Part shown: positions 1 through 60,825 of the stretch, one piece after another
How the letters are laid out: each line of letters starts with the position of its first letter
How positions within the stretch are numbered: the first letter of the stretch is position 1
Assembly: GCA_949282745.1 (NCBI GenBank)
Contig: CASDQM010000033.1
Location: 1 to 60,825, forward strand
Length of the DNA stretch: 60,825 bases
From: an uncultured Sutterella sp.
Lineage (GTDB): Bacteria > Pseudomonadota > Gammaproteobacteria > Burkholderiales > Burkholderiaceae_F
Direction of reading: 5' to 3'
Notes under the pieces: generated by a model
The model's input: only the letters and a program-made list of their open reading frames with translations
Databases searched by the model: none
What the model was told of the DNA's origin: nothing
Translations under genes and position numbers: made by a program

Positions 1-1202
1 CTCGTGCGCACGCGAACGAGGTGTTTGGCGCGCACCGTGTGGAAGACGAGGAAAGCGATGAGCGCAACGAATCCGATGAGCCAGTCGAGGTGACGCCGGA
101 AAAATCCGAGGAAGGTTTGTTCGTCCAGATACGCGTAGGGCCCGTAATGGAGCGTCTCCATGAGGGAGCGCACGCCGCTCAGGTCCACGCGGATCCCCCA
201 GCGGTAGTTCTGCATCGAAGGCATGCCGAAGAGCACCGCGGCCAAACGCCGCACCGAATCGTCCTGCGCGTGCGACGTGTAGGAAATCGACCAGTCCGGA
301 TAGCGCGCCGTCGTCGAGAGGCAGGCGCCCGGTCGGGCCGGACGCGTGAAGACGGGCAGGAAGGCTTCCGAGTCGATCATCCCCTGGCTTTGCAGCCGCT
401 CGTAAGTGCAGGCCGAGAGAAGCCCCGCGTCGGCGTCGCCCGAGGCGACGGCATTGAGCACTTCGGGTGCGTCGTGCGCGCGCCAGAGAAGCGCGCCGAA
501 AAAGTCTTCCGCTTCGTAGCCCTCTTCGACGAGACGCCCGCCCAACCACTGCCAGGGCCCGAAGGAAACGCTGCTCTCCAGGGCCAGGCGCTTTCCGCGC
601 AGGTCCTCCCAATTCTTGGGGACGGGCTTGTCGGCCGAAACGAGAAGAAGCGCCCCGGCCGATCCCTCGGCGCCCTCGCCGATTCGCTCGCGCGTCGCCA
701 AGGGCACCGCCCCCGTGTCGAGCATGAGGGAGACGGTCGTCCCCGCGGTCGCCACGGCGAAGGGAATGTTTCGCTCGCGCACTTCCTCGACGAAGACGCG
801 CGAAGGAATCCCTTCGACTCCCACGCGTCGGTCGGGGAAGGCGCGCTTTAGGGCGTCGAGCACCGGGAGGACGCTCTGATAGAAGACCGCGGACGACCCG
901 GTGTCTTCGACGGCGATCCAGAAGTCGCCCTCGCCGAGTCCTTCGGGAGGCATCAGTTCGATTTCGGTGAGGTTCTGCCCCCGTCCCTCGGTGAATTCAA
1001 GCGAGCGCAGGGCCGAGAGATCGAAGCTCGCCGACGAGACGGCGTCGGCGGGAGGCGTTTCGGGAGCCGCCGGCAGTTGCGCGGAGAAGACGGCGAGAAG
1101 CGCGCAAAGAGAGACCGCAAGCCCTTTTCGACGCCCCGACGCGGCGCCGTCGGGTTGCGGCGCAGAGCGTTTTCTGAGGAAGGACAAAAGGCGGAGAGGC
1201 AT
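1..1202 (-). CDS. TtrS-like sensor histidine kinase, N-terminal part (cut by window edge)
   Basis: The reverse strand is open from an ATG at 1202 to the left edge, so only the sensor half is seen (about 400 residues). It starts with a basic stretch and a hydrophobic export or anchor segment. A periplasmic PhnD-like ligand-binding domain follows, including the stretch DADAGLLSACTYERL, and then a membrane segment (IGFVALIAFLVFHTV) near the edge. This order matches TtrS-type kinases, which sense electron acceptors in the periplasm; the kinase core would lie outside the window. Two sensor cysteines (SACTYE and PGACLSTT) correspond to two in the kinase at 41216-43165. The gene is divergent from the flavoprotein operon at 1415, so control of that operon is a reasonable inference. 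Confidence 0.8.
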   Translation of the reverse strand, partial: MPLRLLSFLRKRSAPQPDGAASGRRKGLAVSLCALLAVFSAQLPAAPETPPADAVSSASFDLSALRSLEFTEGRGQNLTEIELMPPEGLGEGDFWIAVEDTGSSAVFYQSVLPVLDALKRAFPDRRVGVEGIPSRVFVEEVRERNIPFAVATAGTTVSLMLDTGAVPLATRERIGEGAEGSAGALLLVSADKPVPKNWEDLRGKRLALESSVSFGPWQWLGGRLVEEGYEAEDFFGALLWRAHDAPEVLNAVASGDADAGLLSACTYERLQSQGMIDSEAFLPVFTRPARPGACLSTTARYPDWSISYTSHAQDDSVRRLAAVLFGMPSMQNYRWGIRVDLSGVRSLMETLHYGPYAYLDEQTFLGFFRRHLDWLIGFVALIAFLVFHTVRAKHLVRVRT

Positions 1203-1284
1203 GGGCGGCTTCAACGGGGGAAAGTTTAGGAATCATGACAGGAAACGCCGCGCGACGCAAGGCTTTCACGCGGCGTCCCCGACC

Positions 1285-1323
1285 TATCCCAAGGTATGTA
1301 TGCCAACCCATACCAAGGTATGT
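1285..1323. promoter_or_regulatory. Tandem CCAAGGTATGT direct repeats with a palindrome
   Basis: CCAAGGTATGT occurs at 1289-1299 and again at 1313-1323, 24 bp apart (about two helical turns). The second copy is part of the perfect palindrome CATACC-AA-GGTATG at 1309-1322. The site lies about 90 bp before the flavoprotein start, in the divergent region with the sensor kinase. It is a candidate binding site for that kinase's unseen response regulator. Confidence 0.5.
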
Positions 1324-1414
1324 CGCCGAAAATTCGGTGCGGCGCGAGAATGATCCCAACCGAAAGGTTTCTCTCCTTTTGCACACTCTCAACACATCAC
1401 CGAAGAGGATTCAA

Positions 1415-2971
1415 ATGAGTGACATCAATCTTGCTCGTCGCAGCTTCCTGAAGTCCGGCGCCGCCGTCGCCGCCACGCTCATGGCCAGCGCCGCCGCCAA
1501 TGCCGGCATCCCCGCCGCCAAGGTTCAGAAGTGGGACGAAGAATACGACGTCGTGATCATCGGCTCGGGCTTTGCCGGCATGGCTTGCGCCCTCAAGGCC
1601 GGTCGCGCCGGCCTCAAGGTTCTCATCCTTGAAAAGATGCCCGTCGTCGGCGGCAACTCCGCCATCTGCGGCGGCAACGTCGCCTGCCCGGTCAACCCCG
1701 TTCAGGCCGCCCAGGGCATCAAGGACAGCAAGGAACTCTTCATCGCCGACTGCCTGAAGGACGGCCTCGGCATCAACCACACGGAACTCCTCGCCACGAT
1801 CGCCGACCGCTGCAACGACACGATCAAGATGGTCGTCGACTGCGGTTGCGAATTCGTTCCCAACAAGATGCTCTTCGAAGCCGGCCACTCGGTTCCGCGC
1901 TCCTATGAAATCAAGGCCGGCACGGGCTCGGGCTACATCCGTCCGATGGAAGCCGAATTGAAGAAGATCCCGACCGTCACGATCCGCACGCGCTGCAAGA
2001 TGGACGACTTCGTCGTCGACGAAACGGGCGCCGTGGTCGGCATCACGGCCCGCACGGGTTATCGCTTCAACGCCAAGCTCGTCAACGACGACCGTGAAAA
2101 CAAGACCGGCAAGGCCGTCACGATCCGCGCCAAGAAGGGCGTGATGCTCGCCGCCGGCGGCTTCTCCCGCGACATCGAATTCCGTCAGGCTCAGGACCCG
2201 CGCGTCGTTCCCTCGACCGACTCGACGAACCAGCCCGGCGCCACGGCCGGCGTCCTGATCAAGGCCATGGGCATCGGCGCTCTCCCGATCCAGCTCTGCT
2301 GGCTGCAGTTCCTCCCGTACTGCAACCCGCGTGAAAAGGGCTTCGGCGTTTCCGTGAACTTCACGAACCACGCCTGCATGGACTACGGCGTCGTCGTCGA
2401 CCGCAAGACCGGCAAGCGCTTCATGGACGAACACGCCGGCCGCAAGATCAAGTCCGACGCCCTCTTCCAGGTCATCGGCACGGACGAAAACTACCCGATC
2501 GCCGTGTGCGACCAGGCCATCGTCGACGCGATCAACCCGTCCTTCGTGAAGCTGCCGCTCGAAATGGGCACCGTCAAGAAGTTCAACACCCTTGAAGAAC
2601 TCGCCGACCACTTCAAGATCAACAAGGCTCCGTTCCTTGAAGAAGTCAAGAAGTTCAACGGCTACGTCGCCGCGGGCGAAGACAAGGACTTCCACCGCAT
2701 CCTGAAGTTCAACAACGGTCTGAACGTCTCGAAGGCTCCGTTCTACGGCATCGAAGTTTCGCCGAAGATCCACCACACGATGGGCGGCGTGCTCATCAAC
2801 ACGAAGGCTCAGGTGATCTCCGCCACGACCGGCCAGCCCATCAAGGGCCTCTACGCCGGCGGCGAAATCACGGGCGGTGTGCACGGAGCTTCGCGCCTCG
2901 GCACGGTCGCCGTGATCGACGCCCTCACCTTCGGCATGATCGCCGGTGAAGAATTCGCCAAGATGGCCTAA
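1415..2971 (+). CDS. Tat-exported FAD reductase, flavocytochrome c / fumarate reductase flavoprotein family (module A)
   Basis: This 518-residue protein opens with a twin-arginine signal (ARRSFLK, residues 7-13, then a hydrophobic stretch to about 30), so it should act folded in the periplasm. The FAD dinucleotide motif GSGFAG is at 50-55, and the rest matches the FAD_binding_2 fold of fumarate, urocanate and related alkene reductases. The substrate cannot be read from sequence. The ATG at 1415 follows GAAGAGG at 1402-1408; a longer upstream reading frame is open but would hide the Tat signal. The tetraheme cytochrome 92 bp downstream is its likely electron donor, and the TtrS-like kinase is divergent. 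Confidence 0.88.
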   Translation: MSDINLARRSFLKSGAAVAATLMASAAANAGIPAAKVQKWDEEYDVVIIGSGFAGMACALKAGRAGLKVLILEKMPVVGGNSAICGGNVACPVNPVQAAQGIKDSKELFIADCLKDGLGINHTELLATIADRCNDTIKMVVDCGCEFVPNKMLFEAGHSVPRSYEIKAGTGSGYIRPMEAELKKIPTVTIRTRCKMDDFVVDETGAVVGITARTGYRFNAKLVNDDRENKTGKAVTIRAKKGVMLAAGGFSRDIEFRQAQDPRVVPSTDSTNQPGATAGVLIKAMGIGALPIQLCWLQFLPYCNPREKGFGVSVNFTNHACMDYGVVVDRKTGKRFMDEHAGRKIKSDALFQVIGTDENYPIAVCDQAIVDAINPSFVKLPLEMGTVKKFNTLEELADHFKINKAPFLEEVKKFNGYVAAGEDKDFHRILKFNNGLNVSKAPFYGIEVSPKIHHTMGGVLINTKAQVISATTGQPIKGLYAGGEITGGVHGASRLGTVAVIDALTFGMIAGEEFAKMA

Positions 2972-2995
2972 TTCTTAACCGACTCTCTCCTTCGC

Positions 2996-3025
2996 GAGCC
3001 GTCCGGAGACCGCTCCGGGCGGCTC
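2996..3025 (+). promoter_or_regulatory. Intercistronic hairpin between flavoprotein and cytochrome
   Basis: GAGCCGTCCGGAG (2996-3008) pairs with CTCCGGGCGGCTC (3013-3025) around a 4-base loop, with one G-T wobble. It is followed by GTTTGG rather than a clean T-run. It may partly stop transcription or stabilise the upstream message, giving unequal flavoprotein and cytochrome amounts. Confidence 0.55.
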
Positions 3026-3063
3026 GTTTGGTCTCCAACCCCCTGTTCTCCAAGATCCCAGCC

Positions 3064-3405
3064 ATGAAAAAGACCCCGATCCTCGCCGCGCTCGTCGCCG
3101 CTCTCTTTGCGGTTTCGTCGGCCTACGCCGCGGAAAACCTCGCCGACCGTCACGCCAAGCTCGGCTTCAAGTGCGAAACCTGCCACGCCGGTCAGGCCAC
3201 GCCCTCCGAACCCCCGATGGAAGCCTGCACGGGCTGCCATCAGATCGAAGCCCTCGTGGAAAAGACGAAGAACGTCAAGCCCACGAACCCGCACGTTTCG
3301 CCCCACTACGGCAACACGCTCGAATGCGTGAACTGCCACATGATGCACGGCGAAAGCACGAACTTCTGCGACCAGTGCCATCAGTTCAACTTCAAGATGC
3401 CCTGA
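3064..3405 (+). CDS. Small periplasmic tetraheme cytochrome c (module A)
   Basis: This 113-residue protein has a Sec signal peptide (residues 1-22, cleavage likely after AYA). Four CXXCH heme sites follow: CETCH, CTGCH, CVNCH and CDQCH, with extra histidines available as distal ligands. It resembles the small tetraheme domains that feed electrons to flavocytochrome-type fumarate reductases. Here carrier and flavoprotein are separate genes, so the pair probably forms a split flavocytochrome. The start at MKKTP was chosen because the signal peptide begins there. A CcmI-like protein that would help attach hemes is encoded at 58530-59387. Confidence 0.9.
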   Translation: MKKTPILAALVAALFAVSSAYAAENLADRHAKLGFKCETCHAGQATPSEPPMEACTGCHQIEALVEKTKNVKPTNPHVSPHYGNTLECVNCHMMHGESTNFCDQCHQFNFKMP

Positions 3406-3710
3406 TGTATCGCAAGGGATTTCATATTCCGCTCAAACTTGTGTCCCACATTTTGTCCCACAGGAAGACATAAGTTCTCAGGAAACTGAAGCCCTTTCCT
3501 ATCAAACGCATCCCCGTCTTCTCGACGCGCCGCCCGATCCTCTTCCGGACGGTGCGTTGGAAACCGAGACCGCAGACGTCTTCCGAGGCGCCTGCGGTCT
3601 TTTCGTTTGCCGCCCCCGAACACGCAAAAGGCGGCGCCTCCGGGCGCCCTTTGCTCAAGAGCGACCGTTCGGCAACCGCCTTCTCCGTTTCTTCGGACGA
3701 AAGACTCTTC
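3406..3710. other. Gene-free stretch with a direct repeat and two hairpins
   Basis: No convincing gene is seen. TGTCCCACA is directly repeated at 3442-3450 and 3454-3462. A hairpin of AGACCGCAG (3568-3576) with CTGCGGTCT (3593-3601), followed by TTTCG, points like a plus-strand terminator. A second GC-rich hairpin at 3628-3653 could end the minus-strand tautomerase message. Confidence 0.45.
3568..3606 (+). terminator. Probable rho-independent terminator
   Basis: AGACCGCAG and CTGCGGTCT form a 9-bp stem followed by a short T-rich run. It lies 160 bp after the cytochrome gene and may end the module A transcript. Confidence 0.5.
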
Positions 3711-3938
3711 TCAGTCCTTCTTGGCCTGCGCCTTCTTTTCCGCCCGGATCACGTCGACCGGACGCCCGCCGATGTCCCAGTTCTCCATGGGCACCTCTTC
3801 GATCGTCACGACGGTCGTCGCGGGGTTCTTTCCGAGGGTCTCGGCGAGAAGCTTCGTGACGCCTTCGATGAGCTTCGCCTTTTGAGCGCGCGTAGGCGCT
3901 TCTTCGCCGCCGGTGAGGCGAATGTGTACGTACGGCAT
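3711..3938 (-). CDS. 4-oxalocrotonate tautomerase family protein
   Basis: This 75-residue protein begins MPYVHIRLTGG, so proline is the mature N-terminus as the tautomerase superfamily requires (Pro1 is the catalytic base). The motif KNPATTVVTIEEV and the WDIGG segment are typical of small 4-OT/DmpI-like members, which interconvert keto and enol forms of unsaturated acids. The ATG at 3938 is preceded by GGAGGATGAC, a strong ribosome site. An in-frame start seven residues upstream would bury the catalytic proline and is rejected. The physiological substrate is unknown. It stands alone, divergent from dps. Confidence 0.9.
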   Translation of the reverse strand: MPYVHIRLTGGEEAPTRAQKAKLIEGVTKLLAETLGKNPATTVVTIEEVPMENWDIGGRPVDVIRAEKKAQAKKD

Positions 3939-4045
3939 GTCATCCTCCTTGATGGACAAAAGGTTTGCTCAGCCTAGGACATTTCGAAGACGCCGTCCAG
4001 TGCGCCGCGCCCGACGATTGAGCCAGCCTTATCCGAACATAGAAA

Positions 4046-4092
4046 AATAATAATGATTCTCTATTGCATCACTGCGCTCAATAGAGTAGTAT
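4046..4092 (+). promoter_or_regulatory. dps promoter with a Fur-like AT-rich site
   Basis: TTGCAT (4064-4069) and TAGTAT (4087-4092) are separated by 17 bp, a good sigma-70 promoter. The AT-rich 19-mer at 4046-4064 partly matches the Fur box and overlaps the -35. ATAG/CTAT elements also occur (4039, 4061, 4081), but their spacing does not fit the OxyR pattern. Confidence 0.5.
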
Positions 4093-4169
4093 TTACCTAA
4101 CGAAACGCACTAAGCGTTTAGAAGAAACTATCAAGTCGGATTGCAAAGGATCCGCAAGGAGTAGACATC

Positions 4170-4619
4170 ATGACGAAGCTTCTCAACACCTATCTCGCCA
4201 ACCTCGCGCTTTGGCAACTGAAACTCCACAACTACCACTGGAACGTCACGGGCCGCATGTTCGTCGCCGTGCACGAATACACGGAAAAGCTCTACGACGA
4301 AGCGTTCGACCAGTTCGACGCCGTCGCGGAAGTCTTGAAGATGCGAGGCGAAATGCCGCTCGTCACCTCGGCCGAATATCAGGCCGCCGCGACGATCAAG
4401 GAAGTGGAAGGCCGCGCCTTCTCGGTTCCCGAAGTCCTCGCGGGCGTCGAAGCCGACATGACGCTCATGCGCGACCTGGCGCTCGAAATCCGCAAGAACG
4501 CGGCTGAAGCCGACGACTTCCAGGTGCAGGCCCTCATGGAAGGCTACCTCGAAGGCTACGCCAAGCAGCTCTGGTTCCTGCGTTCGATGAAGGAAGATTG
4601 CTGCTGCAAGAGCGAATAA
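4170..4619 (+). CDS. dps: Dps-family ferritin-like DNA-protection protein
   Basis: This 149-residue protein matches the Dps fold. The dinuclear ferroxidase residues are readable with the family spacing: H23 (before W24), H35, E39, D50 and E54. Dps dodecamers oxidise and store iron and shield DNA from peroxide, so this is an oxidative-stress and iron-storage protein. It lacks a lysine-rich DNA-binding tail and ends instead in an unusual EDCCCKSE with three adjacent cysteines. The start has AAGGAG at 4156-4161. It is a single-gene unit with its own promoter and a downstream hairpin. Confidence 0.92.
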   Translation: MTKLLNTYLANLALWQLKLHNYHWNVTGRMFVAVHEYTEKLYDEAFDQFDAVAEVLKMRGEMPLVTSAEYQAAATIKEVEGRAFSVPEVLAGVEADMTLMRDLALEIRKNAAEADDFQVQALMEGYLEGYAKQLWFLRSMKEDCCCKSE

Positions 4620-4648
4620 ACCGCTCCCGCTGGTTGGAATAGTGAAAT

Positions 4649-4681
4649 GACCCCGCCCCGGTTCGGTCCCGAGGCGGGGTC
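4649..4681. terminator. Hairpin between dps and the convergent barrel-protein gene
   Basis: GACCCCGCC (4649-4657) pairs with GGCGGGGTC (4673-4681). The stem is strong but the T-tracts on either side are poor. It is placed to end both converging transcripts. Confidence 0.55.
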
Positions 4682-4732
4682 GATCGTTTGGAGAAACGGG
4701 ACGAACCGTCGTCCGTCCCGAAGACAACAGCC

Positions 4733-5380
4733 TTACTGCGGATTACGGTTGAGCATCCCTTCCATGATCATCGCGGGATTCGGACGAGGCGCTTCGATCA
4801 TCGTCATGTGGTTCGTGTCGGTGTGCTCGAACTCGCCGACGCCGGGAATCTCGAGAACCGTCACCTGTTCGTAGTCGAAGGTTCCGTCGGGATTGAAGCG
4901 GAACTGGATCTCCCAGCTCTTCGTCTTGAAGGCTTCTTCAAGGAAGGGGTTCGAGCAGATGCCGTTTACGAGGTTGCCGCGTTCGGCGCGAAGCGTGATC
5001 GTCTTGGCGCCGGGTTCGGCGGTGCCTTCGGCCATCGCGATCTGACCGCGCGGAATGGCGAGCGTCATGTAGATCTTCTTAGTCTCGGGCTCCCAGAGGA
5101 GGTAGCCCACCTGGTCGTGAAAGGCGTTGAGTTCGCCGGGCTTCGTGATGTATACGTGGTAGCGAAGACCGTAGAAGACCTGCGGACCGTTGTTCTGCGC
5201 GTCGATCACTTCGAAGGTCCAGGTTTCGTGATAGGGCTCGGCGACGGGCCCCTCCGCCTCGGGATGCGTGTCGACGCCGTCCTCCCCATACCACTTTCCG
5301 GCGAGCGGCGCCAAGGGACCAAGATGAGCGAGCGTGTCGGCATGCGCCGGCGCTTCGGTATAAATGTCGTCGTACTTCAA
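4733..5380 (-). CDS. Nitrobindin/THAP4-like heme-binding beta-barrel protein
   Basis: This 215-residue protein contains LGPLAPLAGKWYGEDG near the N-terminus, like the GxWxGxG strand of FABP-like/nitrobindin barrels. Regularly spaced beta-strand segments follow. Relatives bind heme or small hydrophobic ligands, but the role here is unknown. No ATG fits: the best start is TTG at 5380, preceded by TGAGGAG, giving a protein beginning MKYDDIYTEAP. It is monocistronic and divergent from the efflux operon at 5639. Confidence 0.65.
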   Translation of the reverse strand: MKYDDIYTEAPAHADTLAHLGPLAPLAGKWYGEDGVDTHPEAEGPVAEPYHETWTFEVIDAQNNGPQVFYGLRYHVYITKPGELNAFHDQVGYLLWEPETKKIYMTLAIPRGQIAMAEGTAEPGAKTITLRAERGNLVNGICSNPFLEEAFKTKSWEIQFRFNPDGTFDYEQVTVLEIPGVGEFEHTDTNHMTMIEAPRPNPAMIMEGMLNRNPQ

Positions 5381-5546
5381 GGCAAACTCCTCAAAAACGG
5401 GCGCTCCGCCCGTCCGCGGTCGCGAACGAAAGAAAAAGCGAATGCGCCTCTTCTGCGGACACGATAGCACGTCCGCCGCACCCTCCGAAAAGAAAGGCAA
5501 AAAATGCCGTCTTTCCGCCTCCCCCTGCAGTTTTCAGCGTGCCGAA

Positions 5547-5600
5547 CGAACAATGTTCGACGTGCGTATCACCCAAACGGACGACCGATTCTCTACAATC
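5547..5600 (+). promoter_or_regulatory. Upstream region of the efflux operon: palindrome and -10
   Basis: CGAACAATGTTCG (5547-5559) is a palindrome about one base. A TACAAT -10 lies at 5595-5600, 39 bp before the TolC start. No good -35 is visible, so the palindrome may be an activator or repressor site. Confidence 0.35.
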
Positions 5601-5638
5601 CAACATTCATCCCACAGAATTCCGAAACCACGTCATTC

Positions 5639-7072
5639 ATGCCGTTTTTTCCTTTGATTTCCCGAGCCGGACTCCTCGCCTGCGCGGCTCTTCTCTGCGC
5701 CGGCGCCGAGGCGGCCGAACCTCCGGTCCCGCCCCCGCAGAAAACCGCGGCCGAGCCGCAGAAGACCGAGGCGCCCTTGAGTTTTGACGAGGCGCGCACG
5801 CGCCTGCACGGCACCGCCGATCGTCTTCGCATCGGAGACGCGCAGATCGCTCACGATCAGAACAAGGAGGAGGCCGCCCGCGCCATGGACGGCCCGCAGA
5901 TCGACCTCTCCGCCATGCAGGTCTGGGGCACGAAAACGGTCGAGATGGGCTTTGACAACCCGCTGGCCAGTGCATCTCTTCCCTTTCCTTTACCCGGGAG
6001 ATTTGACATCGGCATGAAGGAGGACATCGGCGGTCCCCGCGCCTCCCTCAACATGGTCTGGCCCCTCTATACGGGCGGCATGATCACGGCCAAGCAGGAG
6101 GCCCTTCGCCACAAGGTGACGCAAAGCCGCGCGGAGCGCGACGCGACCGAGCAGACGCTCGACACGGAACTCGCCGCGAAATACTGGGGCGTGCAGCTCG
6201 CCCGCTCCGTCGAATCCCTCCGCTCGCAGATGCTCGAGGACGAAGAGGAGTCGCTTGCGCGTGCCAAGCGCTTTGAGGAAAAGGGCGTCATCGCCCCGAT
6301 CGAGCGCATGACGGTCGAAGTCTCCCGCGACACCGCGAAACGCGAACTCGTGGTCGCCCAAACGAACCGCCGCGTCGCCGAAACCGAACTCGGACACCTT
6401 CTCAAGACGGACGCGATTCCGGAACTGAGAACGCCGCTCTTCGTGATCGACGGCGACCTTGGAACGCTCACCGACTGGACCGAAAAGGCGCTTCGCCTCA
6501 ATCCGCAACTCACGGGCGTTCGCGCGCAGCGCAATCAGGCGCTCGAAGGCGTGAAGGCGGCCGAAGGGGCCTTTCATCCGAAGCTTTTTGCCTACGGCCA
6601 GAAAAACCTCATCAAGCACTATCTGACTCTCCCCGAACCCGACTGGATCGCGGGGATCGGCGTCACCTTCACGCTCTGGAGCCAATCGGACCGCCGCGCG
6701 AGCCTGCGCGCCGCCGAAGCGCTCGTCACGAAGGCCGACGCCGCGCACTCTGAAGTCGAAAACGCCCTGAAGAACGCCGTCGAGGTGGCCTATCTGCGCG
6801 TCACCGAAGCGCGCCACGAATACCGCCTCACCGAGAGCACCGTGGCGCTCGCCCGCGAAAACCTGCGTCTTCGCGAAAAGAGCTTCGCCGAAGGGCTTTC
6901 GACCGCGCTTGACCTCAACACGGCCCGCTCGCAGTTGACGGGCGCCGAAATCGCGCGCCGCGGCGCCGCCTACAAATTCGTCGTGAGCTGGGCGATGCTC
7001 CATGCCGCCTCCGGCGACATGCCGGGCTTTCTCGCCTCGCTTTCCCGCTCCGACCTCGTTGTGACTCCCTAA
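5639..7072 (+). CDS. TolC-family outer membrane efflux protein
   Basis: This 477-residue protein has a signal peptide (residues 1-24, ending GAEA). The two long alpha-helical repeats of the TolC/OEP family follow, each rich in Ala, Arg and Glu with heptad patterning. It should form the outer-membrane channel of the tripartite pump made with the next two genes (6 bp to the adaptor gene). The start was placed at MPFFPLISRAGLLACA because this gives a proper signal peptide; the frame is open upstream but contains no signal. A possible -10 (TACAAT) is at 5595. Confidence 0.87.
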   Translation: MPFFPLISRAGLLACAALLCAGAEAAEPPVPPPQKTAAEPQKTEAPLSFDEARTRLHGTADRLRIGDAQIAHDQNKEEAARAMDGPQIDLSAMQVWGTKTVEMGFDNPLASASLPFPLPGRFDIGMKEDIGGPRASLNMVWPLYTGGMITAKQEALRHKVTQSRAERDATEQTLDTELAAKYWGVQLARSVESLRSQMLEDEEESLARAKRFEEKGVIAPIERMTVEVSRDTAKRELVVAQTNRRVAETELGHLLKTDAIPELRTPLFVIDGDLGTLTDWTEKALRLNPQLTGVRAQRNQALEGVKAAEGAFHPKLFAYGQKNLIKHYLTLPEPDWIAGIGVTFTLWSQSDRRASLRAAEALVTKADAAHSEVENALKNAVEVAYLRVTEARHEYRLTESTVALARENLRLREKSFAEGLSTALDLNTARSQLTGAEIARRGAAYKFVVSWAMLHAASGDMPGFLASLSRSDLVVTP

Positions 7073-7078
7073 AACATC

Positions 7079-8095
7079 ATGACCGAACGACAGAATCAAG
7101 AACAAACTCCCTCCCGTCTTCCGCTCGCCGTAGGCCTTCTCGCGACGGCCGCGATTCTCGCGATCGTGGGAAAAGGCTGGTGGGACGCCGAACACCCGGC
7201 GGTGCCCCCGCTCGTCGGGACGATGGACGCCAAGACCCTTTCCGTTTCGGCCAAGATTCCCGGCCGCGTGGCCGACGTCGCCGTCGCCGAAGGGTCGCCC
7301 GTGAAGGCGGGCGAAGTCGTCGCGACGATCGCGATCCCCGAAGTCGAGGCGAAGCTCGAACAGGTCCGCGCCGTCGAACGCGCGGCGCTCGCCAAGGCTT
7401 CGCTTGCCGACGAAGGCGCCCGCTCGCAGCAGATCGACGCCGCCCGCGCCGACCTTTCGCGCGCCCGCGCCGCCCGCGATCTCGCGCGCAAGTCCTGGCA
7501 ACGCGTCGACAGTCTCTACAAGGACGGACTCCTTCCCGCGCAGCGCCACGACGAAGTGCGCGCGCAGCTTCGCAACGCCGAGGAAACCGTGAAGGCGGCC
7601 GAGGCGCAACTCTCGGCACTCGAAGAAGGTGCCCGCCGGCAGGAAAAGGAAGCGGCCCACGCGCTTGCCGAGCAGGCCCGGGGCGGCGTCACGGAAGTGA
7701 CGTCGCTTGCCTCCGAAAAGGACGTGCGCTCCCCCGTCTCGGGTGAAGTCACGCGCGTCGTGATGGAGCCGGGTGAAATCGCGCCCGCGGGCTTTCCGAT
7801 CGTGCTCGTCACGGATCTTTCCGACAGCTGGGCCGTCTTCAACGTGCGCGAAGACGAACTCGTGAACCTCGCCGTCGGCACGGAAGTCACCGCCAAGGTC
7901 CCCGCCATCGGCAAGGACGTGAAGATGACCGTCTACTGGGTGAATCCGCGCGGCGACTACGCCACCTGGCGCGCCACCCGTCAGACGAGCGGCTACGACC
8001 TGCGCACTTTCGAAGTGCGCCTTCGTCCGGCCGAAGGGACGGAAGGCCTTCGTCCCGGCATGAGCGTCATCATTGAACGGAACGGCGTCAAGTGA
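7079..8095 (+). CDS. HlyD/EmrA-type membrane fusion protein
   Basis: This 338-residue protein has one N-terminal membrane anchor (about residues 15-32). A split biotinyl-lipoyl-like domain follows (AKIPGRVADVAVAEGSPVKAG and, later, RSPVSGEVTRVVMEPGE), surrounding an Ala/Arg/Glu coiled coil at about 95-190. A beta-barrel region ends the protein. This is the standard periplasmic adaptor linking an inner-membrane transporter to TolC. Its stop overlaps the GTG start of the permease gene by four bases (GTGA), so translation is probably coupled. Confidence 0.88.
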   Translation: MTERQNQEQTPSRLPLAVGLLATAAILAIVGKGWWDAEHPAVPPLVGTMDAKTLSVSAKIPGRVADVAVAEGSPVKAGEVVATIAIPEVEAKLEQVRAVERAALAKASLADEGARSQQIDAARADLSRARAARDLARKSWQRVDSLYKDGLLPAQRHDEVRAQLRNAEETVKAAEAQLSALEEGARRQEKEAAHALAEQARGGVTEVTSLASEKDVRSPVSGEVTRVVMEPGEIAPAGFPIVLVTDLSDSWAVFNVREDELVNLAVGTEVTAKVPAIGKDVKMTVYWVNPRGDYATWRATRQTSGYDLRTFEVRLRPAEGTEGLRPGMSVIIERNGVK

Positions 8096-10467
8096 ACGAC
8101 TTTTTCCGCATTCTTCTGCGCTCCGCTTGGGAGGAGGCCCGGTCGATTCCGAAGCGTCCCTGGGAGTGGCTCACGGCCCTGGCGCTCCCGGCGCTCTGGT
8201 GCGGGCTTCTTATGGCGGTCTTTGCGCAGGGGCTCGCGCTTTGCCTCCCCGTGGGCGTGGTCGACGAAGACCATTCCGCGGCCTCGCGCGAGGTGATCAC
8301 GACCCTCTCCGCCCTCCCCTCGATGGAGCTTCGCCCCTTTGCGGATGGAAGTGCGGCCGACCGGGCGCTGCGAGCCACCCACACCTACGCGACCATCACG
8401 ATTCCGCCGGGCTTTGAAAAGGATCGGCTCTCGGGCCGGGGCGCGCCCGTCGTCGTCGACTTCAACAAGAGTTACTACGCCGTCGGCACGGTCCTCGAAG
8501 CGGACCTCAAGTCGGCGCTTTCCGCCGTGAAGGCCGCCTCCGCCGCGGAGCGCCTCACCATGATGGGGGGCACGATCGAAGAGAACGCCAAGCGCCTTCG
8601 CGTGACGCTCCCCGACGTCTACTTCCTCGGAAACGCGGGCTTCAACTTCGGCGCCTACATCCCGACCGCGATCGTGCCGGGGCTCGTCGCGCTCGCGGCG
8701 GCCCTCACATTCTGCGGGGTCGTCGTGCGCACCTGGCGCGAGGGACGCCACCGCGCCTGGCGCACGGCGCACGAAAACCACGTCGCGGCGGGCTACATCG
8801 GAGAACTTCTTCCCTGGACGATTCTCTTTACCTTGGGCGGCGCCCTCTGGATGGCCGTCTTCTCGGGGTGGCTCGGTTGGGGCGTCGAGGGATCCTGGCT
8901 CAAGTGGCTTCTTGCGACGCACCTTCTCGTTTTGTGTTCCGCGGGTCTTGCGCTTCTCTTTTCGGCCTGCGGCTTGAGCTGGGTGATCGCCGTCTCGAGC
9001 GTCATCTGCATTCTGGCGCCGACCTTCCCCTTCACGGGCTTTTCCTATCCGATCGAATCGATGACGCCGGGGGCGAAGCTTCTCGCCGACTTCCTGCCGC
9101 TCACGCACTACCTGAAGGCGCAGGCAAACGAATGGATTCTCGCGGCCGACGGATTCGCGGGCTGGCGCGAAATCGCCTGGCTTGCAGGCTTTGCCTCCCT
9201 CACCTCGATTGCGGGGCTCGGCCTTCTCACCTTCCGCTCGCGCTTGTGGGCCAAGGCCGAAGAAGAGAAGACGCAGGCCCCTGACGAAACGGGGCCGAAG
9301 GGTTTTCTCGGCTTTGCGTCCTTCCTCGTCAAGAAGACCGTGTTTGCGCGCGACACCTTCCTGATTTTTGCGGGCGCGACGGCCTTCTATCTCGTCTTTT
9401 ACGCCTGGCCCTACATGAATCAGCAGATTCAGTTCGTCCCCGTCGCGATCGTCGACGAGGATGCGACGGCAGCCTCGCGGCGCTTGAGAAGCGCCATGGA
9501 GGCTTCCCCCGTCTTCGACGTGCGGCTTCGCACGCCCGACGCGGCCGAGGCGATCGCCGCGCTTCGTGCGCAGGACGTGGACGTCGTCGTCACGATTCCG
9601 AAGGACCTCGAAGAGCATCAGGCGCGAGGCGAAAACGCGACCGTGCACGTTCTTGCGAACGGCGCCTTCCCGGTGAAGGGCCGCGCCGTGCAGGCGGCCC
9701 TGGCGGGGATCGTCACGGACGCGGGGTTGACGCTTGACGCCGCGCCCCTTTCGACCGCGGGACTTCCGCCTTCGACCCTTCTCTCGCAGGCGAACGCCGC
9801 GCCGGACCTGTTGGTGCGCTACCGCTTCAACGAAATTTCGGGCTACGGAAACTACACGGTTCCGGCCGTGGGACCCCTGATCGTGCAGGCGGTCCTTCTC
9901 ATGGGGATCACGATGAGCATGGGCGGGTGGCTCGCAAGGCGCCCCGAATTCCTGCGGCGCATCCTCGCCCGCCCCGCGTACGAAGGGCTCGCGCTCTTTA
10001 CGGTCTACTTTGCGATCGCGCTTTTGTGGCTCGCCTACATGGTGGTCGTCGACTTTTCGATTCACGAGTACGGCACGCTCGGCAATCCTGAGGGCGTGGC
10101 GCTTCTGTGCGTCCTCTACGCGGCGGCGACCGCGGTTTTCGGGATGTTCGTCTCGCTGATTCTGAACGACAACGCCTATGCGGCGCCCGCCGTCGTCATC
10201 ATTTCGGCGCCGGTCCTCTTCATGTCGGGGATCATCTGGCCGACGGAAGCGATCAGCGTGCCGATCGTGCACTTCCTCGCGGCCTTCATCCCGAGCACGC
10301 CCGCGATCCTGGGTTTGGTCGCGGCGGGCCAGGACGCGGCCTCGACGGCGGACCTGCTCCCGCGCATGACGCACCTGATTCTTTTGATTTTGCTCTACGG
10401 CTCCCTCACGCTTCATTGGGCGGGACGGCGCCGCATGGAGTTCGACCGTAAGGTCCTCAAAGCATGA
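8092..10467 (+). CDS. Fused double ABC-2 type permease
   Basis: This 791-residue protein is a tandem fusion of two ABC-2 half-permeases. Each half has an N-terminal membrane segment, a periplasmic domain with a matching start (VGVVDEDHSAASREV at about 54; VAIVDEDATAASRRL at about 455) and a C-terminal block of about five or six membrane helices. In YhiI/RbbA/YhhJ-like pumps the permease works with an HlyD adaptor and an ABC ATPase, but no ATPase is encoded in this operon. The GTG start overlaps the previous stop. The ATG of tatD overlaps its stop (ATGA). The transported substrate is unknown. Confidence 0.85.
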   Translation: MNDFFRILLRSAWEEARSIPKRPWEWLTALALPALWCGLLMAVFAQGLALCLPVGVVDEDHSAASREVITTLSALPSMELRPFADGSAADRALRATHTYATITIPPGFEKDRLSGRGAPVVVDFNKSYYAVGTVLEADLKSALSAVKAASAAERLTMMGGTIEENAKRLRVTLPDVYFLGNAGFNFGAYIPTAIVPGLVALAAALTFCGVVVRTWREGRHRAWRTAHENHVAAGYIGELLPWTILFTLGGALWMAVFSGWLGWGVEGSWLKWLLATHLLVLCSAGLALLFSACGLSWVIAVSSVICILAPTFPFTGFSYPIESMTPGAKLLADFLPLTHYLKAQANEWILAADGFAGWREIAWLAGFASLTSIAGLGLLTFRSRLWAKAEEEKTQAPDETGPKGFLGFASFLVKKTVFARDTFLIFAGATAFYLVFYAWPYMNQQIQFVPVAIVDEDATAASRRLRSAMEASPVFDVRLRTPDAAEAIAALRAQDVDVVVTIPKDLEEHQARGENATVHVLANGAFPVKGRAVQAALAGIVTDAGLTLDAAPLSTAGLPPSTLLSQANAAPDLLVRYRFNEISGYGNYTVPAVGPLIVQAVLLMGITMSMGGWLARRPEFLRRILARPAYEGLALFTVYFAIALLWLAYMVVVDFSIHEYGTLGNPEGVALLCVLYAAATAVFGMFVSLILNDNAYAAPAVVIISAPVLFMSGIIWPTEAISVPIVHFLAAFIPSTPAILGLVAAGQDAASTADLLPRMTHLILLILLYGSLTLHWAGRRRMEFDRKVLKA

Positions 10468-11258
10468 TTCTTTTTGACTCGCACTCCCACCTGAACGACC
10501 CGGCCTTCGACGAAGACCGGGAGGACGTCGTCGCCCGCATGCGCGCGGGCGGCATGGCGGGCGCCATGGTCATCGCCTGCAACGACGAGGACCTTCCGAA
10601 GACGATCGAAATCGTCGAGGCGCACCCGGGCTTTCTCTTCGGCGCCTGGGCCGTGCACCCGGAATACCCCGACCACCGCGAAGCCGACGAAGAGGAAATC
10701 GCCCGCGTCGCCTTGCACCCGCAGTTCAAAGCCGTGGGCGAGACGGGACTTGACTTCTACTGGTGCAAGGAACCCTTGGACTGGCAGCGCGAGCGCTTCC
10801 GCAAGCACATCCGCGCGGCAAAAATTGCGAAAAAGCCCCTCATCATTCACGCCCGCGACGCCGAAGGCGCGGCCCTCGACATTCTCGAGGCCGAACACGC
10901 GGGCGACGTCGGGTTCGTCATGCACTGCTTTTGCGGTACCATCGAGGAAGCCCGACGGACGGTGGACCTGGGCGGCCACGTGAGCTTCACGGGAAACCTC
11001 ACCTTCAAGCGCAACGACGCGCTTCGCGAAGTCGCGCGTTCGGTGCCGCTCTCGCGCCTTCTTCTCGAAACGGACTGCCCCTACATGGCCCCCGTCCCCT
11101 TCCGCGGAAAGCGCGCCGAACCGCTTCACGTCGAATGGCTCGCCCGTCTTCACGCGGAACTCCACGACACGGACGCCGACACCGCGGCCCGCGTCACGAC
11201 GGAAAACGCCGTGCGCCTCTTCGATCTGCCGCGCACTCTTTTGGGAGAAAAACTTTGA
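10464..11258 (+). CDS. TatD-family metal-dependent hydrolase
   Basis: This 264-residue protein has the TatD landmarks: DSHSHLND at the start (HxH metal site), AVGETGLDFYW in the middle (Glu ligand), IIHARDA, MHCFCG, and LLLETDCPYMAP near the end (Asp ligand). Family members are TIM-barrel DNases or deoxyribonuclease-like phosphoesterases in the cytoplasm. It overlaps the permease gene by four bases but is probably a housekeeping passenger rather than a pump part. The closest named relatives are of the YcfH/TatD type. Confidence 0.92.
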   Translation: MILFDSHSHLNDPAFDEDREDVVARMRAGGMAGAMVIACNDEDLPKTIEIVEAHPGFLFGAWAVHPEYPDHREADEEEIARVALHPQFKAVGETGLDFYWCKEPLDWQRERFRKHIRAAKIAKKPLIIHARDAEGAALDILEAEHAGDVGFVMHCFCGTIEEARRTVDLGGHVSFTGNLTFKRNDALREVARSVPLSRLLLETDCPYMAPVPFRGKRAEPLHVEWLARLHAELHDTDADTAARVTTENAVRLFDLPRTLLGEKL

Positions 11259-11965
11259 AAGGCCTTTCCCTTTTGCTTTCGCTCTCGCTTCTTCTGCCGC
11301 TCGCGCCCGCCTCGGCCGCGGACGTCGACGCCTCGTCCCTCGCGGTGGGCCCGACCTCGCGCGCCGACGTTCTCAAGGCTGAAGCCCCCAAGATGCAGAC
11401 GGCCCTTCTGAGCGACGACGTTTCGTCCCTCAAGGCCTCGATCCTCGTCGCGGGAACGGCCGACCTCATTCTCCCCGAGGGCGACACGCCGCTCACCCTC
11501 GCGCTTCGCGCCGAGAGCAAGCGCTCGACCGAGTACCTTCTCGGACTCGAAGACGTCGACGTCACGAAACGCAACCGCTTCGGCGAATCGCCCCTCATGC
11601 TCGCCGTCTTCAAGGCGAACGACAAGGCGATGGAGGCGATCCTCGAGCGCGGCGGCCTTCCGAACGAACGCCACGGTTGGTCGGCCCTTCATTACGCCGC
11701 GACCCAGGGAAACGACGAGTACGTCAAAAAACTTCTGTCGCTCGGGGCCGACCCGAACGTGCGCACGAACCAGGGCGTGACGCCCCTTCACATGGCGGCG
11801 CGCCTTCCCTCGCGAAGCGTGATCCTCACGCTCCTTCGCGCCGGGGCCTACCGCAACTACTGCACGACGTCGGGCCTCTCGCCCTCGGACTTCGCGAAGA
11901 AGGCGGGTGACGAGGAACTCGCGAAGTACCTCGCGATCGAGCGCTGCGTCAAGCCCGCGAAATAA
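11255..11965 (+). CDS. Exported ankyrin-repeat protein
   Basis: This 236-residue protein has a clean signal peptide (KGLSLLLSLSLLLPLAPASAA) and four or five ankyrin repeats. The clearest are GDTPLTLALRAESK, GESPLMLAVFKAND, GWSALHYAATQGND and GVTPLHMAARLPS. The start is TTG at 11255, which overlaps the tatD stop and follows GGGAG; no suitable ATG keeps the signal peptide. Periplasmic ankyrin proteins often bind and protect partner enzymes, for example catalases, but no partner is visible here. It is the last gene of the efflux/tatD operon. Confidence 0.85.
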   Translation: MKGLSLLLSLSLLLPLAPASAADVDASSLAVGPTSRADVLKAEAPKMQTALLSDDVSSLKASILVAGTADLILPEGDTPLTLALRAESKRSTEYLLGLEDVDVTKRNRFGESPLMLAVFKANDKAMEAILERGGLPNERHGWSALHYAATQGNDEYVKKLLSLGADPNVRTNQGVTPLHMAARLPSRSVILTLLRAGAYRNYCTTSGLSPSDFAKKAGDEELAKYLAIERCVKPAK

Positions 11966-11978
11966 GCCGAAAAACGAA

Positions 11979-12047
11979 AAGGCTTCGCCGGAACGTCCGA
12001 ACGAAGCCTTCGAAAGTCGGGAGCCCGAATCGGGCTCCCTCTTTTTT
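11979..12047 (+). terminator. Tandem hairpins ending the efflux-tatD-ankyrin operon
   Basis: A first stem pairs AAGGCTTCG (11979-11987) with CGAAGCCTT (12002-12010). A second, stronger stem pairs GGGAGCCCGA (12019-12028) with TCGGGCTCCC (12030-12039) and is followed by TCTTTTTT. The second is a textbook rho-independent terminator. Confidence 0.85.
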
Positions 12048-12056
12048 ACCCGGTTG

Positions 12057-13085
12057 TCAGGCGCCGTGACGACCGCAGCCGCAACCGCCTCGGCCCTGAC
12101 CGCGACCCTGGCCGCGTCCCTGACCGTTGCCGTGACCGTGGCCACCGCAGCCGCATTCGCCTTCGCCGTGGCCGTGACCGCCGCAGCCGCACTCGCCTTC
12201 GCCGTGACCGTGGCCGCCGCAGCCGCATTCGCCTTCGCCGTGACCGTGGCCGCCGCAGCCGCATTCCCCTTCGCCGTGACCGTGGCCGCCGCAGCCGCCT
12301 TCACCGTGACCGCCGCAACCGCAGCCTTCGCCGCCGCGGCCGTGCTGATGGCGGTACTGATGACGGCTCTTCGCCGCCGCGGCCGCGAGATCGCTCTTGA
12401 GCGAATGGGCGAGCGCCGCCTCGACCGCTTCGTCCGCCACGCCGCTCACGCCGGCGATGAGGAAGATGCCCGCGCCCGAGAGCTGGCCGACGGCCCCTTC
12501 GCCGATGCCGCCGCAGATGACGCAGTCGACCTGGTTGTCGACGAGCGGTCCCACCTTGGCGCCGTGGCCGGTGCCCGCGGCTTCAATGAGGAAGGTGTTG
12601 ACGACGCGCTTTTCTTCAATGTCGTAGACCTTGAAGGTCGAGGCCATGCCGAAGTGCTGATAGATGTTTTCGTTCTTGACGGGGATTGCGATTCTCATGA
12701 TTTCGTCTCCTAAAAGGTTCTCGAGCGCCGAAGCGAACTCTCCGTATTTCCAGCGGCAGCGGCCCGCGCACTCGCGCGCGCACGCGCCTTCGCAGACCTC
12801 GTAGTTGCCGCCCCGGATCACGAGCGTGCGGCCGTTGACGAGAGCGTCCGCAACCTTGTGCCGGGCGCGCCCGTAGATTTCCGTCACGGTCGTGCGGGAG
12901 ATCCGCATCTGCGCGGCGCACTGTTCGTGCGTGCGTCCTTCGTAGTCCATGATGCGCAGAGCTTCGTACTCTTCGACGAGCAAAACGACGGGCGGAATTC
13001 CTCCGGCGTCGGGCTCCGCGGAAGGTCCGAAGACATCCACGAGGGGCTCGGAACAGACGCGTCGGCAGCGGCAGGGTCTCGGCAT
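12057..13085 (-). CDS. DUF134 HTH protein fused to a NifX/NifB-type domain with a His/Cys/Gly repeat tail
   Basis: This 342-residue protein has three parts. Residues 1-115 are a DUF134 helix-turn-helix domain with many cysteines (CRCRRVC; CEGACARECAGRC), probably metal-binding. Residues 130-240 are a dinitrogenase iron-molybdenum cofactor (NifX/MTH1175-like) domain beginning MRIAIPVKNENIYQHFG. Residues 246-342 are low-complexity, with four 12-residue repeats GHGHGEGECGCG at 267-314. The fold content suggests a metal- or Fe-S-responsive regulator or metallochaperone. The start at 13085 has AAGGAG, and the promoter carries a perfect palindrome, so self-regulation is likely. No nitrogenase genes are nearby. 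Confidence 0.85.
   Translation of the reverse strand: MPRPCRCRRVCSEPLVDVFGPSAEPDAGGIPPVVLLVEEYEALRIMDYEGRTHEQCAAQMRISRTTVTEIYGRARHKVADALVNGRTLVIRGGNYEVCEGACARECAGRCRWKYGEFASALENLLGDEIMRIAIPVKNENIYQHFGMASTFKVYDIEEKRVVNTFLIEAAGTGHGAKVGPLVDNQVDCVICGGIGEGAVGQLSGAGIFLIAGVSGVADEAVEAALAHSLKSDLAAAAAKSRHQYRHQHGRGGEGCGCGGHGEGGCGGHGHGEGECGCGGHGHGEGECGCGGHGHGEGECGCGGHGHGEGECGCGGHGHGNGQGRGQGRGQGRGGCGCGRHGA
12144..12287 (-). repeat. Four 36-bp in-frame tandem repeats encoding GHGHGEGECGCG
   Basis: The repeats lie inside the DUF134-NifX gene and encode residues 267-314. Copies differ at synonymous positions, so the amino-acid pattern appears to be selected. Degenerate flanking copies extend the metal-ligand-rich tail on both sides. 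Confidence 0.85.
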
Positions 13086-13109
13086 GAAGGCGGCTCCTTG
13101 AAAGGGAGA

Positions 13110-13160
13110 GTTATCGACATATGTCGATAACATACTAGCCTCCGAAGACAAAATATGCAA
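13110..13160 (-). promoter_or_regulatory. Promoter and 22-bp perfect palindromic operator of the DUF134-NifX gene
   Basis: Read on the minus strand, TTGCAT (13160-13155), 17 bp, then TAGTAT (13137-13132) form a promoter. Directly downstream, over the likely transcription start, arms GTTATCGACAT (13110-13120) and ATGTCGATAAC (13121-13131) make a perfect 22-bp palindrome. Its position suits a repressor, most simply the DUF134 protein itself. Confidence 0.75.
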
Positions 13161-13221
13161 GTAAAAAGCGCATTTGAATGTATCCGATCGAAAGCCGGCG
13201 CTCGGAGGCACGCAAAAAATC

Positions 13222-13252
13222 GGGCGCCGCAGGTTTCGTTCCTGCAGCGCCC
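13222..13252 (-). terminator. Terminator of the PepSY-like gene
   Basis: GGGCGCTGCAGG and CCTGCGGCGCCC pair on the minus strand around a 7-8 base loop. The stem is followed by GATTTTTT. It lies 54 bp after the stop at 13306. Confidence 0.8.
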
Positions 13253-13305
13253 TTTTCCTGTCGTCAGAGACTTGGGAAGACCGCGTCAGTCTTCACGGGA
13301 TTCGG

Positions 13306-13839
13306 TCAGAACCAGGGGCACCAACCGCCGTGACGGCCGCCGTGATGCCAACCGCGGTGATGCGGACGGCCTTCTCCGTAGTACGGGCAGTCGGGGTTCA
13401 TGCCCATGCCGCAGCCGGGACCCCAACCGGGGCCGTAGCCGCCGCGCGGGCCGTAACCCGGACCGTAACCGGGACCGCGGTCGTAACCCGGACCGCGTTC
13501 ATAGCGCGGAGCGCGTTCGCGGATGCCGAAGTTGTCGGACGCGACGATCGAACCGTCTTCAGGGCTCACGAAGACGCGGACCATCGAGCCGTCCTTGGCT
13601 TCCATGCGGACGTCCCAAACGAGTCCGTAGCCGCGCGTGCCGTGCAGCGACGCCGAAAGCGCGCTCGCTTCGGGGAACTTTTCCTGCGCGGCCTTGAGCG
13701 CCGCGGTCATGTCGATCTTGGAGGCGACCTGCGTCGCGGGAGCGGGTGCGCGCGGAGCCGTGCCCGGAGCGGCGTAGGAAAGCGTGGCAAACGCAAGGGC
13801 GGAAGCGGCGAGAGCGGAGAGAATCAACTTTTTCGTCAT
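13306..13839 (-). CDS. Exported PepSY-like protein with Gly/Tyr/Pro-rich and His-rich C-terminus
   Basis: This 177-residue protein has a signal peptide (MTKKLILSALAASALAFA, cut near AYA/AAP). A single PepSY-like domain follows at about 40-105 (ALKAAQEKFPEA, then WDVRMEAKDG and VFVSPEDGSIV). The rest is disordered and rich in GPGY repeats, ending in a His/Trp/Gly segment with two cysteines. PepSY proteins bind partners or metals in the envelope; the exact role here is unknown. Its upstream DNA carries three ACTTAGGG half-sites, suggesting control by a dedicated DNA-binding regulator. Confidence 0.7.
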   Translation of the reverse strand: MTKKLILSALAASALAFATLSYAAPGTAPRAPAPATQVASKIDMTAALKAAQEKFPEASALSASLHGTRGYGLVWDVRMEAKDGSMVRVFVSPEDGSIVASDNFGIRERAPRYERGPGYDRGPGYGPGYGPRGGYGPGWGPGCGMGMNPDCPYYGEGRPHHRGWHHGGRHGGWCPWF

Positions 13840-13912
13840 AACGGGCTCCTTTCCATTTTGGCTGTGTGTGTCGGAGAGGCTTTCCCTCTCCCTGCATCGT
13901 CATTGTCGCACT

Positions 13913-13956
13913 CGAAACTTAGGGAAAGGCTTGCCGAAACTTAGGGTTCCCTAAGT
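13913..13956. promoter_or_regulatory. Tandem CGAAACTTAGGG repeats ending in a palindrome
   Basis: CGAAACTTAGGG occurs at 13913-13924 and 13935-13946, exactly 22 bp apart. The second copy continues into the perfect palindrome ACTTAGGG-TT-CCCTAAGT (13939-13956). Three half-sites on one face of the helix, about 75 bp upstream of the PepSY-like gene, look like an operator for a response regulator or dimeric repressor. Confidence 0.6.
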
Positions 13957-14032
13957 CAGCGTAACAATTTCCTTTGCGGCGGAAACAATCGTCGAAAAAA
14001 TCTCGGCAAAGTATTTTCCCCACAATGAAAAA

Positions 14033-14068
14033 CGGGCGAAAGACCCGCGCAAGCGAATCTTCCGCCCG
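14033..14068 (-). terminator. Terminator of the amidohydrolase gene
   Basis: CGGGCG (14063-14068 complement) pairs with CGCCCG on the minus strand and is followed by TTTTTC. It begins 24 bp past the amidohydrolase stop. Confidence 0.65.
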
Positions 14069-14091
14069 AATGCATTTTCCGGCTCTAGGGC

Positions 14092-15501
14092 TCAGAGCGC
14101 GGGGAGACGTTCGGCTTCGGGACCCGAGTAGTCGACCGTGAGCGTCGCAAAGCCCTCTTTTTCGAGCGCCGCGCGGCCGCGCTCCGTCGTGATGAAGGTG
14201 ACGCCCTTCCCCACGAGCTTTCCGTCCTTCATGACGGTCTTGCCGTCGGCGATCGTTTCGACGGCCTTTTGCCGTTCGAAGTCAAAGACCGTGACGTCGG
14301 CGGCGGCGCCTTCCGAGAGATGGCCGCGGTCGGCAAGGCGCAGGTGACGCGCCGGATTGAGGCTCGTCTTCTGCACGAATTCGGTGAGCGTGAGGGCCCC
14401 GAACTTCACGAGCGAGAGCCCGACCGACAAGAGGACGTTTCGCGGAATGCAGCCGCCGTCCGTGCCGATCGCGTCGACGACGAAGCTTCCGTCCGCGCGC
14501 TTTGCCTGCGCAAGGAGGAAGCGGCTCGTCGCGGGATTCACCGGGAAGCTTCCCGCCGTCGCGGTTTCGGCCTTGAGCCAGAGATCGAGCCCCTCTTCGC
14601 CGCCCACGAGAACCGAGACGCCGTCGCGCTCGACGATCGCCTGCACCTCCCCGTGGCGGAAGGCTTCGATCATCCCAGCCTTGTCGGGCGTGCGCCCGAA
14701 GGTGGCGAGACAGTTGCGCGTGACGTGGTCGATCACGACGCCCTCGGCGTCGCAGGTGAGAATCGTCCCGTTCATGGGGCTCACGTAGGATTCGCACCAG
14801 ATGTTGGGATGGGTCTTGAGGAGTTCGATCGCGTCGGCCGTTTCCTCTTCGACGGCCTTCACGCGGCCGCGGCAATAGGCGTTGATGTGGGCGAGGTGGA
14901 GTTTTTCCGTCCCCGCGGCCTCGATCGTTTCGCGCATGCCGAGAAGGTTCGAGCCCGCCGTCGTGCTCCCCGCGTGCCAGGCGACGTAGGCGTCGCGTTC
15001 GTTTGCGACGCGGATGAGTTCGCTGCTCGTCTCCAGGGGAAGCGGCCAGTGGCCCCCCATGATCTTGACGCCCACCGCGCCCGCCGCGAGCGCCTCTTCA
15101 ACGAAGACGCCGAGTTCGTCGCGCGTAGGCTTGTCGGTCCCGAAGCGAGCCTTCGGGTCGAACCCTTCGAGCACCGCCGCGTGAATGCCGCAACCCGTTT
15201 CGGGCGCGTAGTGAAGAACGTCCGTGAGCGGACCCGCCATGTCAAGACAGGTCGTCACGCCCGAGAGCGCCGCCATGCGCATGCCGTAGGGCGAGCCGAA
15301 AACGCTTCCGAGGTGCAGGTGCGAGTCGACGAGCCCAGGGCACACCACGAGGCCCGTGCAGTCGACTTCGTCGGCCGCGTGGCCCGCGTAGTTCGGGGTC
15401 ACCGCCGCGATCCGTCCGTTTTCGATCACCACGTCCGCGACGCCGTCGAGACCGTTTTTCGGGTCGACGACCCGGCCGCCGCGCAAAATGCGATCCGCCA
15501 T
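14092..15501 (-). CDS. Amidohydrolase / dihydroorotase-like metal-dependent hydrolase
   Basis: This 469-residue protein belongs to the amidohydrolase superfamily. Metal-binding features are the HLH at 61-63 (GLVDSHLHLG), a likely carboxylated lysine K146 (GAVGVKIMGGHW), further histidines in AWHAGSTT and LHLAHINAY, and an aspartate in DAIGTDGGC. The C-terminal strands (DVTVFDFERQ, VMKDGKLVGKG) are the usual second small beta domain. Relatives include hydantoinases, N-acyl-D-amino acid deacylases and adenine deaminase-like enzymes; the substrate cannot be assigned. The ATG at 15501 has AAGGAG upstream. It is monocistronic. Confidence 0.85.
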   Translation of the reverse strand: MADRILRGGRVVDPKNGLDGVADVVIENGRIAAVTPNYAGHAADEVDCTGLVVCPGLVDSHLHLGSVFGSPYGMRMAALSGVTTCLDMAGPLTDVLHYAPETGCGIHAAVLEGFDPKARFGTDKPTRDELGVFVEEALAAGAVGVKIMGGHWPLPLETSSELIRVANERDAYVAWHAGSTTAGSNLLGMRETIEAAGTEKLHLAHINAYCRGRVKAVEEETADAIELLKTHPNIWCESYVSPMNGTILTCDAEGVVIDHVTRNCLATFGRTPDKAGMIEAFRHGEVQAIVERDGVSVLVGGEEGLDLWLKAETATAGSFPVNPATSRFLLAQAKRADGSFVVDAIGTDGGCIPRNVLLSVGLSLVKFGALTLTEFVQKTSLNPARHLRLADRGHLSEGAAADVTVFDFERQKAVETIADGKTVMKDGKLVGKGVTFITTERGRAALEKEGFATLTVDYSGPEAERLPAL

Positions 15502-15603
15502 GTTGGAACTCCTTTTTCTGAGATGTCTTTCGGTTGTCCGAAGCCTTCGCCCCGGACCGGTCGCCATAAGTATTCCACGAAAATTTCCGAACCGAAAGAC
15601 GGA

Positions 15604-15672
15604 AAAAGCCGAGTCCTCCGGAGAGGAATCTCGGCTTTTCGTCGTAGGTTCGCCGGGCGTCGCCGCCCGGCG
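15604..15672 (-). terminator. Two hairpins downstream of rubrerythrin
   Basis: CGCCGGGCG (15651-15659) pairs with CGCCCGGCG (15664-15672). AAAAGCCGAG (15604-15613) pairs with CTCGGCTTTT (15630-15639) and has A/T tracts on both sides. They separate the rubrerythrin gene from the amidohydrolase start. Confidence 0.7.
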
Positions 15673-15710
15673 TTCGGGACGTCCGCCCGGAGGCGGCTCC
15701 CTATCCCTCA

Positions 15711-16250
15711 TCAGTAGTTTTCAGCGCGGACCTGCTGATAGCTCTGCGGATGGGCGCAGACCGGGCAGATTTCCGGAGCCTGCTTGCCGATCACGAGGTG
15801 ACCGCATTCGCGGCACTGCCACATGACTTCTTCGCTCTTTTCGAAGACGCGCTTCATTTCGATGTTGTTGAGAAGCTTGAGGTAGCGTTCTTCATGGGCC
15901 TTTTCGATGGCGCCCACGGCGCGGAACTGCGCGGCGAGTTCGGGGAAGCCTTCCTTTTCGGCGGTCTGGGCGAAGCCTTCGTACATGTCCGTCCATTCGA
16001 AGTTTTCGCCTTCGGCGGCGGCCTTGAGGTTGGCGGCCGTGTCGCCGATGCCTTCGAGGTGCTTGAACCAGATCTTGGCGTGCTGACGTTCGTTCATGGC
16101 CGTTTCCATGAAGAGCTCGGCGATCTGCTGATAGCCTTCCTTGCGGGCGACGCCGGCAAAGTAGTCGTACTTATTGCGGGCCTGGGATTCACCGGCAAAA
16201 GCGGCCCAGAGGTTCTTTTCGGTTTGGGTTCCAGCAAACTTGTTCGTCAT
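15711..16250 (-). CDS. rbr: Rubrerythrin
   Basis: This 179-residue protein has the full rubrerythrin layout. The N-terminal four-helix diiron domain carries the expected glutamates and histidine ([38 protein letters not shown]). A C-terminal rubredoxin-like domain follows with two CXXC knuckles (CRECG, CPVCA). Rubrerythrins reduce hydrogen peroxide in anaerobes and microaerophiles with electrons from rubredoxin or NAD(P)H. The ATG at 16250 gives the standard N-terminus [18 protein letters not shown]; its ribosome site is weak (AAGAG). It is divergent from the fabG-like gene. Confidence 0.95.
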
Positions 16251-16453
16251 TTGGATGGCTCTTTTCTTTGCGTTGTGAAAGGGATTGGGTTCGGGAAGCG
16301 GCGGCGAAGAGGGGCTTCGGGTTGCGCCGCTCCCGCAAACTTCCGGAGACAAGCATGTCACAGAAGCACGCGCGAACGCGCCCCTGCAACGTCTTGTTGC
16401 TCTTCTGATTTTACAAAATGCCGGTTGCGGCCGCAGAAGCGTTTTCGTCCGCC

Positions 16454-16482
16454 TCGGGAAACCTCGGAAAGCTTGCTACAAT
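16454..16482 (+). promoter_or_regulatory. Promoter-like TCGGGA-N17-TACAAT before the fabG-like gene
   Basis: TACAAT at 16477-16482 is a good -10, 35 bp before the start codon. TCGGGA at 16454-16459 sits exactly 17 bp upstream. The same two hexamers at the same spacing occur at 33668-33696 and 53553-53581. Confidence 0.55.
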
Positions 16483-16516
16483 TTCGGGTTCCCTCCCTCA
16501 GAAAAGAATGTCACCC

Positions 16517-17251
16517 ATGTCCGAAACAGCCTCCACGCGCACCGTACTCGTAACGGGAAGCTCCCGCGGGATCGGGCGCGCCGTCGCGCTCTCCCTTGCC
16601 GATGCGGGCTACGACGTCGTCGTGCACTGCCGCGCCTCCCGTGAGCAGGCGGAAGATGTCTGCCGCGAAATCGAAGCCAAGGGCCGCAAAGCCCGTCTTC
16701 TCACCTTCGACGTGACCGACCGCCAAGCGGCGCGCGAAGCGCTCGAAGCCGACTGTGAAGCGCACGGCGCCTACTGGGGCGTGGTGTTGAACGCCGGCAT
16801 CCACCGCGACGCCCCGCTCGTGGGCCTCGAAGACGACGACTGGGATTCGGTCCTCAAAACCGACCTCGACGCCTTCTACAACGTCTTGAAACCTGTTCTT
16901 CTTCCCCTGTGCCGCAAGCGCCGCGGCCGCATCGTCGTCATGAGCAGCGTGAGCGGTCTCTACGGCACGCGCGGTCAGACGAACTACTCGGCCGCGAAGG
17001 CGGGCTTGATCGGCGCCGCCAAGGCGCTCGCCATGGAGCTCGCAAGCCGCGGGATCACCGTGAACGCGGTCGCCCCCGGCCTCATCGACACGAGCATGGT
17101 TTCCGACGAAGAGCGCGAGCGCATTCTCCCCTTCATTCCGATGCGCCGCGCGGGCCGTCCCGAAGAAGTGGCGGCCGTCGTGCGCTTCCTTCTCTCGGAC
17201 GACGCCTCCTACATCACGCGAAGCGTCATCCCCGTCTCCGGAGGTCTCTGA
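16517..17251 (+). CDS. FabG-like 3-oxoacyl-ACP reductase (SDR family)
   Basis: This 244-residue short-chain dehydrogenase has the NADP-binding TGSSRGIG (13-20), the NAG motif (92-94) and the catalytic Ser144, Tyr157, Lys161 (YSAAK). Overall it matches FabG-type 3-oxoacyl-ACP reductases. It overlaps the following ketosynthase gene by one base. FabG plus FabF in tandem also occurs as ApeQ-ApeR in aryl polyene clusters, but the other Ape genes are not seen here. An ATG three codons earlier (16508) is an alternative start. A TACAAT -10 lies 35 bp upstream. Confidence 0.87.
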   Translation: MSETASTRTVLVTGSSRGIGRAVALSLADAGYDVVVHCRASREQAEDVCREIEAKGRKARLLTFDVTDRQAAREALEADCEAHGAYWGVVLNAGIHRDAPLVGLEDDDWDSVLKTDLDAFYNVLKPVLLPLCRKRRGRIVVMSSVSGLYGTRGQTNYSAAKAGLIGAAKALAMELASRGITVNAVAPGLIDTSMVSDEERERILPFIPMRRAGRPEEVAAVVRFLLSDDASYITRSVIPVSGGL

Positions 17252-18486
17252 TGGAACGCGTCGTCATCACCGGCATGGGCTTTCTCTCGCCCTTGGGCAA
17301 CGACTGGCCGACCGTGCGCGAAGCCCTTTATGAAAACCGCAGCGCCGTGCGCCACATGACGGAGTGGGACGAAACGGACCTGAACACCCGCGTCGCCGCG
17401 CCCGCCGCGCCCTTCGAACTCGATCCGGAACTCTTTTCGCGAAAGCGCACCCGCGCCATGGGACGCGTCGCCCTCATGGCCGTGAAGGCGAGCTACGACG
17501 CGCTCGAGGACGCGGGCCTTCTCGGCCACCCCGTCCTCACCTCGGGCGACTGCGGCGTCGCCTACGGGTCGTCCGCGGGTCAGCCCGCGGCCGTGGCGGA
17601 GCTTGCCAACCTCATTCTCACGAAGACCTGCCGCGGCATCACGGCCACGACGTACGTGCGCATGATGAGCCACACGGCGGCCGTCAACATCGGGATCTAC
17701 TTCGGCCTCAAGGGCCGCATCATCCCGACGAGCTCCGCCTGCACCTCGGGCTCGCAGGGGATCGGCATGGCCTACGAGGCGATCCGCTACGGTAAGCAAA
17801 AGGTGATGATCACCGGGGGCTCCGAAGAACTCGACGCCACGGACGCCGCGATCTTCGACACGCTTTTTGCGACCTCATGCCGCTACAACGACACGCCCGA
17901 ACAGACGCCGCGCCCCTTCGACAAGGACCGCGACGGCCTCGTCGTGGGCGAAGGCGCGGGGACGCTCGTTCTCGAGAGCCTCTCGCACGCCAAGGCCCGC
18001 GGCGCCAGGATTTACGCCGAAGTGATCGGCTTCGGGGAAAATTCCGACGGCGTGCACATCACGACGCCGCAGAGCGAACAGATGGGCCGCGCCATGGAGC
18101 TTGCGCTCGAAGACGCGGGCATCCGTCCCGAAGACGTCGACTGCGTCAACGGCCACGGCACCGCCACCGACCGCGGCGACGTCGCGGAATCCCACGCCAC
18201 GGCGCGGGTCTTCGGGGACCGCGTCCCCTACACCACGTACAAGGGACACATGGGGCACACGCTCGGCGCCTGCGGGGCGCTCGAAGCGATCTTTGCGCTC
18301 CGCTCGATGGAAGAGGGCTTCGTCTCGCCCGTCCTCAATCTGAAGGATCCCGATCCGGCCTGTGCAAATTTGCAGTACGTGCGTGATAGCGTCCGCTCTT
18401 TGGAGCAAAATGTCATTATGAGCAACAATTTCGCCTTCGGCGGCATCAACACGAGCCTCGTGTTCCGCCGTTGGCTCGGAGAGTGA
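17251..18486 (+). CDS. FabF-like beta-ketoacyl-ACP synthase
   Basis: This 411-residue thiolase-fold enzyme has the condensing-enzyme triad: Cys164 (SSACTSGSQG), His302 (GHGTATDRGD) and His336 in KGHMGHTLGACG, with K331. These residues indicate decarboxylating elongation, as in KAS I/II. It is joined to the FabG-like reductase by a TGATG overlap, so the two probably perform successive steps on one acyl chain. Whether the product is ordinary fatty acid, a specialised lipid or a polyene is not decidable here; no acyl carrier protein is adjacent. Confidence 0.9.
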   Translation: MERVVITGMGFLSPLGNDWPTVREALYENRSAVRHMTEWDETDLNTRVAAPAAPFELDPELFSRKRTRAMGRVALMAVKASYDALEDAGLLGHPVLTSGDCGVAYGSSAGQPAAVAELANLILTKTCRGITATTYVRMMSHTAAVNIGIYFGLKGRIIPTSSACTSGSQGIGMAYEAIRYGKQKVMITGGSEELDATDAAIFDTLFATSCRYNDTPEQTPRPFDKDRDGLVVGEGAGTLVLESLSHAKARGARIYAEVIGFGENSDGVHITTPQSEQMGRAMELALEDAGIRPEDVDCVNGHGTATDRGDVAESHATARVFGDRVPYTTYKGHMGHTLGACGALEAIFALRSMEEGFVSPVLNLKDPDPACANLQYVRDSVRSLEQNVIMSNNFAFGGINTSLVFRRWLGE

Positions 18487-18488
18487 CT

Positions 18489-19253
18489 GTGACTTCGCAT
18501 GCTTTCTTCCTGAAACCCCAGGTGTCCGTGATTCCGCTGGCCGGGGAAGTGCTCTACGAAACCGAGCATTCGGACCTCAACGCCTTCGCGAAGGACTTCA
18601 CCGCCGACTGGGGCCTCCCGGTTCTTCTCAACATCCTGGACGAATCGACCGTCTTCGAGTCCGAAGGGTCGCTCGTCATGATGGAATCCGGAGCGAACCC
18701 CGCCGACCGCGAGGACGTCGCCTGGGCGGCCGAAACCGCGCAGGGCTGGGACGCCGTCTCGGCGCTGCAGCGCGCCAAGAGCACGATCCGCGTCATCATC
18801 GTCCCGAAGACCGCCACCCAGAAGGCGGCTGCGTCGACCCTCGTGAAGGTGCTCTCCACGCTCACGCTTCGTCCGGACACGCTCGCCGTCGCGGGCGCGC
18901 ACACGCTCATCGAACCGACGAAGTACCGCAACGCCTCCGCCGTGCTCGGCAAGGGCGAACTGCCTCTCGCCAACCTCGTCTATCTCGGCCTCTATGAGAA
19001 CGACGGGGAAACGGGCGCCTACACCGCCGGGCTCGATCAGTTCGGTCATCCGGAAATCGAAATCGTCGGTTCCGCCCGCGGGCCCGAGGCCGTCTACACG
19101 TTCCTCGAAAACCTCGTGCAGTACGTGATCGACACGGGTTCGAAGCTTCGCGACGGCGACGAACTACAGATTTCGCCCACCGAATCGGTCGGGATCAAGT
19201 TCTCCAAGGGCGTGGCGCTTCCGAGCGTGAAGACCGTCAAGGTTTCCTACTGA
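18489..19253 (+). CDS. DUF4261-containing protein
   Basis: This 254-residue protein ends with a DUF4261-like domain (about 185-254: YTFLENLVQYVIDTGSKL, then GDELQISPTESVGIKFS and a terminal VSY). The N-terminal part is a mixed alpha/beta region of unknown function. The GTG at 18489 was chosen because GGAGAG lies six bases upstream; a GTG at 18483 that overlaps the ketosynthase stop is also possible. No signal peptide or membrane segment is seen. Its place right behind fabF may reflect co-transcription only. Confidence 0.7.
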   Translation: MTSHAFFLKPQVSVIPLAGEVLYETEHSDLNAFAKDFTADWGLPVLLNILDESTVFESEGSLVMMESGANPADREDVAWAAETAQGWDAVSALQRAKSTIRVIIVPKTATQKAAASTLVKVLSTLTLRPDTLAVAGAHTLIEPTKYRNASAVLGKGELPLANLVYLGLYENDGETGAYTAGLDQFGHPEIEIVGSARGPEAVYTFLENLVQYVIDTGSKLRDGDELQISPTESVGIKFSKGVALPSVKTVKVSY

Positions 19254-19278
19254 CGAACACAAGGAAAAGGCCCGAACG

Positions 19279-21414
19279 ATGCGATTTCGCACGCTCCTCG
19301 CCGCCTCGTTTCTGGCGGTGAGTCTCGTTCCGCTCGCGGCCTTCACCGTCCTGCAGTGGCGCGAAACGCAAAGCGAAATTTCGCGCTCCGACGAAATGCA
19401 GGCGCGCTGGGCGCACCGCGCCGCGCTCGAAGCCCAGACGGCGCTTGACGACGCCAAGCGCTTCGTGTTGCTCGCGGCCGAAATGGGGGCGGTCGCCATG
19501 GACGGCGAAACGACCGCCCGCACCTCGCGCACGCTGCAGCTCTCGCTCGAACAGATCGCCTCGACCTACGGTCTCTTTGAAAACCTCCACATCGACGACG
19601 CCCGCTCCAGAAGCCTGCTCTTCGTTCCGAAGGCGAGCGAACGCGGCTCGAACCTCAACGTCGACCATTCCAAGCGCTGGCACAGCCGCGCGGCCCGCGC
19701 CCGTGCGGGCGAAGTCCTCGTTTCCGACGTTTTTCAAGCCGAAGGCGCCCTCAACCGCCCGATCATCAATCTCGCCACGCCCATCCGCAACGCCCGCGAC
19801 GAAACGGTCGGCGTCGCCGCGGCCGCCCTGTCGCTTGACGCGGTGGGACGGGCCGTCGAACGAAAACTCCCCGAAGGCGCCTATCGTCTGCGCATTTTCG
19901 ACCGTGCGGGCCGCTCGCTCTATCCCGACGCGCTTTCGCCCGTCTCCGAAGAATGGAGCCGGATTCTCGCGGAAAGCGACGCCGCGGACGGCGCCCTTCG
20001 CAAAATCGAAGGCGAAGAAGGACGCGGCTACATCGTGCAGAGCCGCACCGCGGACGGCTGGCACATCCTTCTTCTTCGCGACGGCGCGGACCGAACGCAC
20101 CTTGCGACCCGAACCCTGCAGCAGGCGGCGGCCGCCCTCTTTCTTCTCATTGCGCTCACCCTTGCGACCGTGTGGCTCGTCTCGGGCACGCTCGCGCGCG
20201 GCGTGACCAAGCTCATCCGCCACATTGAGAGCGGACGCACCGAACCCGCTCCCGAAGACCGCGTGAGCGTTCCCGAAGAGTTCCGACTCGTGCAGCACCG
20301 CTGGGGACGGGTTCTCCGGGGTCTGCGGGAAAAGCGCAGGGAACTCGAAACTCTCAACAGCGAACTCGAAAGCGAAGTGCAGCGCCGCACCGAAGCCTTC
20401 CGCTCGCAGCATGCGACGCTTTCGGCCCTCTTTCGCGACATGCGCGAAGGCGTGCTTCTCTTTCGCGAGGACGGGACGCTTCTTCTCGCCAATCCGGAAG
20501 CGGAGCGTCTGCTTCCCGGTCCCGAAGCCACCCGCGCGGAGCGATTCGAATCGGTGCTGCGCCGCGTGATGCCCGAGGCGCCGGACGCCAAGCCCGAACT
20601 CGCCTGGACCGAAAACGGCCGCTCGCTCGAAGCCAAGGCCTTCCCGATCGAAGGGGCGCCGGGCGAGCCCGCCCGCGGCGTGCTCCTTCGCGACCGAACG
20701 GAAGCCGCTCAGGCCGAAGCCCTCAAGGAAAGCCTTCTGAGCGTCGTCGCGCACGAACTCAAAACGCCCGTGCAGGCGATTCGTCTGCAAACCGAAAGCC
20801 TTCTCGCCGACGACGGCGCCTGGTCGCCCGACTTCCGCGGGGAGCTTCTCACGAACCTCGACGAAGCGGCTCGGCACCTGCAGTCCCTCATCAACGACTG
20901 GCTCGACGTCGCGAGAATCGACGGCGGGCTCTTTCGCATCGAAAAGCGCGTGCTCTCGCTCTCGAGCGTCCTCAGAAAGGCGGCGCGCCTGGCGAAGTCC
21001 CGGTACGACTTCACCCTTCGCACCGAAGTCGACGAAGACGCCGCCTGTCTTCCCGGCGACCCGGAGCGCCTCGTACAGCTTTTCAGCAATCTCTTTACGA
21101 ATTCCGCCCGGTACGCTCGTCCCGACGCGGCGCCCGAGATTCTCGTGCGCGCCGCGCGGGTGGACGACGAAGTGCACATCCACGTCCTCGACAACGGCGT
21201 GGGCATCCGTCCGGAAGACCGCGAACGCATCTTCGACCGCTTCTATCAGGTGGAGCGCGGCAACCGTCGCCGCTCGGGCGGCACGGGGCTCGGCCTCGTC
21301 ATCTGCCGCGCCGTTTGTGAGGCGCACGGCGGCTCCATCACCGCACTCGGCCGGGACGACGAACCCGGCGCCGACATTTTCGTGCGGCTTCCCCTTTTCA
21401 CCGACGAGTCCTGA
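19279..21414 (+). CDS. Membrane sensor histidine kinase (module B)
   Basis: This 711-residue kinase has a first membrane helix (about 5-25), a periplasmic Cache-like sensing region to about 285 and a second helix (FLLIALTLATVWLVSG). A linker with coiled coil and a PAS-like segment (about 370-470) leads to the HisKA domain with phospho-acceptor His492 (VVAHELKTP). The HATPase_c domain has DNGVGIRPEDRE and GGTGLGLVI. The response regulator gene follows 3 bp later. Together they probably control the flavoprotein and cytochrome genes downstream. The ligand is unknown. Confidence 0.9.
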   Translation: MRFRTLLAASFLAVSLVPLAAFTVLQWRETQSEISRSDEMQARWAHRAALEAQTALDDAKRFVLLAAEMGAVAMDGETTARTSRTLQLSLEQIASTYGLFENLHIDDARSRSLLFVPKASERGSNLNVDHSKRWHSRAARARAGEVLVSDVFQAEGALNRPIINLATPIRNARDETVGVAAAALSLDAVGRAVERKLPEGAYRLRIFDRAGRSLYPDALSPVSEEWSRILAESDAADGALRKIEGEEGRGYIVQSRTADGWHILLLRDGADRTHLATRTLQQAAAALFLLIALTLATVWLVSGTLARGVTKLIRHIESGRTEPAPEDRVSVPEEFRLVQHRWGRVLRGLREKRRELETLNSELESEVQRRTEAFRSQHATLSALFRDMREGVLLFREDGTLLLANPEAERLLPGPEATRAERFESVLRRVMPEAPDAKPELAWTENGRSLEAKAFPIEGAPGEPARGVLLRDRTEAAQAEALKESLLSVVAHELKTPVQAIRLQTESLLADDGAWSPDFRGELLTNLDEAARHLQSLINDWLDVARIDGGLFRIEKRVLSLSSVLRKAARLAKSRYDFTLRTEVDEDAACLPGDPERLVQLFSNLFTNSARYARPDAAPEILVRAARVDDEVHIHVLDNGVGIRPEDRERIFDRFYQVERGNRRRSGGTGLGLVICRAVCEAHGGSITALGRDDEPGADIFVRLPLFTDES

Positions 21415-21417
21415 ATC

Positions 21418-22128
21418 ATGTTCCGCGAACGCCCCCTCATCCTCATCGCCGACGACGAAAGCAAGATCCGCCGCGTCGTCGCCGCCAATCTCGAGCGAAG
21501 CGGCTTTGACGTCTGCTCTGCCGACGACGGCCGTCGTGCGCTCGAAATCTTCGATCACGCGGATCCGAAGCCCGACCTGCTCGTCCTCGACGTGATGATG
21601 CCCGAAAAGGACGGCTTCGAAGTCCTCGAGGCCGTGCGGAAGGTAAGCGGCGTGCCGGTCATTCTCCTCACCGCCAAGGGCGAGGTCGTCGACAAGATGC
21701 GCGGCTTCTCGCTCGGCGCCGACGACTATCTCACGAAGCCCTTTTCGCTCGAGGAACTGCAGGCCCGGATTCTTGCGGTGCTGCGCCGCACCGCGGGACG
21801 CAGGGACGTCGAATCCGTGCGGCTCATGAACGGCCCGCTCGTCATGGAGCCCGCCAAGAGAATCTGCCGCTTCGGCGACGAGGACGTGAAGCTCACCGAC
21901 ACCGAGTACCGTCTCCTGCAGCGTCTCATGGAAAAGCCCGGACACCTCCGCACGCACGAGGAACTTCTTCGCGCCGTCTGGGGACCCGAAGCGCTCGACG
22001 ACCTGCCGCTTTTGCGCGTGACCCTCACGCGCATCCGCAAGAAACTGCAGGCGGCCGGCGCCGTCGGCCCCGTCATCGCGAGCTATTCGGGCGTGGGATA
22101 CCTGCTCGACGATTACAGCGACCTCTGA
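21418..22128 (+). CDS. OmpR-family response regulator (module B)
   Basis: This 236-residue protein has a receiver domain with the acidic pair DD (12-13), phospho-accepting Asp58 (LLVLDVMMPEKDG), a Thr in LLTAKG and a Lys in YLTKPF. A winged-helix Trans_reg_C domain follows at about 135-235 (DTEYRLLQRLMEKPG; LRVTLTRIRKKLQ; SYSGVGYLL). It is translated right after the kinase. An 11-bp-period direct repeat just beyond its stop codon (22132-22153) has the form of an OmpR-type binding site for the reductase operon. Confidence 0.93.
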   Translation: MFRERPLILIADDESKIRRVVAANLERSGFDVCSADDGRRALEIFDHADPKPDLLVLDVMMPEKDGFEVLEAVRKVSGVPVILLTAKGEVVDKMRGFSLGADDYLTKPFSLEELQARILAVLRRTAGRRDVESVRLMNGPLVMEPAKRICRFGDEDVKLTDTEYRLLQRLMEKPGHLRTHEELLRAVWGPEALDDLPLLRVTLTRIRKKLQAAGAVGPVIASYSGVGYLLDDYSDL

Positions 22129-22131
22129 CCT

Positions 22132-22153
22132 GTAACGCTTTCGTAATCTTTTG
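22132..22153 (+). promoter_or_regulatory. 11-bp direct repeat, candidate OmpR-type operator
   Basis: GTAACGCTTTC (22132-22142) and GTAATCTTTTG (22143-22153) are adjacent 11-bp repeats. They begin 3 bp after the regulator's stop codon and about 100 bp before the flavoprotein start. OmpR-family proteins typically bind such one-turn tandem repeats. Confidence 0.55.
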
Positions 22154-22251
22154 CTCTTTGCCGAAACGGCCGCGCAATCTTTCTTCGTCAGAATGTCGTC
22201 ATCGGATTTCCGTCCGCATGGACGACCCCTCATCGTGCAAGGAGACAAAAG

Positions 22252-23751
22252 ATGACGACCTCCCGACGCCGCTTCCTCGCGGCCGCGGCCGCGCTTCCCG
22301 CCGCGCCTTCCATTCTCGCCCGCACCGCGGCGACCGACTGGGACGAAACCTTTGACGTCGTGGTCGTGGGTTCCGGCGTTGCCGGCACCGTTGCGGCCAT
22401 CGCCGCCGCCGAAAAGGGCGCCAAGGTGCTCATGATCGAAAAGCTCAACCGCACGGGCGGCACCTCGCGCTTTTCGGGCCTCAACTTCGCCTGCGTGGGC
22501 TCGCCCGAGCAGAAAAAGCGCGGCGTCAAGGACAGCCCCGAAGCGCTCGCGCGCGACATGTTCCGCGTCTCGGGCGGCGTGGGCAACTATGAGCTCGCCC
22601 TCGTCATGGCGAAGAACACCGCCCGCGTCGAAAAGTTTTTCACCGACCGCGGCGTCCGTTGGGACGGTCGTCTTCTGAAGCTCGGCGGCCACAGCGCCGA
22701 ACGCTGCCTCATCCCCGAAGGGGACGGCGCGGGTCTTCTCGCCGCCCTCACGAAGTACATGGCCGGTCTCAAGAACCTCACGGTTCGCACTTCCTGCAAG
22801 GCCGACGAAGTGCTCTTCGACAAGGACCGCGCCGCGGGCCTTCTCGTTCGCGAAAACTACGCCTTCAGCGAAGATCCCCGCGACGATGAAACGAACCGCA
22901 CGGGCACGCCCCGCCGCATCCGCGCGCTTCGCGCCGTCATTTTCGCGACGGGCGGCTATGCCCGCGACCGCGCCTTCCGCGCCGTGGAAGTGCCCTTCCT
23001 CGACGGCGTCTCCACGACGACGAGCCCGGGCGCGACGGCGGGCGCCCTGAAGACGCTCGTGCGCGCCGGCGCCCGTGCCATGCACCTCTCGCTCTATCGC
23101 TTTGCCTATCCCCTGCCGACCGAAGACATGGTCTGGGGCGTGCTCATTGATCCGGCCACGGGTACGCGCTTCATGAGCGAAGGGGCGAGCCGCAACGAAC
23201 TCGCCGTCGGCACGCTGCAGCGCCGCCTCACGAACGGCGACAAGAAGCCCTTCATGATCTACGACGAAAAGGCGCTCGGCAAGTTCCACAACCTCAACCG
23301 CGTCGGTCGCTCCCTGAACGGTCTCAACGGTCTCGACGGCACGATGTTCCGCTTCGACACGATCGAAGCGCTCGCCGCGCACTACGGTGCCGATGCGGCC
23401 GCCGTCAAGAAGACGCTCGAAACCTACAACCGCGACATCGCCGCGGGCCGCGACGAAGCCTTCGGCAAGCCGCTCGAGCGCACCGAACGCAAGGTCGAAC
23501 CGATCGACATGAAGGGCCCCTTCTATGGCATCGTCATCAGTCCGCGCCTCAACTACACCCCGGGCGGCATCCGCACGAACGAAAAGGCGCAGGCGCTCGA
23601 CTGGAACGGCAATCCCATCCCGGGTCTCTACGTGGCGGGCGAAGCCGCGGGCGGTCTGCACGGACAGGAACGCATGACGGCCTGCTCCATGCCCGATTGC
23701 TCGGTCTTCGGTCTCATCGCCGGGGAAAACGCCGCCGCCGAACATGCCTGA
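22252..23751 (+). CDS. Tat-exported FAD reductase, fumarate reductase flavoprotein family (module B)
   Basis: This 499-residue protein has a twin-arginine signal SRRRFLAAAAAL (residues 4-15). The FAD-binding GSGVAG is at 40-45, with an FAD-contact region EKLNRTGGTSRFSG just after. The C-terminal GLYVAGEAAGGLHGQ closes the FAD domain. It is related to the module A flavoprotein but clearly divergent, implying a different substrate. AAGGAGACAAAAG precedes the ATG. The tetraheme cytochrome gene starts 28 bp after its stop, and the kinase/regulator pair lies upstream. Confidence 0.9.
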   Translation: MTTSRRRFLAAAAALPAAPSILARTAATDWDETFDVVVVGSGVAGTVAAIAAAEKGAKVLMIEKLNRTGGTSRFSGLNFACVGSPEQKKRGVKDSPEALARDMFRVSGGVGNYELALVMAKNTARVEKFFTDRGVRWDGRLLKLGGHSAERCLIPEGDGAGLLAALTKYMAGLKNLTVRTSCKADEVLFDKDRAAGLLVRENYAFSEDPRDDETNRTGTPRRIRALRAVIFATGGYARDRAFRAVEVPFLDGVSTTTSPGATAGALKTLVRAGARAMHLSLYRFAYPLPTEDMVWGVLIDPATGTRFMSEGASRNELAVGTLQRRLTNGDKKPFMIYDEKALGKFHNLNRVGRSLNGLNGLDGTMFRFDTIEALAAHYGADAAAVKKTLETYNRDIAAGRDEAFGKPLERTERKVEPIDMKGPFYGIVISPRLNYTPGGIRTNEKAQALDWNGNPIPGLYVAGEAAGGLHGQERMTACSMPDCSVFGLIAGENAAAEHA

Positions 23752-23779
23752 TCAACGACGAAACAGTAAGGAATACGCC

Positions 23780-24169
23780 ATGCGTACGCTCATTTGCACC
23801 GCGCTTCTCGCGCTCGCCTTCGGCTCCGCGCAAGCCGCCGACCAGATGTCCAAGCACGCCGAACGGGGCGTGGCCTGCACCACCTGCCACAAGGGGGACT
23901 TCAAGGCGCCTTCGATCGACGTCTGCACGGGCTGCCACAGCCGCGACGCCCTCGCGAAAGCCACCGAATCGATGAATTTTGAAGCGGTTCTCAAGAACCC
24001 GAAGACGGGTAAGGAGACGCGCCACACCGCGCTCATCAACGTTCACGACAGCTATCACTTCGGCCGCACGGAAAACTGCTTTGACTGCCACCGCGAGCAC
24101 AAGCCGTCGACCAACCAGTGCGCCACCTGCCACGACATCGAAGCGTGGAAGATGCCGACTCCCAAGTGA
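23780..24169 (+). CDS. Small periplasmic tetraheme cytochrome c (module B)
   Basis: This 129-residue protein has a Sec signal (MRTLICTALLALAFGSAQAA). Four heme sites follow: CTTCH, CTGCH, CFDCH and CATCH. It is longer than the module A cytochrome because of an insertion between the second and third hemes. It should pass electrons from a quinol dehydrogenase to the flavoprotein encoded immediately upstream. The start was set at the signal peptide; a longer frame overlapping the flavoprotein has no support. Confidence 0.9.
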   Translation: MRTLICTALLALAFGSAQAADQMSKHAERGVACTTCHKGDFKAPSIDVCTGCHSRDALAKATESMNFEAVLKNPKTGKETRHTALINVHDSYHFGRTENCFDCHREHKPSTNQCATCHDIEAWKMPTPK

Positions 24170-24194
24170 GATCAACCCTAACGGTCTTTTCACC

Positions 24195-24240
24195 ACGGGC
24201 GTGCCGCAATCCTTCGGGCGGCGCGCCCGTTTTTTATTTT
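24195..24240 (+). terminator. Terminator of module B
   Basis: ACGGGCG with GCCG (24195-24205) pairs with CGGC and CGCCCGT (to 24230). A TTTTTTATTTTT run follows. This is a strong rho-independent terminator 25 bp past the cytochrome stop. Confidence 0.88.
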
Positions 24241-24241
24241 T

Positions 24242-24323
24242 GTTCAATGCATTGAACGAAAACACCTCGATTTTGTTCAGTGGACTGAACAAAAACACAT
24301 CGATTTTGTTCAACGGACTGAAC
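24242..24323. repeat. Three palindromes repeated with exact 33-bp period
   Basis: GTTCAATGCATTGAAC (24242-24257), GTTCAGTGGACTGAAC (24275-24290) and GTTCAACGGACTGAAC (24308-24323) share GTTCA...TGAAC arms. The 17-bp spacers are nearly the same (GAAAACACCTCGATTTT and AAAAACACATCGATTTT). They lie between the ends of two converging genes, where no promoter is expected. Three sites three helical turns apart look like a protein-binding array. Confidence 0.85.
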
Positions 24324-24356
24324 GAAATCGCTCTGCTTGCGGTCCCAAAGTTTCCC

Positions 24357-25586
24357 TCAGGCGCGTTTCTCGCGCGTGAGTCGGCGAAGCACCACGCCGA
24401 TCACGACGAGCACGACGGCCGAGACGATAAAGAGCCATGCGGTGGTGACGGTCGGCGTTCCGAGCGTCGTGAGCGGTGCCACCAATCCGCCGCCTCCGAA
24501 GCCCACGGCACCCAACACTGCGGCGGCGAGCCCCGAACGGGCGCGGTGGCGTGAAAGCGCCGCCGTCATGGCCGCAGGCAAAGTGAGGCCGAGCATGACG
24601 AGAAGCAGGAAGTAGACGGGCGCCACCCAGAGAAGCGTCGCGCCGAGAGCGTATTCCAGGGCGAGAAGAACGGAGGCCGCCAGAAGACCGACGGCACCCG
24701 CCAACATCGCCGTTTCCGGCGAAGACATGCGGCTCGAAAACGCGGCGCCCACGGTGATGCCGAGCGCCATCGCGCCGAAGAGAATCCCGTAGGCGAAGCT
24801 CGAGAGCCCGAAATGTTCCTGAAAGATGAAGGGCGACGAGGCGATGTGCCCGAAGAGCACGGCCGACGCGAAGATCTGCTGCAAAACGATCGCCACGAAG
24901 GCGGGATCGCCGAAAAGCGCCCGCAGGCTTTCACGCAGGCTTTCGGGCTTAGCGGAGGTCGCACCCTCGGCGGACTTCTTTCGGACAACGCGCCGCGTCT
25001 CGGCAAGGCGAAGGGCCGTCACGACGAGCAGTGCGACGCCCATCGCAAAGAGGAGCCAGAAAATCCCTCGCCAACCGACGAATTCCGCAACAAGCGACCC
25101 CAGAAGCGGCGCGGTGATGGGTGCGACGCCCTGAATGGCGCCCATCACGGCCATGAATTGCCCCAGCGCCCGCCCCGTGTAGCGGTCGGCCGCAACGGCG
25201 CGGGACATGACGATCGCGCCCGAGGCGCCGAGCCCCTCCAGAAAGCGCCAGAGAAGAAAGAGTTCGATCGTAGGCGCAACCGCCGCGCCGAAGGTGGCGC
25301 CCGTAAAGACGAGAAGACTCGCAAGAAGCGGTCCGCGCCGTCCGCGCACGTCGGAGAGCGGTCCTACGAAAAGCTGCCCGATCGCGAGCCCCCACATCGT
25401 CATCGAAAGCCCCAGCTGCACCGTGGCCGGGGCGGCCGCAAATTCGCGCGCCTGCTCGGGGAGCGTCGGCAGATAGAGGTCCGTCACGAAGGGCCCGAAG
25501 GCCGCGAGCACGGCGAGAAACAGAAGAAGAAAGAGACGGCTGTTTTCTTCAGGCGGACGAAAAAGCGATGCGGTACGGTTCGGCAA
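24357..25586 (-). CDS. Bcr/CflA-type MFS drug exporter
   Basis: This 409-residue protein has about twelve hydrophobic segments. The MFS signature between helices 2 and 3 is present (GPLSDVRGRRGPLLAS), and an early LYLPTLPEQAREF segment is typical of the Bcr/CflA drug:proton antiporters. It should export drugs or metabolites across the inner membrane. The start is TTG at 25586 with AAGGAG six bases upstream; no ATG fits. It is divergent from the U32 gene and convergent with module B. Confidence 0.87.
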   Translation of the reverse strand: MPNRTASLFRPPEENSRLFLLLFLAVLAAFGPFVTDLYLPTLPEQAREFAAAPATVQLGLSMTMWGLAIGQLFVGPLSDVRGRRGPLLASLLVFTGATFGAAVAPTIELFLLWRFLEGLGASGAIVMSRAVAADRYTGRALGQFMAVMGAIQGVAPITAPLLGSLVAEFVGWRGIFWLLFAMGVALLVVTALRLAETRRVVRKKSAEGATSAKPESLRESLRALFGDPAFVAIVLQQIFASAVLFGHIASSPFIFQEHFGLSSFAYGILFGAMALGITVGAAFSSRMSSPETAMLAGAVGLLAASVLLALEYALGATLLWVAPVYFLLLVMLGLTLPAAMTAALSRHRARSGLAAAVLGAVGFGGGGLVAPLTTLGTPTVTTAWLFIVSAVVLVVIGVVLRRLTREKRA

Positions 25587-25686
25587 TGCGGGCTCCTTGA
25601 GGATGCGGGACGGTCCGCGGTTGAAAGAGGCCGCGGTGTCGGAAGTCTATAACGCGAAATCCGTGCGAATCTGAAACAAAATCCCT

Positions 25687-25711
25687 CTTTTCGGATGCAA
25701 AGTCCGAAAAG
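25687..25711. promoter_or_regulatory. Inverted repeat CTTTTCGGA-N7-TCCGAAAAG
   Basis: Perfect 9-bp arms at 25687-25695 and 25703-25711 lie in the divergent region between the exporter and the U32 gene. It is a candidate operator; which gene it serves is unclear. Confidence 0.4.
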
Positions 25712-25834
25712 GGACAAAACACACGAAACTTCTCGCGGAAGCCCCGCCGCCCTTACGATTCCTTGCTTCCTCGCCGCTCTGCGGGACGACCCGCTTTGCT
25801 ACACTTTCGGGACACACACAGGATCCTTTTCAGC

Positions 25835-27979
25835 ATGCTTCCCCTTCACGCCCTGGAACTTCTCGCCCCGGCGCGCGACGCCGACACGGGCATCGCCGCG
25901 ATCGAGCACGGCGCCGACGCCGTCTACATCGGCGGCCCCTCCTTCGGCGCCCGTCAGGCGGCGGGCAATTCGCTCGACGACATTGCGCGGCTCTGCGACT
26001 ACGCGCACCGCTGGAACGCCCGCGTCTTCATGGCCCTCAACACCCTCTTTCGCGACGACGAAATCGAGGCGGCGAGGTCGCTCGCCTTCGACGCGAAGAA
26101 GGCGGGCGTCGACGTCCTGATCGTGCAGGACATGGGCCTTCTCATGGGCCCCTTGCCCGACATCGAAATTCACGCCTCGACCCAGTGCGACATCCGCACG
26201 CCCGAAAAGGCCGCGTTTCTCGAAAAGGTGGGCTTTTCGCAGATCGTTCTCGCTCGAGAACTCGACCTCGACGCGATCCGCGCCGTGCGCGCGGCCTTGA
26301 CGAGCGCCCGCATCGAATTCTTCGTTCACGGGGCTCTGTGCGTGAGCTACTCGGGCCAGTGCTACATGTCGGAAGCCATGCTCGGGCGAAGCGCCAACCG
26401 CGGCGCCTGCGCGCAGCTCTGCCGCCTCCCCTACGACGTTTCGACCGAAGACGGCACGGTACTCGCGCAACGAAGCCATATTCTCAGCCTCAAGGACAAC
26501 GATCAGCGCTCGAACCTCGAAGCCTTGATCGACGCGGGCGTCTCCTCATTCAAGATCGAGGGGCGCTTGAAGGACGTTCAGTACGTTAAAAACATCACGG
26601 CGCTCTACCGCAAGGAAATCGACGCGATCCTCGCGCGGCGTCCGGAACTCCGCCGCTCGTCCGCGGGCGAAACGACCTTCCACTTCACGCCCGACGCCGC
26701 CAAAACCTTCCGCCGCGGCGCCACCGACTATTTCGTGCACGGGCGCGACTTCTCGAAGCCCTACGACCTCGCGCAAGTCGAAAGCCCCAAGAACACGGGC
26801 GACCCCGTCGCGCGGGTGCTTCGCATCGATCCGAAGCGTCTTTTGGTCGACGCCCTGCCCGGCGTGACGCTTGCGAACGGCGACGGCCTCACCTACGAGG
26901 CGGCCGACGAGGAAATCCACGGTCTTTCGGTCAACCGCGCCGAGCGCGAAGGAAACCACTGGGCGCTCTATCCGCGCGAACGCACGTCGCAGTTGGACGG
27001 CCTTCGCACGGGGAGCATCCTCTCGCGAAACCGCGACCAGGCCTTCGAGAAGATTCTCTCCGGGAAAACCGCCGAACGGCGCATTCCCGTCACCGCGACC
27101 TTCACGGTCGAAGAGGATGCGCTCACGCTCCTTTTGACGGACGGCACCTCGACGGGCTTCGCCGAAGTCGCCATGGAATTGGAAGCGCCTTCAGACGCCG
27201 AGGAAAACCGCGCCCGACTTGAGATGAATCTGCGCAAGATGGGCGACACCGACTATCGGATCGCCGAGCTCTTCATCCCCGAAGACCTCGACGTCTTCGT
27301 GCCGGCAAGCATCGCGAATCAACTGCGCCGCCACGCGACGGCGGAACTCGATGCCGACCGCAAGGCGCACTGGGAGCCGACGCACCGCGATCCCGGCGAC
27401 CCGGCCGCGCCCTATCCGGAAAAGACCGTCGACTATCGCGCGAACGTCGCGAACCGCCTCGCCAAGGCCTTCTACGAGAGCCACGGGGCGATCGTGACGG
27501 CGCCCGCCTTCGAGATTCTGCCCGTTCCCAAGGCAAACCTCATGACCTGCCGCCACTGCGTGCGCGCGCAGCTCGACCTTTGCCCGAAGACGCTCAAGTT
27601 CTTCCCCGAGCGCCTCAAGACGACGGACCGAAAGCTCTTCCGCCCCGAACCGCTCCTCCTCAAGAATTCCGCGGGCGAAGTCTTCCGCGCGGAATTCCAC
27701 TGCGAAGAGAAGCCATGCTTCATGACGATCACGTCGCCCTCGGGCCTGCCCGTTCGGCGCCCCGCCGAAAAGCCCGCTTCCAAGCCCGCCGAGACGGTGC
27801 GCTCGGAGCGGTCTGCGGGCGAGCGGCGCACGCGGGATAAGCGTCCGTTCGAAGGCCGTTCGGGCGAAAAGCGGACGTTTGAAAAGCGCGGCGCCCCGCG
27901 CCGCGGCGACAACCCCCGCGGACCCCGCCGGGGTTCGGACGGCAAGGCCTTCGGCAACCCGAAGGGCCGCAAGCGCTGA
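25835..27979 (+). CDS. rlhA: U32-family protein, RlhA-like (23S rRNA C2501 hydroxylation)
   Basis: This 714-residue protein has the U32 barrel with the family signature FVHGALCVSYSGQCYMSEAM and conserved cysteines (GACAQLCRLPYD). A DUF3656-like insert and C-terminal U32 part follow, with CRHCVRAQLDLCPK near 575. Length and order match RlhA (YdcP) more than TrhP or the UbiU/V type. RlhA hydroxylates a cytidine in 23S rRNA using an Fe-S cluster and prephenate-dependent chemistry. The last 70 or so residues are an unusual Lys/Arg/Gly-rich tail (ERRTRDKRPFEGRSGEKR) suited to RNA binding. Confidence 0.75.
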   Translation: MLPLHALELLAPARDADTGIAAIEHGADAVYIGGPSFGARQAAGNSLDDIARLCDYAHRWNARVFMALNTLFRDDEIEAARSLAFDAKKAGVDVLIVQDMGLLMGPLPDIEIHASTQCDIRTPEKAAFLEKVGFSQIVLARELDLDAIRAVRAALTSARIEFFVHGALCVSYSGQCYMSEAMLGRSANRGACAQLCRLPYDVSTEDGTVLAQRSHILSLKDNDQRSNLEALIDAGVSSFKIEGRLKDVQYVKNITALYRKEIDAILARRPELRRSSAGETTFHFTPDAAKTFRRGATDYFVHGRDFSKPYDLAQVESPKNTGDPVARVLRIDPKRLLVDALPGVTLANGDGLTYEAADEEIHGLSVNRAEREGNHWALYPRERTSQLDGLRTGSILSRNRDQAFEKILSGKTAERRIPVTATFTVEEDALTLLLTDGTSTGFAEVAMELEAPSDAEENRARLEMNLRKMGDTDYRIAELFIPEDLDVFVPASIANQLRRHATAELDADRKAHWEPTHRDPGDPAAPYPEKTVDYRANVANRLAKAFYESHGAIVTAPAFEILPVPKANLMTCRHCVRAQLDLCPKTLKFFPERLKTTDRKLFRPEPLLLKNSAGEVFRAEFHCEEKPCFMTITSPSGLPVRRPAEKPASKPAETVRSERSAGERRTRDKRPFEGRSGEKRTFEKRGAPRRGDNPRGPRRGSDGKAFGNPKGRKR

Positions 27980-27996
27980 CGATGGAGGCTTTAGGC

Positions 27997-28848
27997 ATGC
28001 AGTTTTTTGACGAAGAGGAGTCCGTCGAGATCCTCTCTCCCACCGCGGAGATGATGCCCGTCTTCGACGCGGTCCGCGAGAGCTTCGAGCGCCTCGCGGC
28101 GCTCCCGCACGCGAACGCCCTGTCGCTCGCCTGGGACGACATCTCCTTTACGCAGACGGGAACGGAACTCGCCCGCTGGTACTTCGGGCGCAACGGCCTC
28201 TCGATCCGCATCGAAGACCCGGACGACGCGATGCTCGGAGACCTTTACCACTGGGTGGAAAACCACTTCAACGTCATGAGCGAGGCGGACCTGGACGACC
28301 GTCTCGAATACCTCGCCGGGAACAACCAGACGCCGACGCGCTTTCGCACGATCCGCGAAGCCGCGGCCGTGTCGGAACTCGTCCGTCACGAGGTGGGACT
28401 CGGTTGGGGCGGCTTTTCGGCCGTCGTCGACAAGGAGGACGAAGCGCGTCTTCGCCGCCTTCGCATCTTCACCGACTACTATCGGCAGACGATCGAGTGG
28501 CCTCTTCTGCGTACGGCCGACCTCGCCGCGACCTGCGCCCTCATCGTCGCGTCGCAGCTTCTCGGCATGACGTCCGCCTCGCGCGCCGAAACGCTCTTCG
28601 CGCGCCCCGCGGGAGAGCTCATCGTGCGTTTCCGCAGCTGGACCGACGTGGCCGAGAGCCTTCTCGTCCGCGACGCCTTCGTCGCGCTCGAAACGAGCGA
28701 AACGGCCGCCCTGCAGGCGGTGCGACGCTCCTACGTCTTTCTCGAGTCCCTTCTCTCGGGCCCCTGGAAGACGCTCTCCTGGATCCGCGTCGCGCAGGAG
28801 GAACTCCCCGACGTCACCCCCAAACTCACCGTTTCTTCCGCCCGGTGA
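27997..28848 (+). CDS. Protein of unknown function
   Basis: This 283-residue soluble, acidic protein is not recognised. No signal peptide or membrane segment is seen. The N-terminal half is rich in Asp/Glu (FFDEEESVEIL; DDAMLGDLYHWVENHF). The middle is probably helical, with patches such as EARLRRLRIFTDYYRQTIEWP. It may be one alpha/beta domain plus a helical bundle. The start at 27997 follows GGAGG by eight bases; an ATG five codons earlier contains that ribosome site and is less likely. It sits between rlhA and a Nim-like gene, 17 bp after rlhA, so co-transcription is probable. Confidence 0.6.
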   Translation: MQFFDEEESVEILSPTAEMMPVFDAVRESFERLAALPHANALSLAWDDISFTQTGTELARWYFGRNGLSIRIEDPDDAMLGDLYHWVENHFNVMSEADLDDRLEYLAGNNQTPTRFRTIREAAAVSELVRHEVGLGWGGFSAVVDKEDEARLRRLRIFTDYYRQTIEWPLLRTADLAATCALIVASQLLGMTSASRAETLFARPAGELIVRFRSWTDVAESLLVRDAFVALETSETAALQAVRRSYVFLESLLSGPWKTLSWIRVAQEELPDVTPKLTVSSAR

Positions 28849-28869
28849 AGGCATTGAGGAATACCGATC

Positions 28870-29343
28870 ATGCAAAGTAAAACGCTTCGCCGCGCGGATC
28901 GCGCGCTCTCCGAAGAGGACACCCGCAAGGTGCTCGCCCGCTGCCAGTGGGGGACGCTCTCCTACGCGGACGACGAAGGAACGCTCCATTCGATTCCGAT
29001 TTCCTACGCCGTCGCCGGGGACAACCTCTATTTTCACGGCGCCAAAGCGGGCACCAAGTGGGAACAGCTCCAAAAGCCCCGCGCCGCCACCTTCGTCGTG
29101 GCGACCGACGTCGTCGCCGACCCCGAGGAATTCACGACGGCCTTCGAATCGGTCGTGCTCTCAGGCACCGTGGAACTCGTCTCGGACGAAGACGAACGCC
29201 GCACGGGATTCTTTGCGGTGCTCGGCAAATACTGCTCGACGGTCGCCCCCGAAAAGTGTGAAGGCTACTTCCGCGAAGGGAGCCCCTACGCCGGTCTCTG
29301 GCGCCTTCGGATCGAATGCATGACGGGGAAACGCCACGAGTAA
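28870..29343 (+). CDS. Pyridoxamine 5'-phosphate oxidase-like flavoprotein, Nim family
   Basis: This 157-residue split-barrel protein resembles 5-nitroimidazole resistance (NimA-like) and related FMN-binding proteins. It has an N-terminal RRADRALSEEDTRKVLARCQWGT helix, the strand pair LHSIPISYAVAGDNLYFHGA, and a KWEQLQ segment. Nim proteins bind FMN or heme and can reduce nitro groups, but many homologs are not resistance genes, so no phenotype is claimed. It ends the rlhA operon; a strong terminator follows. Confidence 0.8.
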   Translation: MQSKTLRRADRALSEEDTRKVLARCQWGTLSYADDEGTLHSIPISYAVAGDNLYFHGAKAGTKWEQLQKPRAATFVVATDVVADPEEFTTAFESVVLSGTVELVSDEDERRTGFFAVLGKYCSTVAPEKCEGYFREGSPYAGLWRLRIECMTGKRHE

Positions 29344-29376
29344 GGCGCTTTGCGGAACAGAATCCGCACCGTCCGG

Positions 29377-29432
29377 AGCGGGAAAAAGACGCTGAAGAAA
29401 AGTTGTCTTTTTTCCGCTCTTTTTGATTTTTG
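29377..29432 (+). terminator. Terminator after the Nim-like gene
   Basis: AGCGGGAAAAAGAC (29377-29390) pairs with GTCTTTTTTCCGCT (29405-29418), with one mismatch. CTTTTTGATTTTT follows. It isolates hydG from the upstream operon. Confidence 0.85.
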
Positions 29433-29515
29433 TCTAATCCTGCCCTCGCGAAATCGGTGTTGCGCGGTTATGATTCCAGAATCCGTGTTTTCCGCTCCCG
29501 CGGAGCACGTTTGTT

Positions 29516-29577
29516 TTGACCCCAATTTGTACGCACAATAATACGAAAGTAAGACCTTCTTCGTTTTGTACGCACAA
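29516..29577 (+). promoter_or_regulatory. hydG promoter with two TTGTACGCACAA operators
   Basis: TTGACC (29516-29521), 17 bp and TAATAC (29539-29544) form a near-consensus sigma-70 promoter. TTGTACGCACAA fills the spacer at 29527-29538 and recurs at 29566-29577, just past the expected transcription start. The site has TTGT/ACAA dyad arms. One copy between -35 and -10 and one downstream is a classic repressor layout. Confidence 0.72.
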
Positions 29578-29603
29578 AAGATTCTTGCCCGGAGCCATCT
29601 TCC

Positions 29604-31025
29604 ATGTACGATCCGAAATCCCGCGTGGCTGAAGAGTTCATCTGTCACGAAGAAATTCTCGACACTCTCGCCTACGCCGAAGAACACAAGCACGACCGTC
29701 CCCTGATCGACACGCTTCTCGAAAAGGCCGCCTCCTTCCGCGGCCTCACGCACCGCGAAGCGGCCGTGCTGCTCGCCTGCGACTTGGAAGACGTCAACCA
29801 GAAGATTCTCGACACGGCCGTGCGCGTGAAGGAACACATCTACGGCACGCGCATCGTGCTCTTTGCGCCGCTCTATCTCTCGAACTACTGCGTCAACACC
29901 TGCACGTACTGCCCGTACCACGCGAAGAACAAGCACATCCAGCGCAAGAAGCTCACGCAGGAAGAAATCGAACGCGAAGTCATCGCCCTGCAGGACCTCG
30001 GCCACAAGCGTCTTCTTCTCGAAGCGGGCGAACATCAGAAGTACAACCCGATCGAATACATTCTCGAATCCATCAAGACGATCTATTCGATCAAGCACAA
30101 GAACGGCGCCATCCGTCGTCTGAACGTCAACATCGCCGCGACGACCGTTGAAAACTACCGCAAGCTCCACGAAGCGCAGATCGGCACCTATCAGCTCTTC
30201 CAGGAAACCTATCACAAGGAAAGCTACAAGCTTCTCCATCCGAAGGGACCGAAGTCCGACTACGCCTACCACACCGAAGCGCACGACCGCGCCATGGAAG
30301 GCGGCATCGACGACGTGGGCCTCGGCGTTCTCTTCGGTCTTGAACACTGCCAGTACGACTTCGTCGGCCTTCTCATGCACGCCGAACACCTTGAAGCCGT
30401 CTGGGGCGTGGGTCCGCACACGATTTCGGTGCCGCGCATCTGCCCGGCCGACGACATCGACCCGAACACCTTCAGCAACGCCGTTCCGGACGACCTCTTC
30501 CTCAAGATCGTCGCTCTGATCCGCCTCGCCGTTCCCTACACCGGCATGATCATGTCGACGCGCGAAAGCGCCCGCATCCGCACGGAAGCCCTTCGCCTCG
30601 GCATTTCGCAGATTTCGGGGGGCTCGCGCACGTCGGTCGGCGGCTACACGCTCGAACCCGAAGACGAAGGCGAAAACACGGCGCAGTTCGAAACGTCCGA
30701 CCGCCGCAGTCTCGACCAGATCGTCAAGTGGCTCCTCGAAAACAAGTACCTGCCCTCCTTCTGCACGGCCTGCTACCGCGCCGGCCGCACGGGCGACCGC
30801 TTCATGCAGTTCGCGAAGACGGGCGAAATCGCCACCTACTGCCAGGCCAACGCCGTGATGACGATCAAGGAATACCTCTGCGACTACGCTTCGGCCGCGA
30901 CGCGCAAGGCGGGCGAAGAAGTGCTCAAGGCGGAACTCCCGAAGATCCCGCACGAAAAGATCCGCGCCGCCGCGGAAAAGCGCCTCATCCGCATTGAGGC
31001 CGGTGAACGTGACTTCCGATTCTGA
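29604..31025 (+). CDS. hydG: [FeFe]-hydrogenase maturase HydG (radical SAM tyrosine lyase)
   Basis: This 473-residue protein has the radical-SAM cluster motif CVNTCTYC (C96, C100, C103) and the HydG-specific C-terminal cluster ligands CX2CX22C (C387, C390, C413). A homolog such as ThiH would lack the latter pattern. HydG cleaves tyrosine to make the CO and cyanide ligands of the H-cluster. No HydE, HydF or hydrogenase gene lies in the window. The ATG follows GGAG at 29591-29594, and a strong, probably repressed promoter is upstream. Confidence 0.9.
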   Translation: MYDPKSRVAEEFICHEEILDTLAYAEEHKHDRPLIDTLLEKAASFRGLTHREAAVLLACDLEDVNQKILDTAVRVKEHIYGTRIVLFAPLYLSNYCVNTCTYCPYHAKNKHIQRKKLTQEEIEREVIALQDLGHKRLLLEAGEHQKYNPIEYILESIKTIYSIKHKNGAIRRLNVNIAATTVENYRKLHEAQIGTYQLFQETYHKESYKLLHPKGPKSDYAYHTEAHDRAMEGGIDDVGLGVLFGLEHCQYDFVGLLMHAEHLEAVWGVGPHTISVPRICPADDIDPNTFSNAVPDDLFLKIVALIRLAVPYTGMIMSTRESARIRTEALRLGISQISGGSRTSVGGYTLEPEDEGENTAQFETSDRRSLDQIVKWLLENKYLPSFCTACYRAGRTGDRFMQFAKTGEIATYCQANAVMTIKEYLCDYASAATRKAGEEVLKAELPKIPHEKIRAAAEKRLIRIEAGERDFRF

Positions 31026-31048
31026 TAGTTAGCCGTTTGCCGACACTG

Positions 31049-31083
31049 AGGCCCTTCGATTCGCTTCGAAGGGCCTTTGTCGT
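31049..31083 (+). terminator. Terminator of hydG
   Basis: AGGCCCTTCGA (31049-31059) and TCGAAGGGCCT (31066-31076) form an 11-bp stem with a 6-base loop. TTGTCGTTT follows. Confidence 0.8.
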
Positions 31084-31122
31084 TTGGGCTGTGAGTTCCT
31101 GCGGTCGGACGTCGCGGAGTCA

Positions 31123-31145
31123 GTATGTGCAAATTTTGCACATAC
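31123..31145. promoter_or_regulatory. 23-bp perfect palindrome in a convergent intergenic region
   Basis: Arms GTATGTGCAAA (31123-31133) and TTTGCACATAC (31135-31145) flank a single T. There is no T-run, so it is not a terminator, and both neighbouring genes end here. It may be a protein-binding site unrelated to local initiation. Confidence 0.6.
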
Positions 31146-31203
31146 CAAATCTTGTGTTGGACCGACCGACAGAACCGAATCGCTCGGGGTGTTCTCTATC
31201 GGG

Positions 31204-31788
31204 TCAGGCCTCTTCCTTGTGAACCTCTTCGAACTGCTTCATGCGTTCGGTGACGAGTCCGAGGTCGCGGTCGATCGCTTCGAGGCGGTCGCGCATCTCC
31301 TTGATGTCCTCGGGATCGGCTTCAATTTCTTCGAGATAGGCGATTTCGCGCTCGATCTCGTCGCTTTGCTTTCCGAGCGCCATGTAGGTCTCCTCAAAGT
31401 CCTTTTCCGTAAGGGCCGACATGGGGGCGGAGAGCACCCGCCGAGCGGCGGGCATGACGTCGCGGCCCCGCATCTCCTGGGCCGACGCCAAAATGGCCCG
31501 CATTTCCGCCTCGGCCGTGAGCAACGCCGGATCACTCGGATTCCATTCGAGAGCATCATACTCTTCGGGCTTCATCGGGCGGGGACCGCCGTCCTCTTTC
31601 GCCGTTTCAGAGATTTCTTTCGCGGGTTCGGCCGCGCACGAAGGCGCGGGCGACTCGTCTCCCCACGTCCAGGTGAGCGTCCCGATCGAGACGGGACCGT
31701 CTTCGGCGCGGATCGTGAGCGTCTCTCCGGTCTCGAGATTTTTCAGAAGAAGTCGGCCTTCGGGCAGTACGGCGGCGAAACGTGGCAT
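31204..31788 (-). CDS. Protein of unknown function with C-terminal coiled coil
   Basis: This 194-residue acidic protein is not recognised. Residues 1-45 form a beta-rich part (LPEGRLLLKNLETGETLTI). A Glu/Pro-rich linker follows (about 50-80). Residues 120-190 are highly charged with heptad-like spacing (QSDEIEREIAYLEEIEAD; MRDRLEAIDRDLGLV), suggesting a coiled coil. No signal or membrane segment is seen. The ATG at 31788 has GAGGA eight bases upstream, better than an in-frame TTG five codons earlier. It is divergent from the cupin gene. Confidence 0.6.
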   Translation of the reverse strand: MPRFAAVLPEGRLLLKNLETGETLTIRAEDGPVSIGTLTWTWGDESPAPSCAAEPAKEISETAKEDGGPRPMKPEEYDALEWNPSDPALLTAEAEMRAILASAQEMRGRDVMPAARRVLSAPMSALTEKDFEETYMALGKQSDEIEREIAYLEEIEADPEDIKEMRDRLEAIDRDLGLVTERMKQFEEVHKEEA

Positions 31789-31950
31789 GAGTGCGTTCCT
31801 CAAAAAGTGTCTACCGAAAAACTACCGAATCCGAACGCTCTTGGCAAGGTTTTCGGCGGCGACCGGGTTCTACGCCGTTCTTTTCGTTCTTTCGCTTTTC
31901 CTCCCTCCGAGCGTTTCAGGCAACAATCGCGTTCGATCGGACGAACCGTC

Positions 31951-31967
31951 TGGCGCACACTGCGCCA
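31951..31967. promoter_or_regulatory. Palindrome TGGCGCA-CAC-TGCGCCA
   Basis: Perfect 7-bp arms lie 70 bp before the cupin start, in the divergent intergenic region. It is a candidate operator for the cupin gene, possibly of the AraC regulator downstream. Confidence 0.4.
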
Positions 31968-32036
31968 CAATGGACGGTGCAAAGGGGCGTCCGGAAGAAC
32001 GCCCCGAAAACCCATACCGATCACAAGGAGACAAAC

Positions 32037-32459
32037 ATGTCCGAAATCCGCAAGGCCCCGCACGACACGATCTTCGAGCAGGGTCCCGTCAATCCCTACG
32101 GGAAGTTCTTCACCGGCACGTCCTACCTCACGATGCTGAGCGAAAACGACGACGTCTTCCACGCCCCGATCGGCAACGTCACCTTCGAGCCGGGCACGAG
32201 GACGCACTGGCACGTCCATTCGGGCGGTCAGATCCTCCTCGTTCTCGCGGGCGAAGGCTTCGTGCAGTTCGAAGGCGAAGCCCCGCGCGCGATCCGCAAG
32301 GGCGACGTCGTGCGCATTCCGCCCGAAGTGAAGCACTGGCACGGTGCGGGCGCCACGACCTGGATGACGCACATCTCGATCGAACCCAACGTCCCGAACA
32401 ACCGCTGCACGTAGCTCGAAGCGGTGTCGGACGAAGACTACGCCAAGGCCGTCGCGTAA
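32037..32459 (+). pseudogene. Cupin-domain protein with a premature TAG near the C-terminus
   Basis: The frame encodes a small cupin (SEIRKAPHDTIFEQG...) with the metal site THWHVHSGGQ and the second motif VKHWHGAG. Such proteins are typically carboxymuconolactone-type or quercetin-like small cupins. Translation meets TAG at 32412-32414, giving 125 residues. The same frame then continues LEAVSDEDYAKAVA to TAA at 32457-32459, a sequence that looks like the family's normal C-terminus with the stop replacing a tryptophan (TGG to TAG). The core is intact, so the shorter protein may still work. AAGGAG precedes the ATG. Confidence 0.75.
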
Positions 32460-32480
32460 CGCGAAACCGCATCAGACGGA

Positions 32481-32522
32481 AAGGCCGCGCTTCTCAAGTA
32501 AGTGAGAGGCGCGGCCTTCTTC
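32481..32522. terminator. Bidirectional hairpin between cupin and AraC genes
   Basis: AAGGCCGCGC-T-TCTCA pairs with TGAGA-G-GCGCGGCCTT around AGTAAG (32481-32518). T-rich DNA follows on the plus strand. It separates the convergent cupin and regulator genes. Confidence 0.8.
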
Positions 32523-32536
32523 TTTGCGGTTCCGGA

Positions 32537-33490
32537 TCAGCTCATGGGAACGCCTTCGGGCGTGACGTGGTTCTTCATCACGCGCACGCTCCTTTTCGGG
32601 GGCGTCCCGAAGAGCTTCTTGTAGTCGCGGGAGAACTGCGTAGCGCTCGCGTAGCCCACGGCGTAGGCCGCCTGCGAGGCGTCGAAGTTCTTGACGAGCA
32701 TGAGGCGTTGCGCTTCGTGGAGCTTCAGGCGCTTGTGGTACTGCAGGGGCGAGAGGCTCGTCACCGCCTTGAAGTGACGGTGGAAGGTCGAGGGCGCCAT
32801 GTGGGCGCGGTCGGCCATCTCCTCGATCGACACGCTCGCCGTGACGTTCGCCTTGATCCAGTCGATCGTCTGGCCGATGCGGTTGCTCTGCGAATCCTGC
32901 GTGAAGGCCGCGGCAAGGGCCGGCCCCTGCGGACCGAGGAGCGCGCGGAAGTGAATTTCACGAAGGAGCATCGGCGCCATCACTTCAATTTCGTCCGGAC
33001 GGTCGAGGAGCTGCAGGAGACGCAGAAAGACTTCGAGGAGCTCCGGATCGGAGCGCTCAAGCCCGATCGCCTGCAGATTCGTGCAACGCGACCCCAGACG
33101 CACGCGGGGAATCAGCTCGCGAAGCACCTCTTCGTCGAGCGCAATCGACACCGCGATGAAGGGATGCTCCTTCGTCGCCCCCACCACCTGCCACATCGCG
33201 GGCATGTCCATGAGGGTGTAGAGCATGTCGCCCGCACCGTACTCATAGACGCGGTTTCCGACGATGGAGCGCTTGCGCCCCGAGAGCATCACGCCGAGCG
33301 AGCGGCGGTAGACGCAGCGCTCCGACGCGTTTCGTTCGTCGCGAACCGAAATGTCGAGGCCGGGGACCGCGGTCGAGAACTGACCGACCCGTCCCTGGGC
33401 GATTTTTATCACCCGTTCGATGAGCGCGTCGTCGAGTTTCTTCACCCGAGCGGCGCGTTCGGCAACCGATTCTTCCGAAAAGTGTCCCAT
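32537..33490 (-). CDS. AraC-family transcriptional regulator
   Basis: This 317-residue protein has an N-terminal AraC_N-like sensing domain (about 20-190) and a C-terminal double helix-turn-helix (about 205-305). The DNA-binding part is recognisable from SIEEMADRAHMAPSTFHRHFKA and AYAVGYASATQFSRDYKKLFG. It resembles the AraC_N group that often controls a neighbouring oxidoreductase or small enzyme; here the convergent cupin is the nearest candidate. The ATG at 33490 follows GAGGAGA. An 11-11-11 inverted repeat 94 bp upstream is its likely operator. Confidence 0.88.
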   Translation of the reverse strand: MGHFSEESVAERAARVKKLDDALIERVIKIAQGRVGQFSTAVPGLDISVRDERNASERCVYRRSLGVMLSGRKRSIVGNRVYEYGAGDMLYTLMDMPAMWQVVGATKEHPFIAVSIALDEEVLRELIPRVRLGSRCTNLQAIGLERSDPELLEVFLRLLQLLDRPDEIEVMAPMLLREIHFRALLGPQGPALAAAFTQDSQSNRIGQTIDWIKANVTASVSIEEMADRAHMAPSTFHRHFKAVTSLSPLQYHKRLKLHEAQRLMLVKNFDASQAAYAVGYASATQFSRDYKKLFGTPPKRSVRVMKNHVTPEGVPMS

Positions 33491-33583
33491 TTCGTCTCTC
33501 CTCAAAGCGTTTCCCGTAATCCTGAATTCGAAACGAGTGAAAGAGTTCGGTCTTCTCCGCCTTCTCTTTCCACCATCCCATTA

Positions 33584-33616
33584 TCGGGCAAGATCGTCAA
33601 GCATTCTTGCCCGATC
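33584..33616. promoter_or_regulatory. Inverted repeat upstream of the AraC regulator
   Basis: Arms ATCGGGCAAGA (33584-33594) and TCTTGCCCGAT (33606-33616) are perfect and separated by 11 bp. Arm centres are 22 bp apart, two helical turns. It is located for autoregulation or for control of the divergent permease. Confidence 0.65.
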
Positions 33617-33667
33617 CTGCCCCCAAAGAGATATTTTTCTCGTTTCCACGGCCTTTCCGCTTATCTT

Positions 33668-33696
33668 TCGGGAAAGACAAAGTTTCCCGCTACAAT
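33668..33696 (+). promoter_or_regulatory. AzgA promoter with an inverted repeat
   Basis: TCGGGA (33668-33673), 17 bp, then TACAAT (33691-33696) lie 36 bp before the permease start. CGGGAAA (33669-33675) and TTTCCCG (33683-33689) form a perfect inverted repeat that fills this region. Confidence 0.55.
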
Positions 33697-33732
33697 GCGT
33701 TTTTTTCCTAATCCGCTTCCCGCACACCCGAA

Positions 33733-35064
33733 ATGTCCAACCCCAGCACCGCGAAGACCTCCGGTCTTCTCGAACGTCTTTTTCGCCTGAGAGAAAACGG
33801 AACGTCCGTCCGTCAGGAATTCTTCGGCGGCCTCACGTCCTTCATGGCGTGCTGCTACCTCATCTTCGTGATCCCGACCATGCTCGCCGACGCCGGCATG
33901 GACCGCGTCGCCGTGACGGGCGCCGTCATTCTGACGACGATCGTCGTGACGCTCATCATGGGCCTCTGGGCGAACTACCCGGTGGTCGTGGCCCCGGGCC
34001 TCGGCATCACGGCCTTCTTCGCCTACTACGTCTGCGGCCCCGCGGGCTTCACCTGGCAGGCGGGCCTCGGCGCCGTTCTCATCTCCGGCATCGTCTTCTT
34101 CCTCCTCACCGTCACGCGCATCCGGCAGTGGATCGTAGACTCGGTGCCCAAGGACCTCAAGTACGCGATCGTCGTGGGGATCGGCACCTTCATCGCCTTC
34201 ATCGGCTTCAAAAACTGCGGCATCGTCGTCTCGAACGAAGCGACCTCGGTCGCGCTCGGCGACCTGACCGATCCCAAGGTGCTCCTTGCGCTCTTCGGCT
34301 TCTTCCTCACCGCGATCCTCAACGTCCTCGGCATTCGGACGGCCATGATCATCGGCATTCTCGCGACGACGGCGCTCGGGATCGTCACGGGTCACGCCTC
34401 TCTGCCCGAAGGCTCCTGGTTCTCGACGGGATTCCCCGACATCTCGGCCACCTTCTTCCAGCTCGATCTCTCGGGGGCGCTCAGCCACGGGCTCTTCACC
34501 ATTATCTTCACCCTCACGATGGTGGACCTCTTCGACAACATGGGCGTTTTGATCGGCGTCGCCCGCAAGGCGGGCCTCATGAAGGACGACGGCTCGATCC
34601 GCAATCTCGACCGCGCCTTCATTTCCGACTCGATCGGCACGATGCTCTCGTCGGTTTTCGGCACGACGACCGCCACGAGCTACCTCGAAAGCGCCGCGGG
34701 CGCCGTCGCGGGTGCGCGCACGGGGCTCTCGAGCGTCTTCGCCGCGGCCCTCTTCGCCCTCGCGCTCTTCTTCATCCCGCTCATCGCGATCGTCCCGGGC
34801 TACGCCACGGCGCCGATCCTCATCCTCGTGGGCGCCTTCATGATGCAGGAATGCGTGCACATCCGCTTTGACCGTCTCGAAATCGCGATTCCGGCCTTCC
34901 TCACGATCGTCGGCATGCCGCTCACCTACAACATCGCGACGGGCTTCGGTTTCGGCTTCGTCTCCTACACGATCATCGCCGTGCTCACGGGCCGCGCCCG
35001 CGAAGTGCATCCCGTCATGTACATCGTTTCGATCGCCTTTGCGATCAACTTTGCTCTGCGCTGA
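33733..35064 (+). CDS. AzgA-type NCS2 purine permease
   Basis: This 443-residue membrane protein has about 12-14 hydrophobic segments. Characteristic AzgA stretches are GTSVRQEFFGGLTSFMACCYLIFV at the start, the NYPVVVAPGLGITAFFAYYV loop, MVDLFDNMGVLIGVARKAGL, and TTTATSYLESAAGAVAGART. Relatives import adenine, guanine or hypoxanthine with protons. It is monocistronic, with a promoter-like TACAAT at 33691 and a terminator at 35090. Confidence 0.88.
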   Translation: MSNPSTAKTSGLLERLFRLRENGTSVRQEFFGGLTSFMACCYLIFVIPTMLADAGMDRVAVTGAVILTTIVVTLIMGLWANYPVVVAPGLGITAFFAYYVCGPAGFTWQAGLGAVLISGIVFFLLTVTRIRQWIVDSVPKDLKYAIVVGIGTFIAFIGFKNCGIVVSNEATSVALGDLTDPKVLLALFGFFLTAILNVLGIRTAMIIGILATTALGIVTGHASLPEGSWFSTGFPDISATFFQLDLSGALSHGLFTIIFTLTMVDLFDNMGVLIGVARKAGLMKDDGSIRNLDRAFISDSIGTMLSSVFGTTTATSYLESAAGAVAGARTGLSSVFAAALFALALFFIPLIAIVPGYATAPILILVGAFMMQECVHIRFDRLEIAIPAFLTIVGMPLTYNIATGFGFGFVSYTIIAVLTGRAREVHPVMYIVSIAFAINFALR

Positions 35065-35089
35065 TACTTCGAAATTTTCACTGCGCGAG

Positions 35090-35122
35090 AGGCCGCCGAG
35101 TTTCATACCCAGCGGCCTTTTC
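35090..35122 (+). terminator. Terminator of the purine permease gene
   Basis: AGGCCGC (35090-35096) pairs with GCGGCCT (35112-35118) and TTTCC follows. It is a moderate rho-independent terminator. Confidence 0.65.
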
Positions 35123-35347
35123 CGTGTTCCGAAGGGCGTTCGTTTGCCGCAACGGTGAAGTGATCCCGCGGTCTGCAACGGCACGGATCGCCAAAGACAA
35201 CCCGAAACCCCTGCACAGCTCTTTTCTTCGCAATCGGATTGCGCACCGATCGTTTTCCTTAGGGGAATCCGATCGGCTGTGAGAACGATTACCCAAAGCG
35301 CCGTAAAGCCCCGTCTCTTCAGGGCGGGGATATAAGGCGCCTCGGCG

Positions 35348-35755
35348 TCATTTCTCGGGCGTGTTCTGTTGGCGGATGTATTCCTTGATCTTCGCCAACG
35401 GAGCTCTCCCGCAACTGGCGGCGAAGTAAGACGGCGACCATAGTTGTCCCTTGTAGTACGCCTTCTCCAGTTCGGGGAATCGCTTTCTGAGCATTCGACT
35501 CGTCACGCCCTTGAGGCTGTTCACGAGCGACGAGACCGCAACCTTCGGCGGATAGCTCACCAAAAGGTGAACGTGATCCTTTTCTCCGTCCAATTCCCGC
35601 AGTTCGGCGCCGAAGTCCCGGCAAACCTTTCCCGCCACCTCTCGCATCGCATCCAGGTGCTGCGCCGTGAAGACGGATTTTCGGTATTTTGTCACGAAGA
35701 CCAAATGCACATTAATTTCGAATACGCAGTGTCTTCCAGTTCGAATGCTTTCCAT
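35348..35755 (-). CDS. tnpA: IS200-type Y1 transposase TnpA
   Basis: This 135-residue protein is a full-length Y1 HUH transposase. The metal site is H61-x-H63 (DHVHLLVSYPP), and the nucleophile is Y126 in IKEYIRQQ. It cuts and joins single-stranded ends of the element without target duplication. The gene is divergent from tnpB, with only 32 bp between the start codons. Confidence 0.93.
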   Translation of the reverse strand: MESIRTGRHCVFEINVHLVFVTKYRKSVFTAQHLDAMREVAGKVCRDFGAELRELDGEKDHVHLLVSYPPKVAVSSLVNSLKGVTSRMLRKRFPELEKAYYKGQLWSPSYFAASCGRAPLAKIKEYIRQQNTPEK

Positions 35756-35775
35756 AATTTCATAAGACCAAGTGC

Positions 35776-36110
35776 TATAATGTTCCTATGATCCTACGAA
35801 AAGCCTATCAATTCAAGCTCAGGCCCGACGGGGCCGCCCGCCGCAAACTCTCCCAGTTCTGCGGCTGTGCGCGTTTCGTCTACAACAAGGCTCTGGCTTG
35901 GAACCGTGATCAGCGCTCGTCGGATCCGAACTTCAAGATCTCGTATGCGAAGCTATGCGAACAGCTTCCGGAATGGAAAACCGCAGAGGAAACGAAGTGG
36001 CTCGCAGAGTGCGACAGTCAGGTTTTGCAACAGAGTCTCAAGGATCTGATGCGTGCCTTCACGAACTTCTTCGAAGGACTCACTGATTTTCCGAAGTTTC
36101 ACAAGAAGTT
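35776..36110 (+). promoter_or_regulatory. tnpB promoter region: TATAAT directly before the start codon
   Basis: TATAAT at 35776-35781 lies six bases before the tnpB ATG at 35788, so the message would be nearly leaderless. No ribosome site is visible. The rest of the span is tnpB coding DNA; the signal itself is 35776-35781. Confidence 0.4.
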
Positions 36111-37083
36111 TCGCAACGAAGATTCCATCCGCTATCCGCAACGCTTCAAAATCGACGAAGCCCGCCGACAGATCTTTCTCCCGTGCATCGGTTGGGTGAA
36201 GTACCGCCGCAGCCGCTTCATCGAAGGAAAGCCCAAGAACGTCAACGTCAGCCGCAAGGCGGACGGCTGGTATGTTTCCGTCCAGACGGAGCAGGAAGTA
36301 CCCGAACCGGTTCACCCGAAGGCGGGCGACGAGGCCGGCATCGACATGGGCGTCGTGCGTCTCTACACCTGCTCGGACGGCACGTTCGAACAGGGAGCCC
36401 GTTGTCTGCGGGACAAGTTGGAGAAGCTGGCCAAGCAGCAGCGGCGACTCAAGCGGATGGTCAAGTTTTCCAAAAATTGGATCAAGCAGCAGCAACGCAT
36501 TGCCCGTCTCCACAAAACCGTGGCCGATAGTCGTCGTGATCTGCTTCGGAAAGCCGCGAACAGGCTCTGCCAAAACCACGCCGTGCTCTTTCGCGAGGAT
36601 CTGAAGATCAAGAACATGACGGCATCGGCCAAGGGTACGGTGGAAGAACCGGGTAAGAACGTGAAGCAGAAGAGCGGCCTCAACCGGTCGATTTTGGATC
36701 AGGGCTGGGGGATGTTCTTTTCCCTCCTGAACGTCAAGATGACGGAACTCGGCGGGCTGGTATTTGCGGTACCTCCGCAGAACACCAGTCGGACGTGTCC
36801 CGTCTGCGGGTGCGTATCGAAGGAGAACCGCAGGACGCAGGCGAAGTTCCGATGCACGTCCTGTGGGTACGAGGGCAATGCCGACGCCATTGCTGCGATC
36901 AACATTCTCGGGCGCGGGCAGCGCCTCAGAGCCTGTGGGGAGCTCGTTCCGGTGAACGCAGCTCAAGTGAGTCGACCTTCTCGCAAGAGAAGCGTCGTCC
37001 AGCAGCAGGAACCCGTCGAAGTGACCGTTGACGGCCCCGCCGTCAACGGCTCAGTAGGGAATCACCGTCCTTCAGGGCGGTGA
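35788..37083 (+). CDS. tnpB: RNA-guided nuclease TnpB of the IS605 element
   Basis: This 431-residue protein has a complete RuvC active site: D186 (GIDMGV), E270 (LFREDL) and D366 (GNADAIAA). A zinc ribbon holds C337, C340, C356 and C359 (TCPVCG, CTSCG). TnpB proteins are omega-RNA-guided DNA nucleases that cut target DNA next to a TAM and help the element persist. The last 50 codons overlap the element's right end, from which the guide RNA would be made; a strong hairpin there (37025-37049) is a likely omega-RNA scaffold. Confidence 0.93.
   Translation: MILRKAYQFKLRPDGAARRKLSQFCGCARFVYNKALAWNRDQRSSDPNFKISYAKLCEQLPEWKTAEETKWLAECDSQVLQQSLKDLMRAFTNFFEGLTDFPKFHKKFRNEDSIRYPQRFKIDEARRQIFLPCIGWVKYRRSRFIEGKPKNVNVSRKADGWYVSVQTEQEVPEPVHPKAGDEAGIDMGVVRLYTCSDGTFEQGARCLRDKLEKLAKQQRRLKRMVKFSKNWIKQQQRIARLHKTVADSRRDLLRKAANRLCQNHAVLFREDLKIKNMTASAKGTVEEPGKNVKQKSGLNRSILDQGWGMFFSLLNVKMTELGGLVFAVPPQNTSRTCPVCGCVSKENRRTQAKFRCTSCGYEGNADAIAAINILGRGQRLRACGELVPVNAAQVSRPSRKRSVVQQQEPVEVTVDGPAVNGSVGNHRPSGR
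37025..37082 (+). ncRNA. Candidate omega-RNA 3' scaffold at the element's right end
   Basis: CCGTTGACGGC (37025-37035) and GCCGTCAACGG (37039-37049) make a perfect 11-bp hairpin. The right-end hairpin at 37063-37082 follows. Both lie at the tnpB 3' end, where omega-RNAs of this family are encoded. The guide would be the host DNA from 37093 onward. The exact 5' limit is unknown. Confidence 0.5.
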
Positions 37084-37088
37084 GGATG

Positions 37089-38885
37089 TCAATTGGCGTT
37101 CTTCACGGCGCTTTCACCGGCGACATAGCCCGAAACGATGGCCCAGGTGTTCATGAGCGTCGTCATCGAGTCGGCGCCGTTCGCACCGCCCACGACGCAG
37201 CCGGCACCGTAGAGATTGCCGATGGGCTTGCCTTCCTTCGTGAGGATCTGCATGTCGGCGTTGGCGCGCAGACCGCCGAGCGTGGTCTGATAACGGGCCT
37301 TCTGTTCGACGATGTGGTAGGGACCGTCGCCCAGGGCGACGAGCGCCTTGCGGCCGAAGGCCTTGTCTTCACCCGCGACCACGGCGGCGTTCCAATCCTT
37401 CACGGTCTGCACGAGGCCCTTCGGATCGATGCCCATTTCCTTGGCGCAGACGTCGAGTTCACCCGTGCAGATGACCGGACGGCCGTTGTTGCGAAGCGAC
37501 TTCCAGGCTTCGAAAGTCGAGGCGTCGGGCACCGTGTGGTCGTCCACCGCCTTCTTGACATACGCTTCCCAGGCCTTCTGGTCCATCACGAGGTACATGA
37601 TGTGGTTCTTCTGGGCGAGCGTGGCTTCGGTGAGTTCGCCGAGCGACTTGTTTTCGTTGACGCAGCGCTTGCCGTCGACGTTCACGAAAATGGCGCTGCC
37701 GCGCACGGCGAAGGTCGAGGAACCCGTCGTGTCCATGGAGCGGCCGGGCTGGACTTCAACGCCGTTCGGATAGGTCTTCACGTAGTCGAGGTTGATCGTG
37801 CCGGCGCCGATGGCGGTGCCCATCTTGAAGCCGTCGCCCGTTTCGGTCGGGATGCCGTAGAAGAGGACGTCCTTCATGCGTTCGGGAAGCATCGACTTGA
37901 CGGCGCCGTAGCCGCCCGAGGCGAGAACGAAGGACTTGGCGTCGAATTCATAGGGCTGGCCCTTGAGGCCCGTGGCCTTCACGCCCGTGACGTTGCCGTC
38001 CTTGTCGGTGATGAATTCGGTGGCGCGCATGTCGGTCATGAGGACGCCGCCGTGCTTGGCGAAGACATCAAGCATCGTCTTTTGCCAACCGACCGAATTG
38101 CCCTTGGCGGAAATCTGACGGTGGGCGCTGTGGTCTGGGAACTGCACCCAGGCGGCGCCGTAGGCGACCTTCAGGTCGTCGATGAGCCAGTCGCCGACTT
38201 CACCCGTGCGTTCGGAAACCATCTTGGCAAGGACCGGGTCGTTGGCGTTCTTGCCGACGCGCAGCATGTCCTTGTAGAGGAGTTCGGGCGAGTCCTTCGT
38301 TTCCTTCATGACTTCGCGCTGATAACGCGTGCCCGTCGCGGCGAGACCGCCGTGGTTGAGAGCCGAAACGCCGCCCGCAGCGGGACGCTTTTCGATGAGG
38401 ATCACCTTCTTGCCGGATTCCGCAGCCTTGACGGCCGCCGTGATGCCGCCGTTGCCGGCGCCGATCACGAGAATGTCGGTCTTGACTTCCTTGACGGGCT
38501 GGTTCGCCGCGGCGTTGGCGTCGGGCTTCTTCATGTAGGAGGCGGTGTCGACGCCCGCGGAGGTGAGCGCGGCGAGAACGGCCGCCTTGATGGCGTCGGA
38601 CGTGAGCGTGGCGCCTCCGACGACATCGACCGCAGCGGACTGTTCAGCCGCGATGGCGGCGGGAATGCGTTCGATCGCGGGATCGGCGATGCCCGTCGAT
38701 TCCTTGTGCGAAACCACCTTCACGGCCGTGATCTTGCCGTCGGCAAGCGTCACTTCCACCTTGACGGGGCCGTTGCGGCCCTGGGCTTCACCCGTGTAGG
38801 TGCCGCTCGCGGCGGCGAAGGCGCCCGTGGCGAGCGCGGCGAGGACGGCGCCCGTAAGAGCCGTCTTGGCAAAGGTCTTGATCAT
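37089..38885 (-). CDS. Exported FMN-binding plus FAD reductase, urocanate/fumarate reductase-like (module C)
   Basis: This 598-residue protein has a Sec signal peptide (residues 1-25). An FMN_bind domain follows with the ApbE flavinylation motif [10 protein letters not shown] (predicted acceptor Thr93). The rest is an FAD_binding_2 domain (GAGNGG at about 141-146, [16 protein letters not shown] after it). This layout is that of UrdA-like urocanate reductases and related acrylate or fumarate reductases; the substrate is not assigned. Covalent FMN replaces the cytochrome seen in modules A and B. The gene ends at an IS605 element, and its TGA may be supplied by the element. GGGAG precedes the ATG. 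Confidence 0.88.
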
Positions 38886-38988
38886 GAGTTTTCTCCCTTG
38901 GTCGAATGGGTTTTCGGAAAGGTCAGGAACGCACGCCCTCACCTTGTCCGAACGCAGACCATTGTGCCGACGAGGGGACGAAAAGTCT

Positions 38989-39004
38989 CTATACGTCGGT
39001 ATAG
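38989..39004. promoter_or_regulatory. Palindrome CTATAC-GTCG-GTATAG at the flavoprotein stop
   Basis: The dyad sits over the last codons of the Tat FAD gene, about 105 bp before the FMN/FAD gene start. It could be a binding site or an mRNA hairpin separating the two genes. Confidence 0.35.
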
Positions 39005-40539
39005 GTCGTGAGACCCATGATCGATTCGGCCGCGGCGTGCCCGAAAACGAATGCGTCGGTGAGACCGCAGCCGCCGAGTTGGTTTTCGCCGTGAAGTCCC
39101 CCGGTCGCCTCCCCGGCCGCCCAGAGTCCGGGAATCACCTGTCCGTTTCGGTCGAGCGCATGCCCGACCGCGTCGACCGCAATTCCGCCCGACGTGGCGT
39201 GCACCGTCATGGCGGCGGGCGCGAGCCAGAAGGGCGGCTTCGCGATCGGACGCACGCTTTCGAGCTTCTTGCCGAATTCGTCGCGTCCCGCCCGGATGCC
39301 TTCGGCGTAACGCAGGAGCGTTTCCCGCAGCACCTTCGGCGAAAAGCCTACCTGCCGAGCTAGTCCCTCGATCGAATCGTCCGTCCACGCGTCGCCCGTC
39401 TCGACGGCGAGCACCGCCTCGCGCTGAATGAGGCGGTTGTAGCTGCGAAAGCCCTCGTCGTCGACGAGTACGTAGGCGACGCCGCCGGGCAGCGAAAGCA
39501 CCTTGTCGCGAAGCGTGTCGCGGCGTCCGTCCTCGGCCGCGAAGCGCCGGCCCTCGCCGTCGAGCAGAATGAAGCGCTTCACGTCGTTGTGAAAGCGAAC
39601 GCGACGCGTCCCGCCCACGGGACAGCCCGGCTGACACTGAACGATGTGCATGTCGACGAGCTTCGCCCCCGCCTTCTCGGCGGCGAGAATCATCTCGCCC
39701 GTGGCCGCGGGAACGTTGTCGTGTGTAAGTCCTTTGTACTGCGGTGCGTAGCGAGCGATCATCCCGGGGTTCGCGGAAAAGCCGCCCGAAGCCACGACGA
39801 CGCCGAGCCGCCCCGTAAAGCGCGCGGTCGTCCCGTCGGGAAGTTCGGCCGTGACGCCCGTGATCCGGGGAACGCCCTGCGTCGTCATGCTCGACTCCAG
39901 CGCGAACGCCCGCGTGTTCGTGAGAATTCGAACGCCGAGTTGCCCCGCCCGGGCGCCGAGCTGCCGGACGTAGCCTTCGCCGTTTGGCATGACGGGCTTG
40001 TAGTTGCGGGGAAAGAGCGAACCGGAAATTTCGAAGACGTCGCGCGAAAAGGCGACGCCGAGACTCTCGAGCCAGCGCATCACGGGACGCGCCTCCACTG
40101 CCATTCTCATCAAACGCCCCGTATCGGCCGAAGGCCCGGCGTTTGCGAGAAGCAGTCCGTAGAAATTCTCCACGCTGTCGCGAATCCCGAGCGGCGCCTG
40201 CCGCTCCGGATCGACCGCGGCGTAGTAGCCGCTCGCGATCAGAGTGTTGCCGCCCACGGCCGCGGTTTTCTCGAGCACGATGACGCTCGCCCCCAACTCC
40301 GCCGCACGTGCGGCCGCGGCCAGGCCCGCACCGCCTCCGCCCACGACGATGATGTCGGCTTCCCTTTCGGACGGAAGGTTGAGCGCGGGGCGGCTTTCGT
40401 CAAAAAGCGACTCCTCTCCCGCGGCGACTTCCGGACGCCGTTCTTCCTCACGCCGGCCGCACCCACCGGTCAGCGCGACCGAGGCGAGCGCCAACGCTTT
40501 GCAAAACGCTCTGCGCGTGAATCGGACGTTTTCCCGCAT
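38989..40539 (-). CDS. Tat-exported FAD protein, possible lipoprotein (module C)
   Basis: This 516-residue FAD_binding_2 protein begins with a twin-arginine signal ([21 protein letters not shown]). Cys27 could be lipidated, although the lipobox is not ideal (L at -4). The FAD motif GGGGAG is near residue 69, [10 protein letters not shown] follows, and [14 protein letters not shown] ends the FAD domain. It is related to the other flavoproteins here but clearly distinct. Its ATG overlaps the regulator stop by one base and follows GGAGGAG, so it is translated with the two-component genes. A separate gap leads to the FMN/FAD gene. Confidence 0.87.
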
Positions 40540-41219
40540 CACGTCTCCTCCGGCGGCAAAAGCCTTGTTTCGACGGCCGACTCGGTCTCCTCCTGCGCGT
40601 TCGGATCCAGGGTGATTTCCGCCACCTCGAAGAGACGTCGGATCTCCACGGCCGAATGGACGTCGAGCTTGGCGTAGATGTTCGAGCGGTGAAGCTTCAC
40701 GCCCTGCTCGGAAATGCCGAGGCTCTGCGCGATCGCCTTGTTCGCGGCCCCTGTCGTCGACTCGACCGCGACGATGCGTTCTCTCGGCGTGAGCGAAGCA
40801 ATCCGTGCGCGGGCCGCGTCGCGCAGCCGCCGCTTTTCCCTGGCATCACGGTTCCATTCGAAGAGTCGTCGACAGGCGTCGGCGAGTTTTTCGGCCGTGA
40901 CGGGCTTCGTGAGGAAGTCGGCCGCGCCCTGCTTGACGGCTTGAATCGCCATCTGCACGTCGCCGTGTCCGGAGAGAAATACGACGGGCTGATCGAACCC
41001 GGCCGCCTTCATGCGCGTCTGGCATTCGAGCCCCGACATGCCGCCCATGCGGATGTCCATCACGACGCAGCCCGGCACGGACGGGTCGTCCTTTTCGAGA
41101 AAGTCCTCCGCGCTTTCATAGCCCACGGCGGAAAGCCCCGACATCTGCAGGGCGAAGAGAAGGCCGTTTCGAAGCGAAGCGTCGTCATCCACGAGTCGTA
41201 CGAGCGGTTGAGCGGTCAT
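40539..41219 (-). CDS. FixJ/TtrR-type response regulator (module C)
   Basis: This 226-residue protein has a receiver domain with DDD at 11-13, Asp55 (VVMDIRMGG) and Lys in FLTKPV. A LuxR/GerE helix-turn-helix follows at about 140-205 (SLTPRERIVAVES; NKAIAQSLGISEQGVKLHRSNIYAKL). This is the FixJ-type subfamily used by TtrR and similar respiratory regulators. Its start overlaps the kinase stop by four bases and its stop overlaps the Tat flavoprotein start. It probably activates the reductase genes when the acceptor is present. Confidence 0.92.
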   Translation of the reverse strand: MTAQPLVRLVDDDASLRNGLLFALQMSGLSAVGYESAEDFLEKDDPSVPGCVVMDIRMGGMSGLECQTRMKAAGFDQPVVFLSGHGDVQMAIQAVKQGAADFLTKPVTAEKLADACRRLFEWNRDAREKRRLRDAARARIASLTPRERIVAVESTTGAANKAIAQSLGISEQGVKLHRSNIYAKLDVHSAVEIRRLFEVAEITLDPNAQEETESAVETRLLPPEET

Positions 41220-43165
41220 GATTTCGAAGTCGATTCAGTAGGTTGATGAGTGGCGGTTTCGTTGTCCCGGGGAGCATTCCCGTCCGCGGGAAGCCGCAGG
41301 AGCGCACAAAGACCGTTCGAAGGCGGATCGCGTCTTTGGAAAAGAAGACTTCCTCCGTGGGCCTCGGCGATGCGCCGCACGATGAAAAGTCCGAGGCCGA
41401 GCCCCTCCTTTTTGCCGCTTCGTACCGGCTCGGAGAGCCTCGCAAAGACTTCGTCGGCAATCGGACCGGCCGCCGCCCCCTCGTCCTCCACGGTGAGAAC
41501 GACGAAGGACGGAGACGATTTCGTTGTTTCTTGCCGGGAATCCCCCGCATCCGCCGACGGCTCTGCGCTGTGGGACAGACTGGCGCCGATGACGATGCGG
41601 CGTTCCCCCGCCGGACGGTCGGTCATGGCCGCCGCAGCGTTTCGAAGAAGGTTGACGAGGGCGAGCTCGAGTTCCAGCGGCTCCCCTCGAACGGCAAGAC
41701 CTTCGGGAACGCGGAGATCCACGGTCGTGCCTACGGACGCCGAGCCGTGTTCGAAAAGCGTTTTGGCCCTCTCAACCAAACGCGCGACGTCGATTCGTTC
41801 GTGCTTGCGCCCGCCCGACTTGGCGTAGCTACGCACGCGCTCGACGATGTCGGAGACGCGCTGCGCTTCGCCTGCGAGCGTCTCCGCCGCATCGGCGATG
41901 CGGCGCTCCGTTTCCGCGTCGGGCGACGTCAGAACGCGCTTTGCCGCCAATCGAATCCCGCCCGCATAGGCGACGACGGCGGCAAGCGGTTGGCGCACTT
42001 CGTGGGCGAACATGCTCGAGAGTCCCGAGACGACGCTCGAGCGTTCGAGTTGCGCCAGATGGTCCTGTGCTTCGCGCGCCGCCTTGGCCGCGCGGTCTTT
42101 TTCCTCCACGGCCGCCCTCAGCGCCCTCGTTCGCTTTTCGACGAGGCGGTTTGCAAGGAAGGAGTGAAGCGCGAGGAGCGCGAGCGCCGCAAAGACCGCG
42201 ATGATGCCGTTGCGGTAGCGCGACCAGAAAACCCGGAAGGTGGGTTCCTCCGGCTCCCGATAGGGACCGATCCCAAGAAGTTTGTAGATGTCCGCCGCCT
42301 TGGAAAAATCACTTGCGATGCGCCAGCGCTCGCCCATTCCGAAGAGAGGCGCGCTCATGACGGTGACGGAGAGGGAGCTCGCAAGCTCCGCATCCGTCCC
42401 GGCGGGCACGGCAAGCACGATGTCGGGGAAAAGGTCGGCCGAGCGTCGGCAGGGAAAGCCGTCAAGAGGCTGTTCGTTCAAAACCGTGAGTTCATGTTCG
42501 CGCACGACGTCCGCGTCGATGAGCGACTCGAGGCGACAGGCGGGCACGACCGCGACGTCGGCCGCGGCCTGCTGAACGAGCAGAATCGGATCGGGCGGCG
42601 AGTACCCCGTGAAGCGCACCTTCGCATCCCAGCCTTCCTTCAGAACGCCGTTGTTTTTGAGAAGTCCCTGAAAAAGAAGCCAGGTCGAAAAACTCCCTTT
42701 GTCTTCCGCGGCGATGCGTTCGCCCGGGACGTCGGCAAGCGTTCGGATGTGACTTCCGCGACGCACGATCACGGCGAAGCTTGCCGCCTGAGAGGGATCC
42801 CGCACATAGGGAGCCGCGCGGGCGGCGATCTGCATGGCCCCGGCCTCGAGCTGCAGGACGCCGAACAAAGCGCTGTCCGCGAAGAACGCGTCGATCTTGC
42901 GGTTTCGGACGGCCTCCGTCAATTCGTCTGCGGAATAAAAGGACGTCTGAAAGCGGGTTCCGGGATGCGAACTGCGCAACAGCCGCATGGTGGGCGCAAA
43001 GGATTCGATCAGAAAGTCGGGCCCGAGGTTCTTCTGAAGGCCGATCCGCACGACGGACGGCATGGCGTTCGCAAGGCGCACGGACCCGTCCGCCGCGAAA
43101 ACCGGTTCCGCTGAGGCGAAAGATACGACAAGGAAGGAAAGAAGAAGCCCGAGACGAATCGACAT
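41216..43165 (-). CDS. TtrS-like sensor histidine kinase (module C)
   Basis: This 649-residue kinase has a signal peptide (MSIRLGLLLSFLVVSFASA). A PhnD-like periplasmic binding domain follows (about 30-300), then one membrane helix (about 320-338), a coiled-coil linker, a HisKA-like segment with His388 (MFAHEVRQPLAA) and a HATPase_c domain (VNLLRNAAAA; GLGLGLFIVRR). Two sensor cysteines (VVPACRLES, DGFPCRRS) match the pair in the kinase at 1-1202. Such sensors detect terminal electron acceptors. An ATG three codons upstream (43174) is also possible. Confidence 0.9.
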   Translation of the reverse strand: MSIRLGLLLSFLVVSFASAEPVFAADGSVRLANAMPSVVRIGLQKNLGPDFLIESFAPTMRLLRSSHPGTRFQTSFYSADELTEAVRNRKIDAFFADSALFGVLQLEAGAMQIAARAAPYVRDPSQAASFAVIVRRGSHIRTLADVPGERIAAEDKGSFSTWLLFQGLLKNNGVLKEGWDAKVRFTGYSPPDPILLVQQAAADVAVVPACRLESLIDADVVREHELTVLNEQPLDGFPCRRSADLFPDIVLAVPAGTDAELASSLSVTVMSAPLFGMGERWRIASDFSKAADIYKLLGIGPYREPEEPTFRVFWSRYRNGIIAVFAALALLALHSFLANRLVEKRTRALRAAVEEKDRAAKAAREAQDHLAQLERSSVVSGLSSMFAHEVRQPLAAVVAYAGGIRLAAKRVLTSPDAETERRIADAAETLAGEAQRVSDIVERVRSYAKSGGRKHERIDVARLVERAKTLFEHGSASVGTTVDLRVPEGLAVRGEPLELELALVNLLRNAAAAMTDRPAGERRIVIGASLSHSAEPSADAGDSRQETTKSSPSFVVLTVEDEGAAAGPIADEVFARLSEPVRSGKKEGLGLGLFIVRRIAEAHGGSLLFQRRDPPSNGLCALLRLPADGNAPRDNETATHQPTESTSKS

Positions 43166-43377
43166 GACGGACATTCTACCCTGCCCGCTTCCGAATCCCG
43201 CGCCGCAGGCGGGGGACATCCGCGTTTACGTTTCCGCCGAGGATGTGCGTGCCAGTTCCGATGGTCGTGCCGAAGTCCGGCGCCGAAGTCGATTGACGAC
43301 GGCCCGCGCCGCGCGCAAACTTCTTCCACGTGCGTGCGGCGCGGTTCCCTTTTGCTTTCTTTCCCCTTTTCCCAATC

Positions 43378-44418
43378 ATGAAAAAGACCCTTTTTTCCTT
43401 CACGCTTTCTCTGGCGCTCTCCTGTGCAACGGCCTTGCCCGCCGCGGCCCGCACGGACGCGCCCTTCCCCGCGCCTGCAACGGTGAGCGCCGAAATGGCC
43501 AGGAGCGTTTCCGCGCCCGCCCCCGATCTTTGGCTCACGAAGGAGCGCTCGCCCGAAGCCGTGAGCGCCCTCGCCAAGAACTATGCCGAAGGCGCCGGCC
43601 CCGCCGCCCTGGCGCTTGCCGAGGAATACGGCGTCAAGGTGGAAGAAGGCGAATTGGGCGGCGTGCGCACCTACACGCTCACGCCGAAAAAACTCGAGGA
43701 TGACAAGGCCGACAAAGTGGTCTTCTACATCCACGGGGGCGGCTACATCCTCGGGCACGGCGTCGCCGGGATCGGCGAAGGCGTTCTGATGGCGGGGCTC
43801 GAAGGCTACAAGGTCGTCTGCGTCGACTACCGCATGGCGCCCGAACACCCCTACCCCGCCGCAATCGACGACGCCTTTCGGGCCTACAAGGCGCTGCTCG
43901 AAACGACGCCCGCCGAAAAGGTCATCGTCTTCGGGACGTCGACGGGCGGCGCCATGACGCTCATCCTCGGGATCCAGGCGGCCCGCGCGGGCGTGCCGCA
44001 GCCCGCCGCCCTCATTGCGGGGACGCCCTGGGCGGACCTCACCAAGACGGGCGACAGCTACGTCACGATGGACGGCGTCGACAACATTCTCGCCACCTAC
44101 GACGGACTCATCCGCACGGCGGCGGAACTCTACACGGGCGGCGCGGACATGAAGGATCCGCGTCTCTCTCCCGTCTACGCGGAAGAAGCGGCCCTCGCGA
44201 AGTTCCCGCCCACGCTCCTCGTCTCGGGAACGCGCGACCTCTTCTTGAGCAACACCGTGCGCATGCACGAAAAGCTTCTCTTGGCCGACCGCCACGCGGA
44301 ACTCATCGTGTACGAGGCGCTTTCGCACGCGCAGTACTATCTCAATCCGAAGGCTCCCGAAACGAAGACGCACTACCGTCTTCTCGGGAAGTTCCTCGAT
44401 CGCGTCCTCGACGACTGA
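43378..44418 (+). CDS. Exported alpha/beta hydrolase of the HSL/esterase family
   Basis: This 346-residue protein has a signal peptide (KKTLFSFTLSLALSCATALPAAA). The HSL-family oxyanion motif IHGGGYILGH, the nucleophile elbow GTSTGG, an acidic triad residue in VSGTRDLF and the catalytic histidine in EALSHAQYYL follow. It should be a periplasmic carboxylesterase or acyl hydrolase; the substrate is unknown. The start is at the signal peptide, although the frame is open upstream. It is divergent from the module C kinase, and a strong terminator follows at 44441. Confidence 0.88.
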   Translation: MKKTLFSFTLSLALSCATALPAAARTDAPFPAPATVSAEMARSVSAPAPDLWLTKERSPEAVSALAKNYAEGAGPAALALAEEYGVKVEEGELGGVRTYTLTPKKLEDDKADKVVFYIHGGGYILGHGVAGIGEGVLMAGLEGYKVVCVDYRMAPEHPYPAAIDDAFRAYKALLETTPAEKVIVFGTSTGGAMTLILGIQAARAGVPQPAALIAGTPWADLTKTGDSYVTMDGVDNILATYDGLIRTAAELYTGGADMKDPRLSPVYAEEAALAKFPPTLLVSGTRDLFLSNTVRMHEKLLLADRHAELIVYEALSHAQYYLNPKAPETKTHYRLLGKFLDRVLDD

Positions 44419-44440
44419 TCGAGGGAAGAAACGCTCTCCG

Positions 44441-44476
44441 GGGCGCCGGGCAGTCTGCCGCGGCGCCCTTCTTTTT
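44441..44476 (+). terminator. Terminator of the esterase gene
   Basis: GGGCGCCG (44441-44448) pairs with CGGCGCCC (44461-44468), with extra pairing inside. TTCTTTTT follows. Confidence 0.82.
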
Positions 44477-44540
44477 AAGTTTGGGGGCGGCTTCGCCTTG
44501 CTACAATGGACCCTCTCTTTTTCCACTGCCCCGAGAAACC

Positions 44541-45491
44541 GTGACGCATCTCTTCGACATACCGGGACTTGAACTCACGCCCGTCGAACCGATCGAACCC
44601 GACGACCTGCCGCTTTCGCTCGAGCGAAACGGCATCGTTCTTTGCGTTCGGATCGAAAATCCGGACCCCTCGGACGAAAACATGGCGGTGGCGCTCCTCC
44701 CCGCCGACGCGAAACTCCGGATCCTGAGCATCCGCGACGCCCATCGCCGAAGCCAAAGCCTTTGGGCCCGCATGCTCCTCGCGCTCCTTTCGCACCGCTC
44801 GGGCGTGGGGCTCTACGAGCACCCGCCCTACGGTCCGCGCGCCAAGAACCCCGGAAAGAACCTGCAGTACGTCTCGATCGCCCACACGAAGCTCTACGCC
44901 GCCGCGGCCATGTCGCCGCAGCCGGTCGGCATCGACGCCGAATTCTGCCGAAAACTGCGCGATCCCGAGGCGATCTGCGAATACGCCTTCCCGCCCGAAG
45001 TAGCCGCCTACACGCTCGAGCAGCTCGGCGGGGAAAACGACTTTCCCGAGGTTCTCCCCTTCTACGCCCTCTGGGGCATGCGCGAGGCGACGATCAAGCT
45101 CAACGCCCCCTACGGGGATTTTCGACTGTCGCTCGCCGACGCGCCCTTCGACACCACCATGCCGGTGCTTCGCGAGACGCGCACGAACGAAATTCTCTAT
45201 CCGCGCTTCTACGTGACCGGAAACGGCCACTGGGGCGGCCTCTGCCAGGGCTTTGAAGATCCCGACGCCGAGAATCCCCCGGAAGAAAACCCCACGATCC
45301 TCACGGTCGTGACGATCGCCCCGATGGTGCACGGCGAAGTGCGGATGCAGGACCTTCTCCGATACTTCGAGAAGCACTGTCCCCGCGCCTGGGAGCGCGC
45401 GAAAAAGGCCGTTTCACTCGGCGTCGCGCACGACCCGACCGCGCCCGAATGGGAGCGCCTCAACGAAACGGCGGTCGAGTGGCCGCTCTGA
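44541..45491 (+). CDS. 4'-phosphopantetheinyl transferase superfamily protein
   Basis: This 316-residue protein has the PPTase core: a VSIAHTKLYAAAA segment, the magnesium-binding GIDAE (130-134) and the WGMREATIK motif (178-186). These give the W-x3-EA-x2-K signature needed to attach the phosphopantetheine arm to carrier proteins. It is longer than Sfp (about 230), with an N-terminal extension and a C-terminal 130-residue addition of unknown role. GTG at 44541 is the chosen start; a TACAAT -10 is at 44502. No carrier protein is nearby. The methyltransferase follows 20 bp later. Confidence 0.82.
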   Translation: MTHLFDIPGLELTPVEPIEPDDLPLSLERNGIVLCVRIENPDPSDENMAVALLPADAKLRILSIRDAHRRSQSLWARMLLALLSHRSGVGLYEHPPYGPRAKNPGKNLQYVSIAHTKLYAAAAMSPQPVGIDAEFCRKLRDPEAICEYAFPPEVAAYTLEQLGGENDFPEVLPFYALWGMREATIKLNAPYGDFRLSLADAPFDTTMPVLRETRTNEILYPRFYVTGNGHWGGLCQGFEDPDAENPPEENPTILTVVTIAPMVHGEVRMQDLLRYFEKHCPRAWERAKKAVSLGVAHDPTAPEWERLNETAVEWPL

Positions 45492-45511
45492 TCCGCCAAC
45501 GGAACCCGAAC

Positions 45512-46573
45512 ATGCCGCACTTTTTGGAAACCCTCTACGAAGCGCAGAAGATCGCCTTCGCGCCCTTTCTCTTCAAGGCCGTCTCGGCCGCCCTCGAGAC
45601 GGGACTTCTTCCCGGAATCGTTCACGAAAGGACCCCGAAGACGCCGCGCGAATGGGCCGAAACGCTCGGACTCACTCCCTATGCGGTCGACGTGATGGTC
45701 GACATCCTCGTCGGAGCCCGCGTGCTCTCGCGCCGAGAAGACGGGACTCTCGAATCCACCCGCGTGGGGGATTTGCTCGTCCTCGACGAAATGACGCGCG
45801 TGAACTTCCTCTTCACGGACCGCATGAACTACGCCGGGCTCGAAAAGACGCTCGACGCGCTCCTTGAAGGCCGTCCCGCGGGGCTTTCCGCCTTCGACGA
45901 AGGCTGGAAGACGATCTACCCGCATCTTCCCGATCTGCCCGAAGACGCGCAGAAGGCCTGGTTTGCGTTCGATCACTTTCACTCCGACCGCGCCTACCGC
46001 GCGGCGATCGAGTTCCTCGACAAGCTCGAGGGCTTTTCGCATCTCGTCGACATCGGCGGCAACACGGGGCGCTTCACGAAGCTCTTTTTGGAAACCCACC
46101 CGAAGGCCCGCGCCACCTTCGTGGATCTGCCGGCGCAGATCGAAAACCTCGCCCGCCACGCCGACGTCGACTCGGTGCGCGACCGCATCGCGACCGTCGC
46201 GATCGACTGGCTCACCGACGCCCCCCTCACGGGCACCGAAGAGGCGGACCTCTACTGGATGAGCCAGTTCCTCGACTGCTTCAGTCTCGACGAAGCCCGT
46301 TCGATTCTCGTTCGCACGGCCCGCGCCATGAAGACGGGCGCGAAACTCGCCGTCCTCGAGCCGCTCGTCGACGAACAGCGCCACGAAGCGGCGGCGCTCT
46401 CGCTCGCCGCGACGAGCCTCTACTTCACGGTGATGGCCAACGGGAATTCGCGCTTCTTCCACGGCGACGAACTTCGCCGACTCTTCGCGGAGAGCGGTCT
46501 TCGCATCGTCTCCGAGACGCCCGACCTCGGCATCAGCCACACGCTCTTCATTCTGGAAAAGGACTCAAAGTGA
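45512..46573 (+). CDS. SAM-dependent methyltransferase with N-terminal winged-helix domain
   Basis: This 353-residue protein has an N-terminal helical/winged-helix dimerisation domain (AETLGLTPYAVDVMVDIL). A Rossmann methyltransferase fold follows, with the SAM site VDIGGNTGRFTKLFLETHP. This architecture is that of plant-type or natural-product O-methyltransferases, usually acting on phenolic or enolic hydroxyls. It lies between a PPTase and a TPR-like gene with near-zero spacing, which suggests a small biosynthetic operon. The substrate is unknown. The ATG at 45512 was chosen as the first start after the PPTase stop. Confidence 0.85.
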   Translation: MPHFLETLYEAQKIAFAPFLFKAVSAALETGLLPGIVHERTPKTPREWAETLGLTPYAVDVMVDILVGARVLSRREDGTLESTRVGDLLVLDEMTRVNFLFTDRMNYAGLEKTLDALLEGRPAGLSAFDEGWKTIYPHLPDLPEDAQKAWFAFDHFHSDRAYRAAIEFLDKLEGFSHLVDIGGNTGRFTKLFLETHPKARATFVDLPAQIENLARHADVDSVRDRIATVAIDWLTDAPLTGTEEADLYWMSQFLDCFSLDEARSILVRTARAMKTGAKLAVLEPLVDEQRHEAAALSLAATSLYFTVMANGNSRFFHGDELRRLFAESGLRIVSETPDLGISHTLFILEKDSK

Positions 46574-47004
46574 CGAACAAACTCCCCCGAGCGCTTCTCG
46601 CCGACGTTGCGCTTTCGATTTCGCTCGGCGACTACGCGGCCGCCGCGGCTCTTCTCGGCCGCGACGAAGACTTTCTCTCCTCGGCCGTCGTGGCGCAGTA
46701 CCGCGGCCTTACGGCGGCGGGACTCGGCAACCTCGCCGTCGCGGAAGCGAAGCTTCGCGAGGCGCTGGCGCTTCTCGCGCTTCGCGCCGACGGCACGGCT
46801 TCCCCGAGCGATGAGGAACTCGCGCTCTACGCCAAGGGCGCCCCGAAGGGCCCGACGCCCGTCTCTCCGGCCCTCGAAGCGATCGCGCCCCACGTCGCGC
46901 TCCTTCTCGTGCGCCGCTCGCTCGTCTTCACGCTCGAAGCCTTCGGAGAAACGGAGAAGGCCGAGGCGGAACGACGCCTTCTTCCCGAAGCCTGGCGTCC
47001 GTAA
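46570..47004 (+). CDS. Small TPR-like helical protein
   Basis: This 144-residue protein is Ala/Leu-rich and all-helical. At least one TPR-like pair is visible (ADVALSISLGDYAAAAALLG; QYRGLTAAGLGNLAVAEAKLREAL). No signal peptide or catalytic motif is seen. The GTG at 46570 overlaps the methyltransferase stop by four bases, so the two are translationally coupled. It may be a scaffold for the methyltransferase or an unrelated passenger. A clear terminator follows at 47039. Confidence 0.65.
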   Translation: MTNKLPRALLADVALSISLGDYAAAAALLGRDEDFLSSAVVAQYRGLTAAGLGNLAVAEAKLREALALLALRADGTASPSDEELALYAKGAPKGPTPVSPALEAIAPHVALLLVRRSLVFTLEAFGETEKAEAERRLLPEAWRP

Positions 47005-47038
47005 CGCTCGAAAAGCTCTGCGTTGAAGCCGTATTCAG

Positions 47039-47072
47039 CCGCCCGACATGCCCCGTGCATCGGGCGGTTTTT
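47039..47072 (+). terminator. Terminator of the PPTase-methyltransferase-TPR operon
   Basis: CCGCCCGA (47039-47046) and TCGGGCGG (47060-47067) form a perfect 8-bp stem followed by TTTTTC. Confidence 0.85.
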
Positions 47073-47207
47073 CTTGTCTCCGAACGATTTCTTTGTCCAA
47101 TCGCAAAAGCGCTCGGCGACTCGCCCGAGCTTTTCGCGACGACCTCCGTCGTACACTGAAAAGATCGGCGCCTGAGACGGGCGCGAACCACATGAGGAGT
47201 TTTTGAA

Positions 47208-48428
47208 ATGATCCGTCCCCTTCGTCCGGAAGTCTGCTTCCCGGAAGCCCTTGAAGTCTTCGACGAGCTCGTCGAATTCCGTCACGACCTGCACCGGCAC
47301 CCCGAACTCGCCTTTGAAACGGCGCGCACCTGCGAAAAGATCGTTGAGAAGCTTCGCGCCTGGGGCGTCGACGAAATCGACACCGCGACCGTTCCGGGCG
47401 CCGTGATCGCCGTCGTCAAGGGGAACCGCCCGGGCAAGACCGTGGCCCTTCGCGGGGACATCGACGCGCTTCCGATGCCGGACAACTCCGAAAATGCCTG
47501 GAAGAGCTGCGAAGCGGGCCGCTGCCACGCCTGCGGCCACGACGGTCACACGACCTGGACGCTCGGCGCCCTCTACGTCCTCACCCGCCGCCGCGACTTC
47601 CCCGGCCAGGTGGTCGGCATCTTCCAGCCCGCCGAAGAATCGGGCGGCGGCGCCGCGGCCATCGTCAATTCCGGCATCTTCGAGAAGTACGAGATCGCCG
47701 AAATCTACGGCGGCCACGACGAAGGGACGCGCGACAAGGGCGTCTTCGGCTTCCGCGTCGGTCCCGCCATGGCTTCGGTCGACTTCTTCTACGTCACCGT
47801 GACGGGCCAGGGCACGCACGGCGCCCGTCCGCACCTCGGCCACGATCCGGTCCCCGTCGCCGCGGAAATCGTCACGGCCCTGCAGACCCTCGTTTCGCGC
47901 CGCGTCGACCCGATTGAAAAGGCCGTGGTCTCGGTCTGCTCGATCAACGCGGGCAACTACAACGCTCCGAACGTCATCCCCGCCTTCGCCACGATGAGCG
48001 GCACGGTGCGCACCTTCAACGAAGACGTCCGCAAGCTCATTGCGACGGAACTTCCCCGCATCGCCGAGGGCGTTGCCGAAGCCTGCGGCTGCAAGGCCGA
48101 AGTGACCTACGAAAAGCAGACCCCGGCCGTCATCAACCATCCCTTGACGACGAAAGTTCTCAGCGACTACGTGCGCAAGCACTTCGGCGACGACGCCGCG
48201 GACGAGAACTTCCCGATCTCGATGGGCGGCGACGACTTCGCCGAATACCAGTTCAAGGTCCCCGGTTCGATCATCCGCGTGGGCGTGCGCGACGAAGCGC
48301 ACCCCTACCCGATCCACAACAACCGCTTCGACTTCAACGACGAAGTCCTCGCCATGGCCTCGACCCTCTTTGCCGGGGTCGCGCTCGAACGCCTTGAAGC
48401 GCTCGAACGCCTTGAAGCGCTCGCCTGA
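47208..48428 (+). CDS. M20D-family amidohydrolase
   Basis: This 406-residue protein matches M20D aminoacylase/hippurate-hydrolase-like enzymes. The motifs are RHDLHRHPELAFE, ALRGDIDALP, the metal site CHACGHDGH, the base FQPAEESGGG, and THGARPH in the dimerisation domain; late ligands are in ISMGGDDFAE. Members cleave N-acyl amino acids or related amides with two metal ions. The ATG follows GAGG at 47193. The C-terminus carries LERLEA repeated twice in tandem, an odd helical extension. Confidence 0.9.
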   Translation: MIRPLRPEVCFPEALEVFDELVEFRHDLHRHPELAFETARTCEKIVEKLRAWGVDEIDTATVPGAVIAVVKGNRPGKTVALRGDIDALPMPDNSENAWKSCEAGRCHACGHDGHTTWTLGALYVLTRRRDFPGQVVGIFQPAEESGGGAAAIVNSGIFEKYEIAEIYGGHDEGTRDKGVFGFRVGPAMASVDFFYVTVTGQGTHGARPHLGHDPVPVAAEIVTALQTLVSRRVDPIEKAVVSVCSINAGNYNAPNVIPAFATMSGTVRTFNEDVRKLIATELPRIAEGVAEACGCKAEVTYEKQTPAVINHPLTTKVLSDYVRKHFGDDAADENFPISMGGDDFAEYQFKVPGSIIRVGVRDEAHPYPIHNNRFDFNDEVLAMASTLFAGVALERLEALERLEALA

Positions 48429-48454
48429 CGATTTCGCAGGCCGGCCTTAACAAA

Positions 48455-48489
48455 AACCCGCAGCTTCGCGAGAGGCTGCGGGTTCTTTG
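48455..48489. terminator. Bidirectional terminator between M20D and acidic-protein genes
   Basis: AACCCGCAGC (48455-48464) pairs with GCTGCGGGTT (48475-48484). CTTTG follows on the plus strand and TTTTTGTT on the minus strand. Confidence 0.85.
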
Positions 48490-48506
48490 TTGTCTCAAGA
48501 AAAAGA

Positions 48507-48974
48507 TCAGGCTTCGGTCTTTTCGGCCGTTTCGACGGCGGCTTCCTCAACCTTTTCTTCCTTCTTGGCGCGGCGCGTCGTCTTGTGAGGGACTTCCTTC
48601 ACCGGCGCGGCCTCTTCGGAGGCTTCGATGACTTCCTTTTCTTCGGATTCGGCTTCCTTTTCGTCGGCCTCGTCCTCGTCTTCTTCGTCTTCCTCGTCTT
48701 CGGTCACGTCGATCTCGACCTCTTCGGCTTCGTCATCCTTTTCGTCGGAGAAAATCGCACGAACCTTTTCGTGCAGGCGGGCGAGATGCTCTTCGGCAAG
48801 CAACGTGATCATGTTGTAGTCCGCGTTGGCGACGCGCACGATGGCGTCTTCCACGTACTCTTCGACCGAGTCGTAGCCGATCATTTCGGCGATGTCGCGC
48901 AGATTCTTGAAATCACTCTTGTGGAACTCGATTTCAATCGTGCGGATTTTTTTCTTGTCGGCTTTCTTGCCCAT
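48507..48974 (-). CDS. Small acidic protein with a basic N-terminus
   Basis: This 155-residue protein is not recognised with certainty. It starts MGKKADKKKIRTIEIEF and has a helical region (FKNLRDIAEMIGYDSVEEYVEDAIVRV) resembling ribbon-helix-helix or small helical DNA-associated proteins. From about residue 77 it is an Asp/Glu/Lys-rich low-complexity tail (EDEEDEEDEDEADEKE). It could be a DNA mimic, a histone-like factor or a metal-buffering protein. AGGAG lies ten bases before the ATG. It is monocistronic. Confidence 0.6.
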   Translation of the reverse strand: MGKKADKKKIRTIEIEFHKSDFKNLRDIAEMIGYDSVEEYVEDAIVRVANADYNMITLLAEEHLARLHEKVRAIFSDEKDDEAEEVEIDVTEDEEDEEDEDEADEKEAESEEKEVIEASEEAAPVKEVPHKTTRRAKKEEKVEEAAVETAEKTEA

Positions 48975-49083
48975 GATCTAACGACTCCTCTGAATCAAAA
49001 AACAAACATCCGGGGGGCAGTCAGTGTAGACCGCCCGCCCGCTTTTGTGTCATGCAGAAATAATTGCTTACCACTAGGTTCGT

Positions 49084-49153
49084 AGCCTTATCTCAAAGGC
49101 TATTCTGAATAACCCTCAAGACTGCGGACGTCTCGGAAAAACTTTTCGAGACT
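49084..49153. promoter_or_regulatory. Two inverted repeats upstream of the symporter operon
   Basis: TAGCC-N10-GGCTA lies near 49084-49103, and GTCTCG with CGAGAC at 49131-49153. They lie 110-180 bp upstream of the DUF3311-like gene. They may be leader structures or binding sites; no clear -10/-35 pair was found. Confidence 0.3.
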
Positions 49154-49262
49154 TCCAGAGGGCCTCGTGGCAGAATTAGGCAATGAACCCTCGAACGAAG
49201 CCCGCGGAGAATCCCCTTTTGCGCCGCTTCATTCTCAATTTTCACAAAAAGGAGTCCCCCGC

Positions 49263-49508
49263 ATGCACGCATTCGCCAACGCTTTCGAAAGAAAGTGGTT
49301 CTGGGTGTTCATGGTGATCTGGGCGTTCATCATGTTGCCTCTGCCCATCTTCTACGACACGGAATACAACCCGAGCTTCTTCGGCGTTCCCCTCTTCATC
49401 TACGGGTGGCTCGTCTACGGAATCTTCACGATTTGCATGATCGGCGTTTGGGCGCATTCCTGCCTCAAGCGTCCCGAATACCACGAATTTGACGACGAGG
49501 AAGCCTGA
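49263..49508 (+). CDS. Small two-helix membrane protein (DUF3311/symporter partner type)
   Basis: This 81-residue protein has two hydrophobic helices (WFWVFMVIWAFIMLPLPIF; VPLFIYGWLVYGIFTICMIG) and an acidic C-terminus. It resembles the DUF3311-type small proteins typically encoded just before sodium:solute symporters. It likely helps assemble or regulate the transporter that follows. The ATG at 49263 follows AAGGAG, and its stop overlaps the symporter start (TGATG). Confidence 0.75.
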   Translation: MHAFANAFERKWFWVFMVIWAFIMLPLPIFYDTEYNPSFFGVPLFIYGWLVYGIFTICMIGVWAHSCLKRPEYHEFDDEEA

Positions 49509-51004
49509 TGCAGCACACCATCGACACGGTCAGCATGACGGGGCCGTTCCTTACCGTCATCATTCTCTACTGTCTCATTCTGACGGGTCTCGGCTGGTAC
49601 GGTTCTCAGAAGAACCGTTCGCTTTCCGACTTCTTCACGATGTCCGGGAAGGCCGGGGCCATTCTTACGGGCGTCGCCTACTTCTCGACCCAGTACTCCA
49701 TGTCGACCTTCATGGGCGTGCCGGGGTCGATCTACCACGTCGGCTACGCCGGGATGTCCGTCTCGGTGCCGGGCATCGCCTTCTCGATGCTCATCCCCGC
49801 GCTTCTCGTCGGTCGCCGGCTCATCACGCTCGGTCACCGCTACAAGATGCTCACGATGGCCGACTACCTCGCGGACCGCTATGAGTCGACCGGCATCCGC
49901 GGCCTTCTCGCCGTCCTCATGCTCGTCTTCCTCGTCTCGATGATGGGCGCGCAGACGATCGGCGGCGGCGTGATCTTCACGACCTACACGGGCGCGCCCG
50001 AATGGGTCGGGATCACCGTCATGGGCGTCACCGTGATTCTCTACTGCATGGCGGGCGGCATCCGCTCGATCATGCTCACCGACCTCATCCAGGGCATCCT
50101 CATGGTCGTGACGGCCGTCGTCACCTTCTTCGTGTCGCTTGAATTGGGCGGCGGTCTCGACGTCATCAACGCCAAGCTCGCGGCCATGGACACGAACTAC
50201 GTGAGCTTCCCGGGTCACAACAACAGCTATCCCTGGCAGAACTACGTCTCGATGATCGTGATGTGGTCCTTCTTTGCGATCGGTCAGCCCCATCTCTTCA
50301 CGAAGTTCTTCACGATGAAGGACCACAAGACGATGTTCAAGGCCGTCATTCTCGGCACGCTCGGCATGTGGTTCTCCGCCTCCTTCATCGAATGGTGCGG
50401 CGTCACGGGCATCATCGCCTTCCCGGGCCTCGAAGGAAAGAACTCCGACTTCGTCGTGCCGCTGATTCTGCAGGGCGGCCTCTCGCCGATCCTCTCGTCC
50501 CTCATGGTGGCGGGCATCTTCTCGGCGGGCATGTCGACGATTTCGTCGCTGCTTCTCACGGCCACGTCCGCCGCGTCGCGCGACCTCTATCAGAAGATTC
50601 TGAAGCGTGACGCCACCGACGAAGAAACCTGGCGCCTCTCGAAGGTGATCACGGTCGTCCTCGGCATCATTGCGATCGGCATCGGCATCTCCAAGCCCGG
50701 CTCCATCTTCCAGATCGTCCTCTTCGCCTTCGGCGGCCTCGGCATCTGGGCGGCTCCGATCCTGCTCGGCATGTACTGGCGCCGCGCCACGACGACGAGC
50801 GTCTACGTGGGCGTCATCGCCGCAGAAATCCTCTACGTCCTCATCACGCTCGAATTCCCGAGCTGGTCCTTCGGCTTCAATCCGCTGATCGTCGCCTGGG
50901 CCTTCGCGATGATCGTGATGATCCTCGTGAGCCTCGTGACGAAGCCCGTGTCGGAAGCGACGATCCGCCGTCACTTCGACGACCTCGACCGCCACGCCGA
51001 CTGA
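49508..51004 (+). CDS. Sodium:solute symporter (SSS family)
   Basis: This 498-residue transporter has about 13 hydrophobic segments and the SSS landmarks: LGWYGSQKNRSLSDFFT near the start, YFSTQYSMSTFMGVPG, CMAGGIRSIMLTDLIQG, and FSAGMSTISSLLLTATSAASRDL with the sodium-site serines. It imports an organic solute with sodium; the closest general type is pantothenate/proline-like. The neighbouring creatininase- and M28-family hydrolases suggest an amide or peptide-like substrate, but this is context only. Confidence 0.88.
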   Translation: MQHTIDTVSMTGPFLTVIILYCLILTGLGWYGSQKNRSLSDFFTMSGKAGAILTGVAYFSTQYSMSTFMGVPGSIYHVGYAGMSVSVPGIAFSMLIPALLVGRRLITLGHRYKMLTMADYLADRYESTGIRGLLAVLMLVFLVSMMGAQTIGGGVIFTTYTGAPEWVGITVMGVTVILYCMAGGIRSIMLTDLIQGILMVVTAVVTFFVSLELGGGLDVINAKLAAMDTNYVSFPGHNNSYPWQNYVSMIVMWSFFAIGQPHLFTKFFTMKDHKTMFKAVILGTLGMWFSASFIEWCGVTGIIAFPGLEGKNSDFVVPLILQGGLSPILSSLMVAGIFSAGMSTISSLLLTATSAASRDLYQKILKRDATDEETWRLSKVITVVLGIIAIGIGISKPGSIFQIVLFAFGGLGIWAAPILLGMYWRRATTTSVYVGVIAAEILYVLITLEFPSWSFGFNPLIVAWAFAMIVMILVSLVTKPVSEATIRRHFDDLDRHAD

Positions 51005-51065
51005 CGTTTCCCTTTCAACCTTTCGGAAAGCCGCCCCGCGCGGCTTTCCCTCTTTGAGGCGCATC

Positions 51066-51845
51066 ATGCAGCTTGCTCATCTCTCCTGGCACAAGGCCGA
51101 ACCGATTCTGAAGAACCCCGACACGCTCGTCGTCATCCCCGTGGGCAGCACCGAGCAGCACGGCCCCGTGGGCCCGCTCGGCACCGACTGGCTCATTCCG
51201 GAATGGATTACGAAGGAAATGGAAAAGCGCTGCGACATCCTCGTCACGCCCGTCGTTCCTTTCGGCGTCGCGACGCACCACACGTCGTTTCCCGGCACGA
51301 TCGACATGGGGCTCGACACGATGACGGGGATCTTCCGCGGCATCTTTGAAAGTCTCACCCGCCACGGCGCGCGGCGCTTCCTCGTCGTGAACGGCCACGG
51401 CGGCAACGACCCCGCCATTGAACGCGCAGGGCTCGAGACCGCCCGCAAGACGGGCGCGCTCGTCGCGCTTCTCAACTGGTGGAGCATCGCCCCGCAGCTC
51501 AATCCCGAGTGGACGACCGGACACGGCGACGCGCAGGAAGTCTCCGCGATGGCCTACATTCACCCCGAATTCGTCGACCTCAAGGACTGTCCCGAAACCC
51601 GCGCGAACAACCTCTCCGACGAGCTCGTCTTCACGCACCTCTCGAGCCTCAAATTCCGCGGCGCCAACGTGAAGCTCGTGCGCGACATCCGACTCGGGAT
51701 TCCCGAGGGCGGCTACGGCGGCATCGCGAGCGAAAAGGCCACGGCCGAATGGGGCGAAGCGATGATGCCCGCGATCGTCGACTACTTCTGCGAATTCGCC
51801 GACGCCTTCCGCAAGATCCCGCTCGACCGTCCGCTCGAAAGGTAA
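51066..51845 (+). CDS. Creatininase-family hydrolase
   Basis: This 259-residue protein carries the creatininase motifs: VVIPVGSTEQHGPVGPLGTDW (Glu, His and Asp metal ligands), FVNGHGGND-like VVNGHGGNDP, and DAQEVSAM with a further Glu. Family members are metal-dependent amidohydrolases acting on creatinine, formylated intermediates or mycofactocin precursors. The substrate here is unknown. The ATG at 51066 follows GAGG; an in-frame TTG upstream is less likely. It lies between the symporter and M28 genes and may form an operon with them. Confidence 0.85.
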   Translation: MQLAHLSWHKAEPILKNPDTLVVIPVGSTEQHGPVGPLGTDWLIPEWITKEMEKRCDILVTPVVPFGVATHHTSFPGTIDMGLDTMTGIFRGIFESLTRHGARRFLVVNGHGGNDPAIERAGLETARKTGALVALLNWWSIAPQLNPEWTTGHGDAQEVSAMAYIHPEFVDLKDCPETRANNLSDELVFTHLSSLKFRGANVKLVRDIRLGIPEGGYGGIASEKATAEWGEAMMPAIVDYFCEFADAFRKIPLDRPLER

Positions 51846-51885
51846 AATCTGCGTTTTGTCCCGATTTCCTTTCCGGAGAATCCAT

Positions 51886-53517
51886 ATGCCCTTCCCCACT
51901 GACAACGCCCGTTTCGCCGAAATCCTCGAAACGACGCTCCATGATCTCGTCCGCACGGGCGAGCGCCTCTCGAACGACAACGAAACGAAAGCGTTCGATC
52001 TTCTCGAAGAGCGCTTTCGCGCAACGGGCGCCGAGGTGAAAAGGGAAACCGTGCCGCTCTTTGTCTCGACCGTTCCGCACGCTCGCGTGGAAGTGAACGG
52101 CGAGACGCTGCGCGCCCAAGGGAACGCCATGACGGCTCCCGTCACGACGGGCTCGGGCGGATCCCGGCGTTTCCGCGTGACGGGAAAGCCCGTTCCCTGG
52201 ACGGACGACGCGAAGGCGCCCGAAGAACCCGCGGTCGCAATCGTTACGGGCCTTGCGAACCTCGGAATTCTGCGCCGCGCGGAGCGCCTCGGCTTTGCGG
52301 GCGTTCTCTTCGTCACGGGCGAGCGCATCCACCGCATGATCGTCTCCGACGTCTGGGGGAGTCCCGTCCCGGGCGTCGAAGACCGCTACGTCTCGATTCC
52401 GAACGCTTCGATCGACAATGCGACGGCCGAGCGCTTGGGCGACGGTCCCGTGACGCTCGAAATCGAAACGGAGAGCCGCTGGATCGCGAGCCCCGTGCTC
52501 ACCGCCACGCTTCCCGGGACGGAATCGGACAAGTACGCGCTTCTTACGGGTCACATCGACAGCTGGGGCGCCGGCGCGATCGACAACGCTTCGGGCCTCG
52601 CCGCCTCGACGGCGATTCTCGACGAACTTGCCAAAACGCCTCACCCCTACGGCCTCAAAGTGGTCGTCTGGTCGGGACACAGCCACGGACGCTATGCGGG
52701 AAGCACCGCCTGGTGCGACCGGCACGCATCCGAGCTCGCCCGGCGCGCCTTCCTGCACGTGAATCTCGACTGCCTCGGCATGGCGGGCGCCACGCTCTAC
52801 GGCTTCGCCCCGGCGATGCCCTCGACCGAAGGCCTTGCGCGCCGCGCGCTCGCTCTCCCCGAAGGCGAGACCGTGCGCTTCACGCGCTTCAACCGTTCCT
52901 GCGACCAGTCCTTCCTTGCGCTCGGGATTCCGAGCGTCTTCTCGAACGTTTCGCTCGTGCCGCCCGATCCGAAGCTCGCCGTGGCGGGCCTTGCGGGCGG
53001 CTACGGCGACCGCTGGCACTCGGACGACGACACCGAGGAAGGGATCGACCGGGCGTTTCTCCTGCGCGACGCCCTCGCGGGGCTTCGCGCGGTGACGGAA
53101 GCCCTCGAACGAGGCCCCGAAGCGCTCTCGGCCGCCGCGGAATGGCGAGACTTTTCGAGCCGCACGCTCAAGGCCGTCCATGACGCCATGAAGAAGCTCA
53201 GCGCGACCAGCGAAGGCATGCTTTACTGCCGCGCGGACGTCTGGGGCACGTACATCGATCTTCTCATCGAGACGGAGATGCGTCTGCAGGGCCTTACCGA
53301 CGACGAGGCGGATGCCTTCCTGCGACGTCTCATCGCGGTTTCCTACACGTCCGACGACGCAGGACGTTACGACCCCGCGGGGATCGACGCCGTCACCCCC
53401 TTTGAGCGCGAAGTGAAGGCCCTGCTCGGCGAAACGGAATTCTCGCACGCCCGCGCGACGGCGCTTCTTCGCAGCCTCAATTCGCTCGAGCGCAAAATCG
53501 CCCGTCTTTTGCCCTGA
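51886..53517 (+). CDS. M28-like peptidase-fold protein lacking the usual Glu pair
   Basis: This 543-residue cytoplasmic protein has a PA-like insert and an M28 zinc-peptidase fold. Metal ligands are visible as TGHIDSWG, AIDNASG, NLDCLGM and WHSDDDT. In place of the normal catalytic/ligand EE motif (EExGxxGS) it has SGHSHGRYAGS, so the catalytic base is not conventional. It may be an amidase with altered chemistry or a non-catalytic member. A C-terminal helical domain extends it. GGAGAA precedes the ATG. It follows the creatininase gene by 40 bp. Confidence 0.78.
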   Translation: MPFPTDNARFAEILETTLHDLVRTGERLSNDNETKAFDLLEERFRATGAEVKRETVPLFVSTVPHARVEVNGETLRAQGNAMTAPVTTGSGGSRRFRVTGKPVPWTDDAKAPEEPAVAIVTGLANLGILRRAERLGFAGVLFVTGERIHRMIVSDVWGSPVPGVEDRYVSIPNASIDNATAERLGDGPVTLEIETESRWIASPVLTATLPGTESDKYALLTGHIDSWGAGAIDNASGLAASTAILDELAKTPHPYGLKVVVWSGHSHGRYAGSTAWCDRHASELARRAFLHVNLDCLGMAGATLYGFAPAMPSTEGLARRALALPEGETVRFTRFNRSCDQSFLALGIPSVFSNVSLVPPDPKLAVAGLAGGYGDRWHSDDDTEEGIDRAFLLRDALAGLRAVTEALERGPEALSAAAEWRDFSSRTLKAVHDAMKKLSATSEGMLYCRADVWGTYIDLLIETEMRLQGLTDDEADAFLRRLIAVSYTSDDAGRYDPAGIDAVTPFEREVKALLGETEFSHARATALLRSLNSLERKIARLLP

Positions 53518-53552
53518 ACGGCCTGAAAACAGCGCGGTTCGGCAATCTTTTC

Positions 53553-53581
53553 TCGGGACTTTCGCCCGCGCATGCTACAAT
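53553..53581 (+). promoter_or_regulatory. Promoter-like TCGGGA-N17-TACAAT before the TRAP genes
   Basis: TACAAT (53576-53581) lies 40 bp before the DctP GTG. TCGGGA (53553-53558) lies 17 bp upstream, as at 16454 and 33668. Confidence 0.55.
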
Positions 53582-53620
53582 TTTCGGAATTTCCATCCCA
53601 CTCCTTTCCCGAGGTCAGCC

Positions 53621-54622
53621 GTGAAGTCTCTTCTCTGCGCCACACTTTCCGCCGTCTTCCTTGCGGTCGCCCCGCAGGCCGACGCCGCCGACTTTGACAA
53701 CCTTACGATCCGCCTCGCCCACACGGCCGCGGTGTCTCACGCCCACCACGAGGCGGCGCAGCTCTTTGCGAAGAACGTCGCCGAACGCACGGGCAACAAA
53801 GTGAAGGTCGAGGTCTATCCCGCGGGCGAATTGGGCGACCAGCCCTCGCTTGCGGAACAGGTGACGCTAGGCGCCCTTGACATGGCCGTCGTCTCGCTCG
53901 GCAACATGGCGATGTACTCGAAGAAGTTGAACGCCATGACGGCGCCCTTCCTCTTTGAAGACTACGACCACGCCCACCGCGTGATCGACGGCTTCGTCAT
54001 GGACTGGATGAACCAGGGCCTCGCCGAACACGACTCGGTCGGTCTTTCGATGTTCGACTACGGCTTCCGCCAGACGACGACGCAGGACATCGTCGTCAAC
54101 AAGGCCGAAGACCTCAAGGGCGTCAAGATCCGCGTGCCGCCCTCCACGGGGCTTCTCGCCGCCTTTGACGCGATCGGCGCCAACACGCAGCGCATCGCCT
54201 ACTCCGAGCTCTACACGTCCCTCAAGCAGGGCGTCGTCGCGGCCGAGGAAAATCCCGTCTTCACGATTCTCGCCGACTCACTCTTTGAAACCCAGAATCA
54301 GCTCGCGCTCACGAACCACTACTTCGACTGCCAGATTCTGCTCGCCAACAAGATGTTCTTCGACGGGCTCTCGCCCGAACTTCAGGCCATCCTGAAGGAA
54401 GAGGCCGTCAAGGCGCAGAACCTCACGCGCGAGCGCATCTCCCACGGCGAAGCCGCCGTCGTGGAGGAACTCAAGAAAAAGGGCATGAACGTGACCGTGC
54501 CCGACCGCGAGTCGTTCGTCCGCCTCATGCAGCCCGCCTACGACAAGGTGGGCGAGCTCGCCGGCAAGGAAGAAATGGCGAAGCTCCTCAAGGCCATCGA
54601 CGCCGCGCGCACCGCGAAGTGA
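53621..54622 (+). CDS. TRAP transporter substrate-binding protein (DctP family)
   Basis: This 333-residue protein has a signal peptide (residues 1-22). The DctP fold follows, with IRLAHTAAVSHAHHEAAQLFA, VYPAGELGDQPSLAEQV, the conserved arginine-containing FRQTTTQDIVV, KIRVPPSTGLLAAFDAIGA, and LKQGVVAAEENP. It binds an organic acid in the periplasm and delivers it to the membrane subunits downstream. The GTG at 53621 follows GAGG. The substrate is unknown. A gap of about 100 bp separates it from dctM. Confidence 0.9.
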   Translation: MKSLLCATLSAVFLAVAPQADAADFDNLTIRLAHTAAVSHAHHEAAQLFAKNVAERTGNKVKVEVYPAGELGDQPSLAEQVTLGALDMAVVSLGNMAMYSKKLNAMTAPFLFEDYDHAHRVIDGFVMDWMNQGLAEHDSVGLSMFDYGFRQTTTQDIVVNKAEDLKGVKIRVPPSTGLLAAFDAIGANTQRIAYSELYTSLKQGVVAAEENPVFTILADSLFETQNQLALTNHYFDCQILLANKMFFDGLSPELQAILKEEAVKAQNLTRERISHGEAAVVEELKKKGMNVTVPDRESFVRLMQPAYDKVGELAGKEEMAKLLKAIDAARTAK

Positions 54623-54720
54623 CGCTCCGCGCCCTCTGACGCAACGGATGCTTTCGCCCGCCGAGGACGAAGGCATCCTTCTTTTTTGACAGCCTCTTCT
54701 TCCTACTGCGGATTTCCATC

Positions 54721-56004
54721 ATGGTCATGTTTATGATCTTCACCGCCGTGCTCGTGCTGATGATGATCGGCGTCACGACGGCCGTCACGATGGGCGGCGT
54801 TTCGATCGCCACCTATCTCTGGGCGGGCGGCGACCCGGCACGGCTCTTCCTCGTGGCCCAGCGCATGTACGCGCAGGTCTCGGGGATCACGCTCATGTCG
54901 ATTCCCTTCTTCCTCCTCATGGGGAACCTCATGACGGTGGGCGGCGTCAGCAAGAGCCTCTTCGGCTTCGGGCGCGTGTGCATCGGCCACCGCTCGGGCG
55001 GGCTTGCCAACGCCGCCATCGTCGCCTGCATCGTCATGGCCGCCATGTCGGGTTCGGCCGCGGCCTGCGCGGCCGGGATCGGCATGATCGCCATCGCCGA
55101 AATGACGAAGTCCGGCTACGAGCGGTCGTTCAGCTGCGCGACGATCGCCGCGGGCGGCGCCCTCGGTCCGATCATCCCGCCGAGCATCACGCTCATTCTC
55201 TACGCGGGCCTCACGCAGACGAGCGTGAACGCTCTCTTTGCGGCGGGCGCGGTTCCGGGCGTTCTCCTCGGGATCCTCTTCATGTTCTGGTCCTCCTACG
55301 TTTCGCACCGCCGCGGCTACGCCGTGACGCCCCGCGCGGGCTGGCGCGAACGCTGGGACGCCTTCCGCGAGGCCTTCTTCTCGCTTCTCACCCCGGTGAT
55401 CGTGATCGGCGGCATGTTCGCGGGTCTCTTCACCGCAACGGAAGCGGCCGCGGTCGCGTCGCTCTACGTGGCGATCCTCGGGTTCTTCGTCTTCAAAACC
55501 CTCTCCGTCAAGGATCTACCCAAGATTCTCTGGGACACGGTCGAGCAGACCGCCAAGGTGATGTTCATCATCGCCACGGCCGGGTTCTTCCAGTACGTGC
55601 TCCTCTACACGCGCATTCCGCAGCAGACGATCGCCTTCATGACGACCACCTTCTCGTCGGCGATGCCCGTTCTCATGCTCATCATCGCAATCCTCGTCAT
55701 CATGGGGTGCTTCCTCGAAGGGACGGCGATCCTCCTCATCACGGTGCCGATCTTTGTGCCCCTCATGAAGAGCTTCGGCTTCGACATCGTGCAGCTCGGG
55801 ATCGTCATGTGCATCGCGCTCGCCGTGGGCGTCTTGACGCCGCCCGTCGGGCTCAATCTCTACGTGATGTCCTCGATTACGGGAGAAAAGGTGATGAACA
55901 TCGCCAAGGACTCTTTGGGCTACGTCGCCATCATGATTCTCATGGCCGTGGCGGTCGCGCTCATCCCCGACCTGTCGCTCGCCTTCTCGCGCCTCGTGTC
56001 CTGA
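54721..56004 (+). CDS. TRAP transporter large permease (DctM family)
   Basis: This 427-residue membrane protein has about 11-12 helices with DctM features: the SIPFFLLMGNLMTVGGVS region, SGSAAACAAGIGMIAIAEM (sodium/substrate site), and GPIIPPSITLILYAGLTQTS. It forms the main sodium-driven transport unit with the DctQ subunit. In most TRAP operons DctQ comes before DctM; here it follows. The start at MVMFMIFTAVLVLMM is the only plausible one. Confidence 0.9.
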   Translation: MVMFMIFTAVLVLMMIGVTTAVTMGGVSIATYLWAGGDPARLFLVAQRMYAQVSGITLMSIPFFLLMGNLMTVGGVSKSLFGFGRVCIGHRSGGLANAAIVACIVMAAMSGSAAACAAGIGMIAIAEMTKSGYERSFSCATIAAGGALGPIIPPSITLILYAGLTQTSVNALFAAGAVPGVLLGILFMFWSSYVSHRRGYAVTPRAGWRERWDAFREAFFSLLTPVIVIGGMFAGLFTATEAAAVASLYVAILGFFVFKTLSVKDLPKILWDTVEQTAKVMFIIATAGFFQYVLLYTRIPQQTIAFMTTTFSSAMPVLMLIIAILVIMGCFLEGTAILLITVPIFVPLMKSFGFDIVQLGIVMCIALAVGVLTPPVGLNLYVMSSITGEKVMNIAKDSLGYVAIMILMAVAVALIPDLSLAFSRLVS

Positions 56005-56017
56005 CGGAGTATCGAAC

Positions 56018-56512
56018 ATGTCCTCTTTGCTCTCTCTCCTTCGCGCCGGCGACGAACTTCTCAGCCGCGTCGTGCGCGCGATCTGCGTCGTCGCCATGGC
56101 GTCGATCTTCATCATGTTCATCCTGAACGTCTTCGTGCGGTTCGTGCCGATCTACAACTTCACGCAGACGGACGACTGGATTCAGTTCGCGCTCGTCTGG
56201 ATGATCTTTCTGGGCGCCCAGGAACTCGTGCGCACGCGCAACCACTTCGTCGTGGACCTCTTCACGGACCGCCTGCGCGACCGCCTCTCAGGGCGGATCC
56301 TTCGCGTCATCGTCTGCGCGATCGAACTCGCCACCTACGCCGTCATCTGTTGGTACGGCTGGATCTGGGTGATGCGCTCGAACGCCACCATGCAGTCGAT
56401 CCCCTGGATGGAAGTGCGCTACATGTACGCTGCCATCCCCGTGAGCGCAGGCTTCATGACGCTCTACGGCATACGGGACCTCCTCGAGGCCCTGCGCCGT
56501 CTGCGCGGATAA
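56018..56512 (+). CDS. TRAP transporter small permease (DctQ family)
   Basis: This 164-residue protein has four membrane helices and the DctQ pattern: SLLRAGDELLSRVVRAICV, then IFIMFILNVFVRFVP, and FALVWMIFLGAQELVRTRNHF. It completes the TRAP transporter. GGAG at 56004-56010 precedes the ATG, and a perfect terminator follows at 56533. Confidence 0.9.
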   Translation: MSSLLSLLRAGDELLSRVVRAICVVAMASIFIMFILNVFVRFVPIYNFTQTDDWIQFALVWMIFLGAQELVRTRNHFVVDLFTDRLRDRLSGRILRVIVCAIELATYAVICWYGWIWVMRSNATMQSIPWMEVRYMYAAIPVSAGFMTLYGIRDLLEALRRLRG

Positions 56513-56532
56513 GAAGACCTCCGCGCCCCTCC

Positions 56533-56556
56533 AAGCCGCCTTCGGGCGGCTTTTTT
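56533..56556 (+). terminator. Terminator of the TRAP operon
   Basis: AAGCCGCC-TTCG-GGCGGCTT followed by TTTTG is a perfect UUCG-type rho-independent terminator. Confidence 0.92.
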
Positions 56557-56976
56557 GCGTCTTGTCTTTGCGCGCCACGCCCAAAGCCGGATCTGCGCCC
56601 CTGAAACCGATCTTTTCCTCCCTTTCCGGTCCCGAACAAATCTCCCGCGGCGGGAATGTTCATGGATAAGGCAAAGGTCTTGCATAAGACCCTTTTCCTG
56701 AACCGTCGTTCCCCACTCGTGCGCGCAACAACACGAAAAGAACATTGATGTCAAGGTGTTGACGAGAACGGTAACGATTTTCTCTCGTACGGGAAAATGT
56801 TTCCGGAATGATTTTTCATTTTTCTGCGTTGTCAACGTAAGAAAAATCCCTATGGAGAGCCTTTTGCGAAATGAGTTTACGAAATGTAAACTACACATTG
56901 AGGTCTTGGAGCAAAAGCAAATGCAATAGGTGCCTTTACGCCAAGCCGGAAAAAACAAAACACAACGGGAGGCTTT
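56557..56976. promoter_or_regulatory. 420-bp regulatory region of the dicarboxylate symporter
   Basis: No gene is seen. Features include GTCAA-GGTG-TTGAC near 56750, a separate GTTGTCAACG near 56829, and the palindrome AGTTTAC-GAAAT-GTAAACT (56874-56892). The region is AT-richer than its surroundings, and it probably holds the symporter promoter and several operator sites. Confidence 0.45.
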
Positions 56977-58212
56977 ATGTCATCCAAGAAACCCAAGATC
57001 AGTCTGGCTTGGCAGATGATGATCGGTCTAGCGCTCGGCGTCGTGGTCGGCGCGCTCGTGGAACAGGAAACCGCGAAAACTTTCCTTCAGCCGTTGGGCG
57101 ACCTCTTCATTCGCCTGATCCGCATGGTCGTGGTGCCGTTGGTGCTCGCCACCATCATTGCCGGCGCCGCCGGCATTTCGGACACCTCGAAGCTCGGCCG
57201 CGTCGCCACCAAGACGCTGATCTGCTACGCCCTCACGACGGCCGTCGCCGTTGCGATCGGCCTCGTCTTTGCAAGCTTCATCCAGCCGGGCGTCGGCCTT
57301 GACCTTTCGACCGAAGGTCTCGCCGCCAAGGCCGTCGAAGCGCCGCCGCTCACGCAGACGCTCTTGAACATCGTCCCGATCAACCCGATGCAGGCCATGT
57401 CCGAAGGCCAGATGTTGCAGATCATCTTCTTTGCGGTGATCTTCGGCTTCGGTCTCTCCGCCCTCGGCGAACGCGGCAAGCCCGTGCTCAACTTCTTCGA
57501 ACTCGTCGGCGACACGATGATCCGCGTCACGCACATCGTGATGCTCTACGCCCCGATCGGTGTGTTCGGCTTGATCGCCTTCACGGTGAGCCGTCACGGT
57601 CTCGGCGTTCTTCTGCCGCTCTTCCAGCTCATCCTCTCGTCCTTCCTCGCGACGGCCTTCTTCGTCATTCTCATTCTGGTGCCGCTCGTGCGCGTCGTCA
57701 CCGGCATCCCGATGATGACCTTCTACAAGGGCATCTTCGAACCGTGGCTCGTCGCCTTCACGACCTGCTCCTCGGCCGCGGCTCTGCCGGCGAACCTCAA
57801 CGCCGCCCGCCGTCTCGGCTCCACGAAGGCCGTGGCTTCCTTCTCGATTCCGCTCGGCAACACGATCAACATGAACGGAACGGCCATTTACATGGGCGTC
57901 TGCTCGATCTTCGCCGCGGAAGTCTACGGGCTTGACCTGACGATGGCCGACCAGCTCACGATCGTTCTGATGGGCGTTCTCGCCGCCGTCGGCACGGCCG
58001 GCGTCCCGGGTGCGGGCCTCATCATGACGACGGTGGTCTTCACGCAGGTCGGCATCCCGCTCGAAGCGGTGGCCCTCATTGCCGGCGTCGACCGTATTCT
58101 CGACATGATCCGTACGTCCATCAACGTGGTCGGCGACGTGGCCTCGGCCGTCATCGTCACGCGTCTTGAGGGCGACCTCGGAAGCGAACCCTACGTCGAA
58201 GGCGAAGCCTAA
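56977..58212 (+). CDS. Dicarboxylate/amino acid:cation symporter (DAACS family)
   Basis: This 411-residue protein resembles GltP/DctA. Characteristic stretches are GDLFIRLIRMVVVPLVLATI near the start, FTTCSSAAALPANL (the serine-rich HP1 loop), the NTINMNGTAIYMG sodium/substrate site, and GVPGAGLIMTT (HP2). It imports C4-dicarboxylates or glutamate/aspartate with sodium or protons. In this genome, fumarate import would fit the fumarate-type reductases, but this is inference. GGGAGG precedes the ATG. Confidence 0.92.
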   Translation: MSSKKPKISLAWQMMIGLALGVVVGALVEQETAKTFLQPLGDLFIRLIRMVVVPLVLATIIAGAAGISDTSKLGRVATKTLICYALTTAVAVAIGLVFASFIQPGVGLDLSTEGLAAKAVEAPPLTQTLLNIVPINPMQAMSEGQMLQIIFFAVIFGFGLSALGERGKPVLNFFELVGDTMIRVTHIVMLYAPIGVFGLIAFTVSRHGLGVLLPLFQLILSSFLATAFFVILILVPLVRVVTGIPMMTFYKGIFEPWLVAFTTCSSAAALPANLNAARRLGSTKAVASFSIPLGNTINMNGTAIYMGVCSIFAAEVYGLDLTMADQLTIVLMGVLAAVGTAGVPGAGLIMTTVVFTQVGIPLEAVALIAGVDRILDMIRTSINVVGDVASAVIVTRLEGDLGSEPYVEGEA

Positions 58213-58225
58213 ACGCTTTCTTCTC

Positions 58226-58297
58226 GGAGCGCCCCGTCCCCGGGCGCTCCGGCCGAATACAAGAAAGGGAGCGTACCAAGAGACGCTCCCTTTTCGT
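58226..58297. terminator. Tandem hairpins after the symporter gene
   Basis: GGAGCGCCC (58226-58234) pairs with GGGCGCTCC (58242-58250). AAAGGGAGCGT (58264-58274) pairs with ACGCTCCCTTT (58283-58293), followed by TCG. They probably terminate the symporter transcript. Confidence 0.8.
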
Positions 58298-58529
58298 TTG
58301 TCCGTCGTTTCCGTCGGTACAACCGCCGACGTTCCGAATCTTTTCTCGAAGCCTTCACCGATGCGGCGGACGTTTCCGAGGAAACTCCTCGGTTGACGGA
58401 TCCGCAGCGCAGTCGCGATTCCACGAAAACCAACGGCTCTCTCGGAACCGACGAACTTTCCAAGACCGTCGACCGCACGGGCCGACATCGAGAAGATTCT
58501 CTCTTCCGCTTTGGGCGGTCGTACGCCTC
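58298..58529. other. Stretch without a convincing gene
   Basis: A short inverted repeat CCGAGGA-AAC-TCCTCGG (58376-58392) is the only structure seen. Reading frames here have no start, ribosome site or family resemblance worth calling. Confidence 0.4.
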
Positions 58530-59387
58530 TTACTGCTGTGCGGCCGCCTTTTCCTTCGTGTCGCGAAGGAGTTCCGCGAGGCGCAAATACTGCGGCGTAT
58601 CGGGGTTCGACTTCGCAAGCATCGATTCAAGATACGGCACCGCGCCCTTCCAGTCTTCGGCCGTGAGCATCACGATCGCGGCCATTTCCAAGGAGCGGGC
58701 GCTCTCGGGATCGGCGCCGAGCGCCTTCTTAACGAGTTCCTTGGCTTCCGGGAAGGCGGAGCGCTCGTTCAAGGTCAGAATCGTCGCCGTGAGTTCGAGC
58801 ATGACCTCGGGATCGGCCGCAACCTTTTCGTTCAAGGACCGTCCCTTGCGGTAGGCTTCAAGCGCCGTGCGGTAGTCTTCCTTTTCGACGCTGCGGCGCG
58901 CGAGAAGCACCCAGGCGCGGGCGTCCTTTTCGTTCACCTTCAGGTATTCGCGGATCTGCTCGACGTCGCGGGCTTCGCCCTGGAAGACCTGCTGGTCCTT
59001 GACGAGGAGCATCACTTCCGGCGCACCCAGAAGCTGATAGCACATGACCGGGACGCACACCATGAGCGCCACGACGCCGATCACGGCGTTGCGAAGCGAC
59101 ACGGGCACGACGCGGCTCTTCGTCGCCTCGGTTTCCTTCATTTCCTCGACCGCGCGGCGCTCTAGGTCTTCACGAAGCGAGCGGTAGGCCTCTTCCGTAT
59201 GGAGGCCCTGGGCGTATTCGGCCTCCAGGCGCTCGGCCTCTTCCCGGAGGGAATGGCGCAGAAAGGCCGCGTGTTCGTCTTCGTGCGCTTCGTTCGGACG
59301 GGCGCGAAGGAAGGTCGGCAGAATCGCCGCGATCGCCGCCACGAGCATGACGCCGAAGACGAGATAAAGCAAAACGGTATCGGTCAT
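58530..59387 (-). CDS. CcmI-like cytochrome c biogenesis TPR protein
   Basis: This 285-residue protein has an N-terminal membrane helix (about 5-23), a short charged loop, and a second helix (about 100-120). A C-terminal TPR domain follows, with ARAWVLLARRSVEKEDYRTALE-type repeats. This is the CcmI (CycH) layout, in which TPRs hold apocytochrome c before heme attachment. A stand-alone copy away from other ccm genes is common. It would serve the tetraheme cytochromes of modules A and B. The ribosome site is weak. Confidence 0.75.
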   Translation of the reverse strand: MTDTVLLYLVFGVMLVAAIAAILPTFLRARPNEAHEDEHAAFLRHSLREEAERLEAEYAQGLHTEEAYRSLREDLERRAVEEMKETEATKSRVVPVSLRNAVIGVVALMVCVPVMCYQLLGAPEVMLLVKDQQVFQGEARDVEQIREYLKVNEKDARAWVLLARRSVEKEDYRTALEAYRKGRSLNEKVAADPEVMLELTATILTLNERSAFPEAKELVKKALGADPESARSLEMAAIVMLTAEDWKGAVPYLESMLAKSNPDTPQYLRLAELLRDTKEKAAAQQ

Positions 59388-59527
59388 GGGGAATGTTGAT
59401 GTAGTTGTTTTACCGGCAGACCGCTCATCTTAGCAGAGTCGGGGTCCGGCCCCGAGCAAAAGCGCCCCCGCAACGAGGCGGCACGATGACGCCCCGTCTA
59501 AGAAAAAGAAAAGATCCGGTGCCCGCC

Positions 59528-60667
59528 TCAACGCCGCGAAACGCACTCGAAGAGCCGCCCGGCTTGTTCGAGCAGCCAGGCATCCGTTCCGAAGCCCGAA
59601 ACGAGCGAAACGCCAAGCGGCGCGCCGTCGATTTCGGCGAGCGGCAGCGTCACCCAGGGCACGCCCGCAAGACCGCCCAGACAGAAGGAGGCGCTCATGC
59701 GGCTGCGGAAGCGATTCATTTCTTCCGCCGTGCAGTCACGCTTGAGTCCCGCACCGGGCAAGGTCGGAAGGATCAGCACGCCCGAACCCGCGAGGAGCGC
59801 GCGGAGATGATCCACCGCCCGTTTGCAGACGTCCTCTTCCGCTCTGAGGTCTTTGTCGTGGATATGCTTGGCAAAAGCGAAGCGCTCCTTGACGCCCGGC
59901 CCGAACGTCGGACGGTAACGCTCGATGAAGTCTCCGTCGTGCCTCCAGATTTCACGTCCCTGAAGCGCCTGGAAAGCCTTGAGAACCGCCTCGAGCGCCA
60001 AGGGCGCCGCACGGACGTGCTTTGCGGGGCCCCAGAGCGCCTCGGCCGAATCCAAGACGTCGGACACTGCTTCGACGACGCGGTCGCCGAAAAGTTCGAA
60101 GATGTCGTCGGGAATCAGAAGCGCCGGCGTCCTTTCCGTACGATCCGCATCCTCTCCGATCAGCACGGCGGTCGCGCGGCGGAAGACATCGAAATCCGCA
60201 GCCAGAATGCCCGCCGTGTCGTAAGGCGGGCAAAGGCCCCAACAACCTTCGAGCGAAATGCGCCCGAAACTCGGACGAATGCCGAAGAGACCGCACTGAC
60301 TCGCAGGGCCCCGAACAGATCCGCCTGAATCGGTGCCGAGCGAAAAATCGCACAAACCGCAGGAGACGCTCGAGGCCGACCCCGAAGACGAACCGCCCGC
60401 ATAGCGGTCGGGAGCGGCACCGTTGACGGGCGCCCCGAAGTGGGCGTTCTCGCCGATCACGGAGAACGCGAGCTCGTCCGTCACCGCTTTGCCGACAAAA
60501 CGTGCGCCGGCGTCAAGGAGCTGCTCCACAGCGCGGGCCGTGCGGGTTTTGACGCCCGAGAGAGCGAGCATCGTGGGACTTCCCGCGCCTGTCGGATAAC
60601 CCGCAACGTGAAGCCTCCGCACCCATTCATCCGGCAAAGCCGTCTGAATGGATGCGGCTTCCCCCAT
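59528..60667 (-). CDS. Amidase-signature protein, possibly 5'-truncated
   Basis: This 379-residue protein has the amidase signature GGSSSGSASSVS and SLGTDSGGSVRGPASQCG, with the catalytic cis-serine and serine. Its N-terminus, DEWVRRLHVAGYPTGAG, lacks the catalytic lysine that normally lies in (A/V)KD just before VAG. The first codons lack a ribosome site, and DNA upstream of 60668 is different in character. It may be an inactive or 5'-truncated amidase. Relatives are AtzF-like and aryl-amide hydrolases. Confidence 0.7.
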   Translation of the reverse strand: MGEAASIQTALPDEWVRRLHVAGYPTGAGSPTMLALSGVKTRTARAVEQLLDAGARFVGKAVTDELAFSVIGENAHFGAPVNGAAPDRYAGGSSSGSASSVSCGLCDFSLGTDSGGSVRGPASQCGLFGIRPSFGRISLEGCWGLCPPYDTAGILAADFDVFRRATAVLIGEDADRTERTPALLIPDDIFELFGDRVVEAVSDVLDSAEALWGPAKHVRAAPLALEAVLKAFQALQGREIWRHDGDFIERYRPTFGPGVKERFAFAKHIHDKDLRAEEDVCKRAVDHLRALLAGSGVLILPTLPGAGLKRDCTAEEMNRFRSRMSASFCLGGLAGVPWVTLPLAEIDGAPLGVSLVSGFGTDAWLLEQAGRLFECVSRR

Positions 60668-60825
60668 TTGTAGTCCGGGGGACAGCCTTTGCTCGGTGCG
60701 GGTTAAGCTCAGAGACTAGGTGACCTTGCGTCCCCAGTTCCGCACAAAACCTAAAGAGCGAGCATAAGGTGCACGTGCTTCTGTGGAGCACTTCCGGAAC
60801 TTTAGCCGAAAGTGCCTGCCTCACC
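60668..60825. other. Unassigned right edge, upstream of the amidase
   Basis: No gene is recognised. The amidase frame stays open for about 17 codons upstream and then meets TAG. Another minus-strand frame is open to the edge, but its product matches nothing I know. It could be the end of an inserted element. Confidence 0.3.

Follow-up and report, generated by a model that had tools for sequence, protein, structure and literature searches.

Flavoprotein reductase genes beside sensor kinase genes in a Sutterella-type genome: a probable array of substrate-inducible respiratory reductases

How are the flavoprotein reductases of this locus matched to their substrates, and does the arrangement of sensors beside reductases extend beyond it? 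The window, a stretch of 60,825 nucleotides, has as its probable source a gut-dwelling, Sutterella-type bacterium. Little et al. (2024) are said to have described gut bacteria, Sutterella among them, with large arsenals of flavin reductases. According to the accessible text of PMC8238504, many members of the reductase superfamily have no known substrate. An earlier note had described three modules in the window, here A, B, and C, each with a flavoprotein and a sensor of its own; all three are real, lie close to where it placed them, and are samples of a genome-wide system. We consider it likely that they are part of an anaerobic respiratory array of substrate-inducible reductases, with TtrS-like control in A and C and dCache/OmpR-type control in B.

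What do the modules contain? The module A sensor gene (3 to 1202, minus strand) is truncated by the contig end, leaving the N-terminal 400 amino acids (PF12974, E = 1.2e-20). The sensor lies where the earlier note had put a TtrS-like kinase, and its C-terminal part is missing: the fragment holds only a signal region, a Phosphonate-bd (TtrS/PhnD-like) periplasmic domain, and a membrane segment, and its domain order is visible only as far as the contig end. Synteny with locus L078 of genome G009 suggests that the kinase half and the regulator are probably on contig C46, outside the window and beside a second flavoprotein, which would give module A one sensor and two flavoproteins. On the plus strand follow a 518-residue FAD_binding_2 flavoprotein with a Tat-type signal (1415 to 2971) and a 113-residue tetraheme cytochrome c (3064 to 3405; PF14537, four CXXCH motifs). 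Module B, entirely on the plus strand, begins with a 711-residue sensor histidine kinase (19279 to 21414) that falls outside the TtrS-like kinases and has instead a dCache-like periplasmic domain, its dCache_1 match (27.4 bits) lying under the curated cut-off of 45 bits. An OmpR-type response regulator (21418 to 22128; PF00072 and PF00486), a 499-residue FAD_binding_2 flavoprotein with a Tat-type signal (22252 to 23751), and a tetraheme cytochrome c (23780 to 24169; PF14537, four CXXCH motifs) complete it.

Module C lies on the minus strand and encodes a 652-residue TtrS-like sensor kinase (41216 to 43174), a FixJ/TtrR-like response regulator (40539 to 41219; PF00072 and PF00196), and two flavoproteins. 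The first, C1 (38989 to 40539), has 516 residues from its ATG, or starts from a GTG at 40542, and carries a Tat-type signal; the second, C2 (37089 to 38885), has 598 residues and combines FMN_bind with FAD_binding_2. The sensor has the TtrS-like domain order Phosphonate-bd, HisKA, HATPase_c, with a HisKA match of 25.5 bits, slightly below the cut-off of 26.9, and the regulator scores under both NCBIfam cut-offs (FixJ, 172.8 of 255; TtrR, 125.5 of 290). Kinase and regulator genes overlap by ATGA, and regulator and first flavoprotein by GTGATG, which suggests that the genes share one transcript. A transposase gene adjoins the module. We rejected a neighboring esterase gene (43378 to 44418) as a member; G009 has it, whereas none turned up next to the module in G002.

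How widespread is this layout in the genome? For the 2.5 Mb genome our table lists 58 fumarate-reductase superfamily flavoproteins, together with 16 TtrS-like sensor kinases that are whole. The former are the 70 FAD_binding_2 genes less nine pieces shorter than 360 amino acids and three (C4:90452, C37:2038, and C50:15613) that in our judgment are not reductases of this type; a strong fragment pair (C5, C15) was counted through its main piece, and five weaker matches, in no called gene or beyond the fetched stretches, were left uncounted. Adjacency was scored over 52 fetched stretches plus the window (731,705 bases), with genes in the fetched stretches called by our own codon-usage script. A flavoprotein gene directly adjoins the kinase/regulator pair in 12 of the 16, and an additional sensor, C29:1732, faces a flavoprotein readable as two frames; the C3 and C23 sensors have no adjacent flavoprotein. 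Of 13 non-TtrS-like kinases in these stretches one has such a neighbor, namely that of module B, and the adjacency thus goes beyond chance. This count stands outside a 111-residue remnant beside a flavoprotein on C44 and two HATPase_c matches on C47 beyond the stretches, and two nonkinase HATPase_c proteins were removed from it (GyrB, by Pfam, and an HtpG-like protein, by eye). The sensor-beside-reductase layout claimed earlier is thus borne out, but "one sensor per reductase" was too strict: module C, and by synteny module A, have two flavoproteins for a single sensor, and roughly one flavoprotein in three lies beside a signal sensor of its own. A LysR-type gene adjoins 6 of the 58, and 33 lack any scored regulator in their vicinity (neither a kinase up to two genes away nor an adjoining LysR gene), a number that includes C2, three genes from the module C kinase, and some flavoproteins at contig ends.

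Are the four window flavoproteins one enzyme repeated? Their grouping as a single clade is rejected (p-AU 2.5e-62), and their active-site residues all differ, so they are divergent, as the earlier note had held, and do not form one substrate class. Modules A and B are not wholly distinct: their flavoproteins sit together in a nine-member clade, in a tree that omits seven fragmentary or highly divergent rows of the 58. Comparison of active-site residues with those of fumarate and urocanate reductases matched no window flavoprotein to either. None has the Fcc3-type set (H364, E377, R380, R401, H503, and R544; reference residues from the accessible text of PMC7921117), which fits C5:2076 and C53:175, two flavoproteins from other parts of the genome. 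Nor does any carry all of the UrdA set (Tyr373 with R411, H520, and R560), fitted by C7:3629 and C4:78289, which also cluster with UrdA; C2 has a Tyr at the Tyr373 position, without the other three. As far as that same text describes Fcc3 and UrdA, the window proteins share their FAD_binding_2 fold with heme or FMN electron input and, unlike them, lack H364+E377+R380 and the full UrdA set; in modules A and B, moreover, the cytochrome is on a separate gene. Module A retains the equivalents of R401, H503, and R544, as in Fcc3, with a Leu at the fumarate H364 position. Because this Arg/His/Arg set is kept, its reductase would fit a carboxylate acceptor that is neither fumarate nor urocanate. Each window reductase likely has a different organic acceptor.

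The active sites of B and C2 depart from characterised chemistry. B has Arg, Asn, and Arg at positions 401, 503, and 544. C2, which forms a long isolated branch, has none of the three catalytic residues; C1 keeps the Arg and His and has Gln at R544. For the flavocytochrome c model TIGR01813 (cut-off 285.45 bits), A (421.6) and B (286.4) score above and C1 (280.8) and C2 (225.3) below. The Asn in B, together with the residues, score, and branch of C2, would suit dehydrogenases, or another sort of superfamily flavoenzyme, rather than acceptor reductases of fumarate-reductase chemistry. We regard this as unlikely for the two proteins: a partner cytochrome (B) or an FMN_bind domain (C2) suits electron delivery to an exported reductase, and alignment at the catalytic sites is unsure for rows as divergent as these.

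To which family do the A and C sensors belong? The TtrS equivalog NF040750 is the top-scoring family for the module C sensor (159.2 bits), the module A fragment (68.5), and the C36:22206 sensor (168.8), all far under its cut-off of 750, as are two relatives of other lineages (L135, 274; L080, 359). As the accessible text of PMC5408782 presents TtrSR-ttrBCA and ThsSR, they likewise place a PhnD-like kinase of equal domain order and a regulator, FixJ-like in ThsSR, beside a reductase; the reductases there act on tetrathionate and thiosulfate, whereas the Sutterella modules have flavoproteins in that place. Three sensor residues (C213, E216, and C242), present in module C, are identical in 91/91 aligned sensors and in 5/5 further sensors of other genera and classes (L135, L136, and L139-L141); the periplasmic domain as such has a mean identity of 27% inside our genome. 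Such invariance, and the sensing of tetrathionate and thiosulfate by TtrS and ThsS (same text), could mean that the sensors read one shared signal and co-induce the reductases, the signal being, for example, a general sulfur oxyanion or the periplasmic redox state sensed through the two cysteines. This strikes us as improbable, since outside these residues the sensor domain varies and remains associated with particular reductases, and the three residues are also kept in relatives adjoining nonflavoprotein genes; they are therefore a family trait and may form a structural disulfide. We rejected the cysteine pair as a hallmark of flavoprotein-linked sensors, because sensors of other lineages carry it as well. 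For the module C sensor domain, an AlphaFold model built on a three-sequence alignment was discarded (mean pLDDT 33.4).

Is the pairing inherited? In seven other genomes, among the matches listed, a flavoprotein lies beside 61 of 74 sensors and a regulator adjoins 71; within 700 bases none was found for the other 13, six of which have one farther off. These 74 come from loci around 72 of at least 103 sensor matches, with domains identified by profiles built from the proteins of our genome. Orthologous sensors keep orthologous reductases: of 28 pairs of reciprocal-best sensors with at least 45% periplasmic identity, 23 have reductases that are reciprocal-best as well (G000-G009 pairs omitted), against a mean of 1.4 and a maximum of 5 with shuffled partners. 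Agreement between genomes falls to 19/46 at 35 to 45% identity and 0/11 below 35%. Module C keeps all four genes in both G009 and G002, with C2 its most conserved member (98 and 89%, respectively). The module B kinase has an 88% orthologue in G009; among relatives of its sensor in five genus-mates, four keep the kinase-regulator-flavoprotein order, and the fifth (L147) has no flavoprotein in the roughly 660 bases beyond the regulator.

Within genomes, sensor and reductase distances are mostly unmatched (r = 0.04 in our genome; -0.20 to 0.13 in G002, G007, G009, and G016; 0.37 in G012, with 40/1,000 shuffles as high; 0.52 in G023, with 0/1,000), and most Mantel tests, whether of kinase versus regulator or of regulator versus reductase, fell short of significance. 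Old pairings have therefore been reshuffled, or the signal is saturated. One could also suppose that some pairs are neighbors by history only, the sensors hitchhiking with mobile or amplified reductase loci while controlling other targets; the missing correlation, the flavoproteins on both sides of some sensors, and the transposase gene next to module C would agree with this. It is nonetheless very improbable in our view, given the gene overlaps of module C, the regulators that adjoin nearly all sensors, and the pairing preserved between species at sensor identities of 45% and higher.

How would a substrate-inducible array work? An organic acceptor would enter the periplasm and bind the sensor domain (dCache-like in B, TtrS/PhnD-like in the other two modules); the kinase would phosphorylate the adjacent regulator, which would switch on the promoter of the neighboring flavoprotein, and the exported FAD protein would reduce the acceptor. 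Electrons would pass from the quinol pool through a NapC/NrfH-type cytochrome, of which the genome has a single match, to the tetraheme cytochromes of A and B or, for the second protein of module C, to an FMN-carrying domain; ApbE, too, has a single match. Of this scheme the sequences themselves show the gene content, the adjacency, the gene overlaps of module C, the pairing conserved across species, and the differing active-site residues; a location in the periplasm, the sensing of ligands, electron flow from quinol, and a respiratory role are attributed here by analogy with characterised families.

The closest parallel is the membrane LuxR regulators of the actinobacterium Eggerthella lenta. 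The accessible text of PMC9734109 gives 83 transmembrane LuxR regulators in one strain, some near flavin-dependent enzymes, and substrate-specific induction of the neighboring enzyme for three (DadR, CadR, and HcdR), the tested enzymes being catechol dehydroxylases, which are molybdenum enzymes. By that account both systems set many paralogous regulators beside metabolic enzymes, but the E. lenta ones are one-component, mostly with 10 to 12 transmembrane segments; the modules here have no regulator of that type, and two-component TtrS-like and FixJ-like proteins stand beside flavoproteins instead. A partial literature search, with most subscription papers out of reach, found no description of sensor-reductase pairing in Sutterella. 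The pairing could help reveal what each reductase uses: if each sensor answers to its neighbor's acceptor, sets of sensor, regulator, and promoter could be cloned and tried on a range of dietary and host-derived molecules, finding substrates without purifying every enzyme, and the array could yield metabolite biosensors. It also offers a case of a two-component family that multiplied while still paired with its target enzymes.

How far does the expansion reach? The 12 genus genomes, ours included, hold at least 6 to 18 sensors and at least 26 to 47 flavoprotein matches each. Among 13 other genomes, ten have at least 1 to 3 flavoprotein matches; G029 has at least 11, G015 at least 18, and G012 at least 43. 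We tentatively suggest, as a possibility somewhat short of even, that a family of sensors familiar from sulfur-oxyanion respiration expanded in Sutterella and in three related genomes, to at least 6 to 24 copies, and was redirected toward organic acceptors. The inherited unit of specificity would consist of sensor domain and reductase, with a more exchangeable kinase-regulator core (one case, module C), in an expandable array whose sensors each report the substrate of a neighboring orphan reductase. Upstream of the modules, candidate inverted repeats occur in 6 of 12 regions and differ between modules. That of module A, a putative operator read by eye (1285 to 1325), contains CCAAGGTATGT twice and a GGTATG...CATACC inverted repeat, and its G009 version is almost identical.

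How often does a sensor stand beside a flavoprotein in this genome? The earlier note had described three such modules in the window, and all are present close to where it placed them; the system is real, and larger than that note saw. In module A, the contig end truncates a sensor gene on the minus strand (3-1202); its companions are a flavoprotein that carries a Tat-type signal and an FAD_binding_2 domain (1415-2971) and a tetraheme cytochrome (3064-3405). The flavoprotein of module B (19279-24169) comes with a tetraheme cytochrome too, here together with an OmpR-type regulator and a kinase that has a dCache-like domain. Module C is read from the minus strand (43174 to 37089): its TtrS-like kinase gene overlaps that of the FixJ-like regulator, which in turn overlaps that of a first flavoprotein (C1), and an FMN_bind+FAD flavoprotein (C2) completes the set. 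The C2 stop codon is 6 bases away from the end of an IS200/IS605-type pair (35348-37083), made up of a TnpB-like OrfB identified by Pfam and a small gene recognized by eye. Divergent from the module C sensor is an esterase gene (43378-44418; Abhydrolase_3, signal-like N-terminus by eye), 91% identical in G009, a genome of the same genus, and not found beside module C in genome G002.

Across the genome there are 79 FAD_binding_2 matches (many of which cover parts of the same protein), 35 HATPase_c, 33 Response_reg, 20 Phosphonate-bd, and 14 Cytochrom_c3_2 matches. Among 58 flavoprotein genes longer than 360 aa, 18 have a TtrS-like kinase or remnant at most two genes away, 6 adjoin a LysR-type gene (by a profile built from six proteins picked out by eye), 1 has another kinase nearby (module B), and 33 have none of these neighbors by these criteria, a count that includes C2, three genes from its kinase. 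A cytochrome neighbors 16 of the 58. The sensor-linked array covers about a third of the flavoproteins. Its members are putative reductases, with function and substrates inferred. We assign the genome to Sutterella or a near relative, from which a gut habitat seems likely.

Counted from the sensors, 12 of 16 whole TtrS-like kinases have a flavoprotein gene immediately adjoining the kinase/regulator pair. Opposite the sensor at C29:1732, a flavoprotein gene is split into two reading frames, which form a single one in G009; the sensor on contig C52 stops at the contig edge, and a flavoprotein is present at its 88% relative in G009 (L070). The kinase/regulator pair at C3:3-3271 has an M20 peptidase gene for a neighbor, truncated where the contig stops, and the pair's G009 relative (L077) has no flavoprotein within the 4 kb fetched on each side; the C23 kinase adjoins a seven-heme protein. 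TtrS-like kinases at C23:18385-23512 and C35:1-5458 lie near seven-heme proteins of the Cytochrome_C7/MtrC-like kind, and the C35 stretch carries a flavoprotein as well. Flavoproteins adjoin both partial sensors (C33:3, in the window, and C46). Other kinases in the fetched stretches have a flavoprotein next door in 1 of 13 cases, module B; a non-TtrS-like kinase on C18 faces a flavoprotein with an internal stop codon. In seven other genomes, at the loci of the listed matches, a flavoprotein lies no more than 700 bases from the pair for 61 of 74 sensors (measured between profile-aligned spans), and 71 of the 74 have a regulator. No flavoprotein was found at the single sensor included from outside the family (G038). 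Adjacency of sensor and flavoprotein is not chance.

What kind of sensors are these? They are TtrS-like, with scores far below NCBI's TtrS cut-off, and their kinase half resembles FixL. C213, E216, and C242 are identical in 91 of 91 aligned sensors and recur in five sensors of other lineages, and are therefore a trait of the sensor family; the conserved cysteines perhaps form a disulfide. These five lie near an iron-sulfur protein gene (L135), near an NrfD gene (L136), beside c-type cytochromes (L139 and L141), or without any neighbor of these kinds (L140). The recognition helices of 13 of the genome's own regulators differ from one another by eye. Sensor-rich genomes comprise all 12 of the genus that were searched (at least 6-18 each), G012 (at least 11), G016 (at least 24), and G023 (at least 23); among the best-scoring candidates of the other 26 genomes searched, 3 had one sensor and 23 none. 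Among 369 genomes drawn from across the class, and with three candidates scored per genome, at least two besides our own had a match at E 1e-75.

TtrS-like kinases beside thiosulfate and tetrathionate genes are already known: the survey in PMC5408782 reports 154 nonredundant kinases, 131 with a regulator and 13 and 18 near thiosulfate and tetrathionate genes, respectively. In Eggerthella lenta, PMC9734109 counts 83 transmembrane LuxR regulators, describes some near flavin-dependent enzymes, and reports three that induce the neighboring enzyme with its own substrate, whereas the Sutterella array sets TtrS-like kinases beside flavoproteins. Our literature search, whose reach stopped short of the main Sutterella reductase study, found no TtrS-like sensors paired with flavin reductases at this scale.

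The four window flavoproteins had been called too divergent to be simple duplicates, and phylogeny supports their divergence, a joint clade being rejected (p-AU 2.5e-62). In the 53-row tree, a clade of 9 members unites those of modules A and B; C1 belongs to one of 12, of which 9 have TtrS-like neighbors; and C2 is a long isolated branch of unsure placement. TtrS neighborhood (17 of 51 rows labeled) requires 8 changes; shuffled labels require 14.5, and 0 of 500 shuffles came down to 8. The trait is clustered on the tree, yet has changed repeatedly. At positions R401/H503/R544 of Fcc3, the Shewanella flavocytochrome c3 fumarate reductase, 21 of 58 flavoproteins carry R/H/R. Module A has R/H/R with Leu at 364, B has R/N/R, C1 R/H/Q, and C2 L/Q/S; by active-site residues, whose roles are treated in PMC7921117, none of the four fits a fumarate or urocanate reductase. 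Elsewhere in the genome, the fumarate reductase pattern is matched by C5:2076 and C53:175, and that of the urocanate reductase UrdA by C7:3629 and C4:78289.

Is the pairing inherited? We took sensors whose periplasmic domains are each other's best match in two genomes (G000-G009, our genome and its congener, left out) and asked whether their reductases are likewise reciprocal best matches. They are in 23 of 28 pairs where sensor identity is at least 45%, in 8 of 16 at 40-45%, in 11 of 30 at 35-40%, and in none of 11 below 35%; shuffled partners agree in means of 1.4, 0.8, 1.4, and 0.3 pairs, respectively. The pairing is inherited. Within single genomes, sensor and reductase distances are mostly uncorrelated (r = 0.04 in our own, 0.52 in G023, and between -0.20 and 0.37 in the remaining five), so either sensors and reductases have earlier changed partners or no signal survives at ~30% identity. 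Two high-identity mismatches in the distance comparison involve module A. There the sensor had been matched to the window flavoprotein, but its closer partner in G009 and G007 is the relative of the C46 flavoprotein. G009 has the module A flavoprotein and cytochrome opposite a group made up of the module A-type sensor, its regulator, and a second flavoprotein. Our contig C46 starts inside a kinase 95.9% identical to that of G009, followed by the regulator (99.5%) and flavoprotein (93.0%). Its 97-residue overlap with the window contig differs at several positions, so the two sensor pieces may be strain variants rather than a single gene.

All four module C genes are kept in G009 (sensor 84%, regulator 86%, flavoproteins 91 and 98%) and G002 (64, 63, 71, and 89%); in G012 (L084), a sensor/regulator pair precedes a 56% relative of C2. 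Against its G009 orthologue (L075:3989-6037), the module C sensor (41216-43174) is 94-100% identical over residues 51-400, and the kinase half drops to ~62-74% beside a second reductase at 98%, a mosaic suggestive of a kinase core that was swapped or changed rapidly. In 5 of 11 other genus genomes, a relative of the module B sensor was found; it is followed by a regulator in all five and by a related flavoprotein (53-99%) in four, and at locus L147 no flavoprotein was found in the ~660 bases covered.

How might so many reductases be supplied with electrons? NapC/NrfH-type and ApbE each match once in the genome, and FMN_bind 12 times. Given the single NapC/NrfH-type match, many reductases may share one quinol-linked entry, by analogy with the Shewanella systems described in PMC8238504; with the assembly 92.5% complete, a further copy could be missing from it. 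A flavoprotein at C48:12493-16608 (L045) is apparently interrupted: its FMN_bind and FAD halves are separated by a transposase-like pair (13733-15603, by eye).
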